DNA from: Lysobacter firmicutimachus
GTDB taxonomy: Bacteria > Pseudomonadota > Gammaproteobacteria > Xanthomonadales > Xanthomonadaceae
Assembly (NCBI RefSeq): GCF_037027445.1
Contig: NZ_JBANDL010000002.1
Location: 2,480,001-2,544,000, forward strand
Length of the DNA: 64,000 nt
Reading direction: 5' to 3'
Below, piece by piece: positions 1-64,000 of this stretch. Within the stretch, counting starts at the first letter, position 1, and the number at the start of each line of letters is the position of its first letter. The notes under the pieces were generated by a model, which had not been told where the DNA came from, ran no database searches, and saw nothing but the letters and a program-made list of their open reading frames with translations. The position numbers and the translations under genes are program-made.

Positions 1-132
1 CGCTGCAGTCGCGAAGGGTGGGCGCCGAGCGCCCGCGAAGCCGCGCATTCTGCCACGCCGGAGCCGCGAGAGCAAAAATGCGTTAATCGCAGCGCCCGTC
101 GCGACCGCGTCGGCGGGCGGAGGCCGCTGCGC

Positions 133-897
133 TCAGGCCTCGGCGATGGGGCCGGCGGACGCTGGGTCGGCCAGGCGCGACGCCGGCCAATCGCCGAAGC
201 GCTCGGCCCAGGAACCGGGCGGCTCGGCGATCGCGCACAACGCGGCGACCTGGGCCAGGAACCGCGGCCGCGGCATCGATTCGGCGCCCAGGCCGAGCAG
301 ATGCGGGTTCTCGACCTGGCCGTCGAGCAGCGGCCAGCCCCATTCGTGCAGGCGCCGGGCCAGGGCGGCGAGGGCGACTTTGGAGCCGCCGCTGCATGCG
401 CTGAACATGCTTTCGCCGAAGAACATGCGCCCGATCGCGACCCCGTAGATGCCGCCGACCAGGGCGTCGCCGGCATAGACCTCGACCGAATGGGCGTGGC
501 CGAGCCGGTGCAGGCGCAGATAGGCGGCCTCCATTTCGGGCGTGATCCAGGTCCCGCCCTGGCCGCGCCGCGGCGCCCGCGCGCAGGCCGCGATCACCTC
601 GGCGAAGGCGGTGTCGGCGCGTACGATCCAGTCGCAGCGGCGCAGGCTGCGGCGGAACTTGCCGCCCAGGCGCACGCCGTCGGTGCGGAACACGGTGCGC
701 GGGTCCGGGCACCACCACAGCAGCGGATAGCCCTCGCTGGGCCAGGGGAAGATGCCGTGGCGGTAGGCATTGAGCAGCCGTTCCGGGCTCAGGTCGCCGC
801 CGACCGCGAGCAGGCCGTCGGGCTCGTCCAGGGCGCATTCGGCCGGAGGGAACGGCGCCAGTGGATCGGGCGAGAGCAGGGCCGGCAGGCGTTTCAC
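133..897 (-). CDS. aat: Leucyl/phenylalanyl-tRNA--protein transferase
   Basis: Transfers Leu or Phe from aminoacyl-tRNA to the N-terminal Arg or Lys of proteins, marking them for ClpS/ClpAP in the cytoplasm (N-end rule). The 254-residue product has the family blocks: the N-terminal DEPDGLLAVGGDLSPERLL, the HGIFPWP segment, WWCPDPR, the TWITPEM loop, the SVEVY/GGIYGVAIG strands and the FFGESMFS block. Length is normal for the family. The start is GTG, chosen because it overlaps the stop of the upstream FemAB-like gene (GTGA), which implies translational coupling. The downstream 132 bases to the window edge show no gene. Confidence 0.96.
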   Translation of the reverse strand: MKRLPALLSPDPLAPFPPAECALDEPDGLLAVGGDLSPERLLNAYRHGIFPWPSEGYPLLWWCPDPRTVFRTDGVRLGGKFRRSLRRCDWIVRADTAFAEVIAACARAPRRGQGGTWITPEMEAAYLRLHRLGHAHSVEVYAGDALVGGIYGVAIGRMFFGESMFSACSGGSKVALAALARRLHEWGWPLLDGQVENPHLLGLGAESMPRPRFLAQVAALCAIAEPPGSWAERFGDWPASRLADPASAGPIAEA

Positions 898-2081
898 GGC
901 GCCGGCTCCACCGCGGCGGCCGACGCTTCGGCCTGCTTGAACGGCGAATGCGCGGCCAGGGTCGCGGCGTAGCGGCGCACCGAGGCGGCCTCGTCGCGGC
1001 ACCACTCGCGCAGGGCGCGGCCGAAACCCGGATGGGCCAGCCAGTGCCGGCTGCGCACTTCGGCGGGCAGGAAGCCGCGGGCGATCTTGTGCTCGCCCTG
1101 GGCGCCGGGTTCGAACCGGCTCAGGCCTTCGCGCAGGCAGTAGTCGATGCCCTGGTAGTAGCAGGTCTCGAAATGCAGGCCGGGCAGGGCCAGGTCCGCG
1201 CCCCAGTAGCGCCCGTACAAAGTGTCGCCGCCGCGCAGGCACCAGGCGCCGGCGATCGTGGCGCCGTCGCGCCGGGCGAGGAACAGCACCAGCGCCTGCG
1301 GCATTTCGCGTGCCAGATGGCGCAGGAAATCCAGGCTCAACGCCGGATGGTTGCCGTACTCGGCGAAGGTATTGCGATAGAAACCGTGCATCGTCGCCAG
1401 ATCGTCGTCGCTGGCGCTGTAGCCGTCGACGACCCGGTACGTCACCCCGGCGCGGGCGACCTTGGCCCGCTCCTGGCGGATGTTCTTGCGGTGCTTGTGG
1501 TCGAGCGCGGCGAGAAAACCGTCGAAGTCGCGCCAGCGCCGGCCTTGCGCGTCGGGTTCGTTGCGCCAGTGGTACTGCACGTCGATGCGCTGCAGCCAGT
1601 CGCCGTCGAAGCAGGCGTCCTCGTCGTCGCGATGGAAGTTGACGTGCACCGAGGACAGCCCCTGGCGTTCGCACAGCTGTGCCAGCGCCTGCAGCAGCAG
1701 GCGGCGGTCGCCGTCGTTGCGGGCCAGCAGGCGCGGACCGGTGACCGGCGAGTAGGGCACCGCCGCGAGCCACTTCGGGAAGTAGTCCAGCCCGTGTTGG
1801 GCGTAAGCCTGGGCCCAGGCGTGGTCGAACACGAACTCGCCGTGCGAGTTCTGTTTCAGGTAGGCGGGCGCCGCCGCGATCAATTCCTCGTCGCGCCACA
1901 AGGTCAGATGGTGCGGCGTCCAGCCCCAGTCCGGGCACAGGCAGCCGTGCCGTTCCAGGCCGTGCAGGAAGGCGTGGGCGAGGAAGGGGTTGCGGCCGTC
2001 GTGCAGGCCGTCCCATTGCGCCGGCGCGATCGTCGCCAGCGAGTCGAGCAACCGCGCCGTAACCGCGTCGCCGGCGCTCAT
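894..2081 (-). CDS. GNAT/FemAB-like N-acetyltransferase (DUF482 / PF04339 type)
   Basis: A 395-residue protein of the 'peptidogalycan biosynthesis' or FemAB-like GNAT family. Typical blocks are NPFLAHAFLHGLERHGC near residue 30, the HGEFVFDHAWAQAY region, the GPRLL segment, the HKHRKNIRQER basic stretch and the C-terminal YYQGIDYCLREGL/FEPGAQGEHKIARGF block. Family members are predicted acyl- or aminoacyl-transferases, but the substrate is unknown. The gene overlaps aat by 4 bases and lies 89 bp downstream of trxB on the same strand, so the three may be co-transcribed. Because Aat is also an aminoacyl-transferase using tRNA, a shared tRNA-dependent role is possible, but this is only inference. 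Confidence 0.9.
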   Translation of the reverse strand: MSAGDAVTARLLDSLATIAPAQWDGLHDGRNPFLAHAFLHGLERHGCLCPDWGWTPHHLTLWRDEELIAAAPAYLKQNSHGEFVFDHAWAQAYAQHGLDYFPKWLAAVPYSPVTGPRLLARNDGDRRLLLQALAQLCERQGLSSVHVNFHRDDEDACFDGDWLQRIDVQYHWRNEPDAQGRRWRDFDGFLAALDHKHRKNIRQERAKVARAGVTYRVVDGYSASDDDLATMHGFYRNTFAEYGNHPALSLDFLRHLAREMPQALVLFLARRDGATIAGAWCLRGGDTLYGRYWGADLALPGLHFETCYYQGIDYCLREGLSRFEPGAQGEHKIARGFLPAEVRSRHWLAHPGFGRALREWCRDEAASVRRYAATLAAHSPFKQAEASAAAVEPAP

Positions 2082-2170
2082 CGCGGCGGCGTCGCGACGG
2101 ACACGAGCAAGCGCGGGCCGGGCAAGGCGGGAGCGGCCGCGTCGCCGACGCCGTCGATCCCGCCCATCGC

Positions 2171-3523
<1,353 letters not shown>

Positions 3524-4582
3524 ATGCGTATCGGCGTACCGAAGGAAACCAAGACTCTCGAAGGGCGCGTGGCGCTCGTTCCCGCCGCGGCGGGCGACCT
3601 GGTCAAGCGTGGCCACGAGGTCTGGCTGGAAAAGGACGCGGGCATCAAAAGCGGCTTCAAGGACGAGGACTACACGCGCCTGGGCGTGAAGATCGCGCCG
3701 GACGCCGCCGCGCTGTACGAAAAGGGCGAGTTGATCGTCAAGGTCAAGGAGCCGATCGCCGGCGACCTGCAGCATCTGCGCCGCGACCACCTGCTGTTCT
3801 GCTACCTGCACCTGGCCGCCGAGCCGGTGCTGACGAAGCAGCTGCTGGACATCGGCCTGACCGGCGTCGCCTTCGAGACCGTCGAGCTGCCCAACGGCGA
3901 CCTGCCGCTGCTGGCGCCGATGTCGATCATCGCCGGCAAGATCGGCGTGCAGGTCGGTACCCACCTGCTGCACCAGCCGATGGGCGGCAAGGGCAAGCTG
4001 CTCGGCGGCCTGCCGTCGACCGAGCGCGGCAAGGTGGTGGTGTTCGGCGCCGGCCAGGCCGGCGGCGCGTCGGCGGCGCTGGCCGCGGCCGGCGGCTCCA
4101 ACGTCACTGTGTTCGAGATGCGCCAGGACCGCATGGACCAGATGATGCGCCTGGGCAACAACGTCACCGCGCTGTACCCCTACGTGGACGTGGTCGCGCG
4201 CGAAGTGGCTTCGGCCGACCTGGTGATCGGCGCGGTGCTGGTCACCGGCGCGCGCGCGCCTCACGTGCTGACCCGAGAAATGCTCAAGGGCATGGAAGAC
4301 GGCAGCGTGGTGGTCGACATTTCGATCGACCAGGGCGGCTGCTTCGAGACCTCGCGCCCGACCACCTGGAAGGAGCCGACCTACGTCGAAGAGGGCGTGA
4401 CCCACTTCTGCGTGACCAACATGCCCGGCGCGGTGCCGCAGACCTCCTCGCAAGCGATCTGCGCGGCGATCCTGCCGTGGGTCAACAAGCTGGCGGCCGG
4501 CAACGAGTGGCGCAACAACCTGGCCCTGGTGCGCGGCATCAACGTCGAGGGCGGCAAGCTGATCCATCCGGCGCTGCTCTGA
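3524..4582 (+). CDS. ald: Alanine dehydrogenase
   Basis: NAD-dependent interconversion of L-alanine and pyruvate plus ammonia. The 352-residue product begins with the canonical MRIGVPKETK and contains IVKVKEP (substrate Lys), FCYLHLA with catalytic H96, the Rossmann motif VVVFGAGQAGG near residue 170, and VVVDISIDQGG with the catalytic Asp. It is slightly shorter than the common ~370-residue form. An ATG 12 codons upstream (3488) is in frame but lies inside a hairpin loop; 3524 is preferred because it gives the family N-terminus. The gene is divergent from trxB and its leader carries a terminator-like hairpin. Confidence 0.95.
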   Translation: MRIGVPKETKTLEGRVALVPAAAGDLVKRGHEVWLEKDAGIKSGFKDEDYTRLGVKIAPDAAALYEKGELIVKVKEPIAGDLQHLRRDHLLFCYLHLAAEPVLTKQLLDIGLTGVAFETVELPNGDLPLLAPMSIIAGKIGVQVGTHLLHQPMGGKGKLLGGLPSTERGKVVVFGAGQAGGASAALAAAGGSNVTVFEMRQDRMDQMMRLGNNVTALYPYVDVVAREVASADLVIGAVLVTGARAPHVLTREMLKGMEDGSVVVDISIDQGGCFETSRPTTWKEPTYVEEGVTHFCVTNMPGAVPQTSSQAICAAILPWVNKLAAGNEWRNNLALVRGINVEGGKLIHPALL

Positions 4583-4958
4583 GAGCCGGGATTGGGGATT
4601 CGGGCGTCGGGATTGGGTTGAAGCCGGCCCGACTCCTGTGATGCCGAAGCGGAGGGGCGGTGCGGGCGGAGCGGGGCTCCGTCACGTGGCCGCCCCTTTA
4701 TCGTTGATGGGCGGGATTGGGGGCGGGATTAGGGGGGGGGCTTGGCCGGCCGATTCCAGGTAGCGCCGGAGGGGGCGGCGGAGGGTGTCTCGGTCCGTCG
4801 GATCCGCTCCCGGCGGCCCGCTTCAGGTGGTACCGTTCCCAGGCGGGGCCGGGGCGGTCGGGGTCGCTGCCACTCGCGCCTGGCCCGTGTTCACTCGTTT
4901 TCAGCTCTTTCCTGTATATTCAAAGACTAACGATAGCAACCTAAGGCAGCACATCACG
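4583..4958. other. Intergenic region ald/ftsK with G-rich tandem motifs
   Basis: 376 bases without a supported gene. Near 4588-4618 and 4711-4740 there are repeated GGGATTGGG/GGGCGGGATT units and a nine-G run, a low-complexity style common between genes of this family. The ftsK promoter candidate lies at the distal end. Confidence 0.5.
4890..4920 (+). promoter_or_regulatory. Candidate sigma-70 promoter of ftsK
   Basis: A good -10 hexamer TATATT at 4915-4920, with a weak -35 (TTCACT or nearby) 17-19 bp upstream, in an A/T-rich patch that stands out in this GC-rich sequence. It places the transcript start about 30 bases before the ftsK GTG. The -35 match is poor, so confidence is limited. Confidence 0.4.
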
Positions 4959-7322
<2,364 letters not shown>

Positions 7323-7446
7323 GCGCGCAGCGGGCGAGGGCCGCGGCGGTTTCGCGATCGCGCCGCTGGATTCCAAGCCGCTCGATGGCGGCCGGTCGGC
7401 TTCGACCTGCGGTTCCAGCCTTCGGTCGCAGCCGTTCCAGCGCCCC

Positions 7447-7482
7447 AAAGCAAAGCGCCTGCCGTCCGCGGACGGCAGGCGC
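7447..7482 (-). terminator. Intrinsic terminator of the DUF6289 gene
   Basis: A perfect 28-base palindrome at 7455-7482 (two 14-base arms) is followed on the minus strand by TTTGCTTT. It lies 28 bases after the stop of the small minus-strand gene. It may also help end ftsK transcription from the other side. Confidence 0.75.
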
Positions 7483-7510
7483 AGGCGCCTAGGCTGGGCG
7501 CATCAGTCGA

Positions 7511-7735
7511 TTACTGGCAGCGGCGGCGGGTGACTTCCAGTTCGCCGCTGAGGGTGCCCCAGGTCGTGCGACGGCCGTCGCAGCTCCAGTGGACGTAGCC
7601 GACCAACTGGCCGCTGGCGTTGTAGTACTCCTCGAACTGCTCCGAACCCAGCGGCGGCGCATTGGCGGCGCTGGTGCCGGCGACGAGGGTGCCGGCGAAA
7701 ACGAGGACGGCGGCCAACAGGGCTTTCTTGCTCAT
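7511..7735 (-). CDS. Small exported DUF6289 family protein
   Basis: 74 residues. The first ~23 form a signal peptide (KK, then ALLAAVLVFAGTLVAGTSAA). The mature part is about 50 residues with the pattern EYYNASGQLVGYVHWSCDGRRTTWG...RRRCQ, two cysteines probably forming a disulfide. This matches the DUF6289 pattern of short exported peptides in Xanthomonadaceae, for which no role is known. A Shine-Dalgarno (AAGGAG) precedes the ATG. It has its own terminator and lies back to back with lolA. Confidence 0.75.
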   Translation of the reverse strand: MSKKALLAAVLVFAGTLVAGTSAANAPPLGSEQFEEYYNASGQLVGYVHWSCDGRRTTWGTLSGELEVTRRRCQ

Positions 7736-8019
7736 GGAAACTCCTTGTGATGTTGGTTGGCCCCGACGGACGGGGGGCGGGTACCGGCTTCGTGCCGGCC
7801 AGTCGTCTCGATCGCGACGCACACGAACCGGGACGGGCGATGCGGCCCGTCGCGGAACCCGGGGGAGATCCGGCCGTTCGGCGCGAATGCTACGACTGTC
7901 ACAGACTCTACCGGCTCGACGGCATGGCAAAATGTGTTCTGAACCGCGTTTTGCTCGTCACGAGCCCGTTCAGACATCGCCACGCACACTGCCGCCATAC
8001 CGTTTTCAGGAGTCCGCCC

Positions 8020-8667
8020 GTGTCTGCTTTTTTCCGCCGCAACACCGTCGCGGCCACGCTGTCCACGCTCCTGCTGTCCACCGCGATGTTCGCCGGCGCG
8101 GCCGTGGCCGGCGGGCGCGAAGACCTGGGCGCTTTCACCCGCGGCCTCAAGGGGCTGGACGGCCAGTTCGCGCAGAAGGTGTACGGCCCCAACGGCAAGC
8201 TCAAGGAAAGTTCGACCGGTCAGGTGGCCTTGTCGGCGCCGCGGCTGTTCCGCTGGGAATACGCCAAGCCCTATCCGCAGCTGATCGTCGCCGACGGCAA
8301 GAAGGTATGGGTGTACGAGCCCGACCTGCAGCAGGTCACGGTGCGTCCGCAGGGCGTGGAAGAGCAGAACAGCCCGCTGGCGGCGTTGATCGATCCGGGC
8401 AAGCTCGACGCCATGTTCGTGGTCAAGGACGCCGGCAGCGTTGGCGGTCTGAATTGGCTGACGCTGCAGCCCAAGCAGCAGGAAGCCAGCTTCCGCAGCG
8501 CCAAGCTCGGCTTCAACGCCGGCAGCCTGGCCAAGATGGAAATCGTCGACGCGCTCGGCCAGAAGACCGAGATCAGTTTCAGCGGCTGGAAACGCAATCC
8601 CAGCTTCCCGGCCAGCACCTTCAAGTACGCGCCCGGCAAAGGCGTGGACGTGATCGGCGAGGGCTGA
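8020..8667 (+). CDS. lolA: Outer-membrane lipoprotein carrier protein
   Basis: Periplasmic chaperone that carries lipoproteins from LolCDE to LolB. The 215-residue product has a signal peptide (to about residue 29, ...AGAAVAGG), then the LolA fold: DLGAFTRGLKGLDGQFAQKV, RLFRWEYAKPYPQLIVADGKKVWVYEPDLQQVTVR, and the C-terminal PSFPASTFKYAPGKGVDVIGE. The GTG start has CAGGAG 8 bases upstream. ftsK-lolA-rarA-crcB is a conserved order in gammaproteobacteria; here a small inserted region separates lolA from rarA. Confidence 0.94.
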   Translation: MSAFFRRNTVAATLSTLLLSTAMFAGAAVAGGREDLGAFTRGLKGLDGQFAQKVYGPNGKLKESSTGQVALSAPRLFRWEYAKPYPQLIVADGKKVWVYEPDLQQVTVRPQGVEEQNSPLAALIDPGKLDAMFVVKDAGSVGGLNWLTLQPKQQEASFRSAKLGFNAGSLAKMEIVDALGQKTEISFSGWKRNPSFPASTFKYAPGKGVDVIGEG

Positions 8668-8713
8668 GCCCTCGCCGCGTGCGTCTCGCTCCGGCGCGCG
8701 CCCTCCTGGCGTC

Positions 8714-9217
8714 CTACAGGGCTTTCTCGTAGCGGATCGTGGTCAACCCGCTGTTCCATTCTTCGTCGGGATAGCGTGCGGTCTCGCGATACCCCAAGGC
8801 CAGGTACAAGGCCTGGCTGGCGCGGTTGAAGGTGTCGGTCTCCAGGCTCGCCCGGGGCCGGCCTTCGCCGCGCATCGCCGTTTCCAACGCCTGCATCAGC
8901 GCCCGCGCGACGCCGCGGCGGCGTGCGCGCGCGCTCACGTGCAGGGAGTCGACGAAGTCGCCGCTGCGGCCGGCGAAGCCGGCTACCGCGCCGTCGAGTT
9001 CGGCGACCAGCAATTGCGGCAGTTGCGCATCGACGTAGCGTTCGGCCACGCGTTTGCGTTGGTAGTCGGCGATCGCTTGCGCGGTGAGTTGCGGACGCCA
9101 GGTGTCGGCGAAGGTTTCCGCCAACAACGCCAGCACTGCGGCGCGGTCGTCGGGACGGGCGGGGCGGATCTGCGGCGCGGCGGACGTAGGGGTGGCGGAC
9201 GTAGGGGTGGCGGACAT
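8714..9217 (-). CDS. GNAT family N-acetyltransferase
   Basis: 167-residue single-domain GNAT. The acetyl-CoA P-loop is RARRRGVARALMQALE, preceded by the beta4 strand DFVDSLHVSARA and followed by SLETDTFNRASQALYLALGYRET. The acceptor substrate is unknown. The N-terminus SATPTSATPTSA is encoded by a near-perfect 15-base tandem repeat (GTAGGGGTGGCGGAC) around 9186-9215, so a shorter start just after it is possible. The gene stands alone between lolA and a secreted protein gene. Confidence 0.88.
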   Translation of the reverse strand: MSATPTSATPTSAAPQIRPARPDDRAAVLALLAETFADTWRPQLTAQAIADYQRKRVAERYVDAQLPQLLVAELDGAVAGFAGRSGDFVDSLHVSARARRRGVARALMQALETAMRGEGRPRASLETDTFNRASQALYLALGYRETARYPDEEWNSGLTTIRYEKAL

Positions 9218-9641
9218 CGGCGAAGGGCTGGCGAGAAGGGCGGGCGATGGACAGCGCGCATTGTCGGCGCCGCCTCGCGGCCCGGCAACGCACCGACCTT
9301 GGCCGGCCCGGCGCGGGCCCCGCCTTCGCTCGGGGCGGCGAAGCGCCGATGCCGCGAGCCGATGTTGCGAAGCGTGACGAGGATCGGGCCGCGCTGCGCG
9401 GTGGGACGGGCTTTGCGGGCAGCGTCGCAACGCCGTGGGGCGTGGGTCGCACGGTTTGCGGACTGCGCGCGCACTGGCTGCGGCGCAGCCTCCCGACGCA
9501 GGTACCCGCGCGGCGGAACGACGCGATCGGCGTGACATGATCGCCGCGCTTCGCCCGCTGCACGGGCGAAGCCGGCGCAGGCGCAACGCTGGCCGCAGGC
9601 GCGCGCTCCCCACGCCAGCGTCCGCATAGGAGCACCACCGC
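9218..9641. other. Intergenic region, no gene assigned
   Basis: 424 bases between divergent genes. Open frames exist but have the irregular Arg/Ala-rich composition of chance frames in GC-rich DNA, and none has a credible Shine-Dalgarno. The only clear signal is TAGGAG just before the gene at 9642. Confidence 0.5.
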
Positions 9642-10634
9642 ATGAAGCGCCTCATCCAGCGTCTCTCGCTGTCGATCGCCTTGTTGCTGCCGGCCGTCGC
9701 AGCCGCCCAGTTCTACGAGAAGGACAACGGCGTCATCCGCGTCCGGCTCAACGAAAAGGTTCCTCCCTTCATCGGCCACTCGCCGATGATCACCGGCCTG
9801 TGGATCGCCGGCCGCCAGGCGGTGCCGAACGACAACGTCGGCGCCGGCTTCCAGATGACCACCCGCAGCCACCAGGGCAACGAGTACAACCCGACCCAGG
9901 GCGGCGATTGCACCGGCCGGCCCTCGCTGCTGACCGGCGTGATCCCGGACTGGAACGGCGCCCAGCTCGGCACGCCGGCCAGTCGCGGCATCCTGCTCGG
10001 CATCGACCCGTTGCTCTACGACGAGCCGGGCCTGTCCGGCACCTGCAGTGGCGGCAAGCCGAATCCAGCGCCCTACGACATGGCCTTCGGCGTCACCCTC
10101 GGCGACGGCATCGCCATGCCGCGCGAAGCGATGATCGTGGACATGTCGATCCGCAAGGATCACCCGGGTGCGGACCATCTGTTCAAGGCGTTGTCCGAAC
10201 TGCCGGTCGCTTACGTCGACGCCGATTTCCTGCGTTACGCCTACTACAGCGTTGACGGCCTGCATTTCCAGCGCTTGAACGTGGATTCCAGCCACGATCT
10301 CAAGCAATGGCCCTGGAACATCAACCACTACCGCAGCGGCCATGCCATCGCGCTGTGCGATCGCCCCGACCTGGTCGAGCAGCCCAGCCAGGGCACCTGC
10401 ATGGCGTTCTATTCGCACGAACCGACGCTGCTCACCGCCAGCCGCCGCCAGGGCGCGCCGTACGAACTGGGGTTGATGACGACGCTGGGCGACGACGACT
10501 TCGGGACCCAGATCGTCGACACCCAGTGGCACACCGCGCGCCGGCTGGTCGCGGTGGGGCACCTGGCCAGCGTCGCGGCGGTGATCGCCTACGCCGAGCG
10601 GCATGTCCCGGCCTCGGCGTGGGGGCAGTGGTGA
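9642..10634 (+). CDS. Secreted protein of unknown function
   Basis: 330 residues with a clear signal peptide (KRLIQRLSLSIALLLPAVAAA, cleavage near residue 22). I recognise no domain. The mature protein is rich in W, Y, H and G and contains five Cys (GDCTGRPS, SGTCSGG, IALCDRPD, QGTCMAFY and a weakly conserved context), suggesting periplasmic disulfides. Blocks such as PFIGHSPMITGLWIAGRQAV and WPWNINHYRSGHAIALCDRPD look conserved rather than random. AGGAGC precedes the ATG. A hairpin with a UUCG loop follows the gene. Confidence 0.8.
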   Translation: MKRLIQRLSLSIALLLPAVAAAQFYEKDNGVIRVRLNEKVPPFIGHSPMITGLWIAGRQAVPNDNVGAGFQMTTRSHQGNEYNPTQGGDCTGRPSLLTGVIPDWNGAQLGTPASRGILLGIDPLLYDEPGLSGTCSGGKPNPAPYDMAFGVTLGDGIAMPREAMIVDMSIRKDHPGADHLFKALSELPVAYVDADFLRYAYYSVDGLHFQRLNVDSSHDLKQWPWNINHYRSGHAIALCDRPDLVEQPSQGTCMAFYSHEPTLLTASRRQGAPYELGLMTTLGDDDFGTQIVDTQWHTARRLVAVGHLASVAAVIAYAERHVPASAWGQW

Positions 10635-10677
10635 CCGCGCGGTTCGGCTAAGCCGGAGTGCGCGGCGGAACGGGCGT

Positions 10678-10705
10678 GGCGATGCGGGCTTCGGCCCGCA
10701 TCGCC
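10678..10705. terminator. Bidirectional hairpin between convergent genes
   Basis: A perfect 12-bp stem with a TTCG tetraloop lies between the convergent genes ending at 10634 and 10751. There is no T-run, so it is more likely an RNA 3'-end stabiliser or weak terminator. A second inverted repeat, GAGCGCGC-CCG-GCGCGCTC at 10734-10752, follows and overlaps the GH108 stop. Confidence 0.5.
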
Positions 10706-10750
10706 CGTCGTCCGACACTCCGCGAGCATCGCCGAGCGCGCCCGGCGCGC

Positions 10751-11281
10751 TCAGCCCGGCGCCTGCGCCGGGAACCAGTGCGCCCGCGCCAGCCAACCGG
10801 CCAGAAAGCGCTGCAACACCGGATGGGCCTGGGCCAGTTGGCGGTAGTAAGCGATCCGCCCCGCGCGATAACGCGCATACAGCTCGGGCTGGTCGGCCTT
10901 GAGCACGGCCGCCAGCGTGTCCGGCCCGAAGCGGCCGTCGACGCACACCGGCGGGCCCAGCAGTTGCTGCAGCAGGACCACGGCATGGAAGCCGGCATTG
11001 ACGTAGAAGTCGAACACGATGTCGGCCAGGTATTGCAGCGTGATCGCGTCGCCGTGCAGCGGGTCCCAGTACAGGGTCTTGTACAGGGTGCCGGCCTCGG
11101 CGGCGGTGAGCGCGCGCAGGTTGGTCAGGGTCGGCGCGATGCCGAGCAAGGTCTGGGAATGCGCCTCGAAGGTGCTCAGGGTGATGCCCATGTTGGTGGC
11201 GCCGCCCGGATCGTAGGGGTTGTCGACGTAGCCGCCTTCGAAGCGCAGCAGCTGCGGGAGGTAAGTCTGAAAATAGGCCAT
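10751..11281 (-). CDS. GH108-type N-acetylmuramidase / lysozyme-like protein
   Basis: 176-residue glycosyl hydrolase family 108 protein (PF05838 plus PG_binding_3). The catalytic Glu is E15 in RFEGGYVDNPYDPGGATNMGIT, the family signature. The C-terminal half (FDFYVNAGFHAVVLLQQLLG...DGRFGPDTLAAV) is the peptidoglycan-binding part. The family is common as phage endolysins (holin-associated), but no holin, spanin or phage gene is visible here and there is no signal peptide. It may be a domesticated prophage lysin or, in a predatory Lysobacter, a cell-wall enzyme exported by another route. Confidence 0.88.
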   Translation of the reverse strand: MAYFQTYLPQLLRFEGGYVDNPYDPGGATNMGITLSTFEAHSQTLLGIAPTLTNLRALTAAEAGTLYKTLYWDPLHGDAITLQYLADIVFDFYVNAGFHAVVLLQQLLGPPVCVDGRFGPDTLAAVLKADQPELYARYRAGRIAYYRQLAQAHPVLQRFLAGWLARAHWFPAQAPG

Positions 11282-11448
11282 GACGAGCTGCCGGTTGCGC
11301 GGAAGGCGGTACCGATGACAACGCCGGAGTCGCGGGCTTGTGACCGCGCTCGCTCGGCGCGGCCGGCGGGGCACGGCGGTTTGCGAAATCGAGCCGGATC
11401 AAGCGCTTGCGCGCGAGGTGGGTCCGGTGCCGGCGCTAAATTGCTATC

Positions 11449-12882
11449 GTGTCGGCCGATACGACACCGGATCTTTCCTGGCCCGTGGCCCGCCGCACTC
11501 CCGCTTCCTCCGAGGAACAACGCGACCTGCTCAGCGTCGACCGCGACGGCCTGCGCCCGCTGGCCGAGCGCATGCGTCCGCAAAGCCTGGACGAGATGGT
11601 CGGCCAGCGCCGGCTGCTGGCGCCGGGCTCGGCGTTGCGCCGCGCGGTCGAGTCCGGCCGGGTCCACTCGATGATCCTGTGGGGCCCGCCGGGCTGCGGC
11701 AAGACCACCTTGGCGCTGCTGCTGGCGCGTTATGCCGATGCCGAGTTCCGGGCGATCTCGGCGGTGCTGTCGGGCCTGCCCGAGGTGCGCCAGGTGCTGG
11801 CCGAGGCCGCGCACCGGTTCGCCGAAGGCCGGCGCACGGTACTGTTCGTCGACGAGGTGCATCGCTTCAACAAGAGCCAGCAGGATGCGTTCCTGCCGCA
11901 CATCGAGCGCGGCACGATCATCTTCGTCGGCGCGACCACCGAGAACCCTTCCTTCGAACTCAATTCGGCGCTGTTGTCGCGCTGCCGCGTGCACGTCATG
12001 GAGGCGGTGTCGCCGGAGGACGTGCGCGCGGCCTTGCGCCGTGCCCTGGACGATCCCGAGCGCGGCCTGGGCGCGCAGGCGATCCGGGTCGAGGACGAAC
12101 TGCTGCTGCAGATCGCCACCGCCGCCGACGGCGACGTGCGCCGCGCGCTGACCCTGCTCGAGATCGCCGCCGAGCTGGCCCTGGACGAGGGCGGCACGGT
12201 GACCGCCGCGACCCTGGCCCAGGTGTTGGCCGACCGCACCCGCCGCTTCGACAAGGGCGGCGAGCAGTTCTACGACCAGATCTCGGCGCTGCACAAATCG
12301 GTGCGCAGCTCCAACCCCGATGCGGCGCTGTACTGGTTCGCGCGCATGATCGACGGCGGCTGCGATGCGCACTACCTGGCCCGGCGCCTGACCCGGATGG
12401 CGGTCGAAGACATCGGCCTGGCCGATCCGCGCGCGCTGCAGATGGCGGTCGACGCCTGGGACACGTACGACCGCTTGGGCAGCCCGGAAGGCGATCTGGC
12501 CCTGGCCCAGGTGGTGCTGTACCTGGCCAGCACCGCCAAGTCCAACGCCGCCTACGCCGCTTACAACCAGGCCCGGCGCGACGTCGCCGAGCACGGCACC
12601 CAGGACGTGCCGCTGCACCTGCGCAATGCGCCGACCCGGCTGATGAAGCAGTTGGGCTATGCGCAGGGCTATCAGTACGACCACGACGCCGAGGGCGGCA
12701 TCGCCCTCGGCCAGACCGGTTTCCCGGACGCGATGGGCGAGCGGGTGTACTACCGGCCGGTGCCGCGCGGGCTGGAGATCAAGCTCGGCGAGAAGCTGGA
12801 GCGGCTGCGCCGGTTGCGCGCGCAGGCGCGCGGCGAGGCGCCGCCGGAGCAGGACGAGGGCGGAACGGACGCAGGCGCCTAG
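11449..12882 (+). CDS. rarA: Replication-associated recombination protein A (AAA+ ATPase)
   Basis: Clamp-loader-like AAA+ ATPase acting at stalled forks (MgsA/WRNIP1 family). 477 residues: RMRPQSLDEMVGQ start of the AAA module, Walker A GPPGCGKT at residues 79-86, Walker B VLFVDEVHRFNKSQQD, sensor 1 GATTENPSFELNSALLSRC, and the C-terminal tetramerisation domain with RRLTRMAVEDIGLADP and the terminal YYRPVPRGLEIKLGEKLERLR. The start is GTG; the next Met is well inside the conserved region. It is followed at 75 bp by crcB. Confidence 0.95.
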   Translation: MSADTTPDLSWPVARRTPASSEEQRDLLSVDRDGLRPLAERMRPQSLDEMVGQRRLLAPGSALRRAVESGRVHSMILWGPPGCGKTTLALLLARYADAEFRAISAVLSGLPEVRQVLAEAAHRFAEGRRTVLFVDEVHRFNKSQQDAFLPHIERGTIIFVGATTENPSFELNSALLSRCRVHVMEAVSPEDVRAALRRALDDPERGLGAQAIRVEDELLLQIATAADGDVRRALTLLEIAAELALDEGGTVTAATLAQVLADRTRRFDKGGEQFYDQISALHKSVRSSNPDAALYWFARMIDGGCDAHYLARRLTRMAVEDIGLADPRALQMAVDAWDTYDRLGSPEGDLALAQVVLYLASTAKSNAAYAAYNQARRDVAEHGTQDVPLHLRNAPTRLMKQLGYAQGYQYDHDAEGGIALGQTGFPDAMGERVYYRPVPRGLEIKLGEKLERLRRLRAQARGEAPPEQDEGGTDAGA

Positions 12883-12957
12883 CGCTTATTCTGTTCGTTG
12901 TGCAGGGGCGGCCAGGCCGCGTTGACGTCGGCACGGCCGACCGGGAGGCGACGATCC

Positions 12958-13329
12958 ATGTGGGCTTCGTTCGTGGCCATCGGCCTGGGGGCGGCGATCG
13001 GCGCCTGGGCACGTTGGGGCCTGAGCCTGTGGCTCAATGCGCTGCATGCGCAGTTGCCGCTGGGCACCCTGGCGGCGAACCTGGTCGGCGGCTACGGCAT
13101 TGGCCTGGCCCTGGCCTGGTTCGGCCAGCACCCGGCGTTGGCGCCGGAATGGCGCTTGTTCGTGGTGACCGGCCTGCTGGGCGGCCTGACCACTTTCTCG
13201 ACCTTTTCCGGCGAGGTGGTGCAGTTGCTGGAACGGCAGCAGGTGGGCTGGGCGCTGGGCACGGCCGCGTTGCATTTGTTCGGCTCGCTGGCGATGACCG
13301 TCGCCGGCCTGGCCAGCGTGCGCGCCTGA
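12958..13329 (+). CDS. crcB: Fluoride efflux channel
   Basis: Small dual-topology inner-membrane fluoride channel (Fluc). 123 residues with four hydrophobic helices: [58 protein letters not shown] (the TTFSTF fluoride-pore motif) and [24 protein letters not shown] lies 9 bases before the ATG. The 75-base gap after rarA was checked for a fluoride riboswitch, and none of the conserved elements is present. It is probably co-transcribed with rarA. Confidence 0.93.
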
Positions 13330-13392
13330 ACGCATCCGGGCTGATCCCGGGACGGTGCGGGCCGGCATCGACGCCACCGGCCGCGGCCGCAT

Positions 13393-13689
13393 TCATTCCG
13401 GCGGCGGCAGAACGGTCCGGCGCGACATGCGCAGGACCTCGTCGCTGGGCGCCGCGGATTTGTTGGCCAGCACCTGCTGCAGCGATTCGACCTCGGCCCA
13501 GACCATGTGCTGCAGCGCCTGCAGCAGGGTATTGCCGGCGTTGGACAGCAACAGTCGCCCGTCCTGGCTCAGGGCCAGCCCGTCTTCGATCAGGGCGTGT
13601 TTCATATGGCTGGTTTCCGGCTGCACGCCACGTTGCAGGCCGACCAGGACGCTCAGCAGAGCGTGTTCTCGCAACGACACTTTGAACAA
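13393..13689 (-). CDS. Conserved small hypothetical protein
   Basis: About 98 residues of unknown function: FKVSLREHALLSVLVGLQRGVQ...HMKHALIEDGLALSQDGRLLLSNAGNTLLQALQH. It looks like a small alpha-helical cytoplasmic protein, with a hydrophobic repeat pattern like a winged-helix or dimerisation unit. I prefer a TTG start at 13689 because GAGGGG lies 7 bases upstream; GTG codons at 13713 and 13680 are in frame and possible. It is convergent with crcB and divergent from sapC. Confidence 0.55.
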   Translation of the reverse strand: MFKVSLREHALLSVLVGLQRGVQPETSHMKHALIEDGLALSQDGRLLLSNAGNTLLQALQHMVWAEVESLQQVLANKSAAPSDEVLRMSRRTVLPPPE

Positions 13690-13915
13690 TGCCTTTCCCC
13701 TCTTGCCCGGCACGTCCGACTTGTGTGCCGGGAGTCACGATATGGGAGGCGATGTGATGACAGTTTTGACTGGCGCGCATGCATGTGAAAATTGGCATCA
13801 CGCCGACGGGGGCGTATGGCCGCCCCCGGGCGTCGCCGTTGTCAATATCGCGTCGATGGCGCATCTTCGCCGCACCCGCCGGGCCGGCGGGCATTCACTC
13901 GATTCCGGGAATTCC

Positions 13916-14665
13916 ATGCTGATCTACGACCGCGTCGTACCGTTGAACCGCAACACCCACCGGCGCCTGCGCATCAGCGCGCAGTCGCACAACGCCCGCT
14001 TCGCCGCGACCCTCAATTCGGTGCCGCTGGCGGCGATCGAGTTCCTGCCCGCGGCGTCGGAATACGCGATCGTGTTCGCCAGGCTCGACAACGGCGACTA
14101 CCTGCCGGCGATCATGGTCGGCTTGAAGCCGCAGCAGAACCTGTACGTCGACGCCGAGGCCCGCTGGCGTCGCGGCTACGTGCCGGCGTTCCTGCGCCAG
14201 TACCCGTTCGTGCTGGCCGAAGACCGCGAAACCGGCAACCTCACCGTGTGCGTGGACATGGCCTACGACGGCCTGTCGGAAGAGGAGGGCGAGGCGCTGT
14301 TCGAGGACAGCGGCGAGGACACCCCGAACCTGACCCGCGCGCTGGGCTTCCTGACCGAGTTCCATCATGAGCTCAAGCGCACCGCCGCCTTCACCGAGCG
14401 GCTCAAGGCGCTGGACCTGCTCGAACAGCAGGTGGTGCGTTTCGGCCGCGAAGGCGAGCCCCCGCACGAGATCAACGGCGTTTACGTGGTTTCGGAAGAG
14501 CGCCTGCACAAGCTCGACGACGCCACCCTGGCCGAATTGGTGCGCAGCGGCGCGATGCGCCTGATCCACACCCACCTGGTGTCGATGCGCAATCTGGAGC
14601 GCCTGTCGGAACTGGCCCAGCAACGGGCCGCGGACGAGGACGCGCCGCAGGGCGCGGCCAACTGA
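13916..14665 (+). CDS. SapC family protein
   Basis: 249-residue protein of the SapC family (PF07277), named after an S-layer-associated protein of Campylobacter. Conserved blocks are VVPLNRNTHRRLRI, the AAIEFLPAASEYAIVF strand pair, PAIMVGLKPQQNLYVD, RGYVPAFLRQYPFVL and the C-terminal GVYVVSEERLHKLDD with MRLIHTHLVSMRNLERL. In Xanthomonadaceae such genes often occur near TonB-dependent receptors or flavin halogenases, but here it stands alone. The role is unproven. A strong terminator-like hairpin follows the stop codon. Confidence 0.88.
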   Translation: MLIYDRVVPLNRNTHRRLRISAQSHNARFAATLNSVPLAAIEFLPAASEYAIVFARLDNGDYLPAIMVGLKPQQNLYVDAEARWRRGYVPAFLRQYPFVLAEDRETGNLTVCVDMAYDGLSEEEGEALFEDSGEDTPNLTRALGFLTEFHHELKRTAAFTERLKALDLLEQQVVRFGREGEPPHEINGVYVVSEERLHKLDDATLAELVRSGAMRLIHTHLVSMRNLERLSELAQQRAADEDAPQGAAN

Positions 14666-14712
14666 ACCAGGCGTTCGGCCGGTCGCCGCACGGCGTGCCG
14701 CTGTCCACGCCG

Positions 14713-14743
14713 CGACGCCGGCACGGTGCCGGCGTCGTCGTTT
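14713..14743 (+). terminator. Terminator after the sapC-like gene
   Basis: An 11-bp perfect stem CGACGCCGGCA / TGCCGGCGTCG with a CGG loop, followed by TCGTTT, 47 bases after the stop. It lies only a few bases before the start of the next gene, so it could also affect that gene's translation. Confidence 0.65.
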
Positions 14744-14748
14744 GAGGA

Positions 14749-15189
14749 ATGGCGATGGTCGATATCTCGCACGAAAGTCCGCAGGCGACCGCGCGTCGCC
14801 TGCTCGAAGTGACCCGGCGCGCCCGGCTCGCGGTCTATCCCGGCACCTATGCCTTCGCCGAGTTCGGGTTGCGCGACTTCCCGGCCGCAGTGCGCGCCGA
14901 TGCCCTGGCGCTGGTGCGCGACGACGCGGTCTGGAGTCAACTGGTGCCTTGCGACGACCCCGGCGAGGAGTTGTTCGCGCTGTTCCGGTTCCACTTTCCC
15001 GCCGGCGCCGACAACAGCGGCTTCGTCGGCTGGCTGGCGTCGCGGCTCAAGCAGCGCTTCGGCACCGGCGTGTTCGTGACCTGCGGGCACAACCGCGGCG
15101 ATGGCGGCATCTACGATTACTGGGGCGTGCCGGCGGCGCTCGCCGCCGAGGTGCGCGCCGAACTCGAGGTCTTGACCTCGCCGCCTTGA
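14749..15189 (+). CDS. DUF6196-like hypothetical protein
   Basis: 146 residues, cytoplasmic, without signal peptide. It resembles the DUF6196 pattern: EVTRRARLAVYPGTYAFAEF near the N-terminus, VRDDAVWSQLVPC, FALFRFHFPAGADNSGFVGWLA and the C-terminal TCGHNRGDGGIYDYWGVP. Function is unknown. GAGGA precedes the ATG at 14749, and a second ATG two codons downstream is possible. The family assignment is from memory of the pattern. Confidence 0.75.
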   Translation: MAMVDISHESPQATARRLLEVTRRARLAVYPGTYAFAEFGLRDFPAAVRADALALVRDDAVWSQLVPCDDPGEELFALFRFHFPAGADNSGFVGWLASRLKQRFGTGVFVTCGHNRGDGGIYDYWGVPAALAAEVRAELEVLTSPP

Positions 15190-15235
15190 GCCTCGCGGTC
15201 CCGGGCTTCGCGTCCCGGGCCTGCCGCGGCCGCGC

Positions 15236-16051
15236 TCAGCGGCGCGCGGCTTCGCGCAAACGATCGCGCCGGTACATGAGCGCGCCGGCCACGCTCACGC
15301 CGAGCGCGACCAGGGCGACGATGATCGTGGTCAGGGCGTTGATTTCCGGCGTCACCCCGAGCTTGACCTTCGAATACACCAACATCGGCAGGGTGGTCGA
15401 ACCCGGGCCGGAGGTGAAGCTGGCGATCACCAGGTCGTCCAGCGACAGGGTGAAGGCGAGCAGCCAGCCGGCCAGCAGCGCGGGCGCGATCAAGGGCAGG
15501 GTGATGACGAAGAACACCCGCCACGGCTTGGCGCCCAGGTCCATCGCCGCTTCCTCCAGGCTGGCGTCGAGCGAGGTCATGCGCGAGCGCACCACCACGG
15601 TGACGTAGCAGGCGGTGAGGGTGATGTGGGCCAGGGTGATCGTGGTCATGCCGCGTTCGGGCCAGCCGAACACCTGCTGCAGGCCGACGAACAGCAGCAG
15701 CGAGGACAGGCCCAGCATCACGTCCGGCATCACCATCGGCGCCGAGTTCAGCAGGCTCAGTGCGCCGCGCCCGGGGAAACGGCCGAAACGCGACAAGGCC
15801 AGGCCGCTGGCGGTGCCGAGCGCGACCGCGGCGGTGGCCGAGATCGCGGCGATGGTCAGGCTGCGCTGCACCGCTTCCAGGATCTGCTCGTTGCGCAGCA
15901 GCTCGCCGTACCAGCGCAGCGAGAAGCCGCCCCAGGTGGTGGCGCGATCGGAGCCGCTGAACGAGTACACGATCACCGACGCGATCGGCAGGTAGAGGAA
16001 GGCGTAGCCCAGCGCCATCATCGTGTACAGGGCGAAGGGGGTGCGCTTCAC
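15236..16051 (-). CDS. potI: Putrescine ABC transporter permease PotI
   Basis: 271-residue inner-membrane permease, second transmembrane subunit of a putrescine/spermidine-type importer. It has six hydrophobic helices and the EAA loop EEAAMDLGAKPWRVFFVITLPLIAP that contacts the ATPase; the SYSFSGS and LSLDDLVIASFTSGPGSTTLP blocks are typical of PotI/PotC. It starts with GTG overlapping the potH stop (GTGA), and is the last gene of potFAHI. The 46-base gap after it contains a CCCGGG-based hairpin facing the convergent gene. Confidence 0.93.
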   Translation of the reverse strand: MKRTPFALYTMMALGYAFLYLPIASVIVYSFSGSDRATTWGGFSLRWYGELLRNEQILEAVQRSLTIAAISATAAVALGTASGLALSRFGRFPGRGALSLLNSAPMVMPDVMLGLSSLLLFVGLQQVFGWPERGMTTITLAHITLTACYVTVVVRSRMTSLDASLEEAAMDLGAKPWRVFFVITLPLIAPALLAGWLLAFTLSLDDLVIASFTSGPGSTTLPMLVYSKVKLGVTPEINALTTIIVALVALGVSVAGALMYRRDRLREAARR

Positions 16052-17046
16052 GGTGCGTCCTCCCGCGCCGCGCGGCGATTCTCTACGTATTCGAACAACA
16101 AGGTCGGCAGCACGATCAGCAGCAGCATGGCGATCGCGATCGCCGCCGCCAGCGGCCAGTCGCGGTTGGTGAAGAACTCGGTCCACAGCACGCGGCCGAT
16201 GGTCAGCGCGTCGGGGCCGCCGAGCACATCGGGGATCACGAACTCGCCGACCGAGGGGATGAACACCAGCAGGGTGCCGGCGAGCATGCCGGGGAAGGAC
16301 AGCGGCAGGGTGACCCGCACGAACGCCTGCCAGGGCTTGGCGCCCAGGTCGGCCGCGGCTTCCAGCAGGGTGAAGTCGAGCCGGATCAGCGTCGCCGCCA
16401 AGGGCAGGATCATGAAGGGCAGGTAGTTGTAGGTGATGCCGATGTAGACCGCGAGATCGGTGTGCAGCACCGCCGTGCCCGGCTCGATCAGTCCCAGCTC
16501 CGACAGCGTCCGGCTGACTATGCCGTTGGCGCGCAGCAGGCCGATCATGGCGTAGGTGCGCAGCAGCGAACTGGTCCAGAACGGCAGGATCACCAGCACC
16601 AACAGCAGCAGCCGCCAGACCTTGGGCGCGCGGGCGATGCCGTAGGCGATCGGATAGCCGATCAGCAGGCAGCACAGGGTCGAGACGCTGGCGAACAGCA
16701 GCGACTTCAGGTACGCGCCGACGTACAGCGGATCGGAAATCAGCGCGGCGTAGTTGGACGCGTGCAACTGCAGCGAGACCGCGCCGTCTTCGCCGGTCTG
16801 CACCAGCGGCGTGTACGGCGGCACCTGGCCGAACAAGGCCTGGGCGAAGCTCAGCTTGAGCACGATCAGGAACGGCACCAGGAACAACAGCGCCAGCCAC
16901 AGCATCGGCAGCGCGGTCACCAGGAAGCGGCCGCGGCGGGTGCGGAATTCGTCGCCGACGGCGCGGAACCAACCGAAGAGGTTATCTACGACATCGGCCC
17001 AGAAACTCCAGCTTTCCGAGCCGCGCTTTTGCTCCATTCCGCTCAC
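16048..17046 (-). CDS. potH: Putrescine ABC transporter permease PotH
   Basis: 332 residues. It has a cytoplasmic N-terminus of about 40, then six membrane helices beginning FLVTALPMLWLALLFLVPFLIVLKLSF. The permease EAA motif is EAAADLGAKPWQAFVRVTLPLSFPGM, and GEFVIPDVLGGPDALTIG is the PotH/PotB signature. The GTG at 17046 is chosen because GGGGGA lies 6 bases upstream; an ATG three codons later (17037) is the alternative. It follows potA by 70 bp and is coupled to potI by a 4-base overlap. Confidence 0.92.
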   Translation of the reverse strand: MSGMEQKRGSESWSFWADVVDNLFGWFRAVGDEFRTRRGRFLVTALPMLWLALLFLVPFLIVLKLSFAQALFGQVPPYTPLVQTGEDGAVSLQLHASNYAALISDPLYVGAYLKSLLFASVSTLCCLLIGYPIAYGIARAPKVWRLLLLVLVILPFWTSSLLRTYAMIGLLRANGIVSRTLSELGLIEPGTAVLHTDLAVYIGITYNYLPFMILPLAATLIRLDFTLLEAAADLGAKPWQAFVRVTLPLSFPGMLAGTLLVFIPSVGEFVIPDVLGGPDALTIGRVLWTEFFTNRDWPLAAAIAIAMLLLIVLPTLLFEYVENRRAAREDAP

Positions 17047-17116
17047 CGTGCGTCCCCCGCCGCCGAGCCGTACCCGGCCTCGGCGATTTTCCGTTTGCGA
17101 TCCGCCCGCGCTGCGC

Positions 17117-18277
17117 TCACGAGGTCAGCACCACCGCGCTGGCCGCATCCCACGACAGCCACAGCGTGTCGTCCCAGTCGTAATGCGGTTCCGAGCTGCG
17201 CGCGACGTGGGTCTCCTGCACCCGCAGCACCGCGCCGGAATCGGTCTGGACGTGGTAGATCGACACGTCGCCCAGATAGGCGATGTCGCGCACCTTGCCG
17301 ACCACCGCATTGTCGAAGCCGGCCGGGCGGGTGTCGTGCACGTCGATCTTCTCCGGGCGCACTGCGATGCCGACCGCGGTGCCTTCCGGCAACGGGTCGG
17401 GGTGGCGCGCGAGCAGTTCGCCGCCGACGGCGTCGCATTGGATGCGCAGGGTGCCGCCGGCCGCGTCGTGGCCGAGCACGCGGCCCTCGAGCAGGTTGAT
17501 GCCGCCGATGAATTCGGCGACGAAGCGGGTGGAGGGATACTCGTACAGCACCGCCGGGGTCGAGACCTGGACGATCCGGCCGGCGTCCATGACCGCGATG
17601 CGCGAGGACATGGTCATGGCTTCTTCCTGGTCGTGGGTGACCATGATGAAGGTGGTGCCGACCCGTTCCTGGATGCTGACCAGCTCGAACTGAGTGTGCT
17701 CGCGCAGCTTCTTGTCCAGCGCGCCCAGCGGTTCGTCGAGCAGCAGCAGCTTGGGCTGCTTGGCCAGGGCGCGGGCCAGGGCGACGCGCTGGCGCTGGCC
17801 GCCGGAGAGCTGGTCGGGCTTGCGCTGGCCCAGCTGCGGCATGCGCACCAGCTCCAGCATGGCCTGGACCCGGTCGCGGATTTCGCCCGCGCCGAGCGGG
17901 CTTTCGCCGGGCAGGGTCTGCTTGAGGCCGAAGGCGATGTTCTGCGCCACGCTCATGTGCGGGAACAGCGCATAGCTCTGGAACATCATGTTGACCGGGC
18001 GCTGGTACGGCGGCAGCGCGGTGACGTCGACGCCGTCGATCAGCACCCGGCCGCGGTCGGGGCTTTCGAAACCGGCCAGCACCCGCAGCAGGGTGCTCTT
18101 GCCAGAACCGGAACCGCCGAGCAGGGCGAAAAACTCGCCGCGATAGACGTCCAGCGAGATGTCGTCGCAGGCGTAGACCTTGCCGAAGGTCTTGGTCACG
18201 CCTTCGATGCGCACGAACGGCTGCGCGGACGGGTCGCGCCAGGGTTCGGGCGCGGCGTTGCGGGCGGGGACGCTCAC
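17117..18277 (-). CDS. potA: Polyamine ABC transporter ATP-binding protein
   Basis: 386-residue ATPase of the putrescine importer (PotA/PotG type). Walker [10 protein letters not shown] near residue 55, Q-loop [12 protein letters not shown], signature [15 protein letters not shown], Walker [13 protein letters not shown] and switch [18 protein letters not shown]. The C-terminal TOBE domain runs from about residue 285. The start is GTG, four bases after the potF stop. Together with potF, potH and potI it encodes a complete importer. Confidence 0.95.
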
Positions 18278-18281
18278 CGGT

Positions 18282-19430
18282 TTACTGCCCGCTCTTGATG
18301 CGGGTCCAGGCGCGCACGCGCTGGCGCTGCACGTCCTCGGGCAGGCTGGCCGGGTCCACCAGCTTGGCCCGCACTTCGGCCGGCGGGTACACGCCCGGGT
18401 CCTGGGCCACGGCGGGATCGACCAGGGCGGTGGCGTCCTGATTGGCGCTGGCGTAGGCGACGTGGTTGCTGATCGCCGCGGCGACCTTGGGGTCGAGCAG
18501 ATAGTCGATGAAGGCGTGGGCGTTGCCGGGGTGCTTGCTGTCCTTGGGAATCGCGATCACGTCGACCCAGCGGATCGCGCCTTCCTTGGGGATCACGAAG
18601 CGCAGGTTCGGCGCCGGCTTGCCGGCCTGCTTGGCGGCGTCGAAGGCGGTGGTGCTGGCCTGGGCGATGTCGCCGGAGTAGCCCATCACCAGGCAGGCGT
18701 CGCCGTTGGCGAAGGCGTCCTTGTACTCGGCGTTGTTGAAGGTGCGCACGAAGGGGCGGATCGCGGCGTAGACCTTGCGCACCGCGTCGAGCTCGTCGGC
18801 GGCGCCGGCATTGGGATCGCGGCCGAGCCAGATCAGCGCCGCGCCGAAAGTTTCCTGATCGTCGTCGAGCACGGTGATGCCGCATTTGGCCAGTTTGGCG
18901 GCGTTGGCCGGATCGAACAGCAGCGACCAGGAGTCCAGCGGCGCGTTCTCGCCCAGTGCCTGCTTGATCTTGTCGACGTTCAGGCCCAGGCCGGTGGTGC
19001 CCCACATGTACGGCACCAGGTGGGCGTTGCCCGGGTCGATCGAGGCCAGGTTCTGCAGCACCTGCGGGTCCAGGTGCTTCCAGTTCGGCAGCTTGCTCTT
19101 GTCCAGCGGCGCGTACAGGCCGCTCTTGACCTGGCGCTGGGCGAACGGGCGCGCCGAGGGGAACACCACGTCGTAGCCGGAGGCGCCGGCGGTGAGCTTG
19201 CTCTCCAGGGTTTCGTTGGCGTCGTAGACGTCGTAATTGACCTTGAGGCCGCTGGCGGTCTCGAAGTTCTTGACCGTGTCGTCGGCGACGTAGTCCGACC
19301 AGTTGTAGACGTTGAGGACCTTCTCCTCGGCTCCGGCCGGGGTCGCGGTGGCGGCGGCGTCGGGCTGCTTGCTCCCGCCGCAGGCGGCGAGCAGCAGGGC
19401 GCAGGCGAGCGGGGCGAGGCGCAGGGTCAC
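18282..19430 (-). CDS. potF: Polyamine ABC transporter substrate-binding protein (lipoprotein)
   Basis: 382 residues. The N-terminus ACALLLAACGGS carries a lipobox (LAAC), so this copy is a lipoprotein rather than a free periplasmic protein. The fold begins KVLNVYNWSDYVADDTVKNFE, the classic PotF/PotD signature, with GYDVVFPSARP, VPYMWGTTGLG and VDVIAIPKDSKHPGNAHAFIDYLL. GGAG precedes the GTG start by 6 bases. It is the first gene of potFAHI; all four genes start with GTG. It is divergent from the torF-like porin gene, and the 207 bases between hold both promoters, but none could be defined. Confidence 0.94.
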   Translation of the reverse strand: MTLRLAPLACALLLAACGGSKQPDAAATATPAGAEEKVLNVYNWSDYVADDTVKNFETASGLKVNYDVYDANETLESKLTAGASGYDVVFPSARPFAQRQVKSGLYAPLDKSKLPNWKHLDPQVLQNLASIDPGNAHLVPYMWGTTGLGLNVDKIKQALGENAPLDSWSLLFDPANAAKLAKCGITVLDDDQETFGAALIWLGRDPNAGAADELDAVRKVYAAIRPFVRTFNNAEYKDAFANGDACLVMGYSGDIAQASTTAFDAAKQAGKPAPNLRFVIPKEGAIRWVDVIAIPKDSKHPGNAHAFIDYLLDPKVAAAISNHVAYASANQDATALVDPAVAQDPGVYPPAEVRAKLVDPASLPEDVQRQRVRAWTRIKSGQ

Positions 19431-19637
19431 GGCAATCTCCAAAGTGGGCAAGTCGGATCGGCAATGTTTGGGCGCGATGTTCGGAGCCCGCCCCGGCGGT
19501 GTCAACGCATCGGCGCCATCGGGCGGCGAACGGCCGCCAATCCGGCCGGCATCTGGCACGGATCTGCACCGATCCGGCCAGCTTGCGGTATCGTCGCAGC
19601 CCGCCCACCCCTGCCCACCGCCCGCCGGAGCCCGCCG

Positions 19638-20435
19638 ATGCCGACTTTCCCCACCGCCCGTACCGCCGCTGCGCGTCTTGCCCCCTGGTGGCTGGCCTTG
19701 GCCGCGGCCGCAGGCGCACCGGCGATGGCGCAGACGGTCGAGGCCGAACCGGCCCAGGCGGCCGCGGCCGACGAGGCGCCGTGGGCGGTCCACGGCAGCG
19801 TCGGCGCGCTCAGCGACTACGTCTGGCGCGGCGTTTCGCAGACTCAGGAAGACCCGGCGCTGCAGGCCGAGGTCAATCTGGAGCACCGCAGCGGGTTCTA
19901 TGCCGGCCTATGGACTTCCAGCATCGACTTCACCGCGGCCGGCGAGGAAGACGACGGCATCGATTACGAGCTCGACGGCTACCTCGGCTGGGCCGGAGAA
20001 CTGCGTCCCGGGCTGGACCTGGATGTGGTCCTGACCCGCGCCGCCTATCCGGGCGCCCGCCGCGGCTACGACTACGACTACACCGAACTCGAAGCGACCC
20101 TGGGCTTCGCCGAGCACTACCACGTCGGCCTGGCCTATTCGCCGGACATCTTCGGCCTCGGCGGCAAGGGCTATTACTGGAACGCCGGCGGCGAATGGCC
20201 GCTGGGCGAGAGCGGTTTCGGGCTCAAGGTGCAGGTCGGCCATTACGACCTGGAAGACGCAGCCGGCGACAGCTACCAGGACTATCTGATCGCCGTGACC
20301 CGAGAGTTCGGCCCGGTGCAGGCGCAGCTGCAGTACACCGACACCTCCAGCTACGGCCCGGAGTTGTCCGAAGCGCTGGACGATGCGCGCTTGGCCGACG
20401 GACGCGTGGCGCTGGCGCTGACTTGGTCGTTCTGA
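19638..20435 (+). CDS. TorF-family putative outer-membrane porin
   Basis: 265 residues with a signal peptide (to the AMAQ site near residue 31). The mature part is an antiparallel beta-barrel: HGSVGALSDYVWRGVSQTQEDPALQAEVNLEH is the TorF/Gcw_chp (TIGR02001) signature, followed by alternating amphipathic strands, with a terminal Phe (LALTWSF) as required for BAM insertion. It is divergent from potF. Several family members flank small-solute transporters, so entry of polyamines across the outer membrane is plausible but unproven. Confidence 0.88.
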   Translation: MPTFPTARTAAARLAPWWLALAAAAGAPAMAQTVEAEPAQAAAADEAPWAVHGSVGALSDYVWRGVSQTQEDPALQAEVNLEHRSGFYAGLWTSSIDFTAAGEEDDGIDYELDGYLGWAGELRPGLDLDVVLTRAAYPGARRGYDYDYTELEATLGFAEHYHVGLAYSPDIFGLGGKGYYWNAGGEWPLGESGFGLKVQVGHYDLEDAAGDSYQDYLIAVTREFGPVQAQLQYTDTSSYGPELSEALDDARLADGRVALALTWSF

Positions 20436-20455
20436 AGCGACGCGGCTGCCGCGCC

Positions 20456-20483
20456 TGTAGGTGCGGCGCACGCCGCGACCCGG
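20456..20483 (+). repeat. REP-like palindromic repeat, copy 1
   Basis: TGTAGGTGCGGCGCACGCCG and following bases form a short imperfect hairpin (GCGGCG / CGCCGC). It belongs to the same family as the copies at 20592, 21485, 21615 and 29521. Confidence 0.6.
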
Positions 20484-20591
20484 CGCAGTGGCGCACGCGA
20501 GCGTAGCACTCCGAAGTGCGCGACCATCGGACAGTGCTGCCGAAGCGTGGCTGGCTTCGGATGCTGCGCTGTCGAAGCCTCGCTTCGGCAG

Positions 20592-20615
20592 TCGCGGCTT
20601 ACGCCGCTCCTGCAA
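20592..20615 (-). repeat. REP-like palindromic repeat, copy 2
   Basis: Read on the minus strand: TGCAGGAGCGGCGTAAGCCG followed by CGA. It is in inverted orientation to copy 1, about 110 bases away, so the pair could form a larger stem. Confidence 0.65.
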
Positions 20616-20857
20616 GAGCTCTTGCCGTTCCCCCTTCCTTGAAAAGAGGGGCAGGGGAATTCGCTGTTGCCCGCGCTGTCGTTGCTGCTGTCGCGGCGCC
20701 CGGGCGTCGCATGCCGGTCCGCGGTCGCGGCTTGCGGTGCTCCTTCCCCAATGGGCGCCCCTGGCCCTGTTTATGATTTTCCTAGGGTCATTCCCAGATT
20801 GACCGGGGTCGCTGCGCGGGGAGACTGGGCGGCGTCACCCACGGGAAGGAGCTCGCC

Positions 20858-21097
20858 ATGTCTTTGTTCGGGGATTTCGCCAGCGGCATCGGCCAGGCGT
20901 TGGGCGCAGGATTGGGTTCGATCGCCGGACCGCTCGGGACCATGATCGGGCGCGAACTCGGCGGCATGCTGGGCGATTTCGTCGCCGATGCGGCAACTCA
21001 GTACCTCGGCTTGGCCAACGATGCAGCGCAGGATTCGGACTTGCCCGAGGTGGCCAAGAACGTGTTCGGCGCCGCCTACGAACTCGGTTTCCGCTGA
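20858..21097 (+). CDS. Small glycine-rich hypothetical protein
   Basis: 79 residues: FGDFASGIGQALGAGLGSIAGPLG, then MIGRELGGMLGDFVADAATQYLGLAN, ending in FGAAYELGFR. It has glycine-zipper-like spacing (G/A every 3-4 residues), so a membrane-inserting or self-associating helix is possible. AAGGAG lies 9 bases before the ATG. It forms a pair with the next gene (9-base gap). No family recognised. Confidence 0.65.
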   Translation: MSLFGDFASGIGQALGAGLGSIAGPLGTMIGRELGGMLGDFVADAATQYLGLANDAAQDSDLPEVAKNVFGAAYELGFR

Positions 21098-21106
21098 GCC
21101 GCGAGC

Positions 21107-21394
21107 GTGGACATCGACGGCCGTCGCGAGGACTGGTTGCAGCGCGTTCGCGCTCTGCGCGAAGCCGGCGCGATCGACGATGCCGACGAGCATGCGCTGA
21201 TCCGCCAGTACGACGAGCGTGCGCAGCGGTTGCGCGAGGAACTGGCGAAGCTGGTGCCGGAGTACCGGCGGCGCCTGAGCCGCGACGGCGAAGCGCCGGC
21301 GAACCGTTGGCTGGCCGACATCGCCGAAGCGATGGGGCGGCGCGACGGGGAGGAAACCCGTCAGGCCTTGGCGGCGCTGGAGCGGCGCGCCTGA
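21107..21394 (+). CDS. Small charged helical hypothetical protein
   Basis: 95 residues, almost entirely helical and charged: DGRREDWLQRVRALREAG, IDDADEHALIRQYDERAQRL, REELAKLVPEYRRRL. The GTG start is 9 bases after the previous stop. The pairing of a glycine-zipper peptide with a charged helical partner resembles small membrane peptide/chaperone or toxin/immunity pairs, but there is no direct evidence for either. Confidence 0.6.
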   Translation: MDIDGRREDWLQRVRALREAGAIDDADEHALIRQYDERAQRLREELAKLVPEYRRRLSRDGEAPANRWLADIAEAMGRRDGEETRQALAALERRA

Positions 21395-21484
21395 AACCGC
21401 GCCGCCGGCCGGTGCTGCGGGCGGCACCTGAGGATCGGACGCCTCCCGCGTGCGGTCCTTTTGGTTTCGCGGCCGCCCGAGCCC

Positions 21485-21513
21485 GGTAGCTGCGGCACGA
21501 GCCGCGACAACCG
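21485..21513 (+). repeat. REP-like palindromic repeat, copy 3 (degenerate)
   Basis: GGTAGCTGCGGCACGAGCCG then CGACAACCG: the same core with substitutions. Confidence 0.5.
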
Positions 21514-21614
21514 AAGCGATGTTCGTCGTGCGATATCCAGCGCCCGGACAGACGCTGGGCACCGTGCGCCTGCGGTCTTCGGCCGGACGCTGTGTGCGTA
21601 CGCCGCTTCAGTGG

Positions 21615-21636
21615 GGCGCGGTTTACGCCGCTCCTG
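21615..21636 (-). repeat. REP-like palindromic repeat, copy 4
   Basis: On the minus strand, CAGGAGCGGCGTAAACCGCG. It lies just after the cueR-like stop codon, where a REP hairpin could protect the 3' end of the copper operon mRNA. Confidence 0.6.
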
Positions 21637-21644
21637 GCGGAACC

Positions 21645-22118
21645 TCAGGGTTTGGCCTTGCCGCAGCAATCCGCCGCCAGGTCGTCGAGGATCGGACAGT
21701 CCGGCCGGTCGTCGCCATGGCAGCGCTCGGCCAGGGCTTCCAGAGTGCGCTGCATGGCCTGCATTTCGCGGATCTTCTCGCCGAGCTCGCGCGCATGCGC
21801 CTGCGCCAGTTGCTTGACCTCGGCGCTCGCGCGGCCGCGGTCGTCCCACAGGCCGAGCAAGGTTTCGATCTGGCGCATCGAGAACCCCAGCGTGCGCGAA
21901 CGCTTGATGAAGCGCAGCCGGTGCAGGTCGCTGTCGCTGTACAGGCGGTAGCCGGCGACGCTGCGGCCGGCGGGCGGAATCAGGCCGATGCTTTCGTAGT
22001 GGCGGATCATCTTGGCGTTGACGCCGCTGAGCGCGGCGGCTTCGCCGATGTTGTGCAGGCCTTCGGCCTTGGCCTGGGCCAATTCGGGCGGAGGCGCGGG
22101 GCGGGCGGTGCGGCTCAT
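21645..22118 (-). CDS. cueR: Copper-responsive MerR-family regulator (CueR-like)
   Basis: 157 residues. It has an N-terminal MerR winged helix ([40 protein letters not shown]), a dimerisation coiled coil ([23 protein letters not shown]) and a C-terminal metal loop [12 protein letters not shown], which matches the two-Cys Cu(I) site of CueR. An N-terminal extension of about 20 residues and a CC near the C-terminus are additions. Its start overlaps the copA stop (ATGA), so it is the second gene of copA-cueR and autoregulated if the promoter upstream of copA is its target. Confidence 0.9.
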
Positions 22119-24610
22119 GCGGCGGCTCCTGTTTGGATCTTCGACGGCGTCGACGGGCGCCAGCGGCGCAGCAACAAGGTATTGCCCAGCACGCTCACGC
22201 TGGAGAACGCCATCGCCGCCGCGGCGACGATCGGGTCCAGCCAGCCGAACGCGGCCAGGGCGATGCCGACGACGTTGTAGCCGAAGGCCCAGAACAGATT
22301 CTGGCGGATCTTGCGCGTGGTGCGGCGGGAAATGTCGATCGCATCGGCGACCAGCCCGGGTTCGGCGCGCATCAGGGTGATGCCGGCCGCCTGCATGGCC
22401 ACGTCGGTGCCGCTGCCCATGGCGATGCCGACGTCGGCCGCGGCCAGCGCCGGGGCGTCGTTGACGCCGTCGCCAACCATCGCCACCGCGCCGTCGCGGC
22501 GCAACTGCGCGACCGCTTCGGCCTTCTGTTCCGGCAGGACTTCGGCGCGCACCTCCTGGATGCCCAGGTCGCGCGCGATCGCCTGCGCCGCGCCGAGGTG
22601 ATCGCCGGAGATCATCGCCGTGCGCAGTCCCAGCGCATGCAGGCGCTGGATCGCCGCACGCGCCTGCGGCCGCGGCGCATCGCGGAAGCCGAGCACGCCG
22701 AGCAGCTGCCGGCCGTGCGCGTCGTCGGCGGCCAGCCAGGACACGCTGTGGCCGTTGTCGGCCAGGCGTTGCGCGGCATCGGCCAGCGCGTCGGCAGCGA
22801 CCCCGGCCTCGGCCAGCATGCGGCCGCTGCCGAGCAACAGGTCGCGTCCGCCGATGCGGCCGCGCAGGCCGCGTCCGGGCACCGCGCGCAATTGCGTCGC
22901 CTCGGGCAGGCGCAGACCGCCGGCGCGATCCAGGGTGGCGCGCGCCAGCGGGTGTTCGCTGCCGCGCTGCAACGCCGCCGCCTGGGCCAGCAGCGCATCG
23001 CGGTCGCCGTCGACGGCGATCCATTCGGCCAGTACCGGCCGGCCTTCGGTCAGGGTGCCGGTCTTGTCGAAGGCGACGGTGTCGATGCGGTGGGCGATCT
23101 CCAACGCTTCGGCGTCCTTGATCAGCAGGCCGGCGCGCGCGGCCACGCCGGTGCCGGCCATGATCGCAGTCGGCGTGGCCAGGCCCAGGGCGCAGGGGCA
23201 GGCGATCACCAGCACCGCCACCGCATTGAGGATGGCCTGGTTCCAGTCGCCCGTGCCCAGCCCCCAGGCCAGCAGCGTGATCAGGGCCAGCGCGATCACC
23301 ACCGGCACGAACACCGCGCTGACCCGGTCGACCAGGCGCTGGATCGGCGCCTTCTTGGATTGCGCGTCCTCGACCAGACGGATGATCCGCGCCAGTGCGG
23401 TTTCCGCGCCGACCGCCAGGGTCTCGACGATCAGGCGGCCTTCGCCGTTGATCGCGCCGCCGGTCACTCGCTCGTCTTCGTGGCGCGGTACCGGCAGCGA
23501 TTCGCCGGTGATCAGCGATTCGTCGACATGGCTGCGGCCTTCGCGGATGCGGCCGTCGGCAGCGATGCGTTCGCCGGGCAGGACCACGACCAGGTCGCCG
23601 ACCTGCAACTGCGCGATCGGCAGCTCGCGTTCGACCCCGTCGCGCAACACCCGCGCCCGCGCCGGCCGCAATGCCTGCAGGGCGCGGATCGCCGCGGTGG
23701 TCTGGCGCTTGGCGCGCGCTTCCAGCCATTTGCCGAGCAGGATCAGGGTGACGATCACCGCCGAGGTCTCGAAGTACAGCGCCTGGCTGTCGCCGCGCCA
23801 CAGGTGGTAGAGGCTGAGGCCGTAGCCGGCGCTGGTGCCGAGCGCGACCAGCAGGTCCATGTTGCCGCTGCCGGCGCGCAGCGCATGCCAGCCGGCCCGG
23901 TAGAAGCGCGCGCCGAGCCAGAACTGCACCGGCGTCGCCAGGGCCAACTGCAGCCAGCCCGGCAGCATCCAGTGCTGGCCGAACAGCAGGCCGGCCATCG
24001 GCAGCACCAGCGGCAGGGTCAGCGCCGCGGCCAGCCAAAGGTGCCGGGTCTCGCGGCTCAGCGGCGCGCGCGGCGCGGCCTCGCCGCTGCCCGCCGCCGC
24101 GGCGCCGGAGTCGCCATCGGCCGCATCGGCATCGGCATCGGTCAGGGCGGCGGCGTAGCCGGCGCGCTCGACCGCGGCGATCAGCGTCGCAGGATCGAGC
24201 CCGCCGAAGTGCCGCACCCGGGCCCGCTCGGTGGCCAGGTTGACCTCGGCGGACAGCACGCCGGGTACGGCGTTCAGGGCTTTCTCGATCCGGCTCACAC
24301 AGGAGCCGCAGGTCATGCCGCGCAGCGCCAGTTCGGTTTCGTCGCGGGTCACGGAATAGCCGGCCGCGGCCACCGCGCGTTCGATCTCAACGGCTGAGAC
24401 GGGGCCGGCGGAGGCTAGCTCGGCGGTTTCGGTGGCCAAGTTGACGCTGGCCTCGCTGACGCCGGGCATCGCGCGCAAGGCTTTTTCGATCCGCGCCACG
24501 CACGAGCCGCAGGTCATGCCGGCTACGCCGAAGCGCAGGCGGACGGTGGGGGCGGCGGCGTGGGTGCCGGCCGGCGTGGCGGTGACGGTGGGGTTCGCGG
24601 CGGATGGCAT
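22115..24610 (-). CDS. copA: Copper-exporting P1B-type ATPase
   Basis: 831 residues. It exports Cu(I) from cytoplasm to periplasm. Two N-terminal HMA domains carry GMTCGSC (C34/C37 and C101/C104). Eight membrane helices follow from about residue 180. The transport motif CPC is at 471-473 ([13 protein letters not shown]), the phosphorylation motif DKTGT at D515, and the hinge [10 protein letters not shown]. Length is normal for two-HMA CopA. The operon copA-cueR is transcribed from a CueR-type promoter about 30 bases upstream. Confidence 0.96.
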
Positions 24611-24646
24611 CGCAGGGTCCTTCGCTGACGGTTCGGATTGCGAGGC

Positions 24647-24677
24647 AGTCTTGGGCTTCCCATGATGGGAAGGTCAA
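24647..24677 (-). promoter_or_regulatory. CueR-type promoter/operator of copA
   Basis: On the minus strand: -35 TTGACC (24677-24672), a 19-bp spacer, then AAGACT as -10 (24652-24647). The spacer contains the perfect inverted repeat CTTCCCAT-G-ATGGGAAG (24656-24672). A 19-bp spacer with an ACCTTCCC...GGGAAG dyad is the hallmark of MerR/CueR promoters, where the regulator untwists DNA to bring -35 and -10 into register. Confidence 0.85.
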
Positions 24678-24998
24678 GCCGGATTCACCAGGGCCGGCGC
24701 TGAACCGTTCAGCGGTGTCGGCCGGCTGGCAGCGGCGGCGGTTTTGCGGCGCAGAATCGGCCCAATGTTGAGCGGGGCGGGGATGCTTCCTCAGCCGACC
24801 CGCCGCTCCGCCGGAAGGGCGGCGCTACGCTGCAGCCGATCCGGTCGTGGAGTTCGACCGCGCAACCGGATCCGGCCGCTCGGTCCCGCAAGTTCGCCGC
24901 ACGCAGCCGCTACTAGCAGTCCGCTCCAGCCAGTTTGCTCCCGTGGGCCGTCCTCGGCCCGCTCCGTCCTCACCGGGCCGCGGCGACGCGGCGAACGC
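24678..24998. other. Divergent intergenic region copA/lhr
   Basis: 321 bases beyond the CueR promoter with no supported gene. No lhr promoter could be picked out. Confidence 0.4.
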
Positions 24999-29483
<4,485 letters not shown>

Positions 29484-29520
29484 CCGCCTCCGGCGGCCCC
29501 ATGGGGCCTGCGACTTGCCG

Positions 29521-29547
29521 CTGTAGGAGCGGCGTAAGCCGCCACCG
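29521..29547 (+). repeat. REP-like palindromic repeat, copy 5
   Basis: CTGTAGGAGCGGCGTAAGCC then GCCACC: the best preserved copy, 38 bases after the lhr stop. The 218-base gap to the next gene holds nothing else recognisable. Confidence 0.7.
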
Positions 29548-29701
29548 CCGCCGCAGTGCGCGCAGCGCTCGACCTGAAGCCGGCCGCTGCCTCGCGCCGG
29601 GCGACCATCGGCCGCGTCACTGGGCGTCGGCCGCGCCGCTTTCGTCCGTGTGCGTCAGCATTCGACCCGGCGCCGGCCCGCTGCCCTGCGACTGCAAGGG
29701 C

Positions 29702-30058
29702 TCAGGCTCCGCTGCCCTGCATCGCGACCGGGCGGGGCAGGCGGCTCTGGAACGAGGCGCGGACGCGGGCGAAGCCGCGCCGGTACAGCGTGCCACTGGT
29801 CGCCAGATGGCCTGCTTCGAGCACCTGCAGCGTCGCCACCGAACGCGCGGCGGCGCCTTGCGCGGCGGTTTCCAGCAGGGACTCGGCCATCAGCTGATAG
29901 GCCAGGCATTCGCCCCTGAGACCTTCGATCTGTTCGTACAGGCCCAGGCATTTGTGTTGCAGTTCCAGCGTCTCGCGCAGCGCGGTTTCGAGTGCGGTTT
30001 GCGGATCGATCGGGGGCACGTTCGGCTCCTGTGGCGTTGACGATGGCTGGCGGCTCAC
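29702..30058 (-). CDS. Hypothetical helical protein
   Basis: 118 residues, no recognised domain. A long helical region DPQTALETALRETLELQHKC and LRGECLAYQLMAESLLETAA suggests a coiled coil, ending in a basic tail SFQSRLPRP. The gene is 100 bases downstream of the ubiB-like gene on the same strand. No strong Shine-Dalgarno was seen. Probably real because composition is protein-like, but the existence and start are uncertain. Confidence 0.55.
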   Translation of the reverse strand: MSRQPSSTPQEPNVPPIDPQTALETALRETLELQHKCLGLYEQIEGLRGECLAYQLMAESLLETAAQGAAARSVATLQVLEAGHLATSGTLYRRGFARVRASFQSRLPRPVAMQGSGA

Positions 30059-30158
30059 GAAACGGCCGATGCGGTGCGGAGCCCGTGCGAGGATGCCTTC
30101 GCGACGGAACGATCGCCGGCCGACCGGCCGGTCGGCGGAGCGGAGCGGAGCATCACGG

Positions 30159-31877
30159 TCACGGCGGCGTGTTGTGCTTGCGCGACGGCGCCTTGCGGTC
30201 GCTGAGCAGGGCGCTGACCACCAGGCCGACGCCGAGCACGCAGGCGAACAGGAACAGCACCAGCGCCAACGCCGGATAGCCGAGCAAGCGGTGCGGCGTG
30301 TCGATGCGCATCATCACCGCCGAGGCGATGATCAGCGCGGCGGCGATCGCCCCGGTGCTGATCCGGTTGGCGATCTTCTGCAGGCTTTCCATCAGCCGCG
30401 ACTCCTCCAGCCCCGCCACCGACACTTGCATGCGGTTTTCGGCCAATAGCGACAGCAGCGCGGACAGCTTGCGCGGCGCGTCGCGCACCAGGCCCTGCAG
30501 CTCCAGTGCCTCGGTCGCCAGCCCCGGCGCCGACAGCGAATGGCGCAGGCGGCCGAGCATGACGAACTCCAGGTGCGGGCGGACCACCTCCTGGATGTCG
30601 AGGTCGGGCGCCAGCGCATGCGCTACCGCCTGCAGGTTGAGCAGGGTGCGGCCGAGCAGGCCCAGTTCCGGCGGCGGCCGCAGGCCGCAGGCCACCGCGA
30701 CCCGCACCACTTCGATGAACAAGGTGCCTTCGGCGAGTTCGGCGCTGGACTGCTGCGCCGCATAACGGCCGACCAGATGGCCGATCTCGCGCCGGTAGCG
30801 GACTTCGTCGAAGGATTCCAGGCGCGTACCGATGGCGATGGTCTCGGCCGCCGCGTCCTCGCCGCGACCGTCGACCGCGGCCAGCATCAGCTTCAGCAGG
30901 CGGTCGCGGCGTTGCGGCGGTACGTGCACGATCATGCCCAGGTCGAGCACCGCCAGGCGCCCGTCCTCGGCCAGCAGAATGTTGCCCGGATGCGGATCGG
31001 CGTGGATCTCGCCGTGCAGGAACACCTGATCCAGGTACCCGCGCAACAGCGCTACCGCCAGCGGTGCGTACTCGTGCTCGGTGCGCAGCAGCCCGGACAG
31101 GTCGATCACCTTGCGCCCACGCACCAGTTCCATGGTGATGATGCGCGGCCCGCACAGACTCCACACCGGCTGCGGCACGTACAGATCCGGATAGCGGGCC
31201 AGGTGCGAAGCGAAACGCTCGAGGTTGCGCGCTTCGGCGCAGTAGTCCAATTCGGTGTAGAGCGCGCGGCGGAACTCGTCGAGCCAGTCGGCGAAATGCA
31301 TGCGCCGCCCGGTCGCGGTGACCCGGTCGGCGGTGTAGGCGAGGCGGGCGAGGATATCCAGATCGGTTCCGATCACCGCCTCGATGCCGGGCCGCTGCAA
31401 CTTGACCGCGACTTCGCGGCCGTCGCGCAAGGTCGCGCGATGCACCTGCGCCAGCGAGGCGCGGCCGATCGGTTCCGGGTCGAAGCGCATGAATGCCTTG
31501 GTCAGACGCACCCGCAAGCGCTCTTCGACGAGCTCGCGAACCTGTGGGAACGGGATCTGTTCGGTCACCCGGTCCTGCATCCGTTCCAGTGCGCGGTGCA
31601 GGTCCTCCGGCAACAGGTCGGGGCGGGTCGAGAGCGCCTGGCCGAGCTTGATGAAGGCCGGCCCCAGCGACTCCAGGTCGTGGACGAAGGCCTCGCCGTC
31701 GCGGCGTTCGCCGGAGGCCTGCGCTTGCGCGTGTTCCGACAGGCCGCGCCCGGCGGCGACGTCGAATTCCGAGAACGCGCCGATGTGGCGGTATTTGGCG
31801 ACGAAGGCCAGGATGCGCGCTGTGCGCAGAGCCGGACTATCCCCGCGGTCGAGCCGGTCGAGCAGGGCCGGGGCCAT
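30159..31877 (-). CDS. AarF/ABC1/UbiB-family atypical kinase
   Basis: 572 residues of the UbiB/ADCK family. Visible: the family KxGQ motif in LGPAFIKLGQALSTRPDLLP (near residue 78), VAVKLQRPG (ATP Lys), HADPHPGN and LDLGMIVHV (catalytic and metal Asp). Two hydrophobic helices close the protein (near 505 and 535). The family supports ubiquinone synthesis or lipid handling at the membrane. It is not the usual ubiB locus (no ubiE/ubiJ), so this is probably the accessory stress-linked paralogue. It starts three bases after the stop of a 61-residue gene and is the last of a three-gene unit with a sigma-54 promoter at its head. Confidence 0.9.
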   Translation of the reverse strand: MAPALLDRLDRGDSPALRTARILAFVAKYRHIGAFSEFDVAAGRGLSEHAQAQASGERRDGEAFVHDLESLGPAFIKLGQALSTRPDLLPEDLHRALERMQDRVTEQIPFPQVRELVEERLRVRLTKAFMRFDPEPIGRASLAQVHRATLRDGREVAVKLQRPGIEAVIGTDLDILARLAYTADRVTATGRRMHFADWLDEFRRALYTELDYCAEARNLERFASHLARYPDLYVPQPVWSLCGPRIITMELVRGRKVIDLSGLLRTEHEYAPLAVALLRGYLDQVFLHGEIHADPHPGNILLAEDGRLAVLDLGMIVHVPPQRRDRLLKLMLAAVDGRGEDAAAETIAIGTRLESFDEVRYRREIGHLVGRYAAQQSSAELAEGTLFIEVVRVAVACGLRPPPELGLLGRTLLNLQAVAHALAPDLDIQEVVRPHLEFVMLGRLRHSLSAPGLATEALELQGLVRDAPRKLSALLSLLAENRMQVSVAGLEESRLMESLQKIANRISTGAIAAALIIASAVMMRIDTPHRLLGYPALALVLFLFACVLGVGLVVSALLSDRKAPSRKHNTPP

Positions 31878-31880
31878 GGC

Positions 31881-32066
31881 TCAGCCGCCGCGCCGACGAC
31901 GTTCGACCGTCTCGGCCGCATAGCCGACCGCTGCTACGGCTGCGATTTCGCGCGGGCGGCATTCGCCGACCGCCCAGCGCACGATCCTATAGCGCGGGTC
32001 GTGTCGCGGTTCCGAGCCGATGCGATGGCGGTCCTCATCGCTGCGTCGTTGCGGATCATCGTGCAT
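31881..32066 (-). CDS. Small charged hypothetical protein
   Basis: 61 residues: HDDPQRRSDEDRHRIGSEPR, then HDPRYRIVRWAVGECRPREI and AAVAAVGYAAETVERRRRGG. Supported by a good Shine-Dalgarno (GGAGAG, 6 bases before the ATG) and by a 3-base gap to the ubiB-like gene, which implies translational coupling. No family recognised. Confidence 0.6.
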   Translation of the reverse strand: MHDDPQRRSDEDRHRIGSEPRHDPRYRIVRWAVGECRPREIAAVAAVGYAAETVERRRRGG

Positions 32067-32134
32067 GGCGGACTCTCCGGCTGAGTTCGAGGCGAGTGCT
32101 CCGGGCGGTCTGCTTGGCGCGCTCGCCCGGCGGT

Positions 32135-32359
32135 TCAATGCAAGGACGGGCGTGGGACGGGCGGCCCGAGGCGACTGTCGAGCATGAAGCGGATGCGCGC
32201 ACCGACATAGTCGTATTCGTCGCGATCGGCGTGAGCGAGCACGGCCTCGATGGCGAGGCCGAATTCGCGTTCCAGGGTCTGCGAATCGGGCGGCGATTCG
32301 GTCCAGCCGGCGACGATCCGGTCCAGCTGATCCAGGGCAAGTTCGAGCGCGTCGTTCAT
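32135..32359 (-). CDS. Small acidic hypothetical protein
   Basis: 74 residues: NDALELALDQLDRIVAGW, then EREFGLAIEAVLAHADRDEYDY. It is a helical acidic peptide with no known domain. GGAGG lies five bases before the ATG. First gene of the unit 32359-30159, about 95 bases downstream of a sigma-54-type promoter. Confidence 0.65.
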   Translation of the reverse strand: MNDALELALDQLDRIVAGWTESPPDSQTLEREFGLAIEAVLAHADRDEYDYVGARIRFMLDSRLGPPVPRPSLH

Positions 32360-32834
32360 GGCGTCCTCCTCGGCGGCGCATGGGCGGCGGGTGTGTCGCT
32401 GGCGGCGGCTGTCGATCGGTGCTGTCGTTGCGGGCTGTCACTCTCCATCGAAGCAAGGCGCATGCCAGCGGCGCGTCCGCGGACGTGGCCGTCGTCCGCC
32501 GGTCAGGCGCGATTCGGCCAAGCCCGGCCTTCGCCGCCAGCGGGCCCGCGCGGACGTTTTCCCGCCGAGCCGACGCGGAAACCGGCCGATGCCGCACCAC
32601 CGCGCGGTTTGGGCGACGGCTCATTCGGCAAGGCCGGCGCCTCCCGCCGGATACGGTCCGGCCCGCGCGTCGGAATCCGCGCAAGGCATTCGCCGCGACC
32701 GGAAGTATTTTCCTTGCGCGAACAAATTTCGCCGCGATTCGGCAGGGCGGCGACCGGCGCGGGCCGAGTCGGCGCGCGGCTCGGCGCGGTTGCGACACCG
32801 CCCAGGCCGCTTCGTGGCCGTGCGCAAGGCGTGT
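32360..32834. other. Intergenic region with a sigma-54 promoter
   Basis: 475 bases without a supported gene between two minus-strand genes. It contains the -24/-12 sequence at 32453-32467 and otherwise only chance Arg-rich frames. Confidence 0.5.
32453..32467 (-). promoter_or_regulatory. Sigma-54 (-24/-12) promoter candidate
   Basis: Minus-strand TGGCATGCGCCTTGC, preceded by C and followed by TT. GG at 32466-32465 and GC at 32454-32453 are exactly 10 bases apart. One mismatch to TGGCACG (T for C). It points at the 74-aa/61-aa/ubiB-like genes. Confidence 0.7.
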
Positions 32835-33107
32835 TCAGCGGGCCCGGCTGGGGCTGTGGAACAGACTGTAAATGCCGAGCGAGACGATCGCACCAAGCAG
32901 GCTAAGCGTCAAACCGGCCAGACTGAGATCGCCGCGATCGAGTTGGCTGATGCCCAGCAAGCGTGCGGCGCAGCCGCCGGCGATCGCGCCGGCGATTCCG
33001 ACCGCGATGTGCTGCGCGGTGTGGGGCGGCGCTGCGTTGCGCATGGCGCGGCTGCCGATCCAGCCGACCAGGGCGCCTATCGCGAGCCAAACGAGGATGC
33101 CGATCAT
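32835..33107 (-). CDS. GlsB/YeaQ/YmgE family stress membrane protein
   Basis: 90 residues, three hydrophobic helices with glycine-rich faces: IGILVWLAIGALVGWIGSR, HIAVGIAGAIAGGCAARLLG and LSLAGLTLSLLGAIVSLGIY. This is the 'transglycosylase-associated' PF04226 family, induced by stress in many bacteria; the biochemical role is unknown. GAGGAG lies 7-10 bases before the ATG. Unlike its neighbours, I find no correctly spaced sigma-54 site in front of it. Confidence 0.88.
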   Translation of the reverse strand: MIGILVWLAIGALVGWIGSRAMRNAAPPHTAQHIAVGIAGAIAGGCAARLLGISQLDRGDLSLAGLTLSLLGAIVSLGIYSLFHSPSRAR

Positions 33108-33486
33108 GCCGTTTCTCCTCTTCGATGCCGGCGCAAACGGCCGCCGGAGGCCGTATGTCGCTATCTCACGATGGTCGCGCCGCCGTCACGAACGCGTCCT
33201 TTGCGCACCACGAGGCGCTTGGGTTGCGACGATCTGCGCAGTCCGCCACGTTTTGTCCGTGCGTTCGCGCAAGTCCGCGCAAGCGAGCGCCATGCGGCGC
33301 GGGCTGGCACAGGGTTTGCTTTATAGCGGTTGCCCGTTCCATCGTTGGTCAGAACGCATAAACGGCGCGAAGGCGGGCAGGGCCGTGGCCGGCGCGGTTG
33401 CGGGCGTTCGCAGCCATGGGCGCGCAGGTTCGCGGCCTCCATCCGAACGGCCGCGCATCGCGTATGCGCCGACCTGCGAGGCGATC
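33108..33486. other. Divergent intergenic region with a sigma-54 promoter
   Basis: 379 bases without a supported gene. It contains the -24/-12 sequence at 33305-33319 and several GCGCAAG repeats around 33265-33290 that could be activator sites. Confidence 0.5.
33305..33319 (+). promoter_or_regulatory. Sigma-54 (-24/-12) promoter candidate
   Basis: CTGGCACAGGGTTTGCTT, with GG at 33306-33307 and GC at 33318-33319, spacing 10. It differs from TGGCACG by one base only. It lies about 165 bases upstream of the VOC/UdgX gene pair. Confidence 0.8.
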
Positions 33487-33867
33487 ATGCACAGAAGCCG
33501 ATTCGCGCAATTGGTCATCGATTGCGAAACCACCGACCCCGATTGGGCGGCGCAGTTCTGGGCCCAGGCCCTGGGCTGCCGCATCCATCGTCTGCACAGC
33601 AGCGGCGACGCGATGTACCGGCAGTTGCTGACCCATGAAAACCAGCCCTGCGTCCTGGTGCAGGCGGTCGAACACGCCAGTCGCATGCACCTGGACATCG
33701 AGACCGACGACGTCGAGGCCGAAGTCGTGCGCCTGGAGCAACTCGGCGCGGCGCGCATCGCCCAGGTCAAGCAATGGTGGGTGATGGCGGCGCCGACCGG
33801 GCAGCGGTTTTGCGTGCTGCCGCCGCAACGGCCCGATTTTCCCGCGCACAGCAACGTGTGGCGTTGA
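33487..33867 (+). CDS. VOC superfamily (glyoxalase-like) protein
   Basis: 126 residues with two beta-alpha-beta-beta-beta modules: FAQLVIDCETTDPDWAAQFWAQALGC...YRQLL, then SRMHLDIETDDVEAEVVRLEQLGA...WWVMAAPTGQRFCVLPP. This is the glyoxalase-like PF18029 type. The metal ligands cannot be assigned with certainty and the substrate is unknown. The start was chosen by the family N-terminus; the longer upstream frame crosses the promoter. It is followed at 12 bases by udgX. Confidence 0.85.
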   Translation: MHRSRFAQLVIDCETTDPDWAAQFWAQALGCRIHRLHSSGDAMYRQLLTHENQPCVLVQAVEHASRMHLDIETDDVEAEVVRLEQLGAARIAQVKQWWVMAAPTGQRFCVLPPQRPDFPAHSNVWR

Positions 33868-33879
33868 CCCGAGGCGGCG

Positions 33880-34575
33880 ATGAACGCACCCGACGACGGC
33901 GGTCCCAGGCGCGCTCCGGCCCGACGCGCGCACCTGTCCACGGCGGTGCCGTTCGCCAAGCCGGTCGGCGAAATTCCCAAGGGCTCGTTGCGCCATCTCC
34001 GCGACGAGGCCGAGCACTGCCGTCGTTGCCCGCTGTGGCGCGGCGCGACCCAGACCGTGTTCGGCCGCGGCTCGTCCGATGCGCGGGCGATGCTGATCGG
34101 CGAGCAGCCCGGTGACCGCGAGGACCTGCGCGGTGAGCCCTTCGTCGGCCCGGCCGGACGCCTGCTCGACAAGGCGCTGGCCGACGCCGGGCTGGCGCGC
34201 TCGGCCTTGTACCTGACTAACGCGGTCAAGCATTTCAAGTACGAGCAGCGCGGCCCCGACCGCCTGCACACGCGCGCCAGTGCGCGCGAGCAGGAAGCCT
34301 GCCGGGTCTGGCTCGCGGCCGAGTGGCTGCGGGTGCGTCCGCGGTTGGCGGTCGCGCTCGGTGCGATGGCGGCGCAGACCCTGTTCGGCAGCGGCTTCCG
34401 GCTCAGCCGCGAGCGCGGGCAATGGCTCGAACTGGAACCGCATTGCCGGGCGTTGGCGACCTGGCACCCGTCCTCGGTGTTGCGCACCCCGGGAACGGGC
34501 CGGCAAAGGCGCTACGCCGAACTGGTCGAAGACCTCGGCCGGCTGGCCGAGGCCTTGCGCGAACCGGAGCCGTGA
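33880..34575 (+). CDS. UdgX-type uracil-DNA glycosylase
   Basis: 231 residues, Fe-S uracil-DNA glycosylase superfamily. Motif A GEQPGDREDL (E75, Q76) and PFVGPAGRLLD are diagnostic of UdgX rather than family 4. The UdgX loop is present as RLH (R128-L129-H130), where the reference enzyme has RIH with the His that forms a covalent bond to the abasic site. Cluster cysteines are C47 and C50 (HCRRC), then those in EQEACRVW and EPHCRALATWHPSS. It acts on uracil in DNA and may trap the product covalently. Operon partner of the VOC gene. Confidence 0.9.
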   Translation: MNAPDDGGPRRAPARRAHLSTAVPFAKPVGEIPKGSLRHLRDEAEHCRRCPLWRGATQTVFGRGSSDARAMLIGEQPGDREDLRGEPFVGPAGRLLDKALADAGLARSALYLTNAVKHFKYEQRGPDRLHTRASAREQEACRVWLAAEWLRVRPRLAVALGAMAAQTLFGSGFRLSRERGQWLELEPHCRALATWHPSSVLRTPGTGRQRRYAELVEDLGRLAEALREPEP

Positions 34576-34608
34576 GCGCCCGCGTGTTCGACGCTGCGCG
34601 GGCCGGGG

Positions 34609-35208
34609 TCAGCGCCGGCACAGGCGCTCGTCGAGCGCGACCACGTCGGCCGACAACACATCGAGCTTGTCGCGGTCCTCGTGGCCGAGGTTGAGCAGCA
34701 CGTTGCGTTCGCGCGGCGACAGTGCGCTGGGCACGAACAGGCCGAACGAGGGGCCGGCGTCGAGCCAGCAATCGCCGACCCGGCGCACGTGTTCGCGGTA
34801 CGGCCGCTGATCCCAGTCCTCGGGCACGGCGCCGCAGGGGTGCACGCAGTCGGCCGGCACGCTGGCCACCGCCATGCGCAATTCGCGCGGCGCATCGCCG
34901 TCCAGGTGGGCAACGAACTCGAGCAGCGCGCCGGCCGGCGACAGTGAGGCGTAGATCGCGCGCCGTCCGGGGGAGGTCCAACGGCCGCCTTCGAATCCGG
35001 GCCCATCGTCGAACGCGTGCTCGACCTGCTCGGCGGCGACCACGCGATACAAGAGCAGATGCGGCAGCTTGCGCGCCGGTTCGGCGGATTGCGGCGCGCT
35101 GGTGGATGGCGGATCGCTGGCGGGGAAGCTGTCGGCGAGCTGCTTGTCGCGCGAGGCGGGACGCGCTTCGGGCGTGCCGGCGGGCGGATTGGGCTTGGAC
35201 TGGCTCAT
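34609..35208 (-). CDS. RES-domain protein
   Basis: 199 residues counted from the ATG at 35208. After a disordered head containing the ADSFPASDPPS motif, the RES fold starts at LLLYRVV (Arg), continues GRRAIYASLSPAGALLEFVAHL (Glu) and ends with GLFVPSALSPRERNVLLNLGH (Ser), so the three name-giving residues are present. Known RES proteins are NAD+ phosphorylase toxins paired with a Xre antitoxin, but no Xre gene is adjacent, and the arrangement looks like the stress-associated stand-alone subgroup. There is no Shine-Dalgarno before this ATG, and the frame is open into an upstream lipoprotein-like segment through a C9 tract (see findings). Confidence 0.8.
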   Translation of the reverse strand: MSQSKPNPPAGTPEARPASRDKQLADSFPASDPPSTSAPQSAEPARKLPHLLLYRVVAAEQVEHAFDDGPGFEGGRWTSPGRRAIYASLSPAGALLEFVAHLDGDAPRELRMAVASVPADCVHPCGAVPEDWDQRPYREHVRRVGDCWLDAGPSFGLFVPSALSPRERNVLLNLGHEDRDKLDVLSADVVALDERLCRR

Positions 35209-35541
35209 GGTTCGGGGGCTCGGTCGGGGGAGGGGGGGGGATTCGGCCGGCCCCGGTTTGGCCGGCGCGCTCACCGCGGGGGCTGCCCGCGCCGTGTCGC
35301 TCGCGGGCGCCTGGCAGTCCTCCAGCGCCGGCCCGGACAGGCCGGTGCAGGCGCTGCCCGGTGCGGTGGTTTCGCGCCCGGCCTCGGTCGCGTTCGCCCC
35401 CGGTTGCGCGATCGTGCTGTCGCGGGTGTCGGACTCTTGCGGCGGTTGGCTGCGACGCCGGTCGCAGGCGCCGGCCACGAGCAGCAGGCACAGGCCCAGG
35501 CAGAGCGGCAGCGCTAACGATTTGCTCATCTGACGTTTCAT
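35209..35541 (-). CDS. Lipoprotein-like segment fused in frame to the RES gene
   Basis: 111 codons from the ATG at 35541 (MKRQMSKSLALPLCLGLCLL, lipobox around LVAGAC). They read on without a stop into the RES frame. After the lipid-attachment Cys comes a low-complexity linker with a Cys pair (SACTGLSGPALEDCQAP). The run of nine C (minus strand, 35240-35232) precedes the junction. With eight C the frame would end in TGA overlapping the RES ATG (ATGA). So this is either a separate small lipoprotein gene with an assembly or phase-variant frameshift, or a genuine lipoprotein-RES fusion. Confidence 0.6.
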
Positions 35542-35575
35542 CGCGCAGTTCCGTTCGGTGTCGTGGAAGGGCGCA

Positions 35576-35590
35576 GCAAGCTCCGTGCCA
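35576..35590 (-). promoter_or_regulatory. Sigma-54 (-24/-12) promoter of the lipoprotein/RES gene
   Basis: Minus-strand CTGGCACGGAGCTTGCTG: GG at 35589-35588 and GC at 35577-35576, spacing 10, and a full match to TGGCACG-N4-TTGC. It lies 35 bases upstream of the ATG at 35541. Confidence 0.85.
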
Positions 35591-35735
35591 GCGCCGGCGC
35601 GCGGCGCGGCGATGCAACGCCGGTGTCGTTGCGCCAGCTCCCGCGCCGCGCAGATTCTGCCGGGCTGCGCAGGAGTTCCTGCGCGCCTGCCATTCATCGA
35701 CCTCGCTCGCGCCGTGCTGGCGCGCTCGCGGGCTC

Positions 35736-35751
35736 TTGGCACGCGACTTGC
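35736..35751 (+). promoter_or_regulatory. Sigma-54 (-24/-12) promoter of the SDR/BON genes
   Basis: TTGGCACGCGACTTGCGG: GG at 35738-35739 and GC at 35750-35751, spacing 10, full consensus. The expected start near 35763 leaves a leader of about 80 bases before the SDR ATG. Confidence 0.87.
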
Positions 35752-35844
35752 GGCTGTTCCAGTTGTTTCCCGCGTTGCGGTGGCCGCGCGCGCCACCGCA
35801 TCGGGAATCTCATCTCCCAGTCGTTCAACCCCTGGAGCGCGAGC

Positions 35845-36711
35845 ATGAACGAAGCCAGCACCACCCAGCCCCAGCCGCCGCAGTCGCAGGACGAGCAGCC
35901 GGGCCAGCAGAAGCCGATGCTGCCGCAGCCCGAGACCATCCGCGACAGCTACCTCGGTTCGCAGCGATTGAAGGACAAAGTGGCGATCGTCACCGGCGGC
36001 GACAGCGGCATCGGCCGCGCGGTCGCGGTGCATTTCGCCCGCGAGGGCGCCGATGTCGCCATCGCCTATCTCAACGAAGAAAGCGACGCCGAAGAAACCG
36101 AACGGCTGGTGCGCAAGGAAGGCCGACAATGCCTGCGCATCGCCGGGGACGTCGGCGACCCGGAGCACTGCCGCGAGATCGTCCGCCGCACCGTCGAGGC
36201 CTACGGCCGCGTCGACGTACTGGTCAACAACGCCGCCGAGCAGCACAAGGTCGAAGAGCCTGAGCAACTGACTCCGGCGCAGATCGAGAGGACCTTCCGC
36301 ACCAACATCTTCGCCTACTTCTTCATGGCCACCGCGGCGCTGCCGCACATGCCGCGCGGCGCCAGCATCCTCAACACCGGCTCGGTCACCGGCGTGCGCG
36401 GCCACGAGCAACTGATCGACTACGCCGCCACCAAGGGCGCGATCCACGCGCTGACCTTTTCCCTGGCCCAGGCCGTGGCCGGTCGCGGCGTGCGGGTCAA
36501 TGCGGTGGCGCCGGGCCCGGTGTGGACGCCGCTGATCCCGGCCAGCTTCGACGAGGAGGAGGTGGCCAAGTTCGGCGCCGACACCTTGCTCAAGCGTCCC
36601 GGCCAACCGTGCGAGATCGCACCGGCCTACGTGTTCCTGGCCAGCGAAGAGGCCTCGTACATCACCGGGCAGACCATCCACATCAACGGCGGAGGACACA
36701 TCAGTGCGTAA
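35845..36711 (+). CDS. Short-chain dehydrogenase/reductase (stress-type, YghA-like)
   Basis: 288 residues. NAD(P) motif TGGDSGIG near residue 51, NNAA motif (VLVNNAAEQ), catalytic Ser in NTGSVTG and YxxxK in IDYAATKGA. The ~45-residue Gln/Pro-rich N-terminal extension (QPQPPQSQDEQPGQQ) followed by PETIRDSYLGSQRLKDKVAI is characteristic of the YghA/GsiB-like SDRs that accompany general-stress genes. Substrate unknown. Its stop overlaps the start of the BON gene by 8 bases. Confidence 0.92.
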   Translation: MNEASTTQPQPPQSQDEQPGQQKPMLPQPETIRDSYLGSQRLKDKVAIVTGGDSGIGRAVAVHFAREGADVAIAYLNEESDAEETERLVRKEGRQCLRIAGDVGDPEHCREIVRRTVEAYGRVDVLVNNAAEQHKVEEPEQLTPAQIERTFRTNIFAYFFMATAALPHMPRGASILNTGSVTGVRGHEQLIDYAATKGAIHALTFSLAQAVAGRGVRVNAVAPGPVWTPLIPASFDEEEVAKFGADTLLKRPGQPCEIAPAYVFLASEEASYITGQTIHINGGGHISA

Positions 36712-38149
36712 GCAGCAGCGCGAGAACGATCCCTTGGGGACCGGCGAGCTGAAGGCCGTGGCCGAAGAGGCATTGCGGCTAGGTGCCCGGGCTCTGGAAA
36801 AGAGCCGCGAATGGTTCAACGAAATGACCGACAACTTCACCGACAGGAGCGACGACATGAGACATCAAGGCGAACGCAATCGTGGCGAGCGTGGCCGCGA
36901 TCCTTACGGGCGCGAAGCGCAGCAGCAGCGGCCCCGCTCGCAGCAGGCCGGATCGCGCGGCGATTACGATGACGGCGACGACTACGCCGCCGGCCCGAGC
37001 ACCGGTTCGTCCGGCCGCGATTGGGACGAGCTGAGCACCCGCGGCGCCGACCGCCACGGCCATGAGCGCGGTGGCGGCTACATGCCCGAGCGCGGACGCG
37101 AATACGGCCATGCCAGCGGCTACGACTCGGGTCGCCAGGACTACGGACGACAGCACGATGGCCGCGAAGACTACGGCCGCGGCTGGCGCGACGACCGCGG
37201 CCAGGATCAGGCCCGCTCCAGCCGCTCGCACTCGGGCGAACGCAGCCTGTACGGCGCCCATGGCCCCGATATCGAACGCGCCTATTACGACAGCGGCTGG
37301 CGCGCCAGCGGCTTCGACGAACGCAGCCAGAGCGTGGGCTGGGAAGACGACCGCGGCGATGCCCCCGGCACCTCGCGCGGCTCGCGCTTCGGCGGCAGCC
37401 GCGGCGGCTACTCGCGCTTCGGACCCAGCTACGGCGGCGAAAGCGCCGGCCGCGGCGGCCGCGAAGGCCTGTACGACTACAGCGAACACCGCCCGCAACA
37501 AACCCGTGGCGGCGGCGAAGACCGCTCCTACAGCGACCGCGGCGGTCGCGGCTACGGTCAGGGCTACGGTCGTTCGTCGGGTTATGCCGATCGCAGCGGC
37601 TTCTCGGCCTCGGCCTACGGCTCCGGTTTCGACGCCAATCCCGGCGCCTACCGCGAACAGGGCGTGGCCAGCCAACGCGGCCGCGGCCCCAGCCGTTACA
37701 CCCGCTCCGACGAGCGCATTACCGAAGACCTCAACGAGCGCCTGACCGAAGACGAGCTGATCGACGCCAGCGATATCGAAGTGCGCTGCGAGAACGGGCG
37801 TATCGTGCTCGAAGGCGAAGTCGACCAGCGCTGGATGAAACACCGCGCCGAAGACATCGCCGACGCCTGCAGCGGGGTCAAGGACGTCGACAACCGCATC
37901 CGCGTGCGTGGAGGCGGACGCACAGGTTCGGACCACGGCGGCGACCGCCACAACGAAACCGGCAGCGGCCCGCAGGCCGGGCAGGGCAGCCAGGGCCAAG
38001 GGCAGGCCAGCCAGCGCGGCGCCAGCGCTGGCCAGCCCCGCACCGGCACCCTACCGGGCACGTCGGCGCCGCCATCGAGTGGCACGGGAAGCGGCGCGAC
38101 CGGTACCGGCACCGCGGGCAACCAAGGTGGGGGAGCGCAGACCCACTAA
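36704..38149 (+). CDS. BON-domain protein with a long RG/YG-rich disordered region
   Basis: 481 residues if started at the GTG overlapping the SDR stop (GGAGGA 7 bases before). Residues 1-51 form a helical module (KAVAEEALRLGARALEKSREWFNEMTDN). From 52 to about 330 the sequence is low complexity, rich in R, G, D, Y and S (units such as RQDYGRQHDGREDYGRGWRD). A single BON domain follows (RSDERITEDLNERLTEDELIDAS...VRCENGRIVLEGEV), then a Gly/Gln/Ser tail. An ATG at 36857 with AGGAG 7 bases upstream is an equally good start, so one mRNA may give two products or two adjacent genes may be fused. BON domains bind membranes or envelope partners. Confidence 0.8.
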   Translation: MRKQQRENDPLGTGELKAVAEEALRLGARALEKSREWFNEMTDNFTDRSDDMRHQGERNRGERGRDPYGREAQQQRPRSQQAGSRGDYDDGDDYAAGPSTGSSGRDWDELSTRGADRHGHERGGGYMPERGREYGHASGYDSGRQDYGRQHDGREDYGRGWRDDRGQDQARSSRSHSGERSLYGAHGPDIERAYYDSGWRASGFDERSQSVGWEDDRGDAPGTSRGSRFGGSRGGYSRFGPSYGGESAGRGGREGLYDYSEHRPQQTRGGGEDRSYSDRGGRGYGQGYGRSSGYADRSGFSASAYGSGFDANPGAYREQGVASQRGRGPSRYTRSDERITEDLNERLTEDELIDASDIEVRCENGRIVLEGEVDQRWMKHRAEDIADACSGVKDVDNRIRVRGGGRTGSDHGGDRHNETGSGPQAGQGSQGQGQASQRGASAGQPRTGTLPGTSAPPSSGTGSGATGTGTAGNQGGGAQTH

Positions 38150-38205
38150 GCCTGCTCGGGATGCGGGGATGGGGTCCGCCGCGATCGTTCCGTCGCGACG
38201 CCTCA

Positions 38206-38234
38206 AGAGGCCTGCACTCAGCGCAGGCCTCTTT
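38206..38234 (+). terminator. Terminator after the BON gene
   Basis: A 10-bp perfect stem AGAGGCCTGC / GCAGGCCTCT with a 7-base loop, followed by TTTCC. It lies between the convergent BON and doxX genes and may serve both. Confidence 0.7.
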
Positions 38235-38309
38235 CCATGCCGGACCGAATCTCGTCGATTTGCGGGTAAGCGTATGGGCCACCTGATCGCTGGCGACGAA
38301 AGAACGAAA

Positions 38310-38981
38310 TCAGGACCGGCGCGAATGACCACGAAGGCGGCGCGCGCCCCCGACCAGAGCCAAAATGCCGAGTCCGGCCAGGGCCAGGCCCGGCGCCGGC
38401 AGCAGCATCGCCACGAGCAGGCCGAACGGCGCCAGGACCAGGCCCCAACCGAACAAATCGGCTTGCGCGGCGGTCGCCGGCAGCGCCGTGCGCCGCGCCA
38501 GCCAGGCGTCCAGGCTCAGGCGCCCGGGGCCGCCGAGAATCAGCGGCCACAGCATGACCAGGAAGATCAGCGGCAGCTTGTAGTTGCCGCCGCCGCTGTC
38601 GCTGATCGCATAGCCCTGGGCGAGCTGGGCCAGGCCCATCCAGTCCTGCGGCCAGTGCACGGCGGCGGTGGCGACCACGGTCAGCACGAACAGCGAGGCG
38701 GCGGCGAACCGGGTGGCCAGGCCGAGCAACAGCGCGATCGCGCCGAGCAGTTCGAACCAGGTCGCCAGCGACCAGCTCAGCGTGGCCGGCACGCGGTCGA
38801 ACGGGAACGGGAACTGGGCCATGATCTCGCCGAACCAGTTCTCGCCATGGAGCTTCTCGCGCCCCGATTCGAAAAACTCCCAGGCCAGGATCAGGCGCAA
38901 GCCCACCGGCGCCAGCCAGGTGCCGACGCCGTCCAGGCGGTCGCGCAGGGCGACGCAGGGATTCAGCAGAGACAGCGACAT
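38310..38981 (-). CDS. DoxX-family membrane protein of the Hvf/bufferin operon
   Basis: 223 residues with several hydrophobic helices: [22 protein letters not shown] (the conserved DoxX first helix and loop), [39 protein letters not shown] and [23 protein letters not shown], plus a last helix near 195. The family is annotated as terminal quinol oxidase subunit-like; in MNIO/RiPP operons it is named HvfX or BufD and its role is unproven. Last gene of the four-gene operon, 59 bases after the DUF2063 gene. Confidence 0.88.
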
Positions 38982-39040
38982 GATGTGCTCCAAATAGTTG
39001 AGTCGTAGGCACCGGCATTCGCGCCGGCGAGATGTAGCGA

Positions 39041-39817
39041 TCAGGCCGAGGCATTCGCCGCAGCGACGTAGATCACTGCATTGGCGCGCATCGTCCGCAG
39101 CAGGCCGTGGCCGAGTTCGAGGAACGCGGCCGGGTCGTCGCTGCCGGCTTCGGCGGCCAGGGCGGCGAGTTGTTCGCGCGCGGTCAGCTGCGGCGCTTCG
39201 CCGATGCGTTCGACCAGGCGATAGGCCAGCGGGCTGAGCTCGGAGAACCGGACTTTGCCGTCGGCCTCGCGGCGCAGCAACAGCAGACTGGGCGTCTGCG
39301 GCGCGTGCTCGGGGACGAAGCCGGGGCCGATGCGGTGCACCGGCCAGGCGTAGGCCAGGGGCCAGGCCAGCGGCGACAACTGCGGTGCGTGCTCCAGCAG
39401 GTCCGCGTCGGCGATGCCGGCGTCGTCGCGCAGGGGCTGCGCTTCGCTCAGTTGCAGGGCCAGTTCGACCCATTCGTAATGCGCCAGCTCGGTCAGGAAC
39501 GGCGGGTCGCCGACGGCGTCGCGCTGCTCCAGATAGCGCATGAACTCGCGCGCGATCTCAGGAAACAGCGGGGTGCGGCAACGATGGTCGCGGTAGAAGT
39601 CGCGCACCAGGCGCGGCCAGCGTTCGTCGCCGAGCAGCCGGCTGATGACCGGGAAGTTGCCCGCCAGCAGGCCTTCGATGTTGTTGAAGAACAGGTCGCG
39701 GTAGATGCCCAGGCGGCGGTCTTCCAGGCCGGCCGGGGCCGGACTGGCCTGCAGGTCGCGCAGGTGGCGGGTCAATTCGAATTGTTGCGCGCGCAGGCGC
39801 GAAGGAGCGTCGTTCAT
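39041..39817 (-). CDS. DUF2063 partner protein of the MNIO enzyme (HvfC/BufC-like)
   Basis: 258 residues. The N-terminal DUF2063 part ([43 protein letters not shown]) binds the RiPP precursor, and the C-terminal part ([18 protein letters not shown]) is a winged-helix-like domain. In characterised systems it forms a heterodimer with the DUF692 enzyme and recruits the precursor. It starts 15 bases after the DUF692 stop. All family hallmarks and normal length are present. Confidence 0.9.
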
Positions 39818-39832
39818 GGGCGGTGCCTGGAC

Positions 39833-40690
39833 TCAGCCGCGGGCGCGGCGGGCCGCGGCGGGCGCGGCCTCGGCGAGGAGGCGGCGCACCTGGCCGAGTT
39901 CGCCGAGCAGTTCTTCGTAGGGCGGGAAGTTGAAGTCGCGTTCGAGCAGGGTGGGGCGTTGGCCGAACACGCGGTAAGCCTCGCCGAGCAACGACCACAC
40001 CGCGTCCTTGACCGGCGCGCCGTGCGTGTCGACCTTCAGGTCCTCGGCTTCGTCGTAGTGGCCGGCGACGTGCAGGTAGGCGATGCGTTCGGCCGGCATC
40101 GCGGCGAGGAAGGCGCGCGCATCGTAGCGGTGGTTGATCGAGTTGACGTAGACGTTGTTGACGTCCAGCAGCAGATCGCAGTCGGCTTCGGCGAGCACGG
40201 CGAGGGTGAACTCGATCTCGCTCATCTCCTGGTGCGGTGCGGCGTAGTAGGAGGCGTTCTCGATCGCGATCCGGCGCCCGACCAGGTCCTGGGTGCGGCG
40301 GACGCGCGAGGCGACGTGGCGCACGGCTTCTTCGGTGAACGGAATCGGCAGCAGGTCGTAGAGGTGGCCGTCGTCGCTGCAATAGCTCAGATGCTCGCTG
40401 TAGCAGACGACGCGGTGTTCGTCGAGAAAACGGCGGGCCCGGGCGAGGAAGGTCTCGTCCAGCGGCTCGGTGCCGCCCAGCGACAGCGACAGGCCGTGGC
40501 AGACCAGCGGATGGCGCGCGCTGAGTTCGCGCAGGGCTTCGCCGTAGCGGCCGCCGACGCCGATCCAGTTTTCCGGTGCGCATTCGAGGAAATCGAAATC
40601 TCCGTCCGCGGCGGACTGCAGCGGGCCCAGCAGGGCCCGCCGCAGGCCGAGGCCGACGGCATCCGATTTCAGGGGACGCGAGTGGCTCAT
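39833..40690 (-). CDS. DUF692 multinuclear non-haem iron oxidase (MNIO; HvfB/BufB-like)
   Basis: 285 residues, TIM-barrel enzyme with two or three Fe ions. Metal-site blocks are visible: [53 protein letters not shown] and the terminal [18 protein letters not shown]. It modifies Cys residues in EGKCG motifs of the precursor; related enzymes make oxazolone/thioamide or thiooxazole groups. An ATG two codons upstream (40696) is an equal start candidate, as neither has a clear Shine-Dalgarno. It is 16 bases downstream of the precursor gene. Confidence 0.93.
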
Positions 40691-40706
40691 CGTCATCGCG
40701 CTGCGA

Positions 40707-41105
40707 TCAGACCGAGCCGCCGCACTTGCCTTCGCCGCACTTGCCTTCACCGGCCTTCTTGGCCGTCGGCTTGGCGGAGGACTTGACCGCCCCCTTCTTG
40801 TCGCCGCCGCACTTGCCCTCGCCGCACTTGCCTTCGCCGGCCTTCTTTGCGATCGGCTTGCCGGCGCTCTTGGCACCGCCACAGCCGCCTTCGCCGTGCT
40901 TCTTGTCGCCGCCGCAGCTACCCTCGACCTTCTTCGCAGCCACGGCCTTAGCGCCGGCCTTGTCGACGGATTGGGCCGATTGCGCGCCCAGCAGGTAGCC
41001 CTGCGACAGGTCGGTCATCGCAAACGCGGAAGCCGACAGGCTCAGGCCGCCGATCAGGGTGGCGCCGAGGGCGAGGGCGATGGGCTTCTTGATCTGCTCG
41101 TACAT
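40707..41105 (-). CDS. EGKCG-repeat RiPP precursor (HvfA/bufferin-type)
   Basis: 132 residues. A signal peptide ends at about A29 (LSLSASAFA). The mature peptide starts [17 protein letters not shown], a helix typical of HvfA-like leaders, then two variant motifs, EGSCG (C64) and EGGCG (C75), and two tandem pairs of EGKCG (C94/C99 and C123/C128), separated by Lys/Ala spacers containing [16 protein letters not shown]. All six Cys lie in such motifs. In related systems the Cys are modified by the DUF692/DUF2063 pair, and the exported product binds copper. GGAG lies 9 bases before the ATG. Confidence 0.92.
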
Positions 41106-41700
41106 TGAAAAACTCCTTGATGACAAAATCGACGGAGAATCCGTCGGTGGGTAACGCACGGTGGCTCCAGGTCGCGACCTGTTGCATTTCTGTGTGCCCG
41201 GGACGCATTCCATCGCTGTCGCCACGACCGGCGTAGCGCTCTCCGCAAGCACGCCTTAAAGAGCGCCGACAGGCGCGGCAGGATTCGCGCGATGCAGCCA
41301 GATTCGCCGCTTCGTTAACTATCGATTCATGCCGGCCCCGCGGCCTTCGATTGCATGCGCGGGGCGCCGGGCAAACAAACAGGAATTGTCGTGAAGTCAT
41401 GCCGTATCGCCATACGGAAATGTCTTAGCGCAAATCCGATAGCCTCGACTGTCCTGTCGAAAAGTTCCGCGCTTTTATCGTCTCTAGCGTTCGCCGAAAT
41501 CGGCGTTGGATGGCGACAGAACGCAAGTGCGCGAGCGATGGCGGAAGCGGTATCGCGGCGTTGAAGATCGCCTGGAAACGCGTTTCCTGTCGAGCGCGGA
41601 CGAGGCCGCTGGAAATGCGAAATCCCTCCTCGCCATCAGCCGACTCGTGACGAGGAGGGGGCGGAGTCTTCGAGCGTCTGGCGGGACTTCGCTCAGGGTG
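41106..41700. other. Upstream region of the MNIO operon, no gene
   Basis: About 600 bases, noticeably less GC-rich beyond 41300. Contains the hairpin at 41130-41146 and the operon promoter. I see no supported gene; the open frames have random composition. Confidence 0.5.
41130..41146 (-). promoter_or_regulatory. Inverted repeat in the leader of the MNIO operon
   Basis: CGACGGA-GAA-TCCGTCG, perfect 7-bp arms with a 3-base loop, 25 bases before the precursor ATG, followed on the minus strand by ATTTT. GTTACC lies just upstream on the minus strand (41152-41157), with CGTC 15 bases later, which is compatible with an ECF-sigma promoter overlapping the repeat. It may be an operator, attenuator or RNA hairpin. 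Confidence 0.45.
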
Positions 41701-41940
41701 CTAAGTCCCGGAGCCCATCCGGTTATGTGCCGAATTGGCCTGGTAGTGGGGATAGTGCGTGTCCGCGACCCGCCGTGCGGTACCGGTGTTGAGATCGATG
41801 ACGAAGCTCTCCTTCCGCGCCGGGACTTATCGGGCCAGCGTGTCCTGCTTCGGGTCTTCGTCGCCGAAGGCCATGGCGCCGCCCGCCATCAGGATCTTGT
41901 CGCGTGAGAACTGGGCCGACGGCGCCCCTTGACGTTGGTA
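41701..41940 (-). pseudogene. Remnant of a kelch/galactose-oxidase-like protein
   Basis: One minus-strand frame reads as natural protein with an internal TAA: GAPSAQFSRDKILMAGGAMA...KQDTLAR, stop, VPARKESFVIDLNTGTARRV, ADTHYPHYQANSAH. The pattern 'SAQF..DKILMAGG...V.DL.TG....A......QA..' resembles the beta-propeller of galactose/glyoxal oxidase-like proteins. No start codon or Shine-Dalgarno is present and the frame ends at 41701. It appears to be the 3' relic of a gene lost next to the GH85 gene. The family assignment is tentative. Confidence 0.45.
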
Positions 41941-42048
41941 CCGATAGCAGGCGGCCGCAGTTCCGGTGCGCCCGCGCGTCGCGCAGCGCATCGAGCGGCG
42001 GGCAGCCTGGGCCGCCCGCCGCGTTGCGAATCGACTGCCGGCCCGACG

Positions 42049-43761
42049 CTACTTCGCCGTCAGTTGCTCGTACAGAGCGTAATAGGTGAATCCCTCGGTG
42101 TTCACCTGCATCGTGAGATTCAACAGCGGGAAAGCGCCGAAGGGGCCGTAGGCTACGTCCGAGTTTGGAACGCTCGCCATCGTCCCATAAGTCGGCACCC
42201 GGATGATGCATGCTCTGTCTTGTGCGACCGAATGCGCCGCCGCTTGCTCCGCGGTAACCGGGACGCAGCGCAACCCCTCCTGCGCGTACCCGGCATAGTC
42301 CCAGACGAACCCGCCTTGCGCGTTGTTGTCGCGCAGGTCGCCTCGAATCAGCCGAGGCTCCTTTTCCCACCACTTGAACCCAGGCATGTACTGGACAAAG
42401 AGCGGGTCCAGCAAGTTGAGCCTGGGATCGCCCTCCTGCCAGCCCGACCACGCCATCATGTCTCGACGGGAACCCAGCCAAGCCTGCGCGTCTTGCTGGA
42501 ACTCGATCGGGTGATTGAACTCCAGGACTTCTTCGGTCAAGCCGCCCTGCGAAAACTCCAGATAGCACGAACTGTCGCAACGCGCGCCAGAATTCTTCGC
42601 CGTGACCGTCCAGCCCTTGGACTCCACCCCAGGCCACGTCATCACGTTGATTTTCAGAACGGTAGTCGGCGCAGGGGCGGTGTCGGCGCCAGCGCAAAGC
42701 ACCTCGCTTCTCAGCTTGGTCTTCGGGTAAACGGCCTTGGTGTATTCCTTCAGGCCCGGCCAAACGCCGCTGCCCTTGAAGTACTGGCACTGGGTCGCCT
42801 TTGCGCCCTGTATTCTCAAGGGGGCGGTCCGGCCCAGGGGCGTGTTCCTGCTGAAGACTTCATCGAGATAGAGCAGGACGTTCTTCTGCGAACCGGCCGG
42901 AAGCAGCTTCAGGGTTTCGGCGGGGTTGATTCCGGTCGCGTTGTCCAGCCCGTAATCCCCGAGCGGCGAATGCCCGAAGTTGGCGATGTTGCCGTCGGTC
43001 ACCGCGCCGTGGATGCCTCTCGCGTTATCGCCGGTATAGGTTATGAATTCCACCCCGCGTTGCTTGAACTTCGGGAAAATGTGCTCGATCAAGCGGTTCA
43101 TCTGAATCACCTGCTGCCGCCCTTCGGTCGAATCGTCGAAGCCTTGTTCGATGTTCAGGAACCACCCGTCCAGTTTCAGCGCCTTGGCGATTTTTTCCAG
43201 ATTCTTCAAAGCCGGGATGTGATAGGAGGACTCGAGCTCTTCGTTCGGAAACGTTCCGGTCAGAAAGCCGATCAAACTCTTGACCATGGCGGAGTTGCCA
43301 TGAGTCGCGTCGATATAGACGGTCCCGTAGATCTTCACCCCGTTCTCGTGGGCGGCGGTGACCCAGTTCGGGTCCGGTGCGATCACATGCGCCCCGGAGG
43401 AATGCTCGCCACCGAAGTACACGAATTTCCGAACGAACGCCCAATTCTCGAATGTCACCGGAGGAGGCGCCCCTTCCGGATAGGACTTGAGCGCCGGACG
43501 GGTTCGGTACAAGGCGGTGTAGTCGATGCCGTTTCCGGTCTGCCGGTTGCCCAACCAAGCCGACTCCATGTTGGTGTTCAGCTCGGTCCGCGATGGCGCG
43601 GGCCTGTTCGGCGACTCAATAACCAGGTTTTCAGTCAATAGGCTGTCGAAACCGCTCGAGTTGCTCCCGCTGTCCAAGGCCCAGGTATAGGTATCCATAC
43701 CGAATGCCTGACCGCTGATGGCCAGGCAAAGGGGAATGGCCACCAATTTCATTCGCTTCAT
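42049..43761 (-). CDS. Secreted GH85 endo-beta-N-acetylglucosaminidase-like protein
   Basis: 570 residues with a signal peptide (MKLVAIPLCLAISGQAFG, cleavage near residue 22). Family GH85 features: KFVYFGGEHSSG, DPNWVTAAHENGVKIYGTVY and the catalytic pair N203/E205 in DGWFLNIEQG (the N-x-E motif of GH85). A C-terminal beta-sandwich region carries Cys pairs. GH85 enzymes cut the chitobiose core of N-glycans; in a predatory or fungus-associated bacterium this would act on host or fungal glycoproteins. GAGGA precedes the ATG. A/T-ending codons are visibly more frequent than in neighbouring genes, suggesting acquisition. Confidence 0.8.
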   Translation of the reverse strand: MKRMKLVAIPLCLAISGQAFGMDTYTWALDSGSNSSGFDSLLTENLVIESPNRPAPSRTELNTNMESAWLGNRQTGNGIDYTALYRTRPALKSYPEGAPPPVTFENWAFVRKFVYFGGEHSSGAHVIAPDPNWVTAAHENGVKIYGTVYIDATHGNSAMVKSLIGFLTGTFPNEELESSYHIPALKNLEKIAKALKLDGWFLNIEQGFDDSTEGRQQVIQMNRLIEHIFPKFKQRGVEFITYTGDNARGIHGAVTDGNIANFGHSPLGDYGLDNATGINPAETLKLLPAGSQKNVLLYLDEVFSRNTPLGRTAPLRIQGAKATQCQYFKGSGVWPGLKEYTKAVYPKTKLRSEVLCAGADTAPAPTTVLKINVMTWPGVESKGWTVTAKNSGARCDSSCYLEFSQGGLTEEVLEFNHPIEFQQDAQAWLGSRRDMMAWSGWQEGDPRLNLLDPLFVQYMPGFKWWEKEPRLIRGDLRDNNAQGGFVWDYAGYAQEGLRCVPVTAEQAAAHSVAQDRACIIRVPTYGTMASVPNSDVAYGPFGAFPLLNLTMQVNTEGFTYYALYEQLTAK

Positions 43762-44051
43762 TCCAATATCCTCTGTCTTCCATGTCCTCTTTGCCGTTCT
43801 CCCGGCCGTAACGTATCGCAGCGCCGCTCACCGGCGCAGGCACAGATGCGGGAGCTAGGACTAAAGAGCTAGTTCGATATCCGAGCTACGGTGCCCGCGT
43901 CCGCCCTGCGGATGTCGCGGTCGCCCCATGAATCTGCCTTCGGACAGCGGAGGCATGGGGCATCGGGAATGCGGCCTTGGCCCGGGGACTGCCGGTCGCA
44001 GCCGGGCCGCGGCAAAGAAGAACTCCGCCGCGCTCGGACGCTTCAGACACT

Positions 44052-47000
44052 TCACGAAGCTTGCGCCTGTCGCATGCCTCGTTCGATGCTGGCGAGAATC
44101 TCCTCGATTCCTGCGGGCTTGACCAAGTGCTCGTGGAAACCGACCGCGGCGGTGCGGTCGCGGTCGCCGGCCTGGCCGTAGCCGCTGTAGGCCACCAGGT
44201 AGGGCGAGTTTCGTTGCGAGCGCAGGGTCGAGGCGATGTCGTAGCCGTTGAGCGGACCGGGCAGTTCCAGGTCGCATAGGACCACATCGAACGCGCCGCG
44301 GCGCCAGGCCGCCAAGGCCTGCTCGGCGTCGATCGCGCATTCGGCGTGGTGGCCCTGCAGTTTCAACAGTACACGCAGGGCTTCGGCGGTGTCGGTCTCG
44401 TCGTCGACGATCAGTACTCGGCCGCAAGCGCGGTCGGCCGGCATGTCTGCCCGCGGCATGCCCAGGCTGGCTTCGACTTCGGCCAGCGCCGTGCTCGGCG
44501 CGGTCTCGCTCCGGGGGGACGCCAGCGGCAGGCGCACGCTGAAACGCGCGCCGCGGCCGAGTCCGGCGCTGTGCGCGGCGACCGAGCCGCCGTGGCGCTC
44601 GACCAGGGTCTTGACGATGCTCAGGCCCAGCCCGAGTCCACGCGAACGCCAGTCCGGCGTCTGCACGAACGGTTCGAACAGGCGCGTCGACAGGTCTCGG
44701 CTCAGTCCCTGGCCTTGGTCGCTGACTTCGATCAGCGCGCCCTCTTCGGTCGTCGCCGCGTCGATGCGAATGCGTTGCCCCGGGGAACTGGCCTTGACCG
44801 CGTTCGACAGCAGGTTGTCGAACACTTGTCGCAGCCGCGCACGATCGCCGTCGACCCAGCATGGCTCGACCGGCAGCGCCGCCTCGATCGCCACCTGTTC
44901 GTGCCCGGCACGGTCGACATGGTCGCTGTGCACTTCCTCCAGCAGCCGGTTGAGATCGAAACGTTCGCGGCGCAGTTCCAAGTCGCCTTGCGTGACGCGG
45001 GAAATGTCCAGCAGATCCTCGACCAGGCGGTGCAAGTGACGGTTCTGCCGCAGCAGCGTCGCCAGCGCGCGTTCGCGATCGGCGGCGGGCAGGTCGTTCC
45101 GGCTGAGCAATTCGCTGGCGGCGCTGACTCCGGACAACGGATTGCGCAGTTCGTGACTGAGTACCGCCAGGAACCGGCTGATGCGCTGGTTGGCCGCGGC
45201 CAGGGTTTCCAGGGCGCGTTTCTGGTCTTCGATATCGGTGCTGGCACCGTACCAACAACGCAGTCGGCCGTGGTCGTCGAACAGCGGCTGGGCGCGCACG
45301 ATATGCCAGCGGTACGCGCCGTCGGCGCGGCGGAAGCGCAACTCGACGTTGAGCTGCCGGCCGGCGCGGATCGCCTGGTCCCAGGCGCGTTGGCCGTTGT
45401 CGAGGTCGTCGGGGTGGACGATGTGGCGCCAGTCCTCTTGCCCGCTCAGGCCGGTGTATTCGTACCAGTGCCGGTTCTGGTAACGGATGCCGCCGTCGGG
45501 TTCGGCGATCCAGACCATCTTCGGCAGATTGTCGAGCAAGGCATGCTGTTCCGCCTCGGCGCGTCGCAACTGCAATTCGAACACCCGCCGCTCGTGCACG
45601 TCGCGAATGCCGCCGATCCATTCGGCGACAGTCTCGTCCTCGGTCAGCACCGGCACGGCGCGCAGGGCGACGTAGCGCGCTTCGCCGGTGGCGGTGCGGA
45701 CCCGGAACTCCAGGTCGAGCGTCTGCGCCGGCGCCTCGCGCAGCGCCTCGCCCCAGGCATCGCGCACTCGCGCGCGATCGTCCGGATCGATCGCATCCAA
45801 CCAGCCGTCGCCGCGGTACTGCAGCGGCGGTTGTCCGGTCAACGCTTCCCAGCCCGGCGCATCGAGCATGCGGCCGTCGCGGTCGGCGCACCAGACGATG
45901 CCGGCCCAGGCCAGGGCCAGGCTGCGAAAGCGTCGTTCGCTGGCGGCGACCCGGCGGGTGGCTTCGATCCGGTCGGTGATGTCGACGGCATGGATCACCG
46001 CGCCCTCCACCGTCTCTCCGTCGGGCTGGTGCGGCACGAACTGGACGTCGTAGTGGCGGCGCTCGCCGGCCAGGAGCAACTCGGCCGGGAAGCGCACCGC
46101 CTGGCCTTCCAGGGCGCGCTGCAGCAGCGGCAGGTAGGGGGCCAGATCGCTGTGCGGATGCGCTTCGTCGACCCGCATGCCGTGCAGGGGCATGCCCGCG
46201 AAACAGTCCTCGAAACTGCGGTTGAACAGACGATAGCGTCGTTCGATGTCGATGTAGGCGACCAGCGCCGGAAGCCGGTCGATCATCGCGCGCATCAGCT
46301 GGCGTTGCGCGCGCAGGGCGGCGTCGATGCGCTTGTGCTCGCTGATGTCGAGCGCGAGCAGGGCGACATCGCGCCCGGACAGCGCTTCCCCGGCGAGCAG
46401 CACCCAGTCGGCGCGGCCCTGTCGGCCGAGCACCTGCACCTCGGTGGGACGGAACCCCCCCTCGCGCCGCAAGGTATCGAGCAAGCCGCGCGGCACGCCG
46501 AGGTGTTGCAGGTCGTCCGACGCAAGCTCGCCGGGCGGCCGGCCGTCGAGCGTGCCCGTCTCGCTGCCGTGGTCGCCGAGCAGCATGCGCCGGAAGCGCG
46601 GATTGGCCAGCCAACGGCCGCCGTCGAGGTCGGCGAAGCAAATGCCCCACATCTCGGTGTCGAACACCGCGCGCAGCTTGCGGTCGCTGAGGCTGGGCTG
46701 GTCGCCGCAGCGCCGGCGCAAGAACAGGACATGCCCGGAATCGGCGTCGCGCCCGGCCTGCAGGCGGACCACGTCGGCGGTGAGTTCCGCGCCGCTGCCG
46801 GACAGGTCGATGTGGTAGGTCGAGCGCGACGCGCTGCCGGCGTCGGCGTCGAACGCATCTTCGGGCAGGCCGGCCAGCAGCTCGCCGATCGGCCGTTTCT
46901 CGGCGCGTTCGCTGCTGCAACCGAGCATGGATTCCGCGACCGCATTGAGATAGCGCACACGACGGTGCTGGTCGACGGCGACCACGCCGTCTTCGATGCC

Positions 47001-47366
47001 CGCGAGTACCGCGGACAGGTGCGCGCGCTGTTCGCGTTCGCTGCGGCTGAGCTGGCGCGCGCTGGCGACGATCCAGATCAGCAGCGCAGACACCAGCAGA
47101 TAGAATGCGGCGCCGTCGCTGCCGAGGTTGCGCAGCAGCCCCGGCCACAGCAGCACCGCGCCCAGGCTGGCGGTCAGGCCGATCAGTCCGCCGCGGGCGC
47201 CGTAGAACGCGCTGGCGAGAATCACCAGCAAGTAGAACAGCGCGATCGGGAAGGCTTCGGCGACGCTGCGGCCGTAGCGGACGTGAACGGCGATGGCGAG
47301 CAAAGCCAGGATCAGCGCGATCGCCAGTTCGCGCGATCGATGCCGGCCGCGCTCCGCGCTGGACAT
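44052..47366 (-). CDS. Membrane hybrid histidine kinase with multiple PAS domains
   Basis: 1104 residues. An N-terminal MASE-like membrane region (to about 110, four to five helices: LAIALILALLAIAVHV, PIALFYLLVILASAFYGARG and others) is followed by about five PAS modules, the last two with PAC-type WIGGIRDVHERR and WYGASTDIEDQKR. The DHp box has the phospho-acceptor H738 (AVLSHELRNPLSG), then the catalytic domain (FDNLLSNAVKAS, IEVSDQGQGLS, GLGLGLSIVKTLVERHGG), and a C-terminal receiver with D1032 (VVLCDLELPG). It ends the three-gene signalling unit and starts one base after the 78-residue gene. Confidence 0.93.
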   Translation of the reverse strand: MSSAERGRHRSRELAIALILALLAIAVHVRYGRSVAEAFPIALFYLLVILASAFYGARGGLIGLTASLGAVLLWPGLLRNLGSDGAAFYLLVSALLIWIVASARQLSRSEREQRAHLSAVLAGIEDGVVAVDQHRRVRYLNAVAESMLGCSSERAEKRPIGELLAGLPEDAFDADAGSASRSTYHIDLSGSGAELTADVVRLQAGRDADSGHVLFLRRRCGDQPSLSDRKLRAVFDTEMWGICFADLDGGRWLANPRFRRMLLGDHGSETGTLDGRPPGELASDDLQHLGVPRGLLDTLRREGGFRPTEVQVLGRQGRADWVLLAGEALSGRDVALLALDISEHKRIDAALRAQRQLMRAMIDRLPALVAYIDIERRYRLFNRSFEDCFAGMPLHGMRVDEAHPHSDLAPYLPLLQRALEGQAVRFPAELLLAGERRHYDVQFVPHQPDGETVEGAVIHAVDITDRIEATRRVAASERRFRSLALAWAGIVWCADRDGRMLDAPGWEALTGQPPLQYRGDGWLDAIDPDDRARVRDAWGEALREAPAQTLDLEFRVRTATGEARYVALRAVPVLTEDETVAEWIGGIRDVHERRVFELQLRRAEAEQHALLDNLPKMVWIAEPDGGIRYQNRHWYEYTGLSGQEDWRHIVHPDDLDNGQRAWDQAIRAGRQLNVELRFRRADGAYRWHIVRAQPLFDDHGRLRCWYGASTDIEDQKRALETLAAANQRISRFLAVLSHELRNPLSGVSAASELLSRNDLPAADRERALATLLRQNRHLHRLVEDLLDISRVTQGDLELRRERFDLNRLLEEVHSDHVDRAGHEQVAIEAALPVEPCWVDGDRARLRQVFDNLLSNAVKASSPGQRIRIDAATTEEGALIEVSDQGQGLSRDLSTRLFEPFVQTPDWRSRGLGLGLSIVKTLVERHGGSVAAHSAGLGRGARFSVRLPLASPRSETAPSTALAEVEASLGMPRADMPADRACGRVLIVDDETDTAEALRVLLKLQGHHAECAIDAEQALAAWRRGAFDVVLCDLELPGPLNGYDIASTLRSQRNSPYLVAYSGYGQAGDRDRTAAVGFHEHLVKPAGIEEILASIERGMRQAQAS

Positions 47367-47367
47367 G

Positions 47368-47593
47368 TCAGGCTTCCGCCGGCGGCTCGGCCAACAAGGC
47401 CGAACAACGCTGGCAGGCGTCGCGCACCCGGCGCAGGTTGTCGCGCACGGCCGGGTCGTCGCCGGCGCCGGCTTCGATCAGCCTGTGCGCGGCGGCGCTG
47501 GCCATGGTCACGGTGTTGACCTCGTTGCGCAGTCGGTGCAGCCAGCGAGCGAACTCGGTCGGCCCGGCCGGCGGCGTGGAGGCGGCGGCCCGA

Positions 47594-47604
<11 letters not shown>
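47368..47604 (-). CDS. Small DHp/HPt-like signalling protein
   Basis: 78 residues, helical: FARWLHRLRNEVNTVTMASA, then HRLIEAGAGDD and NLRRVRDACQRCSALLAEPP. The first helix, LHRLRNEVNTV, resembles a histidine-kinase H-box (HELRNPL), with a candidate phospho-His two residues before LRNE, and the second half could pair as a hairpin. No catalytic ATPase part. Its ATG lies inside the last codons of the sigma-54 activator and its stop is one base from the kinase start, so all three are translationally coupled. It could be a phosphorelay shuttle or an inhibitor of the kinase. Confidence 0.7.
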
Positions 47605-48970
<1,366 letters not shown>

Positions 48971-48998
48971 GCTAGCTGAGCGTGAGTTAACGGTGCGT

Positions 48999-49019
48999 CG
49001 GCGGAAAATGATTCCGCCG
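48999..49019. promoter_or_regulatory. Inverted repeat, candidate activator-binding site
   Basis: CGGCGGA-AAATGAT-TCCGCCG, perfect 7-bp arms, spacer 7. It lies 29 bases upstream of the regulator's GTG and about 250 bases upstream of the sigma-54 promoter of the divergent operon: a position compatible with autoregulation and with an enhancer. Confidence 0.45.
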
Positions 49020-49261
49020 TGATGAAAGAGTTGCTGTCCGCACCAAGCAGAGGGGTGCCGGCAGCGAAAAAGCATCGTCCAGGGACACGTGTTCGCGCCG
49101 GGCGCCTGCGAAAACCGCCGCAGCGCAGTCAGTTTCGTCATTGCGCACTTCCGCCATGCGCCTGCAGCCGGGCGTCGCACGAAGAGCGGTATCTGAAGCG
49201 TTCAGTCCCGCACTGCGATCGGTGTCGCCGATTGCGGATCGGACCGCCGTATGGGTTCGGC

Positions 49262-49276
49262 TGGCACGGGAGTTGC
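49262..49276 (+). promoter_or_regulatory. Sigma-54 (-24/-12) promoter of the Ku/LigD operon
   Basis: TGGCACGGGAGTTGC preceded by C: GG at 49263-49264, GC at 49275-49276, spacing exactly 10, full consensus. The expected start near 49288 gives a leader of about 64 bases before the ATG at 49352. Confidence 0.88.
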
Positions 49277-49351
49277 GTCATCGCTGATGCGCCCGGTCGC
49301 AACATGCGATCGCACTGCCTACGCAACGGATCCATCCTTCAGGAGACGCAC

Positions 49352-49810
49352 ATGGCTTACTCGTCCACCCGCGCTTTTCCCGCTGCACTCGTTTTCGCGC
49401 CTTACGAGGGGCCGGCCCGCGCCGGCGTCGCGGCGCGGACGACGGAGGCATCGGGCCATCCACCGCGCGAAACGGCGCGTCCACCCGGAACGAAAGGCCA
49501 GACCGCCGCTTCGCCTGCGTCGATGCAGTCCCTGGACGTGATCGACATGGAGTCCGAACTCAGCTACTGGCGCACCCACTATCGCGGCATGTCTCGATGC
49601 GAAGGCCTGCGCTACAGCGATTACGAACCGGCGCTCAAGCTGGGCCTGGACGCTTACATGCGCGGTCACGGCCGCTCGCTCAGCGACATGGAGCAAGAGT
49701 TGCGCGATTGCTACCGCCGCACCCGCGGCGGCTCGCGACTGGACTGGGATCAGGCCCACAGCGTGGTCCAGGCGGCCTGGGACCGGTTGAACGACCGGGG
49801 CGGCAGATGA
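49352..49810 (+). CDS. Hypothetical protein, first gene of the repair operon
   Basis: 152 residues. A disordered head of about 60 (Pro/Thr/Ala-rich) precedes a compact helical region: LSYWRTHYRGMSRCEGLRYSDYEPALKLGL, then DAYMRGHGRSLSDMEQELRDCYRRTRGGSRL and SVVQAAWDRL. The arrangement resembles small stress proteins found next to general-stress genes in Proteobacteria, but no function is known. AGGAGACGCAC precedes the ATG. Its stop overlaps the next start (ATGA). Confidence 0.78.
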   Translation: MAYSSTRAFPAALVFAPYEGPARAGVAARTTEASGHPPRETARPPGTKGQTAASPASMQSLDVIDMESELSYWRTHYRGMSRCEGLRYSDYEPALKLGLDAYMRGHGRSLSDMEQELRDCYRRTRGGSRLDWDQAHSVVQAAWDRLNDRGGR

Positions 49811-50280
49811 CTCTGCGCGAAACGTTCGAGCGCGGCGCGAAGGCCGCCGCGCGTTTTACCGGCCACCCCCTGTGTTTCTGCCTGGCGGTCGGAGTGGTCC
49901 TGCTGTGGCTGCTCAGCGGGCCGGTGTTCGGCTTCAGCGACACCTGGCAGCTGATCATCAACACCGGTACGACCATCGTGACGTTCCTGATGGTGTTCCT
50001 GATCCAGAACTCGCAGAACCGCGATGCCGCCGCGGTGCAGATCAAACTCGACGAGCTGATACGGGCGACGCTCAAGGCCGAGAACGCCTTGCTCGATCTG
50101 GAAGAACTCGACGAGGACACGCAAGAGCGGTTCCGTCGGCGCTACGAAGCACTGGCGAAGAAGGCCCGCCGGCTCAGCGGCCGCAGCCGACGCGGCGGTT
50201 CCGCCGACGTCGGCGCCGACGCCCCCGGGTCCGATGCCGAGCCGTCGCCGCCGGGAGGCGGCGCTTCCACCCCAACTTAA
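49807..50280 (+). CDS. Low-affinity iron permease family protein
   Basis: 157 residues (PF04120). Two hydrophobic helices, HPLCFCLAVGVVLLWLLSGPVFGF and IINTGTTIVTFLMVFLIQNSQNRD, are followed by a helical cytoplasmic domain (IQIKLDELIRATLKAENALLDLEELDEDT) and a Pro/Gly tail. Named after yeast Fet4, but the bacterial versions are much shorter and iron transport is unproven. Coupled to the previous gene by a 4-base overlap. Confidence 0.88.
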   Translation: MTLRETFERGAKAAARFTGHPLCFCLAVGVVLLWLLSGPVFGFSDTWQLIINTGTTIVTFLMVFLIQNSQNRDAAAVQIKLDELIRATLKAENALLDLEELDEDTQERFRRRYEALAKKARRLSGRSRRGGSADVGADAPGSDAEPSPPGGGASTPT

Positions 50281-50294
50281 CGAGGCGATACGAC

Positions 50295-50903
50295 ATGAAA
50301 AAGACTCAACCCGAAGCCGCCCAAGTGCGCGAGTTGCTGCTCCAGGCCCTGCAGACCGAGCAGGGCGGCGTAAAGATCTACGAAGCCGCCGTCGCCAGTG
50401 CGATCAACGACGACCTGCGCAAGGAGTGGACGGACTATCTCGAAGAAACCCGCACCCACGTACGGGTGCTGTTGAATGTGTTCGAGGAGCTCGGCCTGGA
50501 TCCGGAACAGACCACGCCGGGTCGCGATGTCGTCGGTCGCATCGGCGAATCGCTGGTCGCGGCGATCCGCGAGGCGCAAAACACCGCCGAGCCTGCGGCG
50601 GCGCAACTGGTGGCGGCTGAATGCGTGGTCCTGGCCGAGACCAAGGACCATATGAACTGGGAGCTGATCGGCCACCTGGTCGAACACGCCAAAGGCGAGG
50701 GCCTGGACGTGCTGAAAACCGCCTTCGAAGCGGTCGAGTCCGACGAGGACCATCATCTGTACCACACCAAGGGCTGGGCGCGAGAGCTGTGGATCGAAGC
50801 CTTGGGCCTGCCTGCGGTACTGCCGCCGCCCGAGGAGGTCAAGAAGGTCGAAACCGCGATCGGCGCGGCCCGCGCCGAACAAGCCCGCTCGCGCATGCTC
50901 TGA
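50295..50903 (+). CDS. Ferritin-like domain protein
   Basis: 202 residues. A four-helix bundle with carboxylate/His spacing typical of di-iron proteins: LLLQALQTEQGGVKIYEAAV, EWTDYLEETRTHVRVLLNVFEELG, AECVVLAETKDHMNWELIG and AVESDEDHHLYHTKGWARELW. Close to the stress-induced YciE/DUF892-like ferritins. Likely role: sequestration of iron or removal of peroxide. The operon gap is 14 bases. Confidence 0.85.
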   Translation: MKKTQPEAAQVRELLLQALQTEQGGVKIYEAAVASAINDDLRKEWTDYLEETRTHVRVLLNVFEELGLDPEQTTPGRDVVGRIGESLVAAIREAQNTAEPAAAQLVAAECVVLAETKDHMNWELIGHLVEHAKGEGLDVLKTAFEAVESDEDHHLYHTKGWARELWIEALGLPAVLPPPEEVKKVETAIGAARAEQARSRML

Positions 50904-50913
50904 GCGCTGCTCG

Positions 50914-51615
50914 ATGAACGCGGCCAAGAAGAAAGGGCTTGCGGCGGCGTCGGGTTTCTGGCGCCGCAACTCGCTCTCGCTGGTGCTGCTGGCCCTGTTC
51001 GGGATCAGCCTGTTCGGCCAGATCGCCGCCGGCCGCGCCGTGCTCGACCGCGAACGGATCGAGCACGGCCAGCCGCCGCTGGACTGGGGCGAGTACTTCC
51101 GCCACGGCCAGTTCTTGTCGGCGACGTTCGAGAACTGGGAAAGCGAGTTCCTGCAGATGGGGCTGTACGTGCTGCTGACGGTATGGCTGCGCCAGCACGG
51201 CTCAGCGGAATCGCGCAAGGTCGAGGAACGCAACGACGGCACCGAGGAAGAGGGTGGGCGCGAGATCGAGCCCGGGCCGACGCCCGGGCCGGTGCGGCGG
51301 GGAGGCGCCTGGGCGGCGCTGTACGCCAATTCCCTTTCGATCGCCTTGCTGTCGCTGTTCGCGCTCGCCTTCGCCGGCCACGTCTACGGCAGTTGGCGGC
51401 AGCAAGTGGAACAAGCGCAGCGCGAAGCCCAGCCGGTACCGAGTCTGAGCGAGCACCTGGGGTCGGCGCAATTGTGGTTCGAGTCGTTCCAGAACTGGCA
51501 GAGCGAGTTTCTCGCCGTGCTCACCCTGGTGGTACTGTCGATTTGGCTGCGCCAGGCGCATTCGCCGCAATCCAAACCGGTGCGCGCGCCGCACGCCCAG
51601 ACCGGCGCCGGGTGA
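50914..51615 (+). CDS. DUF6766 family membrane protein with internal duplication
   Basis: 233 residues in two repeats of about 100. Each has a helix (NSLSLVLLALFGISLFGQI and NSLSIALLSLFALAFAGHV), a loop with a W-x-SEF motif (NWESEFLQMG and NWQSEFLAVL) and a second helix ending VWLRQHGS or IWLRQAHS. A charged linker separates them. The function is unknown. It sits in the operon between the ferritin-like gene and ku. Confidence 0.82.
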   Translation: MNAAKKKGLAAASGFWRRNSLSLVLLALFGISLFGQIAAGRAVLDRERIEHGQPPLDWGEYFRHGQFLSATFENWESEFLQMGLYVLLTVWLRQHGSAESRKVEERNDGTEEEGGREIEPGPTPGPVRRGGAWAALYANSLSIALLSLFALAFAGHVYGSWRQQVEQAQREAQPVPSLSEHLGSAQLWFESFQNWQSEFLAVLTLVVLSIWLRQAHSPQSKPVRAPHAQTGAG

Positions 51616-51705
51616 TCGCGATGCGGCGCTCGTTCACCCGCCCTGGACGGTTGCGGTCGCACAGTCTGAAGCCCCGCTTCCCGTCACGCATTGCGAGGTG
51701 CCGTC

Positions 51706-52629
51706 ATGGCGCGCCCGATCTGGACCGGAACCCTGTCGTTCGGCCTGCTCAATATTCCGGTCAAGCTGATGACCGGCGAACGCCGCGTCGATCTGCATTT
51801 CCGCATGCTCGACAGCCGCAACAAAGCGCCGATCCGCTACGAGCGGGTCAACGAGGAGACCGGCGAAGAGGTGCCTTGGAAGGAAATCGTCAAGGCCTTC
51901 GAGTACGACAAGGGCAACTACGTGGTGATCGAGGATACCGACATCGCCGCCGCGGCTCCCGAGCACAAGGAAACCGTGGACATCGAAGCTTTCGTCGACG
52001 CGGCTGCGATCGGGCCGCAGTTCTACGACAAGCCGTATGTGCTGGAACCGGGCAAGAAGGCGGAGAAGGGCTACGTACTGTTGCGCGAGGTGCTGCAGCG
52101 TGCCGGCAAGGTCGGGGTGGGGCGGGTCGTGATCCGAACCCGCGAGTATCTGGCCGCGGTGATACCGCAGGATCAAGCGCTGCTGCTGTTGATCCTGCGC
52201 TATGCCCAGGAGATCGTCGACCCGGCCGATTACAAGCTGCCCGAAGGCGGTCTGGCGAAGTGGAAGATCTCAGCCCGCGAGGTGGACATGGCCCAGAAGC
52301 TGATCGAATCGATGAGCAGCGATTGGGAGCCGGACAGCTATCGGGACGATTTCCGCGAGCGCCTGCACAAGGTGATCGAGCAGCGGGTCAAGTCCAAGCA
52401 GGTGGTGCGCGGCAAGTCCGTCGACGAGAGCAAGCTGCCGGAGAACGCGGCAACCAATGTGATCGACTTCGCCGAGCTGCTCAAGCGCAGCCTGGAAAAG
52501 AAGGGGGGAGGTACGGCGGCCAAGCCGGCCAAGAGCGCGGCCAAGAAAGCGGCGAAGAAAGCGGCGAAGAAGACCGCCAAGAAGAGCGTGCGCCAGGGAA
52601 GCGGCAAGGGCGCGCGCAAGTCGGCCTGA
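51706..52629 (+). CDS. ku: Non-homologous end-joining protein Ku
   Basis: 307 residues. It binds DNA double-strand ends as a homodimer and recruits LigD. Core signature: ARPIWTGTLSFGLLNIPVKL, RYERVNEETGEEVPWKEIVKAFEY, FYDKPYVLEPGKKAEKGYVLLREVL and LRYAQEIVD. The C-terminal tail is a Lys/Ala-repeat (KSAAKKAAKKAAKKTAKK), the DNA-contacting extension of bacterial Ku. GAGGTG precedes the ATG. It is 28 bases before ligD. Confidence 0.96.
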   Translation: MARPIWTGTLSFGLLNIPVKLMTGERRVDLHFRMLDSRNKAPIRYERVNEETGEEVPWKEIVKAFEYDKGNYVVIEDTDIAAAAPEHKETVDIEAFVDAAAIGPQFYDKPYVLEPGKKAEKGYVLLREVLQRAGKVGVGRVVIRTREYLAAVIPQDQALLLLILRYAQEIVDPADYKLPEGGLAKWKISAREVDMAQKLIESMSSDWEPDSYRDDFRERLHKVIEQRVKSKQVVRGKSVDESKLPENAATNVIDFAELLKRSLEKKGGGTAAKPAKSAAKKAAKKAAKKTAKKSVRQGSGKGARKSA

Positions 52630-52657
52630 ACCGCGACAGAGCAGCGGAAGCGAAGCC

Positions 52658-55261
52658 ATGACTCTGCGCGACTACGCTAGCAAACGCCGTCTCGGACTTA
52701 CTCCGGAACCCGGCGTAGAGGGCGGCCGGGCCCGGCGGCGCGCCGGCGGACGGCCGATCTTCGTGGTCCAGTTGCATCACGCGCGAGCCAGGCACTACGA
52801 CTTCCGTCTCGAGGCCGACGGCGTGCTCAAGAGCTGGGCGGTGCCGAAGGGGCCGTCGCTTCGCGCCGGCGAGAAGCGGTTGGCGGTCGAAGTGGAGGAT
52901 CACCCGATCGATTACGCCGGCTTCGAGGGCGATATTCCCAAAGGGCATTACGGCGCCGGCCATGTCGATCTGTTCGACCGCGGCACCTGGTCGACCGAGC
53001 GCGACGCGCTGGAGCAGATCGCCGCAGGCAAGCTGGATTTCGAGCTCGACGGCGAACGGCTGCACGGCGGCTATACCCTGGTCCGCACCCGCCGCGCAGG
53101 GCGCCAACCCCAGTGGCTGCTGATCAAGCGCGGCGACGAACATGCGCGCGATCTGGACGCCGACGGCTTGCTTCGGTCGCCGGTCAAGTCATCCGCCAAG
53201 TCGCCTGCGTCCCCGGCTTCGTCTACGCCGAGCCGGGCGCTTCCCGTGCGCCGTGCCACGCCCGCCGGCGTCGCCTCGCGCGAACGTTGGCGCAAGGCTG
53301 CGCTGGCCGTGGACGGCGCGACCCCGGCGACCATGCCCAAGCAGATCGAGTTGCAATTGGCGAGCCTGCGCGAACGCCCGCCGGCGACCGGCGAATGGCT
53401 GTACGAAATCAAATGGGACGGCTATCGACTGCTCGCTTGGATACGGCGCGGCGTACGCCTGGAGTCGCGTAACCGGATCGACTGGAGTGCGCGTTTTCCG
53501 GCCCTGGTGGAGGCGCTAGGCGCCCTGCCGGTACGCAGCGCGGTGCTGGACGGCGAGCTGATCGCCCTCGACGCCGAAGGCCGCAGCGACTTCGGCGAGC
53601 TGCAACGCAGACTCGAGGCCGGCGAGGTCGGCGGCCTGCGTTATGTGGTGTTCGACTTGCTATATCTGGACGGCATCGATCTGCGCGAAGCCGGTCAGGC
53701 AGACCGGCGCGCGCTGCTGCGGCGCCTGCTCGAAACTTCCGCTTCGCCCGTTCTCGTCTTCAGCGAACACGTCGAAGGCTCGGCCGCGCAGGTGCTGGCG
53801 GCGAGCGCCCGTGCCGGCCTGGAAGGAATCGTGTGCAAGCGCGTCGCGGCGCCGTATCGCGGCGGCCGCAGCCAGGCCTGGATCAAGCTGAAGCACGTCG
53901 CCGACGAGGAGTTCGTCGTGGTCGGCTATACCCCACCGCGCAACAGCCGCAGCGACTTTGGCTCCTTGCTGTTGGCCAGGCCGGAGGGCGGAGGCTGGCG
54001 CTACTTCGGCCGGGTGGGCAGCGGCTTCGACGACGTGGCCCTGCGCGCGATCGGCGCCCGTTTGCGGCGCCTGCATCGGGACCGGCCGGTGCTGACGCTG
54101 CCGGCGCATGTGCCGTTTCCGGTGCGCAAGGTGCAGTGGGTCCGCCCGCAGCTGGTGATCGACGTGCAATCGCGCGGTCGCGGCAAAGAGGGGTTGCTGC
54201 GCCAGGCCAGCTTCCTGCGCCTGCGCGAGGACAAGGCCGCGGCCGATCTGGCCGCACCGTCGCGCCGGCGTGCGCGAACGCCGGAGCCAGGCGAGGACAC
54301 CGCAATGAAACAGCTCCCACCGGACGGAGCCAAAAAAGCGCGCGGCCGCAGTCGCTCCAACGCCCCGAAAACCGACGCCGAATCGAGGCGGTCCGTTCGC
54401 GTCGAGTCGTTGCCGCTGACTCACCCCGAGCGGATCGTCTATCCCGACGCCGGTATCCGCAAAGGCGAGGTCGCCGAGTACTATCGCGCGGTATCCGCCT
54501 GGCTTTTGCCGGAACTGATCGATCGCCCGCTGTCGTTGCTGCGTTGCCCGCATGGAATCGCGGACGCCTGTTTTTTCCAGAAGCACTACAACGGCAGTTT
54601 CGGTCGCGACGTGCACCCGGTCGCGCTCGAGGAATCGGGCGGGCGCGCCGACTACGTGTATGTGCGCGACCTCGACGGCGTGCTGGCCCTGGTGCAGATG
54701 AATACGATCGAGTTCCATCCTTGGGGGGCGCGGCGCAAGGCTCCGGACAAGCCGGACCGGATGGTGTTCGACCTCGATCCGGCGGAGGGCATCGCCTGGA
54801 GCGAACTCAAGCGCGCCGCGCGCGAAGTGCGCGACCGCCTGGCCGAACTCGGCCTGGAAAGTTGGGTGCGCCTGTCCGGCGGCAAGGGAGTGCACGTGGT
54901 CGTGCCGATCCGCCCCGGGCCGCAATGGAGCGAGGTCAAAGACTTCTGCGAGGCCTTTGCTGACGCCATGAGTACCCAGTCGCCACTGCATTACGTCGCC
55001 ACGGCCTCCAAGGCCGCGCGCAAGGGGCGGATCTTCATCGACTGGCTGCGCAATACGCGCGGCGCCACCAGCGTCGCCGGGTGGTCGTTGCGCGCCCGCG
55101 CCGGAGCGCCGGTAGCGATGCCGTTGCGTTGGGACGAGTTCTCGCGCAGCGGCTCCTCGACCGACTTCGACCTGCCCAAGGCCGTGCGGCGCGCGGCGCG
55201 ACTGCGCAGCGACCCCTGGGAAGGCTTCGCCGAAAGCCGCCAACGCCTGCCCGGCCGCTAG
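52658..55261 (+). CDS. ligD: ATP-dependent DNA ligase LigD (PE-LIG-POL)
   Basis: 867 residues with all three modules. The 3'-phosphoesterase has H40, H46, D48, R50 (LHHARARHYDFRLE). The ligase has catalytic K252 in YEIKWDGYR and the OB-fold. The polymerase/primase has D705/D707 in MVFDLDP and SGGKGVHVVVPI. The order PE-LIG-POL is that of Pseudomonas LigD. A Ser/Pro/Ala linker separates PE from LIG. It ends with a 4-base overlap with the convergent mgtC-like gene. It is the last gene of the operon that starts at 49352. Confidence 0.96.
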   Translation: MTLRDYASKRRLGLTPEPGVEGGRARRRAGGRPIFVVQLHHARARHYDFRLEADGVLKSWAVPKGPSLRAGEKRLAVEVEDHPIDYAGFEGDIPKGHYGAGHVDLFDRGTWSTERDALEQIAAGKLDFELDGERLHGGYTLVRTRRAGRQPQWLLIKRGDEHARDLDADGLLRSPVKSSAKSPASPASSTPSRALPVRRATPAGVASRERWRKAALAVDGATPATMPKQIELQLASLRERPPATGEWLYEIKWDGYRLLAWIRRGVRLESRNRIDWSARFPALVEALGALPVRSAVLDGELIALDAEGRSDFGELQRRLEAGEVGGLRYVVFDLLYLDGIDLREAGQADRRALLRRLLETSASPVLVFSEHVEGSAAQVLAASARAGLEGIVCKRVAAPYRGGRSQAWIKLKHVADEEFVVVGYTPPRNSRSDFGSLLLARPEGGGWRYFGRVGSGFDDVALRAIGARLRRLHRDRPVLTLPAHVPFPVRKVQWVRPQLVIDVQSRGRGKEGLLRQASFLRLREDKAAADLAAPSRRRARTPEPGEDTAMKQLPPDGAKKARGRSRSNAPKTDAESRRSVRVESLPLTHPERIVYPDAGIRKGEVAEYYRAVSAWLLPELIDRPLSLLRCPHGIADACFFQKHYNGSFGRDVHPVALEESGGRADYVYVRDLDGVLALVQMNTIEFHPWGARRKAPDKPDRMVFDLDPAEGIAWSELKRAAREVRDRLAELGLESWVRLSGGKGVHVVVPIRPGPQWSEVKDFCEAFADAMSTQSPLHYVATASKAARKGRIFIDWLRNTRGATSVAGWSLRARAGAPVAMPLRWDEFSRSGSSTDFDLPKAVRRAARLRSDPWEGFAESRQRLPGR

Positions 55262-55749
55262 CGCGGCACGCTGTCGTCGTCGTTGCCCGGCGGCGGCGAT
55301 TCGCTGCCGACCTTGCGCTCGAATAAGTTCAACAAGGCCAGTACGCCCAGGGTCAGGGCGGTCGCCGCGAACGCCAGCAGGTGATAACGCAAGCCGGTGC
55401 ACGCACCGATCACCGCGACCATCAGCAGCGAAGCGGCCGTGGTGATGCCGGCCACGGCCTGGCCGCGCCGACGGGCGAAGATGGTGCCGGCGCCGATGAA
55501 GGCCACGCCGGCGACGACGGCTTCGACCAGGCGCAAGGGATCGATGTTGACCAGGAAGGGCATGCGGAATCGCGGGTCGACCACGATCAATTGCCCCAGG
55601 CCGATCAGCAGCGAGGAGGCGCCGGCGACCAGCATGTGGGTGCGAAAGCCGGCAGGCCGGTTCTTGAATTCGCGCTCCAGTCCGATCGCGCCGCCGAGCA
55701 GCATGGCATAGGCGCTGCCGGCGACGACCCAGAGTTGTTCGGCTTGCAT
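55258..55749 (-). CDS. MgtC/SapB family membrane protein
   Basis: 163 residues. Hydrophobic helices with the family motifs: LLGGAIGLEREFKNRPAGFRTHMLV, LVEAVVAGVAFIGAGTIF and TTAASLLMVAVIGAC, ending with a short charged tail. MgtC modulates the F-ATPase and Mg2+ homeostasis during low-Mg or host stress; the exact role here is unknown. GGAG precedes the ATG by 7 bases. Convergent with ligD. Confidence 0.9.
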   Translation of the reverse strand: MQAEQLWVVAGSAYAMLLGGAIGLEREFKNRPAGFRTHMLVAGASSLLIGLGQLIVVDPRFRMPFLVNIDPLRLVEAVVAGVAFIGAGTIFARRRGQAVAGITTAASLLMVAVIGACTGLRYHLLAFAATALTLGVLALLNLFERKVGSESPPPGNDDDSVPR

Positions 55750-55949
55750 GAATGCGCTCCGCAACGCGCGGCTGAACCCGCGACGACTTCGTCGATTGAT
55801 AACTGCGGCAGCGTGATCCGCCCGTGACCGGCTGCGCGCATCGTGACGGTGCGTGCACATCGCCGATACCGATCCCTAACGCCTTCCTGCAGTCCGATTA
55901 ACCCCCGCGCGGGTAGCGTCGAATCGAATCCAAACGCAGGAGCCAGACC

Positions 55950-56132
55950 ATGTCGCGCGGCGAGAAGTCGGCTTATACCGACAAACAGAAGCGCCAGGCC
56001 GAACACATCGAGGAGGGATACCGCAAGGAAGGCGTGTCCAAGAAGGAGGCCGAAGCGCGTGCCTGGGCTACCGTCAACAAGCAGGACGGCGGCGGAAAGA
56101 AGTCCGGTTCCGGGCGAAAAGACCATCACTGA
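55950..56132 (+). CDS. Small hydrophilic stress-type protein (MSRGEKSAYT family)
   Basis: 60 residues: SRGEKSAYTDKQKRQAEHIEEGYRKEGVSKKEAEARAWATVNKQDGG is cited here only by its parts, EKSAYTDKQKRQAEHIEEGY and EAEARAWATVNKQDGGGKKS. This is a widely distributed conserved short protein, sometimes labelled 'plasmid stabilization'; the label is not supported by function. CAGGAG lies 9 bases before the ATG. It is followed by a 124-base gap and the BON-domain gene. Confidence 0.7.
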   Translation: MSRGEKSAYTDKQKRQAEHIEEGYRKEGVSKKEAEARAWATVNKQDGGGKKSGSGRKDHH

Positions 56133-56256
56133 AGAGACGGCGGTCGAGCGTCGGCTGCGACTGCAACGCTGCCTTGTCGGCCGCCAGGGCGGCGATTACC
56201 GCTCTATCGATTCCACGCGCCGGCGGCCGTGCCGGCGCCTCAACGAGGAACTTGCC

Positions 56257-56625
56257 ATGAATGCGATCCGTACCGCGAGTATTGTTCTGGGCCTGAGCCT
56301 GTGCGCCGGTGCCGTCGCCGCGCCGCAATCGGCCGGCACCGCCGCGAGCCAAGATCCGGCCGTTTCCGCCACCGGCAACGACTCGGCGCAGCCGGTCAGC
56401 GACACCTGGATCACCACCAAGGTCAAGACCGAACTGCTGGCCACCAAGGGTGTATCGGGCACCGACATCAGCGTCGAAACCGTCAACGGAGTGGTCAAGC
56501 TGTCCGGCCACGTGAGCGGCAAGGCCGAGGCCGACAAGGCCGCCTCGGTCGCGCGCAACGTCGATGGCGTCAAGAGCGTCGACACCAGCGCCTTGGTCGC
56601 GGCCAAGAGCGCCGGCAGCAAGTAA
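56257..56625 (+). CDS. Periplasmic BON-domain protein (OsmY-like)
   Basis: 122 residues with a signal peptide (RTASIVLGLSLCAGAVAAPQ) and one BON domain: VSDTWITTKVKTELLATKG, VSVETVNGVVKLSGHV and ADKAASVARNVDGVKSVDTS. The OsmY family protects the envelope under osmotic and misfolding stress. GAGGAA precedes the ATG. This is the second BON protein of the window. Confidence 0.9.
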   Translation: MNAIRTASIVLGLSLCAGAVAAPQSAGTAASQDPAVSATGNDSAQPVSDTWITTKVKTELLATKGVSGTDISVETVNGVVKLSGHVSGKAEADKAASVARNVDGVKSVDTSALVAAKSAGSK

Positions 56626-56764
56626 CCGAGCGAACGGTGCGTTCGGGGACGGCCGCGGGCGCCGGCGGATCGATGCCGTCCGGCGCCCGCGAGTCTGCCG
56701 CCCGCCGTGCCGCGCGATCCTCCACGCTCTGCCCATACCCTCCGATCAGCCGGTTTTCGCCATC

Positions 56765-57100
56765 ATGACCCAACTCGCCGATCGCGTCGTCACCGACTCC
56801 GCCGACATCGCGCGCCTGACCCGGTTGATCGAGGACTTGGCGGACGAAGCCCTGGTCTGCCTGGTTCTCATCGACGGCAGCCGCCGGCTCGGGGTCGTGA
56901 CTGCGCGCCCGAGCCTGCAGACCTTTCTCGATCCCAGCGGCCGCGAAGGCGTCAACGCCGTATTGCGCGTCGACGATCCGAAGATCGAAAGCGGGACCTG
57001 TTATCTATGGCTGGACGAGATCATCGAAGTGCGTCCGATCCACTCCGACCGACGCGACTTCGCCCGGCCCGCGCCGGGCATGCGAGTCGCGCCCCGCTAG
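56765..57100 (+). CDS. DUF3247 family protein
   Basis: 111 residues: SADIARLTRLIEDLADEALV, LIDGSRRLGVVTARPSLQ, SGTCYLWLDEIIEVRPI. The family (PF11607) is restricted to Xanthomonadaceae and relatives, and a structure from Xanthomonas shows an Sm-like fold. RNA binding has been suggested but not shown. The start ATG gives the family N-terminus. Confidence 0.8.
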   Translation: MTQLADRVVTDSADIARLTRLIEDLADEALVCLVLIDGSRRLGVVTARPSLQTFLDPSGREGVNAVLRVDDPKIESGTCYLWLDEIIEVRPIHSDRRDFARPAPGMRVAPR

Positions 57101-57129
57101 GTGGGCGCACCGTTTCCAAGGAGCCTGCC

Positions 57130-57363
57130 ATGTCGACCTGCGATGTTTGCGGCAACCAGTACGACAAGACGTTTACCGTCCACCGGGCCGGACAGACCGG
57201 CACCTTCGACTCCTTCGAATGCGCGATCCACGCGATGGCCCCGCGCTGCGCGCACTGCGATTGCCGCATCGTCGGCCACGGCGTCGAGAACGACGGCCGA
57301 TTCTATTGCTGCGCGCATTGCGCCAAGAAATCCGGCGTGCGCGGCATCGAAGACCGCATTTGA
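57130..57363 (+). CDS. Small Cys-rich zinc-ribbon protein
   Basis: 77 residues with the Cys pattern CDVCGNQYDK, DSFECAIHAM, PRCAHCDCRIVGHG and FYCCAHCAKKSG (ten Cys and several His), likely two zinc sites. Similar small proteins are common in Pseudomonas and Lysobacter; function unknown. AAGGAG lies 8 bases before the ATG. It follows DUF3247 at 29 bases and may be in its operon. Confidence 0.8.
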   Translation: MSTCDVCGNQYDKTFTVHRAGQTGTFDSFECAIHAMAPRCAHCDCRIVGHGVENDGRFYCCAHCAKKSGVRGIEDRI

Positions 57364-57588
57364 CGAGGGCCAGTCGCGCGGGGGAGCGCGGAAACAAGCC
57401 GCTCCCGTCGCTTGCGGACGGGTGTCCGCAGCGGTTGTCCGGCCGGCGCGGCAGCGCGCCACCCGGCGGTTGCGACGGCGCGCCGGTGCGAACCGCGTCG
57501 GCGGTCACGTCGCCGTTTCGCACCGCATTTACGCACCGGCGCGGATGCTCTGCGCAACGGCCCGCGGACGGGCCGGACGGAAGCGACG

Positions 57589-58224
57589 ATGCCGGCGCGT
57601 GCCGACCCCGAACTGGCTTTCCTGCGTAGCGCCGATCCGGACACCGGGCCCGGTGCGAGCGAAGGCGAGTGCTACCTGTACGTTTTCCCAAGCGCCGGCG
57701 AGGATTTGCTCAAGCTTGGATTCTCCCGCAATCCGCTCGGCCGCATGCAGGCCCTGCATCCTCGCTATTACGAATTCTTCGATCTCGAGCGCGGGTGGCT
57801 GGCGCAGACCGATTCGGTGCGCGAGGCGCGTCGCCTGGAACGCGATCTGCATCGCAGCCTGGGCGAGTACAACGCGCCGGCGCCGCTGACCGTACGCAAG
57901 GCCGCCGCCGGCCACGGCGAGTGGTATCGCGGCGCGTATGCCGGTCTGTGGAACCAAGCCGATCGCTTGCGGGCGGTCGGCCACGCGCTGCACTGGCCGC
58001 TGCGCGACTGGGCCGCGGCCGAACTGGCGCGCCAGGGCGAACGCCTGTACGACCGCGGCGCGGCTTTGCTGGCCCAATTGCAGGGCGAGCCCGGCCTGCT
58101 CGACGACCCGGCACTGAGCGGGCTGCGCCGTAATCTGCTCGACAGCCTGGATGCCTATCCGGCCTTGTCCGTGGAGTTGCATCTGCCCGAGCCCCTGCTG
58201 CATTGGTACTACGCCGCGCGCTAG
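57589..58224 (+). CDS. GIY-YIG/T5orf172-type nuclease-like protein
   Basis: 211 residues. The N-terminal half shows the T5orf172/GIY-YIG core: CYLYVFPSAGEDLLKLGFSRNPLGRMQALHP, with the catalytic R in GRMQ and REARRLERDLHRSL. The C-terminal part, HALHWPLRDWAAAELARQGE, is a helical addition. The family occurs in phage and stress loci, and target DNA or RNA is unknown. GGAAGC precedes the ATG. The 225-base gap before it has no gene. Confidence 0.72.
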   Translation: MPARADPELAFLRSADPDTGPGASEGECYLYVFPSAGEDLLKLGFSRNPLGRMQALHPRYYEFFDLERGWLAQTDSVREARRLERDLHRSLGEYNAPAPLTVRKAAAGHGEWYRGAYAGLWNQADRLRAVGHALHWPLRDWAAAELARQGERLYDRGAALLAQLQGEPGLLDDPALSGLRRNLLDSLDAYPALSVELHLPEPLLHWYYAAR

Positions 58225-58273
58225 CGGCGCACGTCACGGCGCGGACGCGCCCCCCACGACTGGAGCCGACCTC

Positions 58274-58465
58274 ATGACCCCACTCGATAAACCGATCCGT
58301 CGCGAACTGGAGATCGAAGGCAAGGCCTACACCCTGATCCTGGAGCCGGATGGCTTCAAGCTGGCCGAAAAGGGCCGGCGCAAGGGATTGGAATTGCGCT
58401 GGGCCGACCTGGTCTCCGGCGATGCGGCGCTGGCCGCGGCCTTGCAGGCTTCGCAGGCCGACTGA
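58274..58465 (+). CDS. Small conserved hypothetical protein
   Basis: 63 residues: IRRELEIEGKAYTLILEPDG, FKLAEKGRRKGLELRWADLV, ending in a short helix. It has the look of a small antiparallel beta sheet followed by a helix. GGAGC precedes the ATG. No known family function; convergent with alkB. Confidence 0.72.
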   Translation: MTPLDKPIRRELEIEGKAYTLILEPDGFKLAEKGRRKGLELRWADLVSGDAALAAALQASQAD

Positions 58466-58501
58466 TCTTGCCATCGGCCGCCCGCAGCCCACGGGCGGCC
58501 T

Positions 58502-59080
58502 TCAACCCGGCCGGACCCGGAACGCGAGGCTGATGCGCGGCGCGGTCACGCCCGGCGCTTTCGGAATGCCGTGGTCGTAGTGGCGCTGCGAGGCGTGGCT
58601 CATGACCAGCAGGCTGCCGGGTTCGAGTTCGACCTGCCACTGCCGATGCGGCGGACGCTTGGCGCGCAGCAGCATGCGTCGTGGCGCGCCCAGCGACAGC
58701 ACCGCGATCGGCCGCGCGGGAATCAGGTCGCGCAGCTTGTCGTTGTGCAAGGCGACGCTGTCGGCGCCGTCGCGGTAGAGATTCAGGCCGACGCTGTTGA
58801 ACGGCGTGTCCAGCCGGACGCTCACCCGTTGCGCAGCCTGGGCCAGCCACGGCGGCAGGCGATCGCGATCGAGCCGGTAGGCGGCGATGCGTCGCGGCAC
58901 ATCGACCAGGCGCTCGTACATCATCCGGGTGCACGCACTCCACTCGGCCCGCGCGAGCAGGCTGTCGAACAGCTGCGCGGCTTCGTCCGCGGCGAACACC
59001 CCGGGCAGGTAGTACACCCCGTCTTCGTCGTCGGCGATGAAGCGCTGCGGAGTCGGAGCGAACAATGAGGCCTGATGCAT
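58502..59080 (-). CDS. alkB: Alpha-ketoglutarate-dependent dioxygenase AlkB
   Basis: 192 residues. Oxidative demethylation of 1-methyladenine and 3-methylcytosine in DNA or RNA. The iron ligands HxD (ALHNDK) and the distal His (RHYDHGIPK) are present, together with the 2-oxoglutarate Arg and substrate Arg in ISLAFRVR. N-terminal substrate-lid blocks GVYYLPGVF and NLYRDGADSVA are typical. It adds direct alkylation repair to the DNA-repair content of the window. Convergent with the 63-residue gene. Confidence 0.92.
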   Translation of the reverse strand: MHQASLFAPTPQRFIADDEDGVYYLPGVFAADEAAQLFDSLLARAEWSACTRMMYERLVDVPRRIAAYRLDRDRLPPWLAQAAQRVSVRLDTPFNSVGLNLYRDGADSVALHNDKLRDLIPARPIAVLSLGAPRRMLLRAKRPPHRQWQVELEPGSLLVMSHASQRHYDHGIPKAPGVTAPRISLAFRVRPG

Positions 59081-59139
59081 GGCGCATCTTCCCCAGCGGG
59101 CGTCTCAATCGGTGAGACGCCTTCCGCAGGCACAGCCGC

Positions 59140-60417
59140 TCAGTCTTCGCGGCGTTCCAGCTTGGGCAAGAACCAGGCCAGCAGCCCGATCGCCGGCAGA
59201 TAGGCGCACAGGCCGTACACCGCCTCGATGCCGATGCGGTCGGCCAGTTGGCCCAGCGCGGCCGCGCCGAGGCCGCCCATGCCGAAGGCGAAGCCGAAGA
59301 ACAGGCCGGCGATGACGCCGGTGCGGCCGGGCACCAGTTCCTGCGCATAGACCAGGATCGCCGAGAACGCCGACGACAGCACCAGCCCGATGACCACGGT
59401 CAGCGCGGTGGTCCAGAACAGGTCGGCATGCGGCAGCATCAGGGTGAAGGGCAGCACGCCGAGGATCGAAAACCAGATCACGTAGCGGCGGCCGACGCGG
59501 TCGCCGATCGGCCCGCCGAGCAGGGTGCCGGCGGCGACCGCGCCGAGGAACACGAACAGATGCAACTGGGCGTCGCGTGCGCCGAGGTGGAACTTCTCCA
59601 TCAGGTAGAAGGTGTAGTAGCTCGACAGGCTGGCCATGTAGAAGTACTTGGAGAAGATCAGCACGCCGAGTACGGCCATGGTCGCCGCCACGGTGCGACG
59701 CGGCAGCGGCGGCGCGGTGCCGGCACGCTTGCGCTGCTGCCGCTGCGCGGGGATCTGGGCGCGATACCACCCCCCGATCCGGCTCAGGATCGCGATGGCG
59801 GTCAACGCTGCCAGCGCGAACCAGCCGACGCTGCCCTGGCCGTGCGGCATGACGACGTAGGCCGCCAGCAGCGGCCCCAGGGCCGAGCCGACGTTGCCCC
59901 CGACCTGGAACAGCGACTGGGCCAGGCCATGACGGCCGCCGGAAGCCATCCGCGCCACGCGCGAGGACTCGGGATGGAATACCGACGAACCCGAGCCGAC
60001 CAGGGCCGCGGCCAGCAGGAGCATCGGAAAGCTCGATGCGCGCGACAGCAGCAATAAGCCGACCAGGGTGAAGCCCATGCCGATCGCCAGCGAGTAGGGC
60101 ATCGGCCGCTTGTCGGTGTAGATGCCGACCAGCGGCTGCAGCAGCGAAGCGGTGACCTGGAAGGTGAGGGTGATCAGGCCGATCTGGCCGAAATCGAGCG
60201 CGAACGCGTCCTTGAGCAGCGGATAGATCGCCGGCAGCAAGGATTGGATCATGTCGTTGAGCAGATGGCAGACGCTGAGCATCGCCAGGATCGGCAAAGC
60301 GATGCGCGCCGGTTCGGCGGCAGCGGCCGGCGCGGAAAATTCCGGTACCGCCGCCGGCCCAGCGGCATCGGCGGCGGACAGCGTGGCGTCGGTGCGCGCG
60401 GTATCGAGAGAATTCAT
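59140..60417 (-). CDS. fsr: MFS efflux pump, fosmidomycin-resistance type
   Basis: 425 residues, 12 membrane helices, with the Fsr N-terminal signature HLLNDMIQSLLPAIYPLLKDAFALDFGQIGLITLTFQ and the motifs SRVARMASGGRHGLAQS and FGFAFGMGGLGAA. It exports fosmidomycin or similar in E. coli. An unusually long Ala/Pro-rich N-terminal extension (about 40 residues) precedes the first helix. It is divergent from an AraC regulator, which may control it. The 169-base gap contains both promoters. Confidence 0.93.
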   Translation of the reverse strand: MNSLDTARTDATLSAADAAGPAAVPEFSAPAAAAEPARIALPILAMLSVCHLLNDMIQSLLPAIYPLLKDAFALDFGQIGLITLTFQVTASLLQPLVGIYTDKRPMPYSLAIGMGFTLVGLLLLSRASSFPMLLLAAALVGSGSSVFHPESSRVARMASGGRHGLAQSLFQVGGNVGSALGPLLAAYVVMPHGQGSVGWFALAALTAIAILSRIGGWYRAQIPAQRQQRKRAGTAPPLPRRTVAATMAVLGVLIFSKYFYMASLSSYYTFYLMEKFHLGARDAQLHLFVFLGAVAAGTLLGGPIGDRVGRRYVIWFSILGVLPFTLMLPHADLFWTTALTVVIGLVLSSAFSAILVYAQELVPGRTGVIAGLFFGFAFGMGGLGAAALGQLADRIGIEAVYGLCAYLPAIGLLAWFLPKLERRED

Positions 60418-60586
60418 GCGGCATCAGCGGGCCATCGGCCCGTCGCGGAAGCGACCGGCGGGCGAGGGCGGCGGCAGCCGTCCTTCGCATCGCATCGGTC
60501 GGAAAGGAAATGGTCGTGACGCAGTAGACGCGCCCGCGACACTGCCCGCATTATCGTTCAGGTCAACAGTCTTCGAGATCGGGCCA

Positions 60587-61360
60587 ATGCGCAACGTTTT
60601 GGCGACCCAGGCCGACGCCTTGCCGGGGCGGATCGTCGCCACCGCGAACGACTATCCGACCGATCACCGCGTCGCCCGCCATCGCCACCGCCGCGCGCAG
60701 CTGCTCTACGCCGCACACGGGCTGATGCTGGTGACCACCTCGGCGGGGCGGTGGATCGTCCCGCCGGAACGCGCGGTGTGGATTCCGGCCGGGGTCGAGC
60801 ACGAGGTGCAGGTGCTGGTGCGGATCAGCACCCGCAGCGTTTATGTCGAACCCGGCGTCAGCGCCGATCTGCCGGCGGACTGCCGGGTGCTCGGGGTCGC
60901 GCCTTTGCTGCGGCAGTTGCTGTTGGAGACCCTGGACCTGCCCCTGCCGGGCGAGGCCGATGCGCGCGCGCAGCTGATCTATTCGCTGATCGTGCATGAG
61001 ATCGAACGCGCGCCGGTGCTGCCGCTGGACATTCCGTTCCCGACCGAGCCGCGCCTGGCCAAGCGTTGCCGCGCGTATCTGGCGCGTCCCTCGCCGCACG
61101 ACGGCATCGACGACTGGTGCCGCGACCTGGCGATGAGCCGGCGCACCTTCACCCGCCGATTCCGCGCCGAGACCGGGATCAGCTTCGCCCAGTGGTGCCG
61201 GCAGGCGGCGATCTTCGCCGCGCTGCCGCGCCTGGCCGCGGGCGAGCCGATCACCGCCCTGGCCCTGGACCTGGGTTACGACAGCGCTTCGGCCTTCAGC
61301 ACCATGTTCAAGCGCATCGTCGGCATGCCGCCGAGCCGCTATCTGGGCAACGCCGCCTAG
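60587..61360 (+). CDS. AraC-family transcriptional regulator with cupin sensor
   Basis: 257 residues. N-terminal cupin (VARHRHRRAQLLYAAHGLMLVTTSAGRWIVPPERAVWIPAGVEHEV), C-terminal AraC double helix-turn-helix (DDWCRDLAMSRRTFTRRFRAETG and ITALALDLGYDSASAFSTMFKRIVGMPPSRYL). This is the architecture of regulators divergent from MFS pumps (NimR-like), and the neighbour is an Fsr-type pump, so control of that pump is a reasonable inference. Confidence 0.92.
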   Translation: MRNVLATQADALPGRIVATANDYPTDHRVARHRHRRAQLLYAAHGLMLVTTSAGRWIVPPERAVWIPAGVEHEVQVLVRISTRSVYVEPGVSADLPADCRVLGVAPLLRQLLLETLDLPLPGEADARAQLIYSLIVHEIERAPVLPLDIPFPTEPRLAKRCRAYLARPSPHDGIDDWCRDLAMSRRTFTRRFRAETGISFAQWCRQAAIFAALPRLAAGEPITALALDLGYDSASAFSTMFKRIVGMPPSRYLGNAA

Positions 61361-61615
61361 CGGCATTGCGCCGGTCATGTGACCGCGTGCGGCTGCCCTC
61401 GGTTGAAGACTGGCCGGGAAAAGAAGCGGGCGATCTGCGTATGCATCCGCCTTTCGCCGTTGTCTGCCGGTGCGCGGTCGCGGTTGGCGCCCCCCCTTCG
61501 GCGGGCGTCGGTATCTCGTGCCGGTGCTGTTTCATCCTTAAAAAAGGAGGGATTTGCTTCCGCCGCGCTTTCGGCCAGTCGCCGAGCGACTACCGCCGTC
61601 GGCGGTGCGATCCGT

Positions 61616-62848
61616 TCAGTCCGACAGCGCCTGCAGGGTGATCAGGCACAGCGGATCGCCCTTGCCGTCCTGGCTCCATTCCACCGACTGGACCAGGAAG
61701 CTCGTGCCCGGGGCGAAGGTGTACTCGATCTTGTCCGGCCCGTCCGACAGCGGGGTGATGTAGCTGGCCGCGTCCCAGACCCAGGCGCCCGGCGGCGGGT
61801 TGGCGATCAGGATGATGCCGTTCTGGTACTGCAACGCCTCCTCGTAGGTGCTGCCGAAGCTCCACACCATCTTGGTGGTCAGGGTATCGCCGACCTGGAT
61901 GTAGTCGTCCAGCGCCTGTTGCAGCGGAATCTGCAACGGCACGCCTGCCGGGCCGGCATTGAGCGGGCATTGCAGGAACTCGATGCCGAAGTGCTCGGTG
62001 CCGAGTTGGTAGATGTCGACCTGGCCGCTGAACAGCTGCGCCTGGTCGACGGTGCTGGTGCGCGGCATGGACTGGAAGCCGGCCGCAAGCAGCCGGTTCT
62101 CGATGTCGGCGAAACGTTGCAGTTGATCCGCCACCGCGGCCAGCTGGGTCTGCACGTTCTGCAGCGAATCGGCCGGCACCATCAGGAACGAGCGCATGTA
62201 GTCGGCGTTGCTCGGGTTGTAGGTGTTCCAGTTCGACTCCCAGATCGCCTCGGCGATGCCGGGCTGGTCCAGCGGCGGCGGCGACCGGCCCATCGCCGTG
62301 TAGGCGAAGATCTTCATCAGCACCAGGCGGGTGAACGAAGCCGTGGTCCAGTCGTAGATCGACATCGCCAGTGGGAACGAGTACGGCGTGAACGGAAACA
62401 GTTGCAGGCCCAGGGCGCGGATCTCCGCGGCGCTCTTGCCGGGCGCATCGGGGATGTCCTGATACGGCACGTACTTCTGCGCGATCATCGCCTCCAGGTA
62501 GGCCGCGTCGGCCGGGTCGATCGTCGGCAACGGCTTGAGCGCCCCGGCGCCGCTCTGGCCGCTGCCGACCGCGGTCACGGCGAAGCGCGCGTCGGCGCTC
62601 AGGCTCAGGTCGATCTGCACGCTGGGGTTGGGGGTGTAGTCGAGGTCGACGCCGTTGCAGTCGACGATGTCCATCACCGGGCCGTTCGGGAAGCCGTTCT
62701 GAAAGTCGGTGATGTCGAGGAAACCCAGGCCGTCGACGATCAGCCGGCTGGATGCGCCGCTGCCGCCGCGCATCGCCGTCAGCGGCGCTCCGTCGCTGAA
62801 CCACAGGGCCGCGCCGCTGGGGTTGTCGATCGTGCGCAACTGCCACAT
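61616..62848 (-). CDS. Hypothetical protein with a degenerate ADP-ribosyltransferase-like C-terminus
   Basis: 410 residues, no signal peptide. The N-terminal ~280 residues are unassigned. The last ~130 residues show the layout of an R-S-E-class ART fold: LFSGQVDI (Arg position replaced by Ser), MVWSFGSTYEEALQY (F-x-ST strand), GIILIANPPPGAWVWDAASY, and KIEYTFAPGTSFLVQSVEW (the E-x-E-x-x-F-x-PGT-x-F-x-V block, with Lys in place of the first Glu). So the fold is credible but key residues are missing: either an inactive relative or a divergent enzyme. It lies 122 bases downstream of glgX. Confidence 0.6.
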   Translation of the reverse strand: MWQLRTIDNPSGAALWFSDGAPLTAMRGGSGASSRLIVDGLGFLDITDFQNGFPNGPVMDIVDCNGVDLDYTPNPSVQIDLSLSADARFAVTAVGSGQSGAGALKPLPTIDPADAAYLEAMIAQKYVPYQDIPDAPGKSAAEIRALGLQLFPFTPYSFPLAMSIYDWTTASFTRLVLMKIFAYTAMGRSPPPLDQPGIAEAIWESNWNTYNPSNADYMRSFLMVPADSLQNVQTQLAAVADQLQRFADIENRLLAAGFQSMPRTSTVDQAQLFSGQVDIYQLGTEHFGIEFLQCPLNAGPAGVPLQIPLQQALDDYIQVGDTLTTKMVWSFGSTYEEALQYQNGIILIANPPPGAWVWDAASYITPLSDGPDKIEYTFAPGTSFLVQSVEWSQDGKGDPLCLITLQALSD

Positions 62849-62970
62849 GCGAACCTCGGCGACGGCGGGACGGAACACCCGCCGATATCCCGCCCAACGC
62901 CAAGCCGTGCGCGGCGAGGCCATCCTCCTGCGGCTATTGCGACCGCGGTCGGGATTCGCCGCCCCAGCTC

Positions 62971-64000
62971 CTACTTGGCGATCAGCAACAACAGCGAGCG
63001 CGACTGCAGGCCATAGGTCGTGTTCTCGCCGCCGATCGCGGTCTCCGCGCCGGGCAGGGCGACCGTGTTCGGGCCCTCGTTCCAGGTTGCGGTATCGGTC
63101 ACGCGGTACCACTGCTTGCCGTTGCCCGGCCACGGCAGGACGAAGTTCACCGGCCCCGACCAGCCGTTGTAGGCGACGTAGATCGCGCTGGCCGGATCGG
63201 CGAATTCGGTGCCATCGATGCGCCAGGCGATGGCGTGGTTGTCGGCGGCGTTGAAGTAGGCCGCATCGGCCTGGGCGCCGTCGGGCTTGAACCAGCGCAA
63301 CTGCTCCATCACGTTGCCGTTGTTGTCGGCGCCGGAATAGAAAGCGGACGGCCGCAATGCCGGATGCGCTTTGCGGAACGCGATCAGGCGCCGGGTGTAG
63401 GTCTCGTGGTCGGCTTCGATGGCGCTGCGGGTCCAGTACAGCCAGTTGGCGGGCGAATCGAGGTTGTAGCTGTTGTTGTTGCCGAACTGGGTGCGCAGGG
63501 CCTCGTCGCCGCCGGTGATCATCGGCACGCCCGCGCTCAGCATCAGGAAGGCCAGGCCGGTGCGCGCGGCCTTGCGTTGTTCGGCGACCGCGCCGCCCTG
63601 GTCCCAGCTGAGGTTGTGGTCTTCGCCGCCGTCGGAGGGGCCGTAGGGCCAGGGCTGGCTGTTCTGCTTGCTGTTGTAGGCGTACAGGTCGTTGAGAGTG
63701 AAGCCGTCGTGGGCGACCATGAAGTTGACCGAATGCCAGGGCTTGCGGCCGTCGTCGCCGTACAGGTCGCTGGAACCGGCGAAACGCGTGGCCAGGGTGC
63801 CGGCGGTGACGGTTTCCTGGCCGAGCTTGTTCTGCTTCTTGCGCAGCGCGTCGCGGTACAGGCCGTTCCATTCCGCCCAGCCGGCGGGGAAATTGCCGAC
63901 CTGATACGAATTGCCGCCGATCGCCCAGGGTTCGGCGATCAGGTCCAGGCCGGCGCCGCCGCCGGCCGGGCGCGGCGGCAATTCGGCGACGATCCGGTTC
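62971..64000 (-). CDS. glgX: Glycogen debranching enzyme GlgX, C-terminal part (cut by window end)
   Basis: At least 343 residues of the C-terminal two thirds of an isoamylase-type GH13 protein; the N-terminus is outside the window. Visible: LDLIAEPWAIGGNSYQVGNFPAGWAEWN (catalytic Glu region), NFMVAHDGFTLNDL (His-Asp of GH13 region IV), EDHNLSWDQGG, the C-domain QLRWFKPDG, and terminal TYGLQSRSLLLLIAK. It removes alpha-1,6 branches during glycogen breakdown. Confidence 0.9.
   Translation of the reverse strand, partial: NRIVAELPPRPAGGGAGLDLIAEPWAIGGNSYQVGNFPAGWAEWNGLYRDALRKKQNKLGQETVTAGTLATRFAGSSDLYGDDGRKPWHSVNFMVAHDGFTLNDLYAYNSKQNSQPWPYGPSDGGEDHNLSWDQGGAVAEQRKAARTGLAFLMLSAGVPMITGGDEALRTQFGNNNSYNLDSPANWLYWTRSAIEADHETYTRRLIAFRKAHPALRPSAFYSGADNNGNVMEQLRWFKPDGAQADAAYFNAADNHAIAWRIDGTEFADPASAIYVAYNGWSGPVNFVLPWPGNGKQWYRVTDTATWNEGPNTVALPGAETAIGGENTTYGLQSRSLLLLIAK

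Follow-up and report, generated by a model that had tools for sequence, protein, structure and literature searches.

General stress responses are a textbook case of sigma-factor switching, exemplified by RpoS, EcfG and SigB. Sigma-54 is usually tied to motility, surface traits and nitrogen. It stays inactive unless an activator spends ATP on it, so that a stress regulon built on it would show little leak and one clear input. The EcfG-type ECF sigma factor is set free through an anti-sigma switch, and to our knowledge the RpoS regulon works without an enhancer-binding activator. The usual loop of NtrC-family activators is GAFTGA, glnA and rtcB are textbook sigma-54 targets, and Stenotrophomonas maltophilia is a relative of Lysobacter. 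The EcfG/PhyR general stress regulon of Sphingopyxis granuli TFA is reported to include ku-ligD and an mscS channel (PMC7083833), and CsbD-like and KGG-repeat proteins are reported as targets in the Salmonella RpoS regulon (PMC5437024). In S. maltophilia, reduced rpoN contributes to lower menadione tolerance, and the available portion of that article names no activator, operator or target genes comparable to those described below (PMC10433810).

The window, by which we mean the whole 64 kb stretch of Lysobacter DNA analysed here, probably contains the core of a general-stress regulon that depends on sigma-54 and answers to one dedicated NtrC-family response regulator. The phosphorylated activator would bind CCGGAA-N5-TTCCGG palindromes, most of which lie 50-260 bp upstream and which often come as pairs spaced 19-20 bp apart. 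Once bound, it would bring about open-complex formation by RNA polymerase-sigma-54 at TGGCAC-N5-TTGC promoters. Stress proteins (BON, SDR, RES, ABC1 kinase, ferritin-like and permease) are its predicted targets, to which some of the clade would add Ku-LigD for end joining and an enzyme of the uracil-DNA glycosylase type. The sites, the palindrome, their conservation and their co-occurrence with the activator can be read from the DNA itself; binding and phosphorylation of the activator, the inducing signal and the role in stress are what we infer from them.

The locus shares end-joining genes with the EcfG/PhyR regulon: Ku-LigD lie in the operon divergent from the activator in the window, and LigD-Ku lie with a gene that is MscS-like by eye in the divergent operons of genomes G009 and G004. 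The difference is that an ECF sigma factor acts there, whereas sigma-54 with an AAA+ activator would act here. Likewise, KGG proteins (by Pfam) and CsbD-like proteins (by eye) are located behind the promoters that carry the palindrome, as among the RpoS targets of Salmonella, but the sigma factor is a different one. Domain order and the -24/-12 element are those of NtrC-family systems, and the paired upstream palindromes would fit them as putative binding sites; the activator differs from them in its GSFTGA loop, its own predicted operator sequence and its predicted stress targets in place of nitrogen, flagella or pili.

An earlier note on this DNA had claimed five -24/-12 sites, each upstream of an operon. 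All five are present where it placed them, with 35736-35751 corrected to 35737-35751, and their position ahead of operons is borne out, the downstream genes having been checked by Pfam (Table 1). Its division into three full and two one-mismatch sites holds if a G is demanded after TGGCAC; for TGGCAC-N5-TTGC alone, four sites are exact (33305+, 35576-, 35737+ and 49262+, spanning 16.8 kb) and that at 32453- has a single mismatch, TGGCAT-N5-TTGC. The GC and the first gene's start codon are 93, 167, 34, 93 and 74 bases apart, in coordinate order of the sites from 32453- to 49262+. RpoN is encoded by a single gene in the genome (PF04552 match, C2:3796241).

Table 1. Predicted promoter sites, operators and genes of the proposed regulon in the window.
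Feature	Position	Strand	Remarks
-24/-12 site TGGCATGCGCCTTGC, UbiB operon	32453..32467	-	exact TGGCAC form in G008, G009, G004, G010
First gene of UbiB operon, 74-residue protein	32135..32359	-	without Pfam family
ABC1/UbiB-type kinase	30159..31877	-	Pfam ABC1 9.8e-64; downstream of small ORFs without Pfam family
-24/-12 site, VOC-UdgX	33305..33319	+	orthologous sites exact in G006, G009, G004; one mismatch in G010
VOC / Glyoxalase_6 protein	33487..33867	+	Pfam 4e-22
UdgX-like uracil-DNA glycosylase superfamily protein	33880..34575	+	Pfam UDG 1.6e-31; UdgX label from the earlier note
-24/-12 site, RES-domain protein	35576..35590	-	orthologous one-mismatch site in G010
Lipoprotein-like RES-domain protein	34609..35541	-	Pfam RES 5.5e-21
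-24/-12 site, SDR-BON	35737..35751	+	exact orthologous sites in G008, G009, G004
Short-chain dehydrogenase (SDR)	35845..36711	+	Pfam 5e-61
BON-domain protein	36704..38149	+	Pfam BON 2.4e-17
-24/-12 site, operon divergent from activator	49262..49276	+	exact orthologous sites in G008, G006, G009, G004
Divergent operon, gene 1, uncharacterised family	49351..49810	+	without Pfam match
Low-affinity iron permease family protein	49807..50280	+	Pfam 1.5e-49
Ferritin/rubrerythrin-like protein	50295..50903	+	Rubrerythrin 0.00085, DUF892 0.00027, both under curated cut-off
DUF6766 protein	50914..51615	+	Pfam 6.1e-86
Ku	51691..52629	+	Pfam 3.1e-42
LigD, phosphoesterase, ligase and polymerase domains	52658..55261	+	Pfam
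Sigma-54 activator: receiver, AAA+ with GSFTGA loop, Fis-type HTH	47594..48979	-	Pfam Sigma54_activat 8e-66, Response_reg, HTH_8
Hybrid sensor kinase: PAS repeats, HisKA, HATPase_c, receiver	44052..47366	-	Pfam
78-residue HisKA-like protein, motif HxLRNExN, without ATPase domain	47368..47604	-	start overlaps activator stop
Predicted operator, UbiB promoter, copy 1	32699..32715	.	18.1 bits, matrix trained without this clade
Predicted operator, UbiB promoter, copy 2	32717..32733	.	14.8 bits, clade-excluded matrix; 18 bp from copy 1
Predicted operator common to RES and SDR promoters	35647..35663	.	11.4 bits, clade-excluded matrix
RES/SDR operator, degenerate copy 2	35666..35682	.	by eye, 19 bp away; aligned G009 copy 4.4 bits
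Predicted operator between activator and permease-Ku-LigD operon	49001..49017	.	17.0 bits, clade-excluded matrix; counterparts in G008, G006, G009, G004

The receiver residues D29, D30, D73 and K122 of the activator and its GSFTGA loop are invariant in 15 orthologues. When named genomes were scanned with the activator alignment, the best matches reached 37-48% identity and followed largely generic AAA+ patterns. In another search, the named records among the 120 matches listed carry only generic descriptions (one is AtoC). In the window NtrC-type domains are present in the activator and the hybrid kinase lies alongside, but this pairing does not extend far: of 54 orthologue regions, just 8, the window and the same species counted, have a hybrid kinase of at least 43% identity next to the activator. 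More frequent is the small HisKA-like protein, found by motif search directly downstream of the activator in 24 of the 54 regions. Like HisKA (DHp) domains it carries a motif resembling the H-box and is predicted to fold as a helical hairpin (AlphaFold model, mean pLDDT 91.7), but it has no ATPase domain in its 78 residues and lacks a conserved acidic residue after the histidine: among its orthologues the histidine is invariant and the residue that follows is R, G, D, S, Q, K or A. The HisKA profile match is weak (E=0.061 in the window, 0.00038 in L305); of five small proteins searched, four matched under the Pfam cut-off and one gave no match. A PDB profile search returned a histidine kinase as its top match, also weak (E=0.0091). 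The structure search found nothing at E<=0.001, and since histidine-kinase hairpins were only some of the many hairpins matched, it does not contradict the HisKA reading. We conjecture that this protein probably relays phosphate to the activator receiver, or strips it.

The genes behind the palindrome promoters would fit a role in stress. Their 98 frames include 17 BON, 8 SDR, 5 KGG and 4 DUF4142 proteins and, in 5 cases, the activator itself, and near distant orthologues the palindrome pair lies upstream of BON, KGG, SDR, DUF4142 and activator genes. The 53 frames behind other sigma-54-like sites include 5 glutamine synthetases and 3 RtcB proteins; the listing, which covers 25 of their 27 families, contains neither BON nor KGG. 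Of the proposed stress and DNA-repair regulon, the stress part would fit the genes behind the sites; the repair label does not, end joining being only a variable member, because the promoter is followed by Ku or LigD in 5 of the 7 activator-bearing genomes of the genus. The gene set is better called a general-stress regulon than a DNA-repair regulon, presumably controlled by a single regulator. Our search for sigma-54 control of end joining, or for a sigma-54 regulon with Ku-LigD or BON/KGG, found neither in print, with most subscription papers and all preprints outside its scope; the available portions of PMC12316311, PMC3162934, PMC8657755, PMC10433810, PMC7083833 and PMC5437024 describe no such regulon, and PMC7280030 contains no instance of the six terms for stress and repair that were looked up in it.

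End joining might lie outside the regulon altogether, with sigma-54 driving only the first genes and Ku and LigD transcribed mainly from a sigma-70 or sigma-S promoter of their own. In the window the site is ~2.4 kb away from the start of Ku and 3.4 kb from that of LigD, with readthrough putative, and in G009 a gap of ~290 bp precedes LigD, with a plus-strand terminator-like match at the LigD start, although such matches in the stretch are at shuffle level (4 vs 3.9). Against this, the genes of the divergent operon are closely spaced on one strand, and neither a sigma-70-like nor a plus-strand terminator-like site was found in 47300-55400, although promoter consensus scans are weak in DNA this GC-rich. 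Moreover, one conserved promoter is kept ahead of two different gene orders, permease-ferritin-DUF6766-Ku-LigD and MscS-like gene-LigD-Ku. On this balance we consider separate transcription of Ku and LigD rather unlikely.

The upstream regions have in common a new palindrome, CCGGAA-N5-TTCCGG, of width 17 and frequently paired 19-20 bp apart (log-likelihood 97.8 on 32 promoters). It reaches at least 9 bits in 29 of the 32 promoters, with a partner copy in 19 of those, 14 of them at 19-20 bp. In leave-one-clade-out scoring, 26 of 32 cluster promoters reach at least 11 bits (the other six fall below) against 4 of 60 other sigma-54-like sites, a contrast whose significance is overstated because the training promoters share ancestry and were picked for having a -24/-12 site. 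The 60 controls come from 110 other TGGCAY-N5-TTGC sites in six genomes: all of those in G000 (19) and G009 (16), part of those in G004 (4), G006 (16) and G008 (5), and none in G010. Odd widths gave log-likelihoods of 91.7-102.2 against 21.5-29.1 in mononucleotide shuffles; this contrast is over-favourable, so real-sequence controls were used instead, and the gap is then smaller (61.4 for a reduced set of 22 promoters against 29.1-44.0 in 16 runs). Even widths returned another core, CGCAG-N6-CTGCG or similar, at lower log-likelihoods of 67.6-72.3. Upstream of other sigma-54-like sites, a control run yielded TGCACC...GGTGCA, which we take to resemble the NtrC box. Within the window the match is uneven: the VOC-UdgX promoter has no nearby palindrome (best 3.6 bits, nearest operators ~580 bp off), the RES/SDR operator scores no better than matches at 42905 and 51752, and the top match (18.4 bits), at 5405, falls within a coding frame and has no adjoining site.

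Control of the sites by this activator would follow from the upstream palindrome, which links the promoters to it. The sites could be genuine and the palindrome belong to another regulator, for example a repressor, with a different sigma-54 activator at work; the genome does encode two further NtrC-family matches at E<=1e-60, and the operator assignment is itself a prediction from sequence. That reading is improbable, however, given the position of the palindrome: in the window it is 30 bp ahead of the activator start codon, and in five other genomes it precedes the activator gene together with a site. Within the genus, sites appear and vanish together with the activator, which is present in 7 of 20 genomes: close orthologues of the SDR, UbiB and VOC genes were found only in activator-bearing genomes, all with an exact or one-mismatch site, and more distant homologues showed no suitably placed -24/-12 site (0 of 8 SDR, 0 of 3 UbiB and 0 of 24 VOC examined). 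Around activator orthologues outside the training set, 40 regions totalling 0.8 Mb (drawn from the same species and 38 other genomes) hold 32 exact sites, 18 of them with the palindrome, and none of the reversed pattern; the 5.3 Mb genome of the window holds 12 exact sites against 3 for the reversed pattern. All four orthologue regions of one genus of the family (g17; G034, L315-L317) lack the site-plus-palindrome combination. L089 was rejected as a remote case, its palindrome lying in or next to a coding frame.

The assignment to the activator is further consistent with the fate of the sites in close relatives with the same operons, the check proposed in the earlier note: five other species of the genus have kept them. 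Orthologues of the 74-residue protein follow the same site in G008, G009, G004 and G010; in G006 and G010 the exact orthologous site precedes BON alone, without SDR; and a homologue of divergent-operon gene 1 follows the same promoter in G008 and G006 and, alike by eye, in G009, G004, L289, L290 and L292. The window holds four exact sites against 0.17 in shuffles, and none of 100 shuffles reached four; with the density outside the window taken as the rate, the Poisson P for four exact sites within 16.8 kb is 1.7e-8, for an interval picked post hoc. Only near-perfect sites carry signal, because allowing up to two mismatches gives no enrichment in the window (64 observed vs 77 expected), and sites of that looser kind were excluded from the evidence. 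That lack of enrichment is what speaks for chance matches in GC-rich DNA, an explanation of negligible probability, since exact sites exceed expectation more than 20-fold and are kept between species ahead of the same genes, and further exact or near-exact matches in the genomes precede glnA and rtcB.

Beyond the window, there is about an even chance that part of Lysobacter's order has a further general-stress architecture, in which one phosphorylated sigma-54 activator with a paired operator would switch OsmY/BON, CsbD, KGG, SDR, DUF4142, SOD, ferritin-like and Ku-LigD genes, autoregulated and tuned by a stand-alone HisKA-like protein without a kinase domain. The analysis supplies a concrete predicted operator sequence, a promoter list and a knockout target. 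If the proposed regulon is real, an activator so far described generically would gain a function, and bacterial end joining would fall under sigma-54 control. Lysobacter-like soil bacteria appear to have a sigma-54 stress-survival switch, in a role that stress regulators of a quite different kind usually fill.

The five -24/-12 elements assigned by the earlier note to stress and repair operons are all present at the places it named, four as exact copies of TGGCAC-N5-TTGC and one as TGGCAT-N5-TTGC, and the start codon of each first gene follows the GC by 34 to 167 bases. After shuffling of the window, exact sites averaged 0.17, and four was reached in none of 100 shuffles. The whole genome (5.32 Mb), which encodes one RpoN, has 12 exact sites, so that one third of them fall within 16.8 kb. 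Sites with up to two mismatches are not enriched in the window (64 seen versus 77 expected).

Clear orthologues of the activator (at least 71% identity) are encoded by five congeneric species (G004, G006, G008, G009 and G010) and by another genome of the window's own species; counting its own, the activator is present in 7 of 20 genus genomes. In 14 genomes, as much as 40 kb surrounding the orthologue was retrieved. Retention of the sites in close relatives, a check proposed beforehand, is borne out in all five species. An exact site precedes the orthologous UbiB operon in G008, G009, G004 and G010, VOC in G006, G009 and G004, SDR-BON in G008, G009 and G004, BON alone in G006 and G010, and the operon transcribed divergently from the activator in G008, G006, G009 and G004; in G010, the sites ahead of RES and VOC each deviate by one mismatch. 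For SDR, UbiB and VOC, all close orthologues found (at least 72%) come from activator-bearing genomes. Among distant homologues (about 48-59% identity), which include some from activator-bearing genomes, a suitably placed site was seen at 0 of 8 SDR loci, 0 of 3 UbiB loci (the contig of one ends about 480 bases upstream) and 0 of 24 VOC loci. One-mismatch matches do occur at three of the VOC loci: at two they lie about 570 bases upstream of the gene, at the third downstream of it.

Thirty-two promoters from 12 genomes, picked by their -24/-12 site, each contributed 300 upstream bases to a search for palindromes. Odd widths converged on CCGGAA-N5-TTCCGG, the predicted target of the activator, and even widths on a different core of lower likelihood. 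For a reduced set of 22 promoters the log-likelihood was 61.4, versus 29.1 to 44.0 in 16 controls, eight sampled ahead of other sigma-54-like sites and eight composed of random segments of the same regions. When each clade was left out in turn, 26 of 32 held-out promoters scored at least 11 bits, compared with 4 of 60 other sigma-54-like sites drawn from 110 listed in six genomes (Mann-Whitney P = 2e-12 for the palindrome score, on rows that share ancestry). A partner copy accompanies the palindrome at 19 of the 29 promoters scoring at least 9 bits, in 14 cases at 19-20 bp, or about two helical turns.

The 64-kb window was scanned with a matrix trained without its clade (see table). Since the RES/SDR match scores between those at 42905 and 51752, this predicted operator would not be conspicuous by score; it is supported by its position and by its counterpart in G008. 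The DoxX-DUF2063 stretch presumably also holds a DUF692-like gene, and it resembles copper-binding bufferin operons.

Sites, predicted operators and genes in the window
Feature	Position	Strand	Bits	Remark
Best palindrome match	5397-5413 (hit at 5405)		18.4	in coding frame, no sigma-54 site beside
-24/-12 site, UbiB operon	32453-32467	-
Predicted operators, UbiB promoter	32707; 32725		18.1; 14.8
-24/-12 site, VOC-UdgX	33305-33319	+
-24/-12 site, RES	35576-35590	-
Predicted operator, RES/SDR	35655		11.4
-24/-12 site, SDR-BON	35737-35751	+
DoxX and DUF2063 genes	38310-41250	-		with small Cys-Gly-rich precursor-like frame
Protein with partial Glyco_hydro_85 match	42049-43761	-		E=7.2e-19; between stress genes and kinase
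Palindrome match	42905		11.8	coding
Hybrid kinase	44052-47366	-
78-residue HisKA-like protein	47368-47604	-
Activator	47594-48979	-
Predicted operator, activator/divergent operon	49009		17.0	between the two
-24/-12 site, divergent operon	49262-49276	+
Family without Pfam match	49351-49810	+		first behind divergent promoter in several genera
Palindrome match	51752		11.3
Small-protein genes	55950-57360	+		next to LigD

Across the order, 72 of 398 sampled genomes, in 26 of 98 genera, have an activator orthologue at E<=1e-100. The 40 non-training regions (38 further genomes plus two regions of the same-species genome) contain 32 exact sites (4 same-species), versus 0 for the reversed pattern. The palindrome lies within 300 bases of 18 of these 32 (3 same-species) and at 24 of 88 one-mismatch sites, versus 3 of 31 reversed one-mismatch controls. 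Both elements occur together in 24 of the 40 regions (2 same-species), and in 0 of 4 regions examined from one genus of the family, g17.

Frames were called by a simple composition rule, and the nearest one or two downstream of each of 67 promoters with both site and palindrome gave 118 entries; three more promoters had no frame, and the same-species genome was left out. Removal of one duplicate and 19 frames judged spurious by eye left 98 for Pfam, a pruning by eye not applied to the control set. Among the 25 of 69 families listed, with orthologues of related genomes taken separately, there are 17 BON domains, 8 short-chain dehydrogenases, 5 KGG stress repeats, and four each of DUF4142, glyoxalase-like and DUF305. 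The activator itself supplies 5 of the 98, implying that it would regulate its own expression. The 53 frames behind other sigma-54-like sites include 5 glutamine synthetases and 3 RtcB, both classes long established as sigma-54 targets; BON and KGG are absent from the 25 of 27 families listed. The contrast suggests that genuine sigma-54 promoters are picked up by the site pattern, and that the promoters with the palindrome form a set apart.

CsbD-like, OsmY-like and superoxide-dismutase-like sequences were also recognised by eye behind palindrome promoters. The small-protein genes next to LigD encode KGG-, BON- and DUF3247-like (by eye) and CDVCGN-motif proteins; no sigma-54 site with 0-1 mismatch precedes them, and similar proteins do follow sigma-54 promoters in other genera. 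The glutamine synthetase site TGGCACGCGACTTGC, at L093 and L108 in two genomes, is identical letter for letter to the SDR-BON site of the window, and the palindrome is absent there. TGGCACACTATTTGC recurs with an identical spacer in four genomes (L099, L120, G004:C9:1441 and G010:C1:2179312) and is probably a conserved sigma-54 promoter; nearby palindrome scores are 11.6 bits at L099 and 6.7 at L120.

Because the order and presence of Ku and LigD vary within the genus, end joining appears to be a recurrent but optional member of the predicted regulon. Behind the divergent promoter, the window and the same-species genome have Ku then LigD, G009 and G004 have an MscS-like gene (by eye) followed by LigD then Ku, and G008 has Ku alone. 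Both genes are absent from the 40 kb seen in G006 and G010. Outside the genus, six regions (L293, L302, L304, L324, L328 and G044) contain Ku or LigD, and neither gene was seen directly behind a promoter of this kind. In the window, the divergent operon showed neither sigma-70-like promoters nor terminator-like sites on the plus strand, and a terminator-like match at the LigD start of G009 is no more than chance predicts; such absence of internal matches would not prove a single transcript through Ku-LigD.

The activator, small-protein and hybrid-kinase genes overlap or abut in the window. The hybrid kinase (at least 43% identity) adjoins the activator in 8 of 54 regions. The stand-alone small protein, sought by motif, does so in 24 of 54, among them G008, G010, G033, L289, L290 and L294, which have no adjacent kinase of that kind. 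Its H23, R26 and N27 are invariant in 21 aligned members, HisKA is the best, weak Pfam match in 4 of 5 tested, and the AlphaFold model is a confident helical hairpin. An acidic residue usually follows the histidine in kinases; it is not conserved here, so that relay or dephosphorylation would be likelier than kinase activity.

The Sphingopyxis EcfG regulon takes in ku-ligD and mscS (PMC7083833), and the Salmonella RpoS regulon CsbD-like and KGG proteins (PMC5437024). The gene content of these general stress regulons matches the set described here, whose control element is of the sigma-54 type. Some DNA-repair COGs are enriched among the predicted targets of a sigma-54 survey (PMC12316311); term look-up in the available text of that survey and of a comparative sigma-54 study (PMC3162934) returned no mention of end joining. 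Reduced menadione tolerance in Stenotrophomonas is due in part to lower rpoN, which fits a stress regulon, although the text seen names no targets of this kind (PMC10433810). Altogether, the sequence comparisons argue strongly for a regulon with a dedicated operator, and its gene content makes a function in stress likely.
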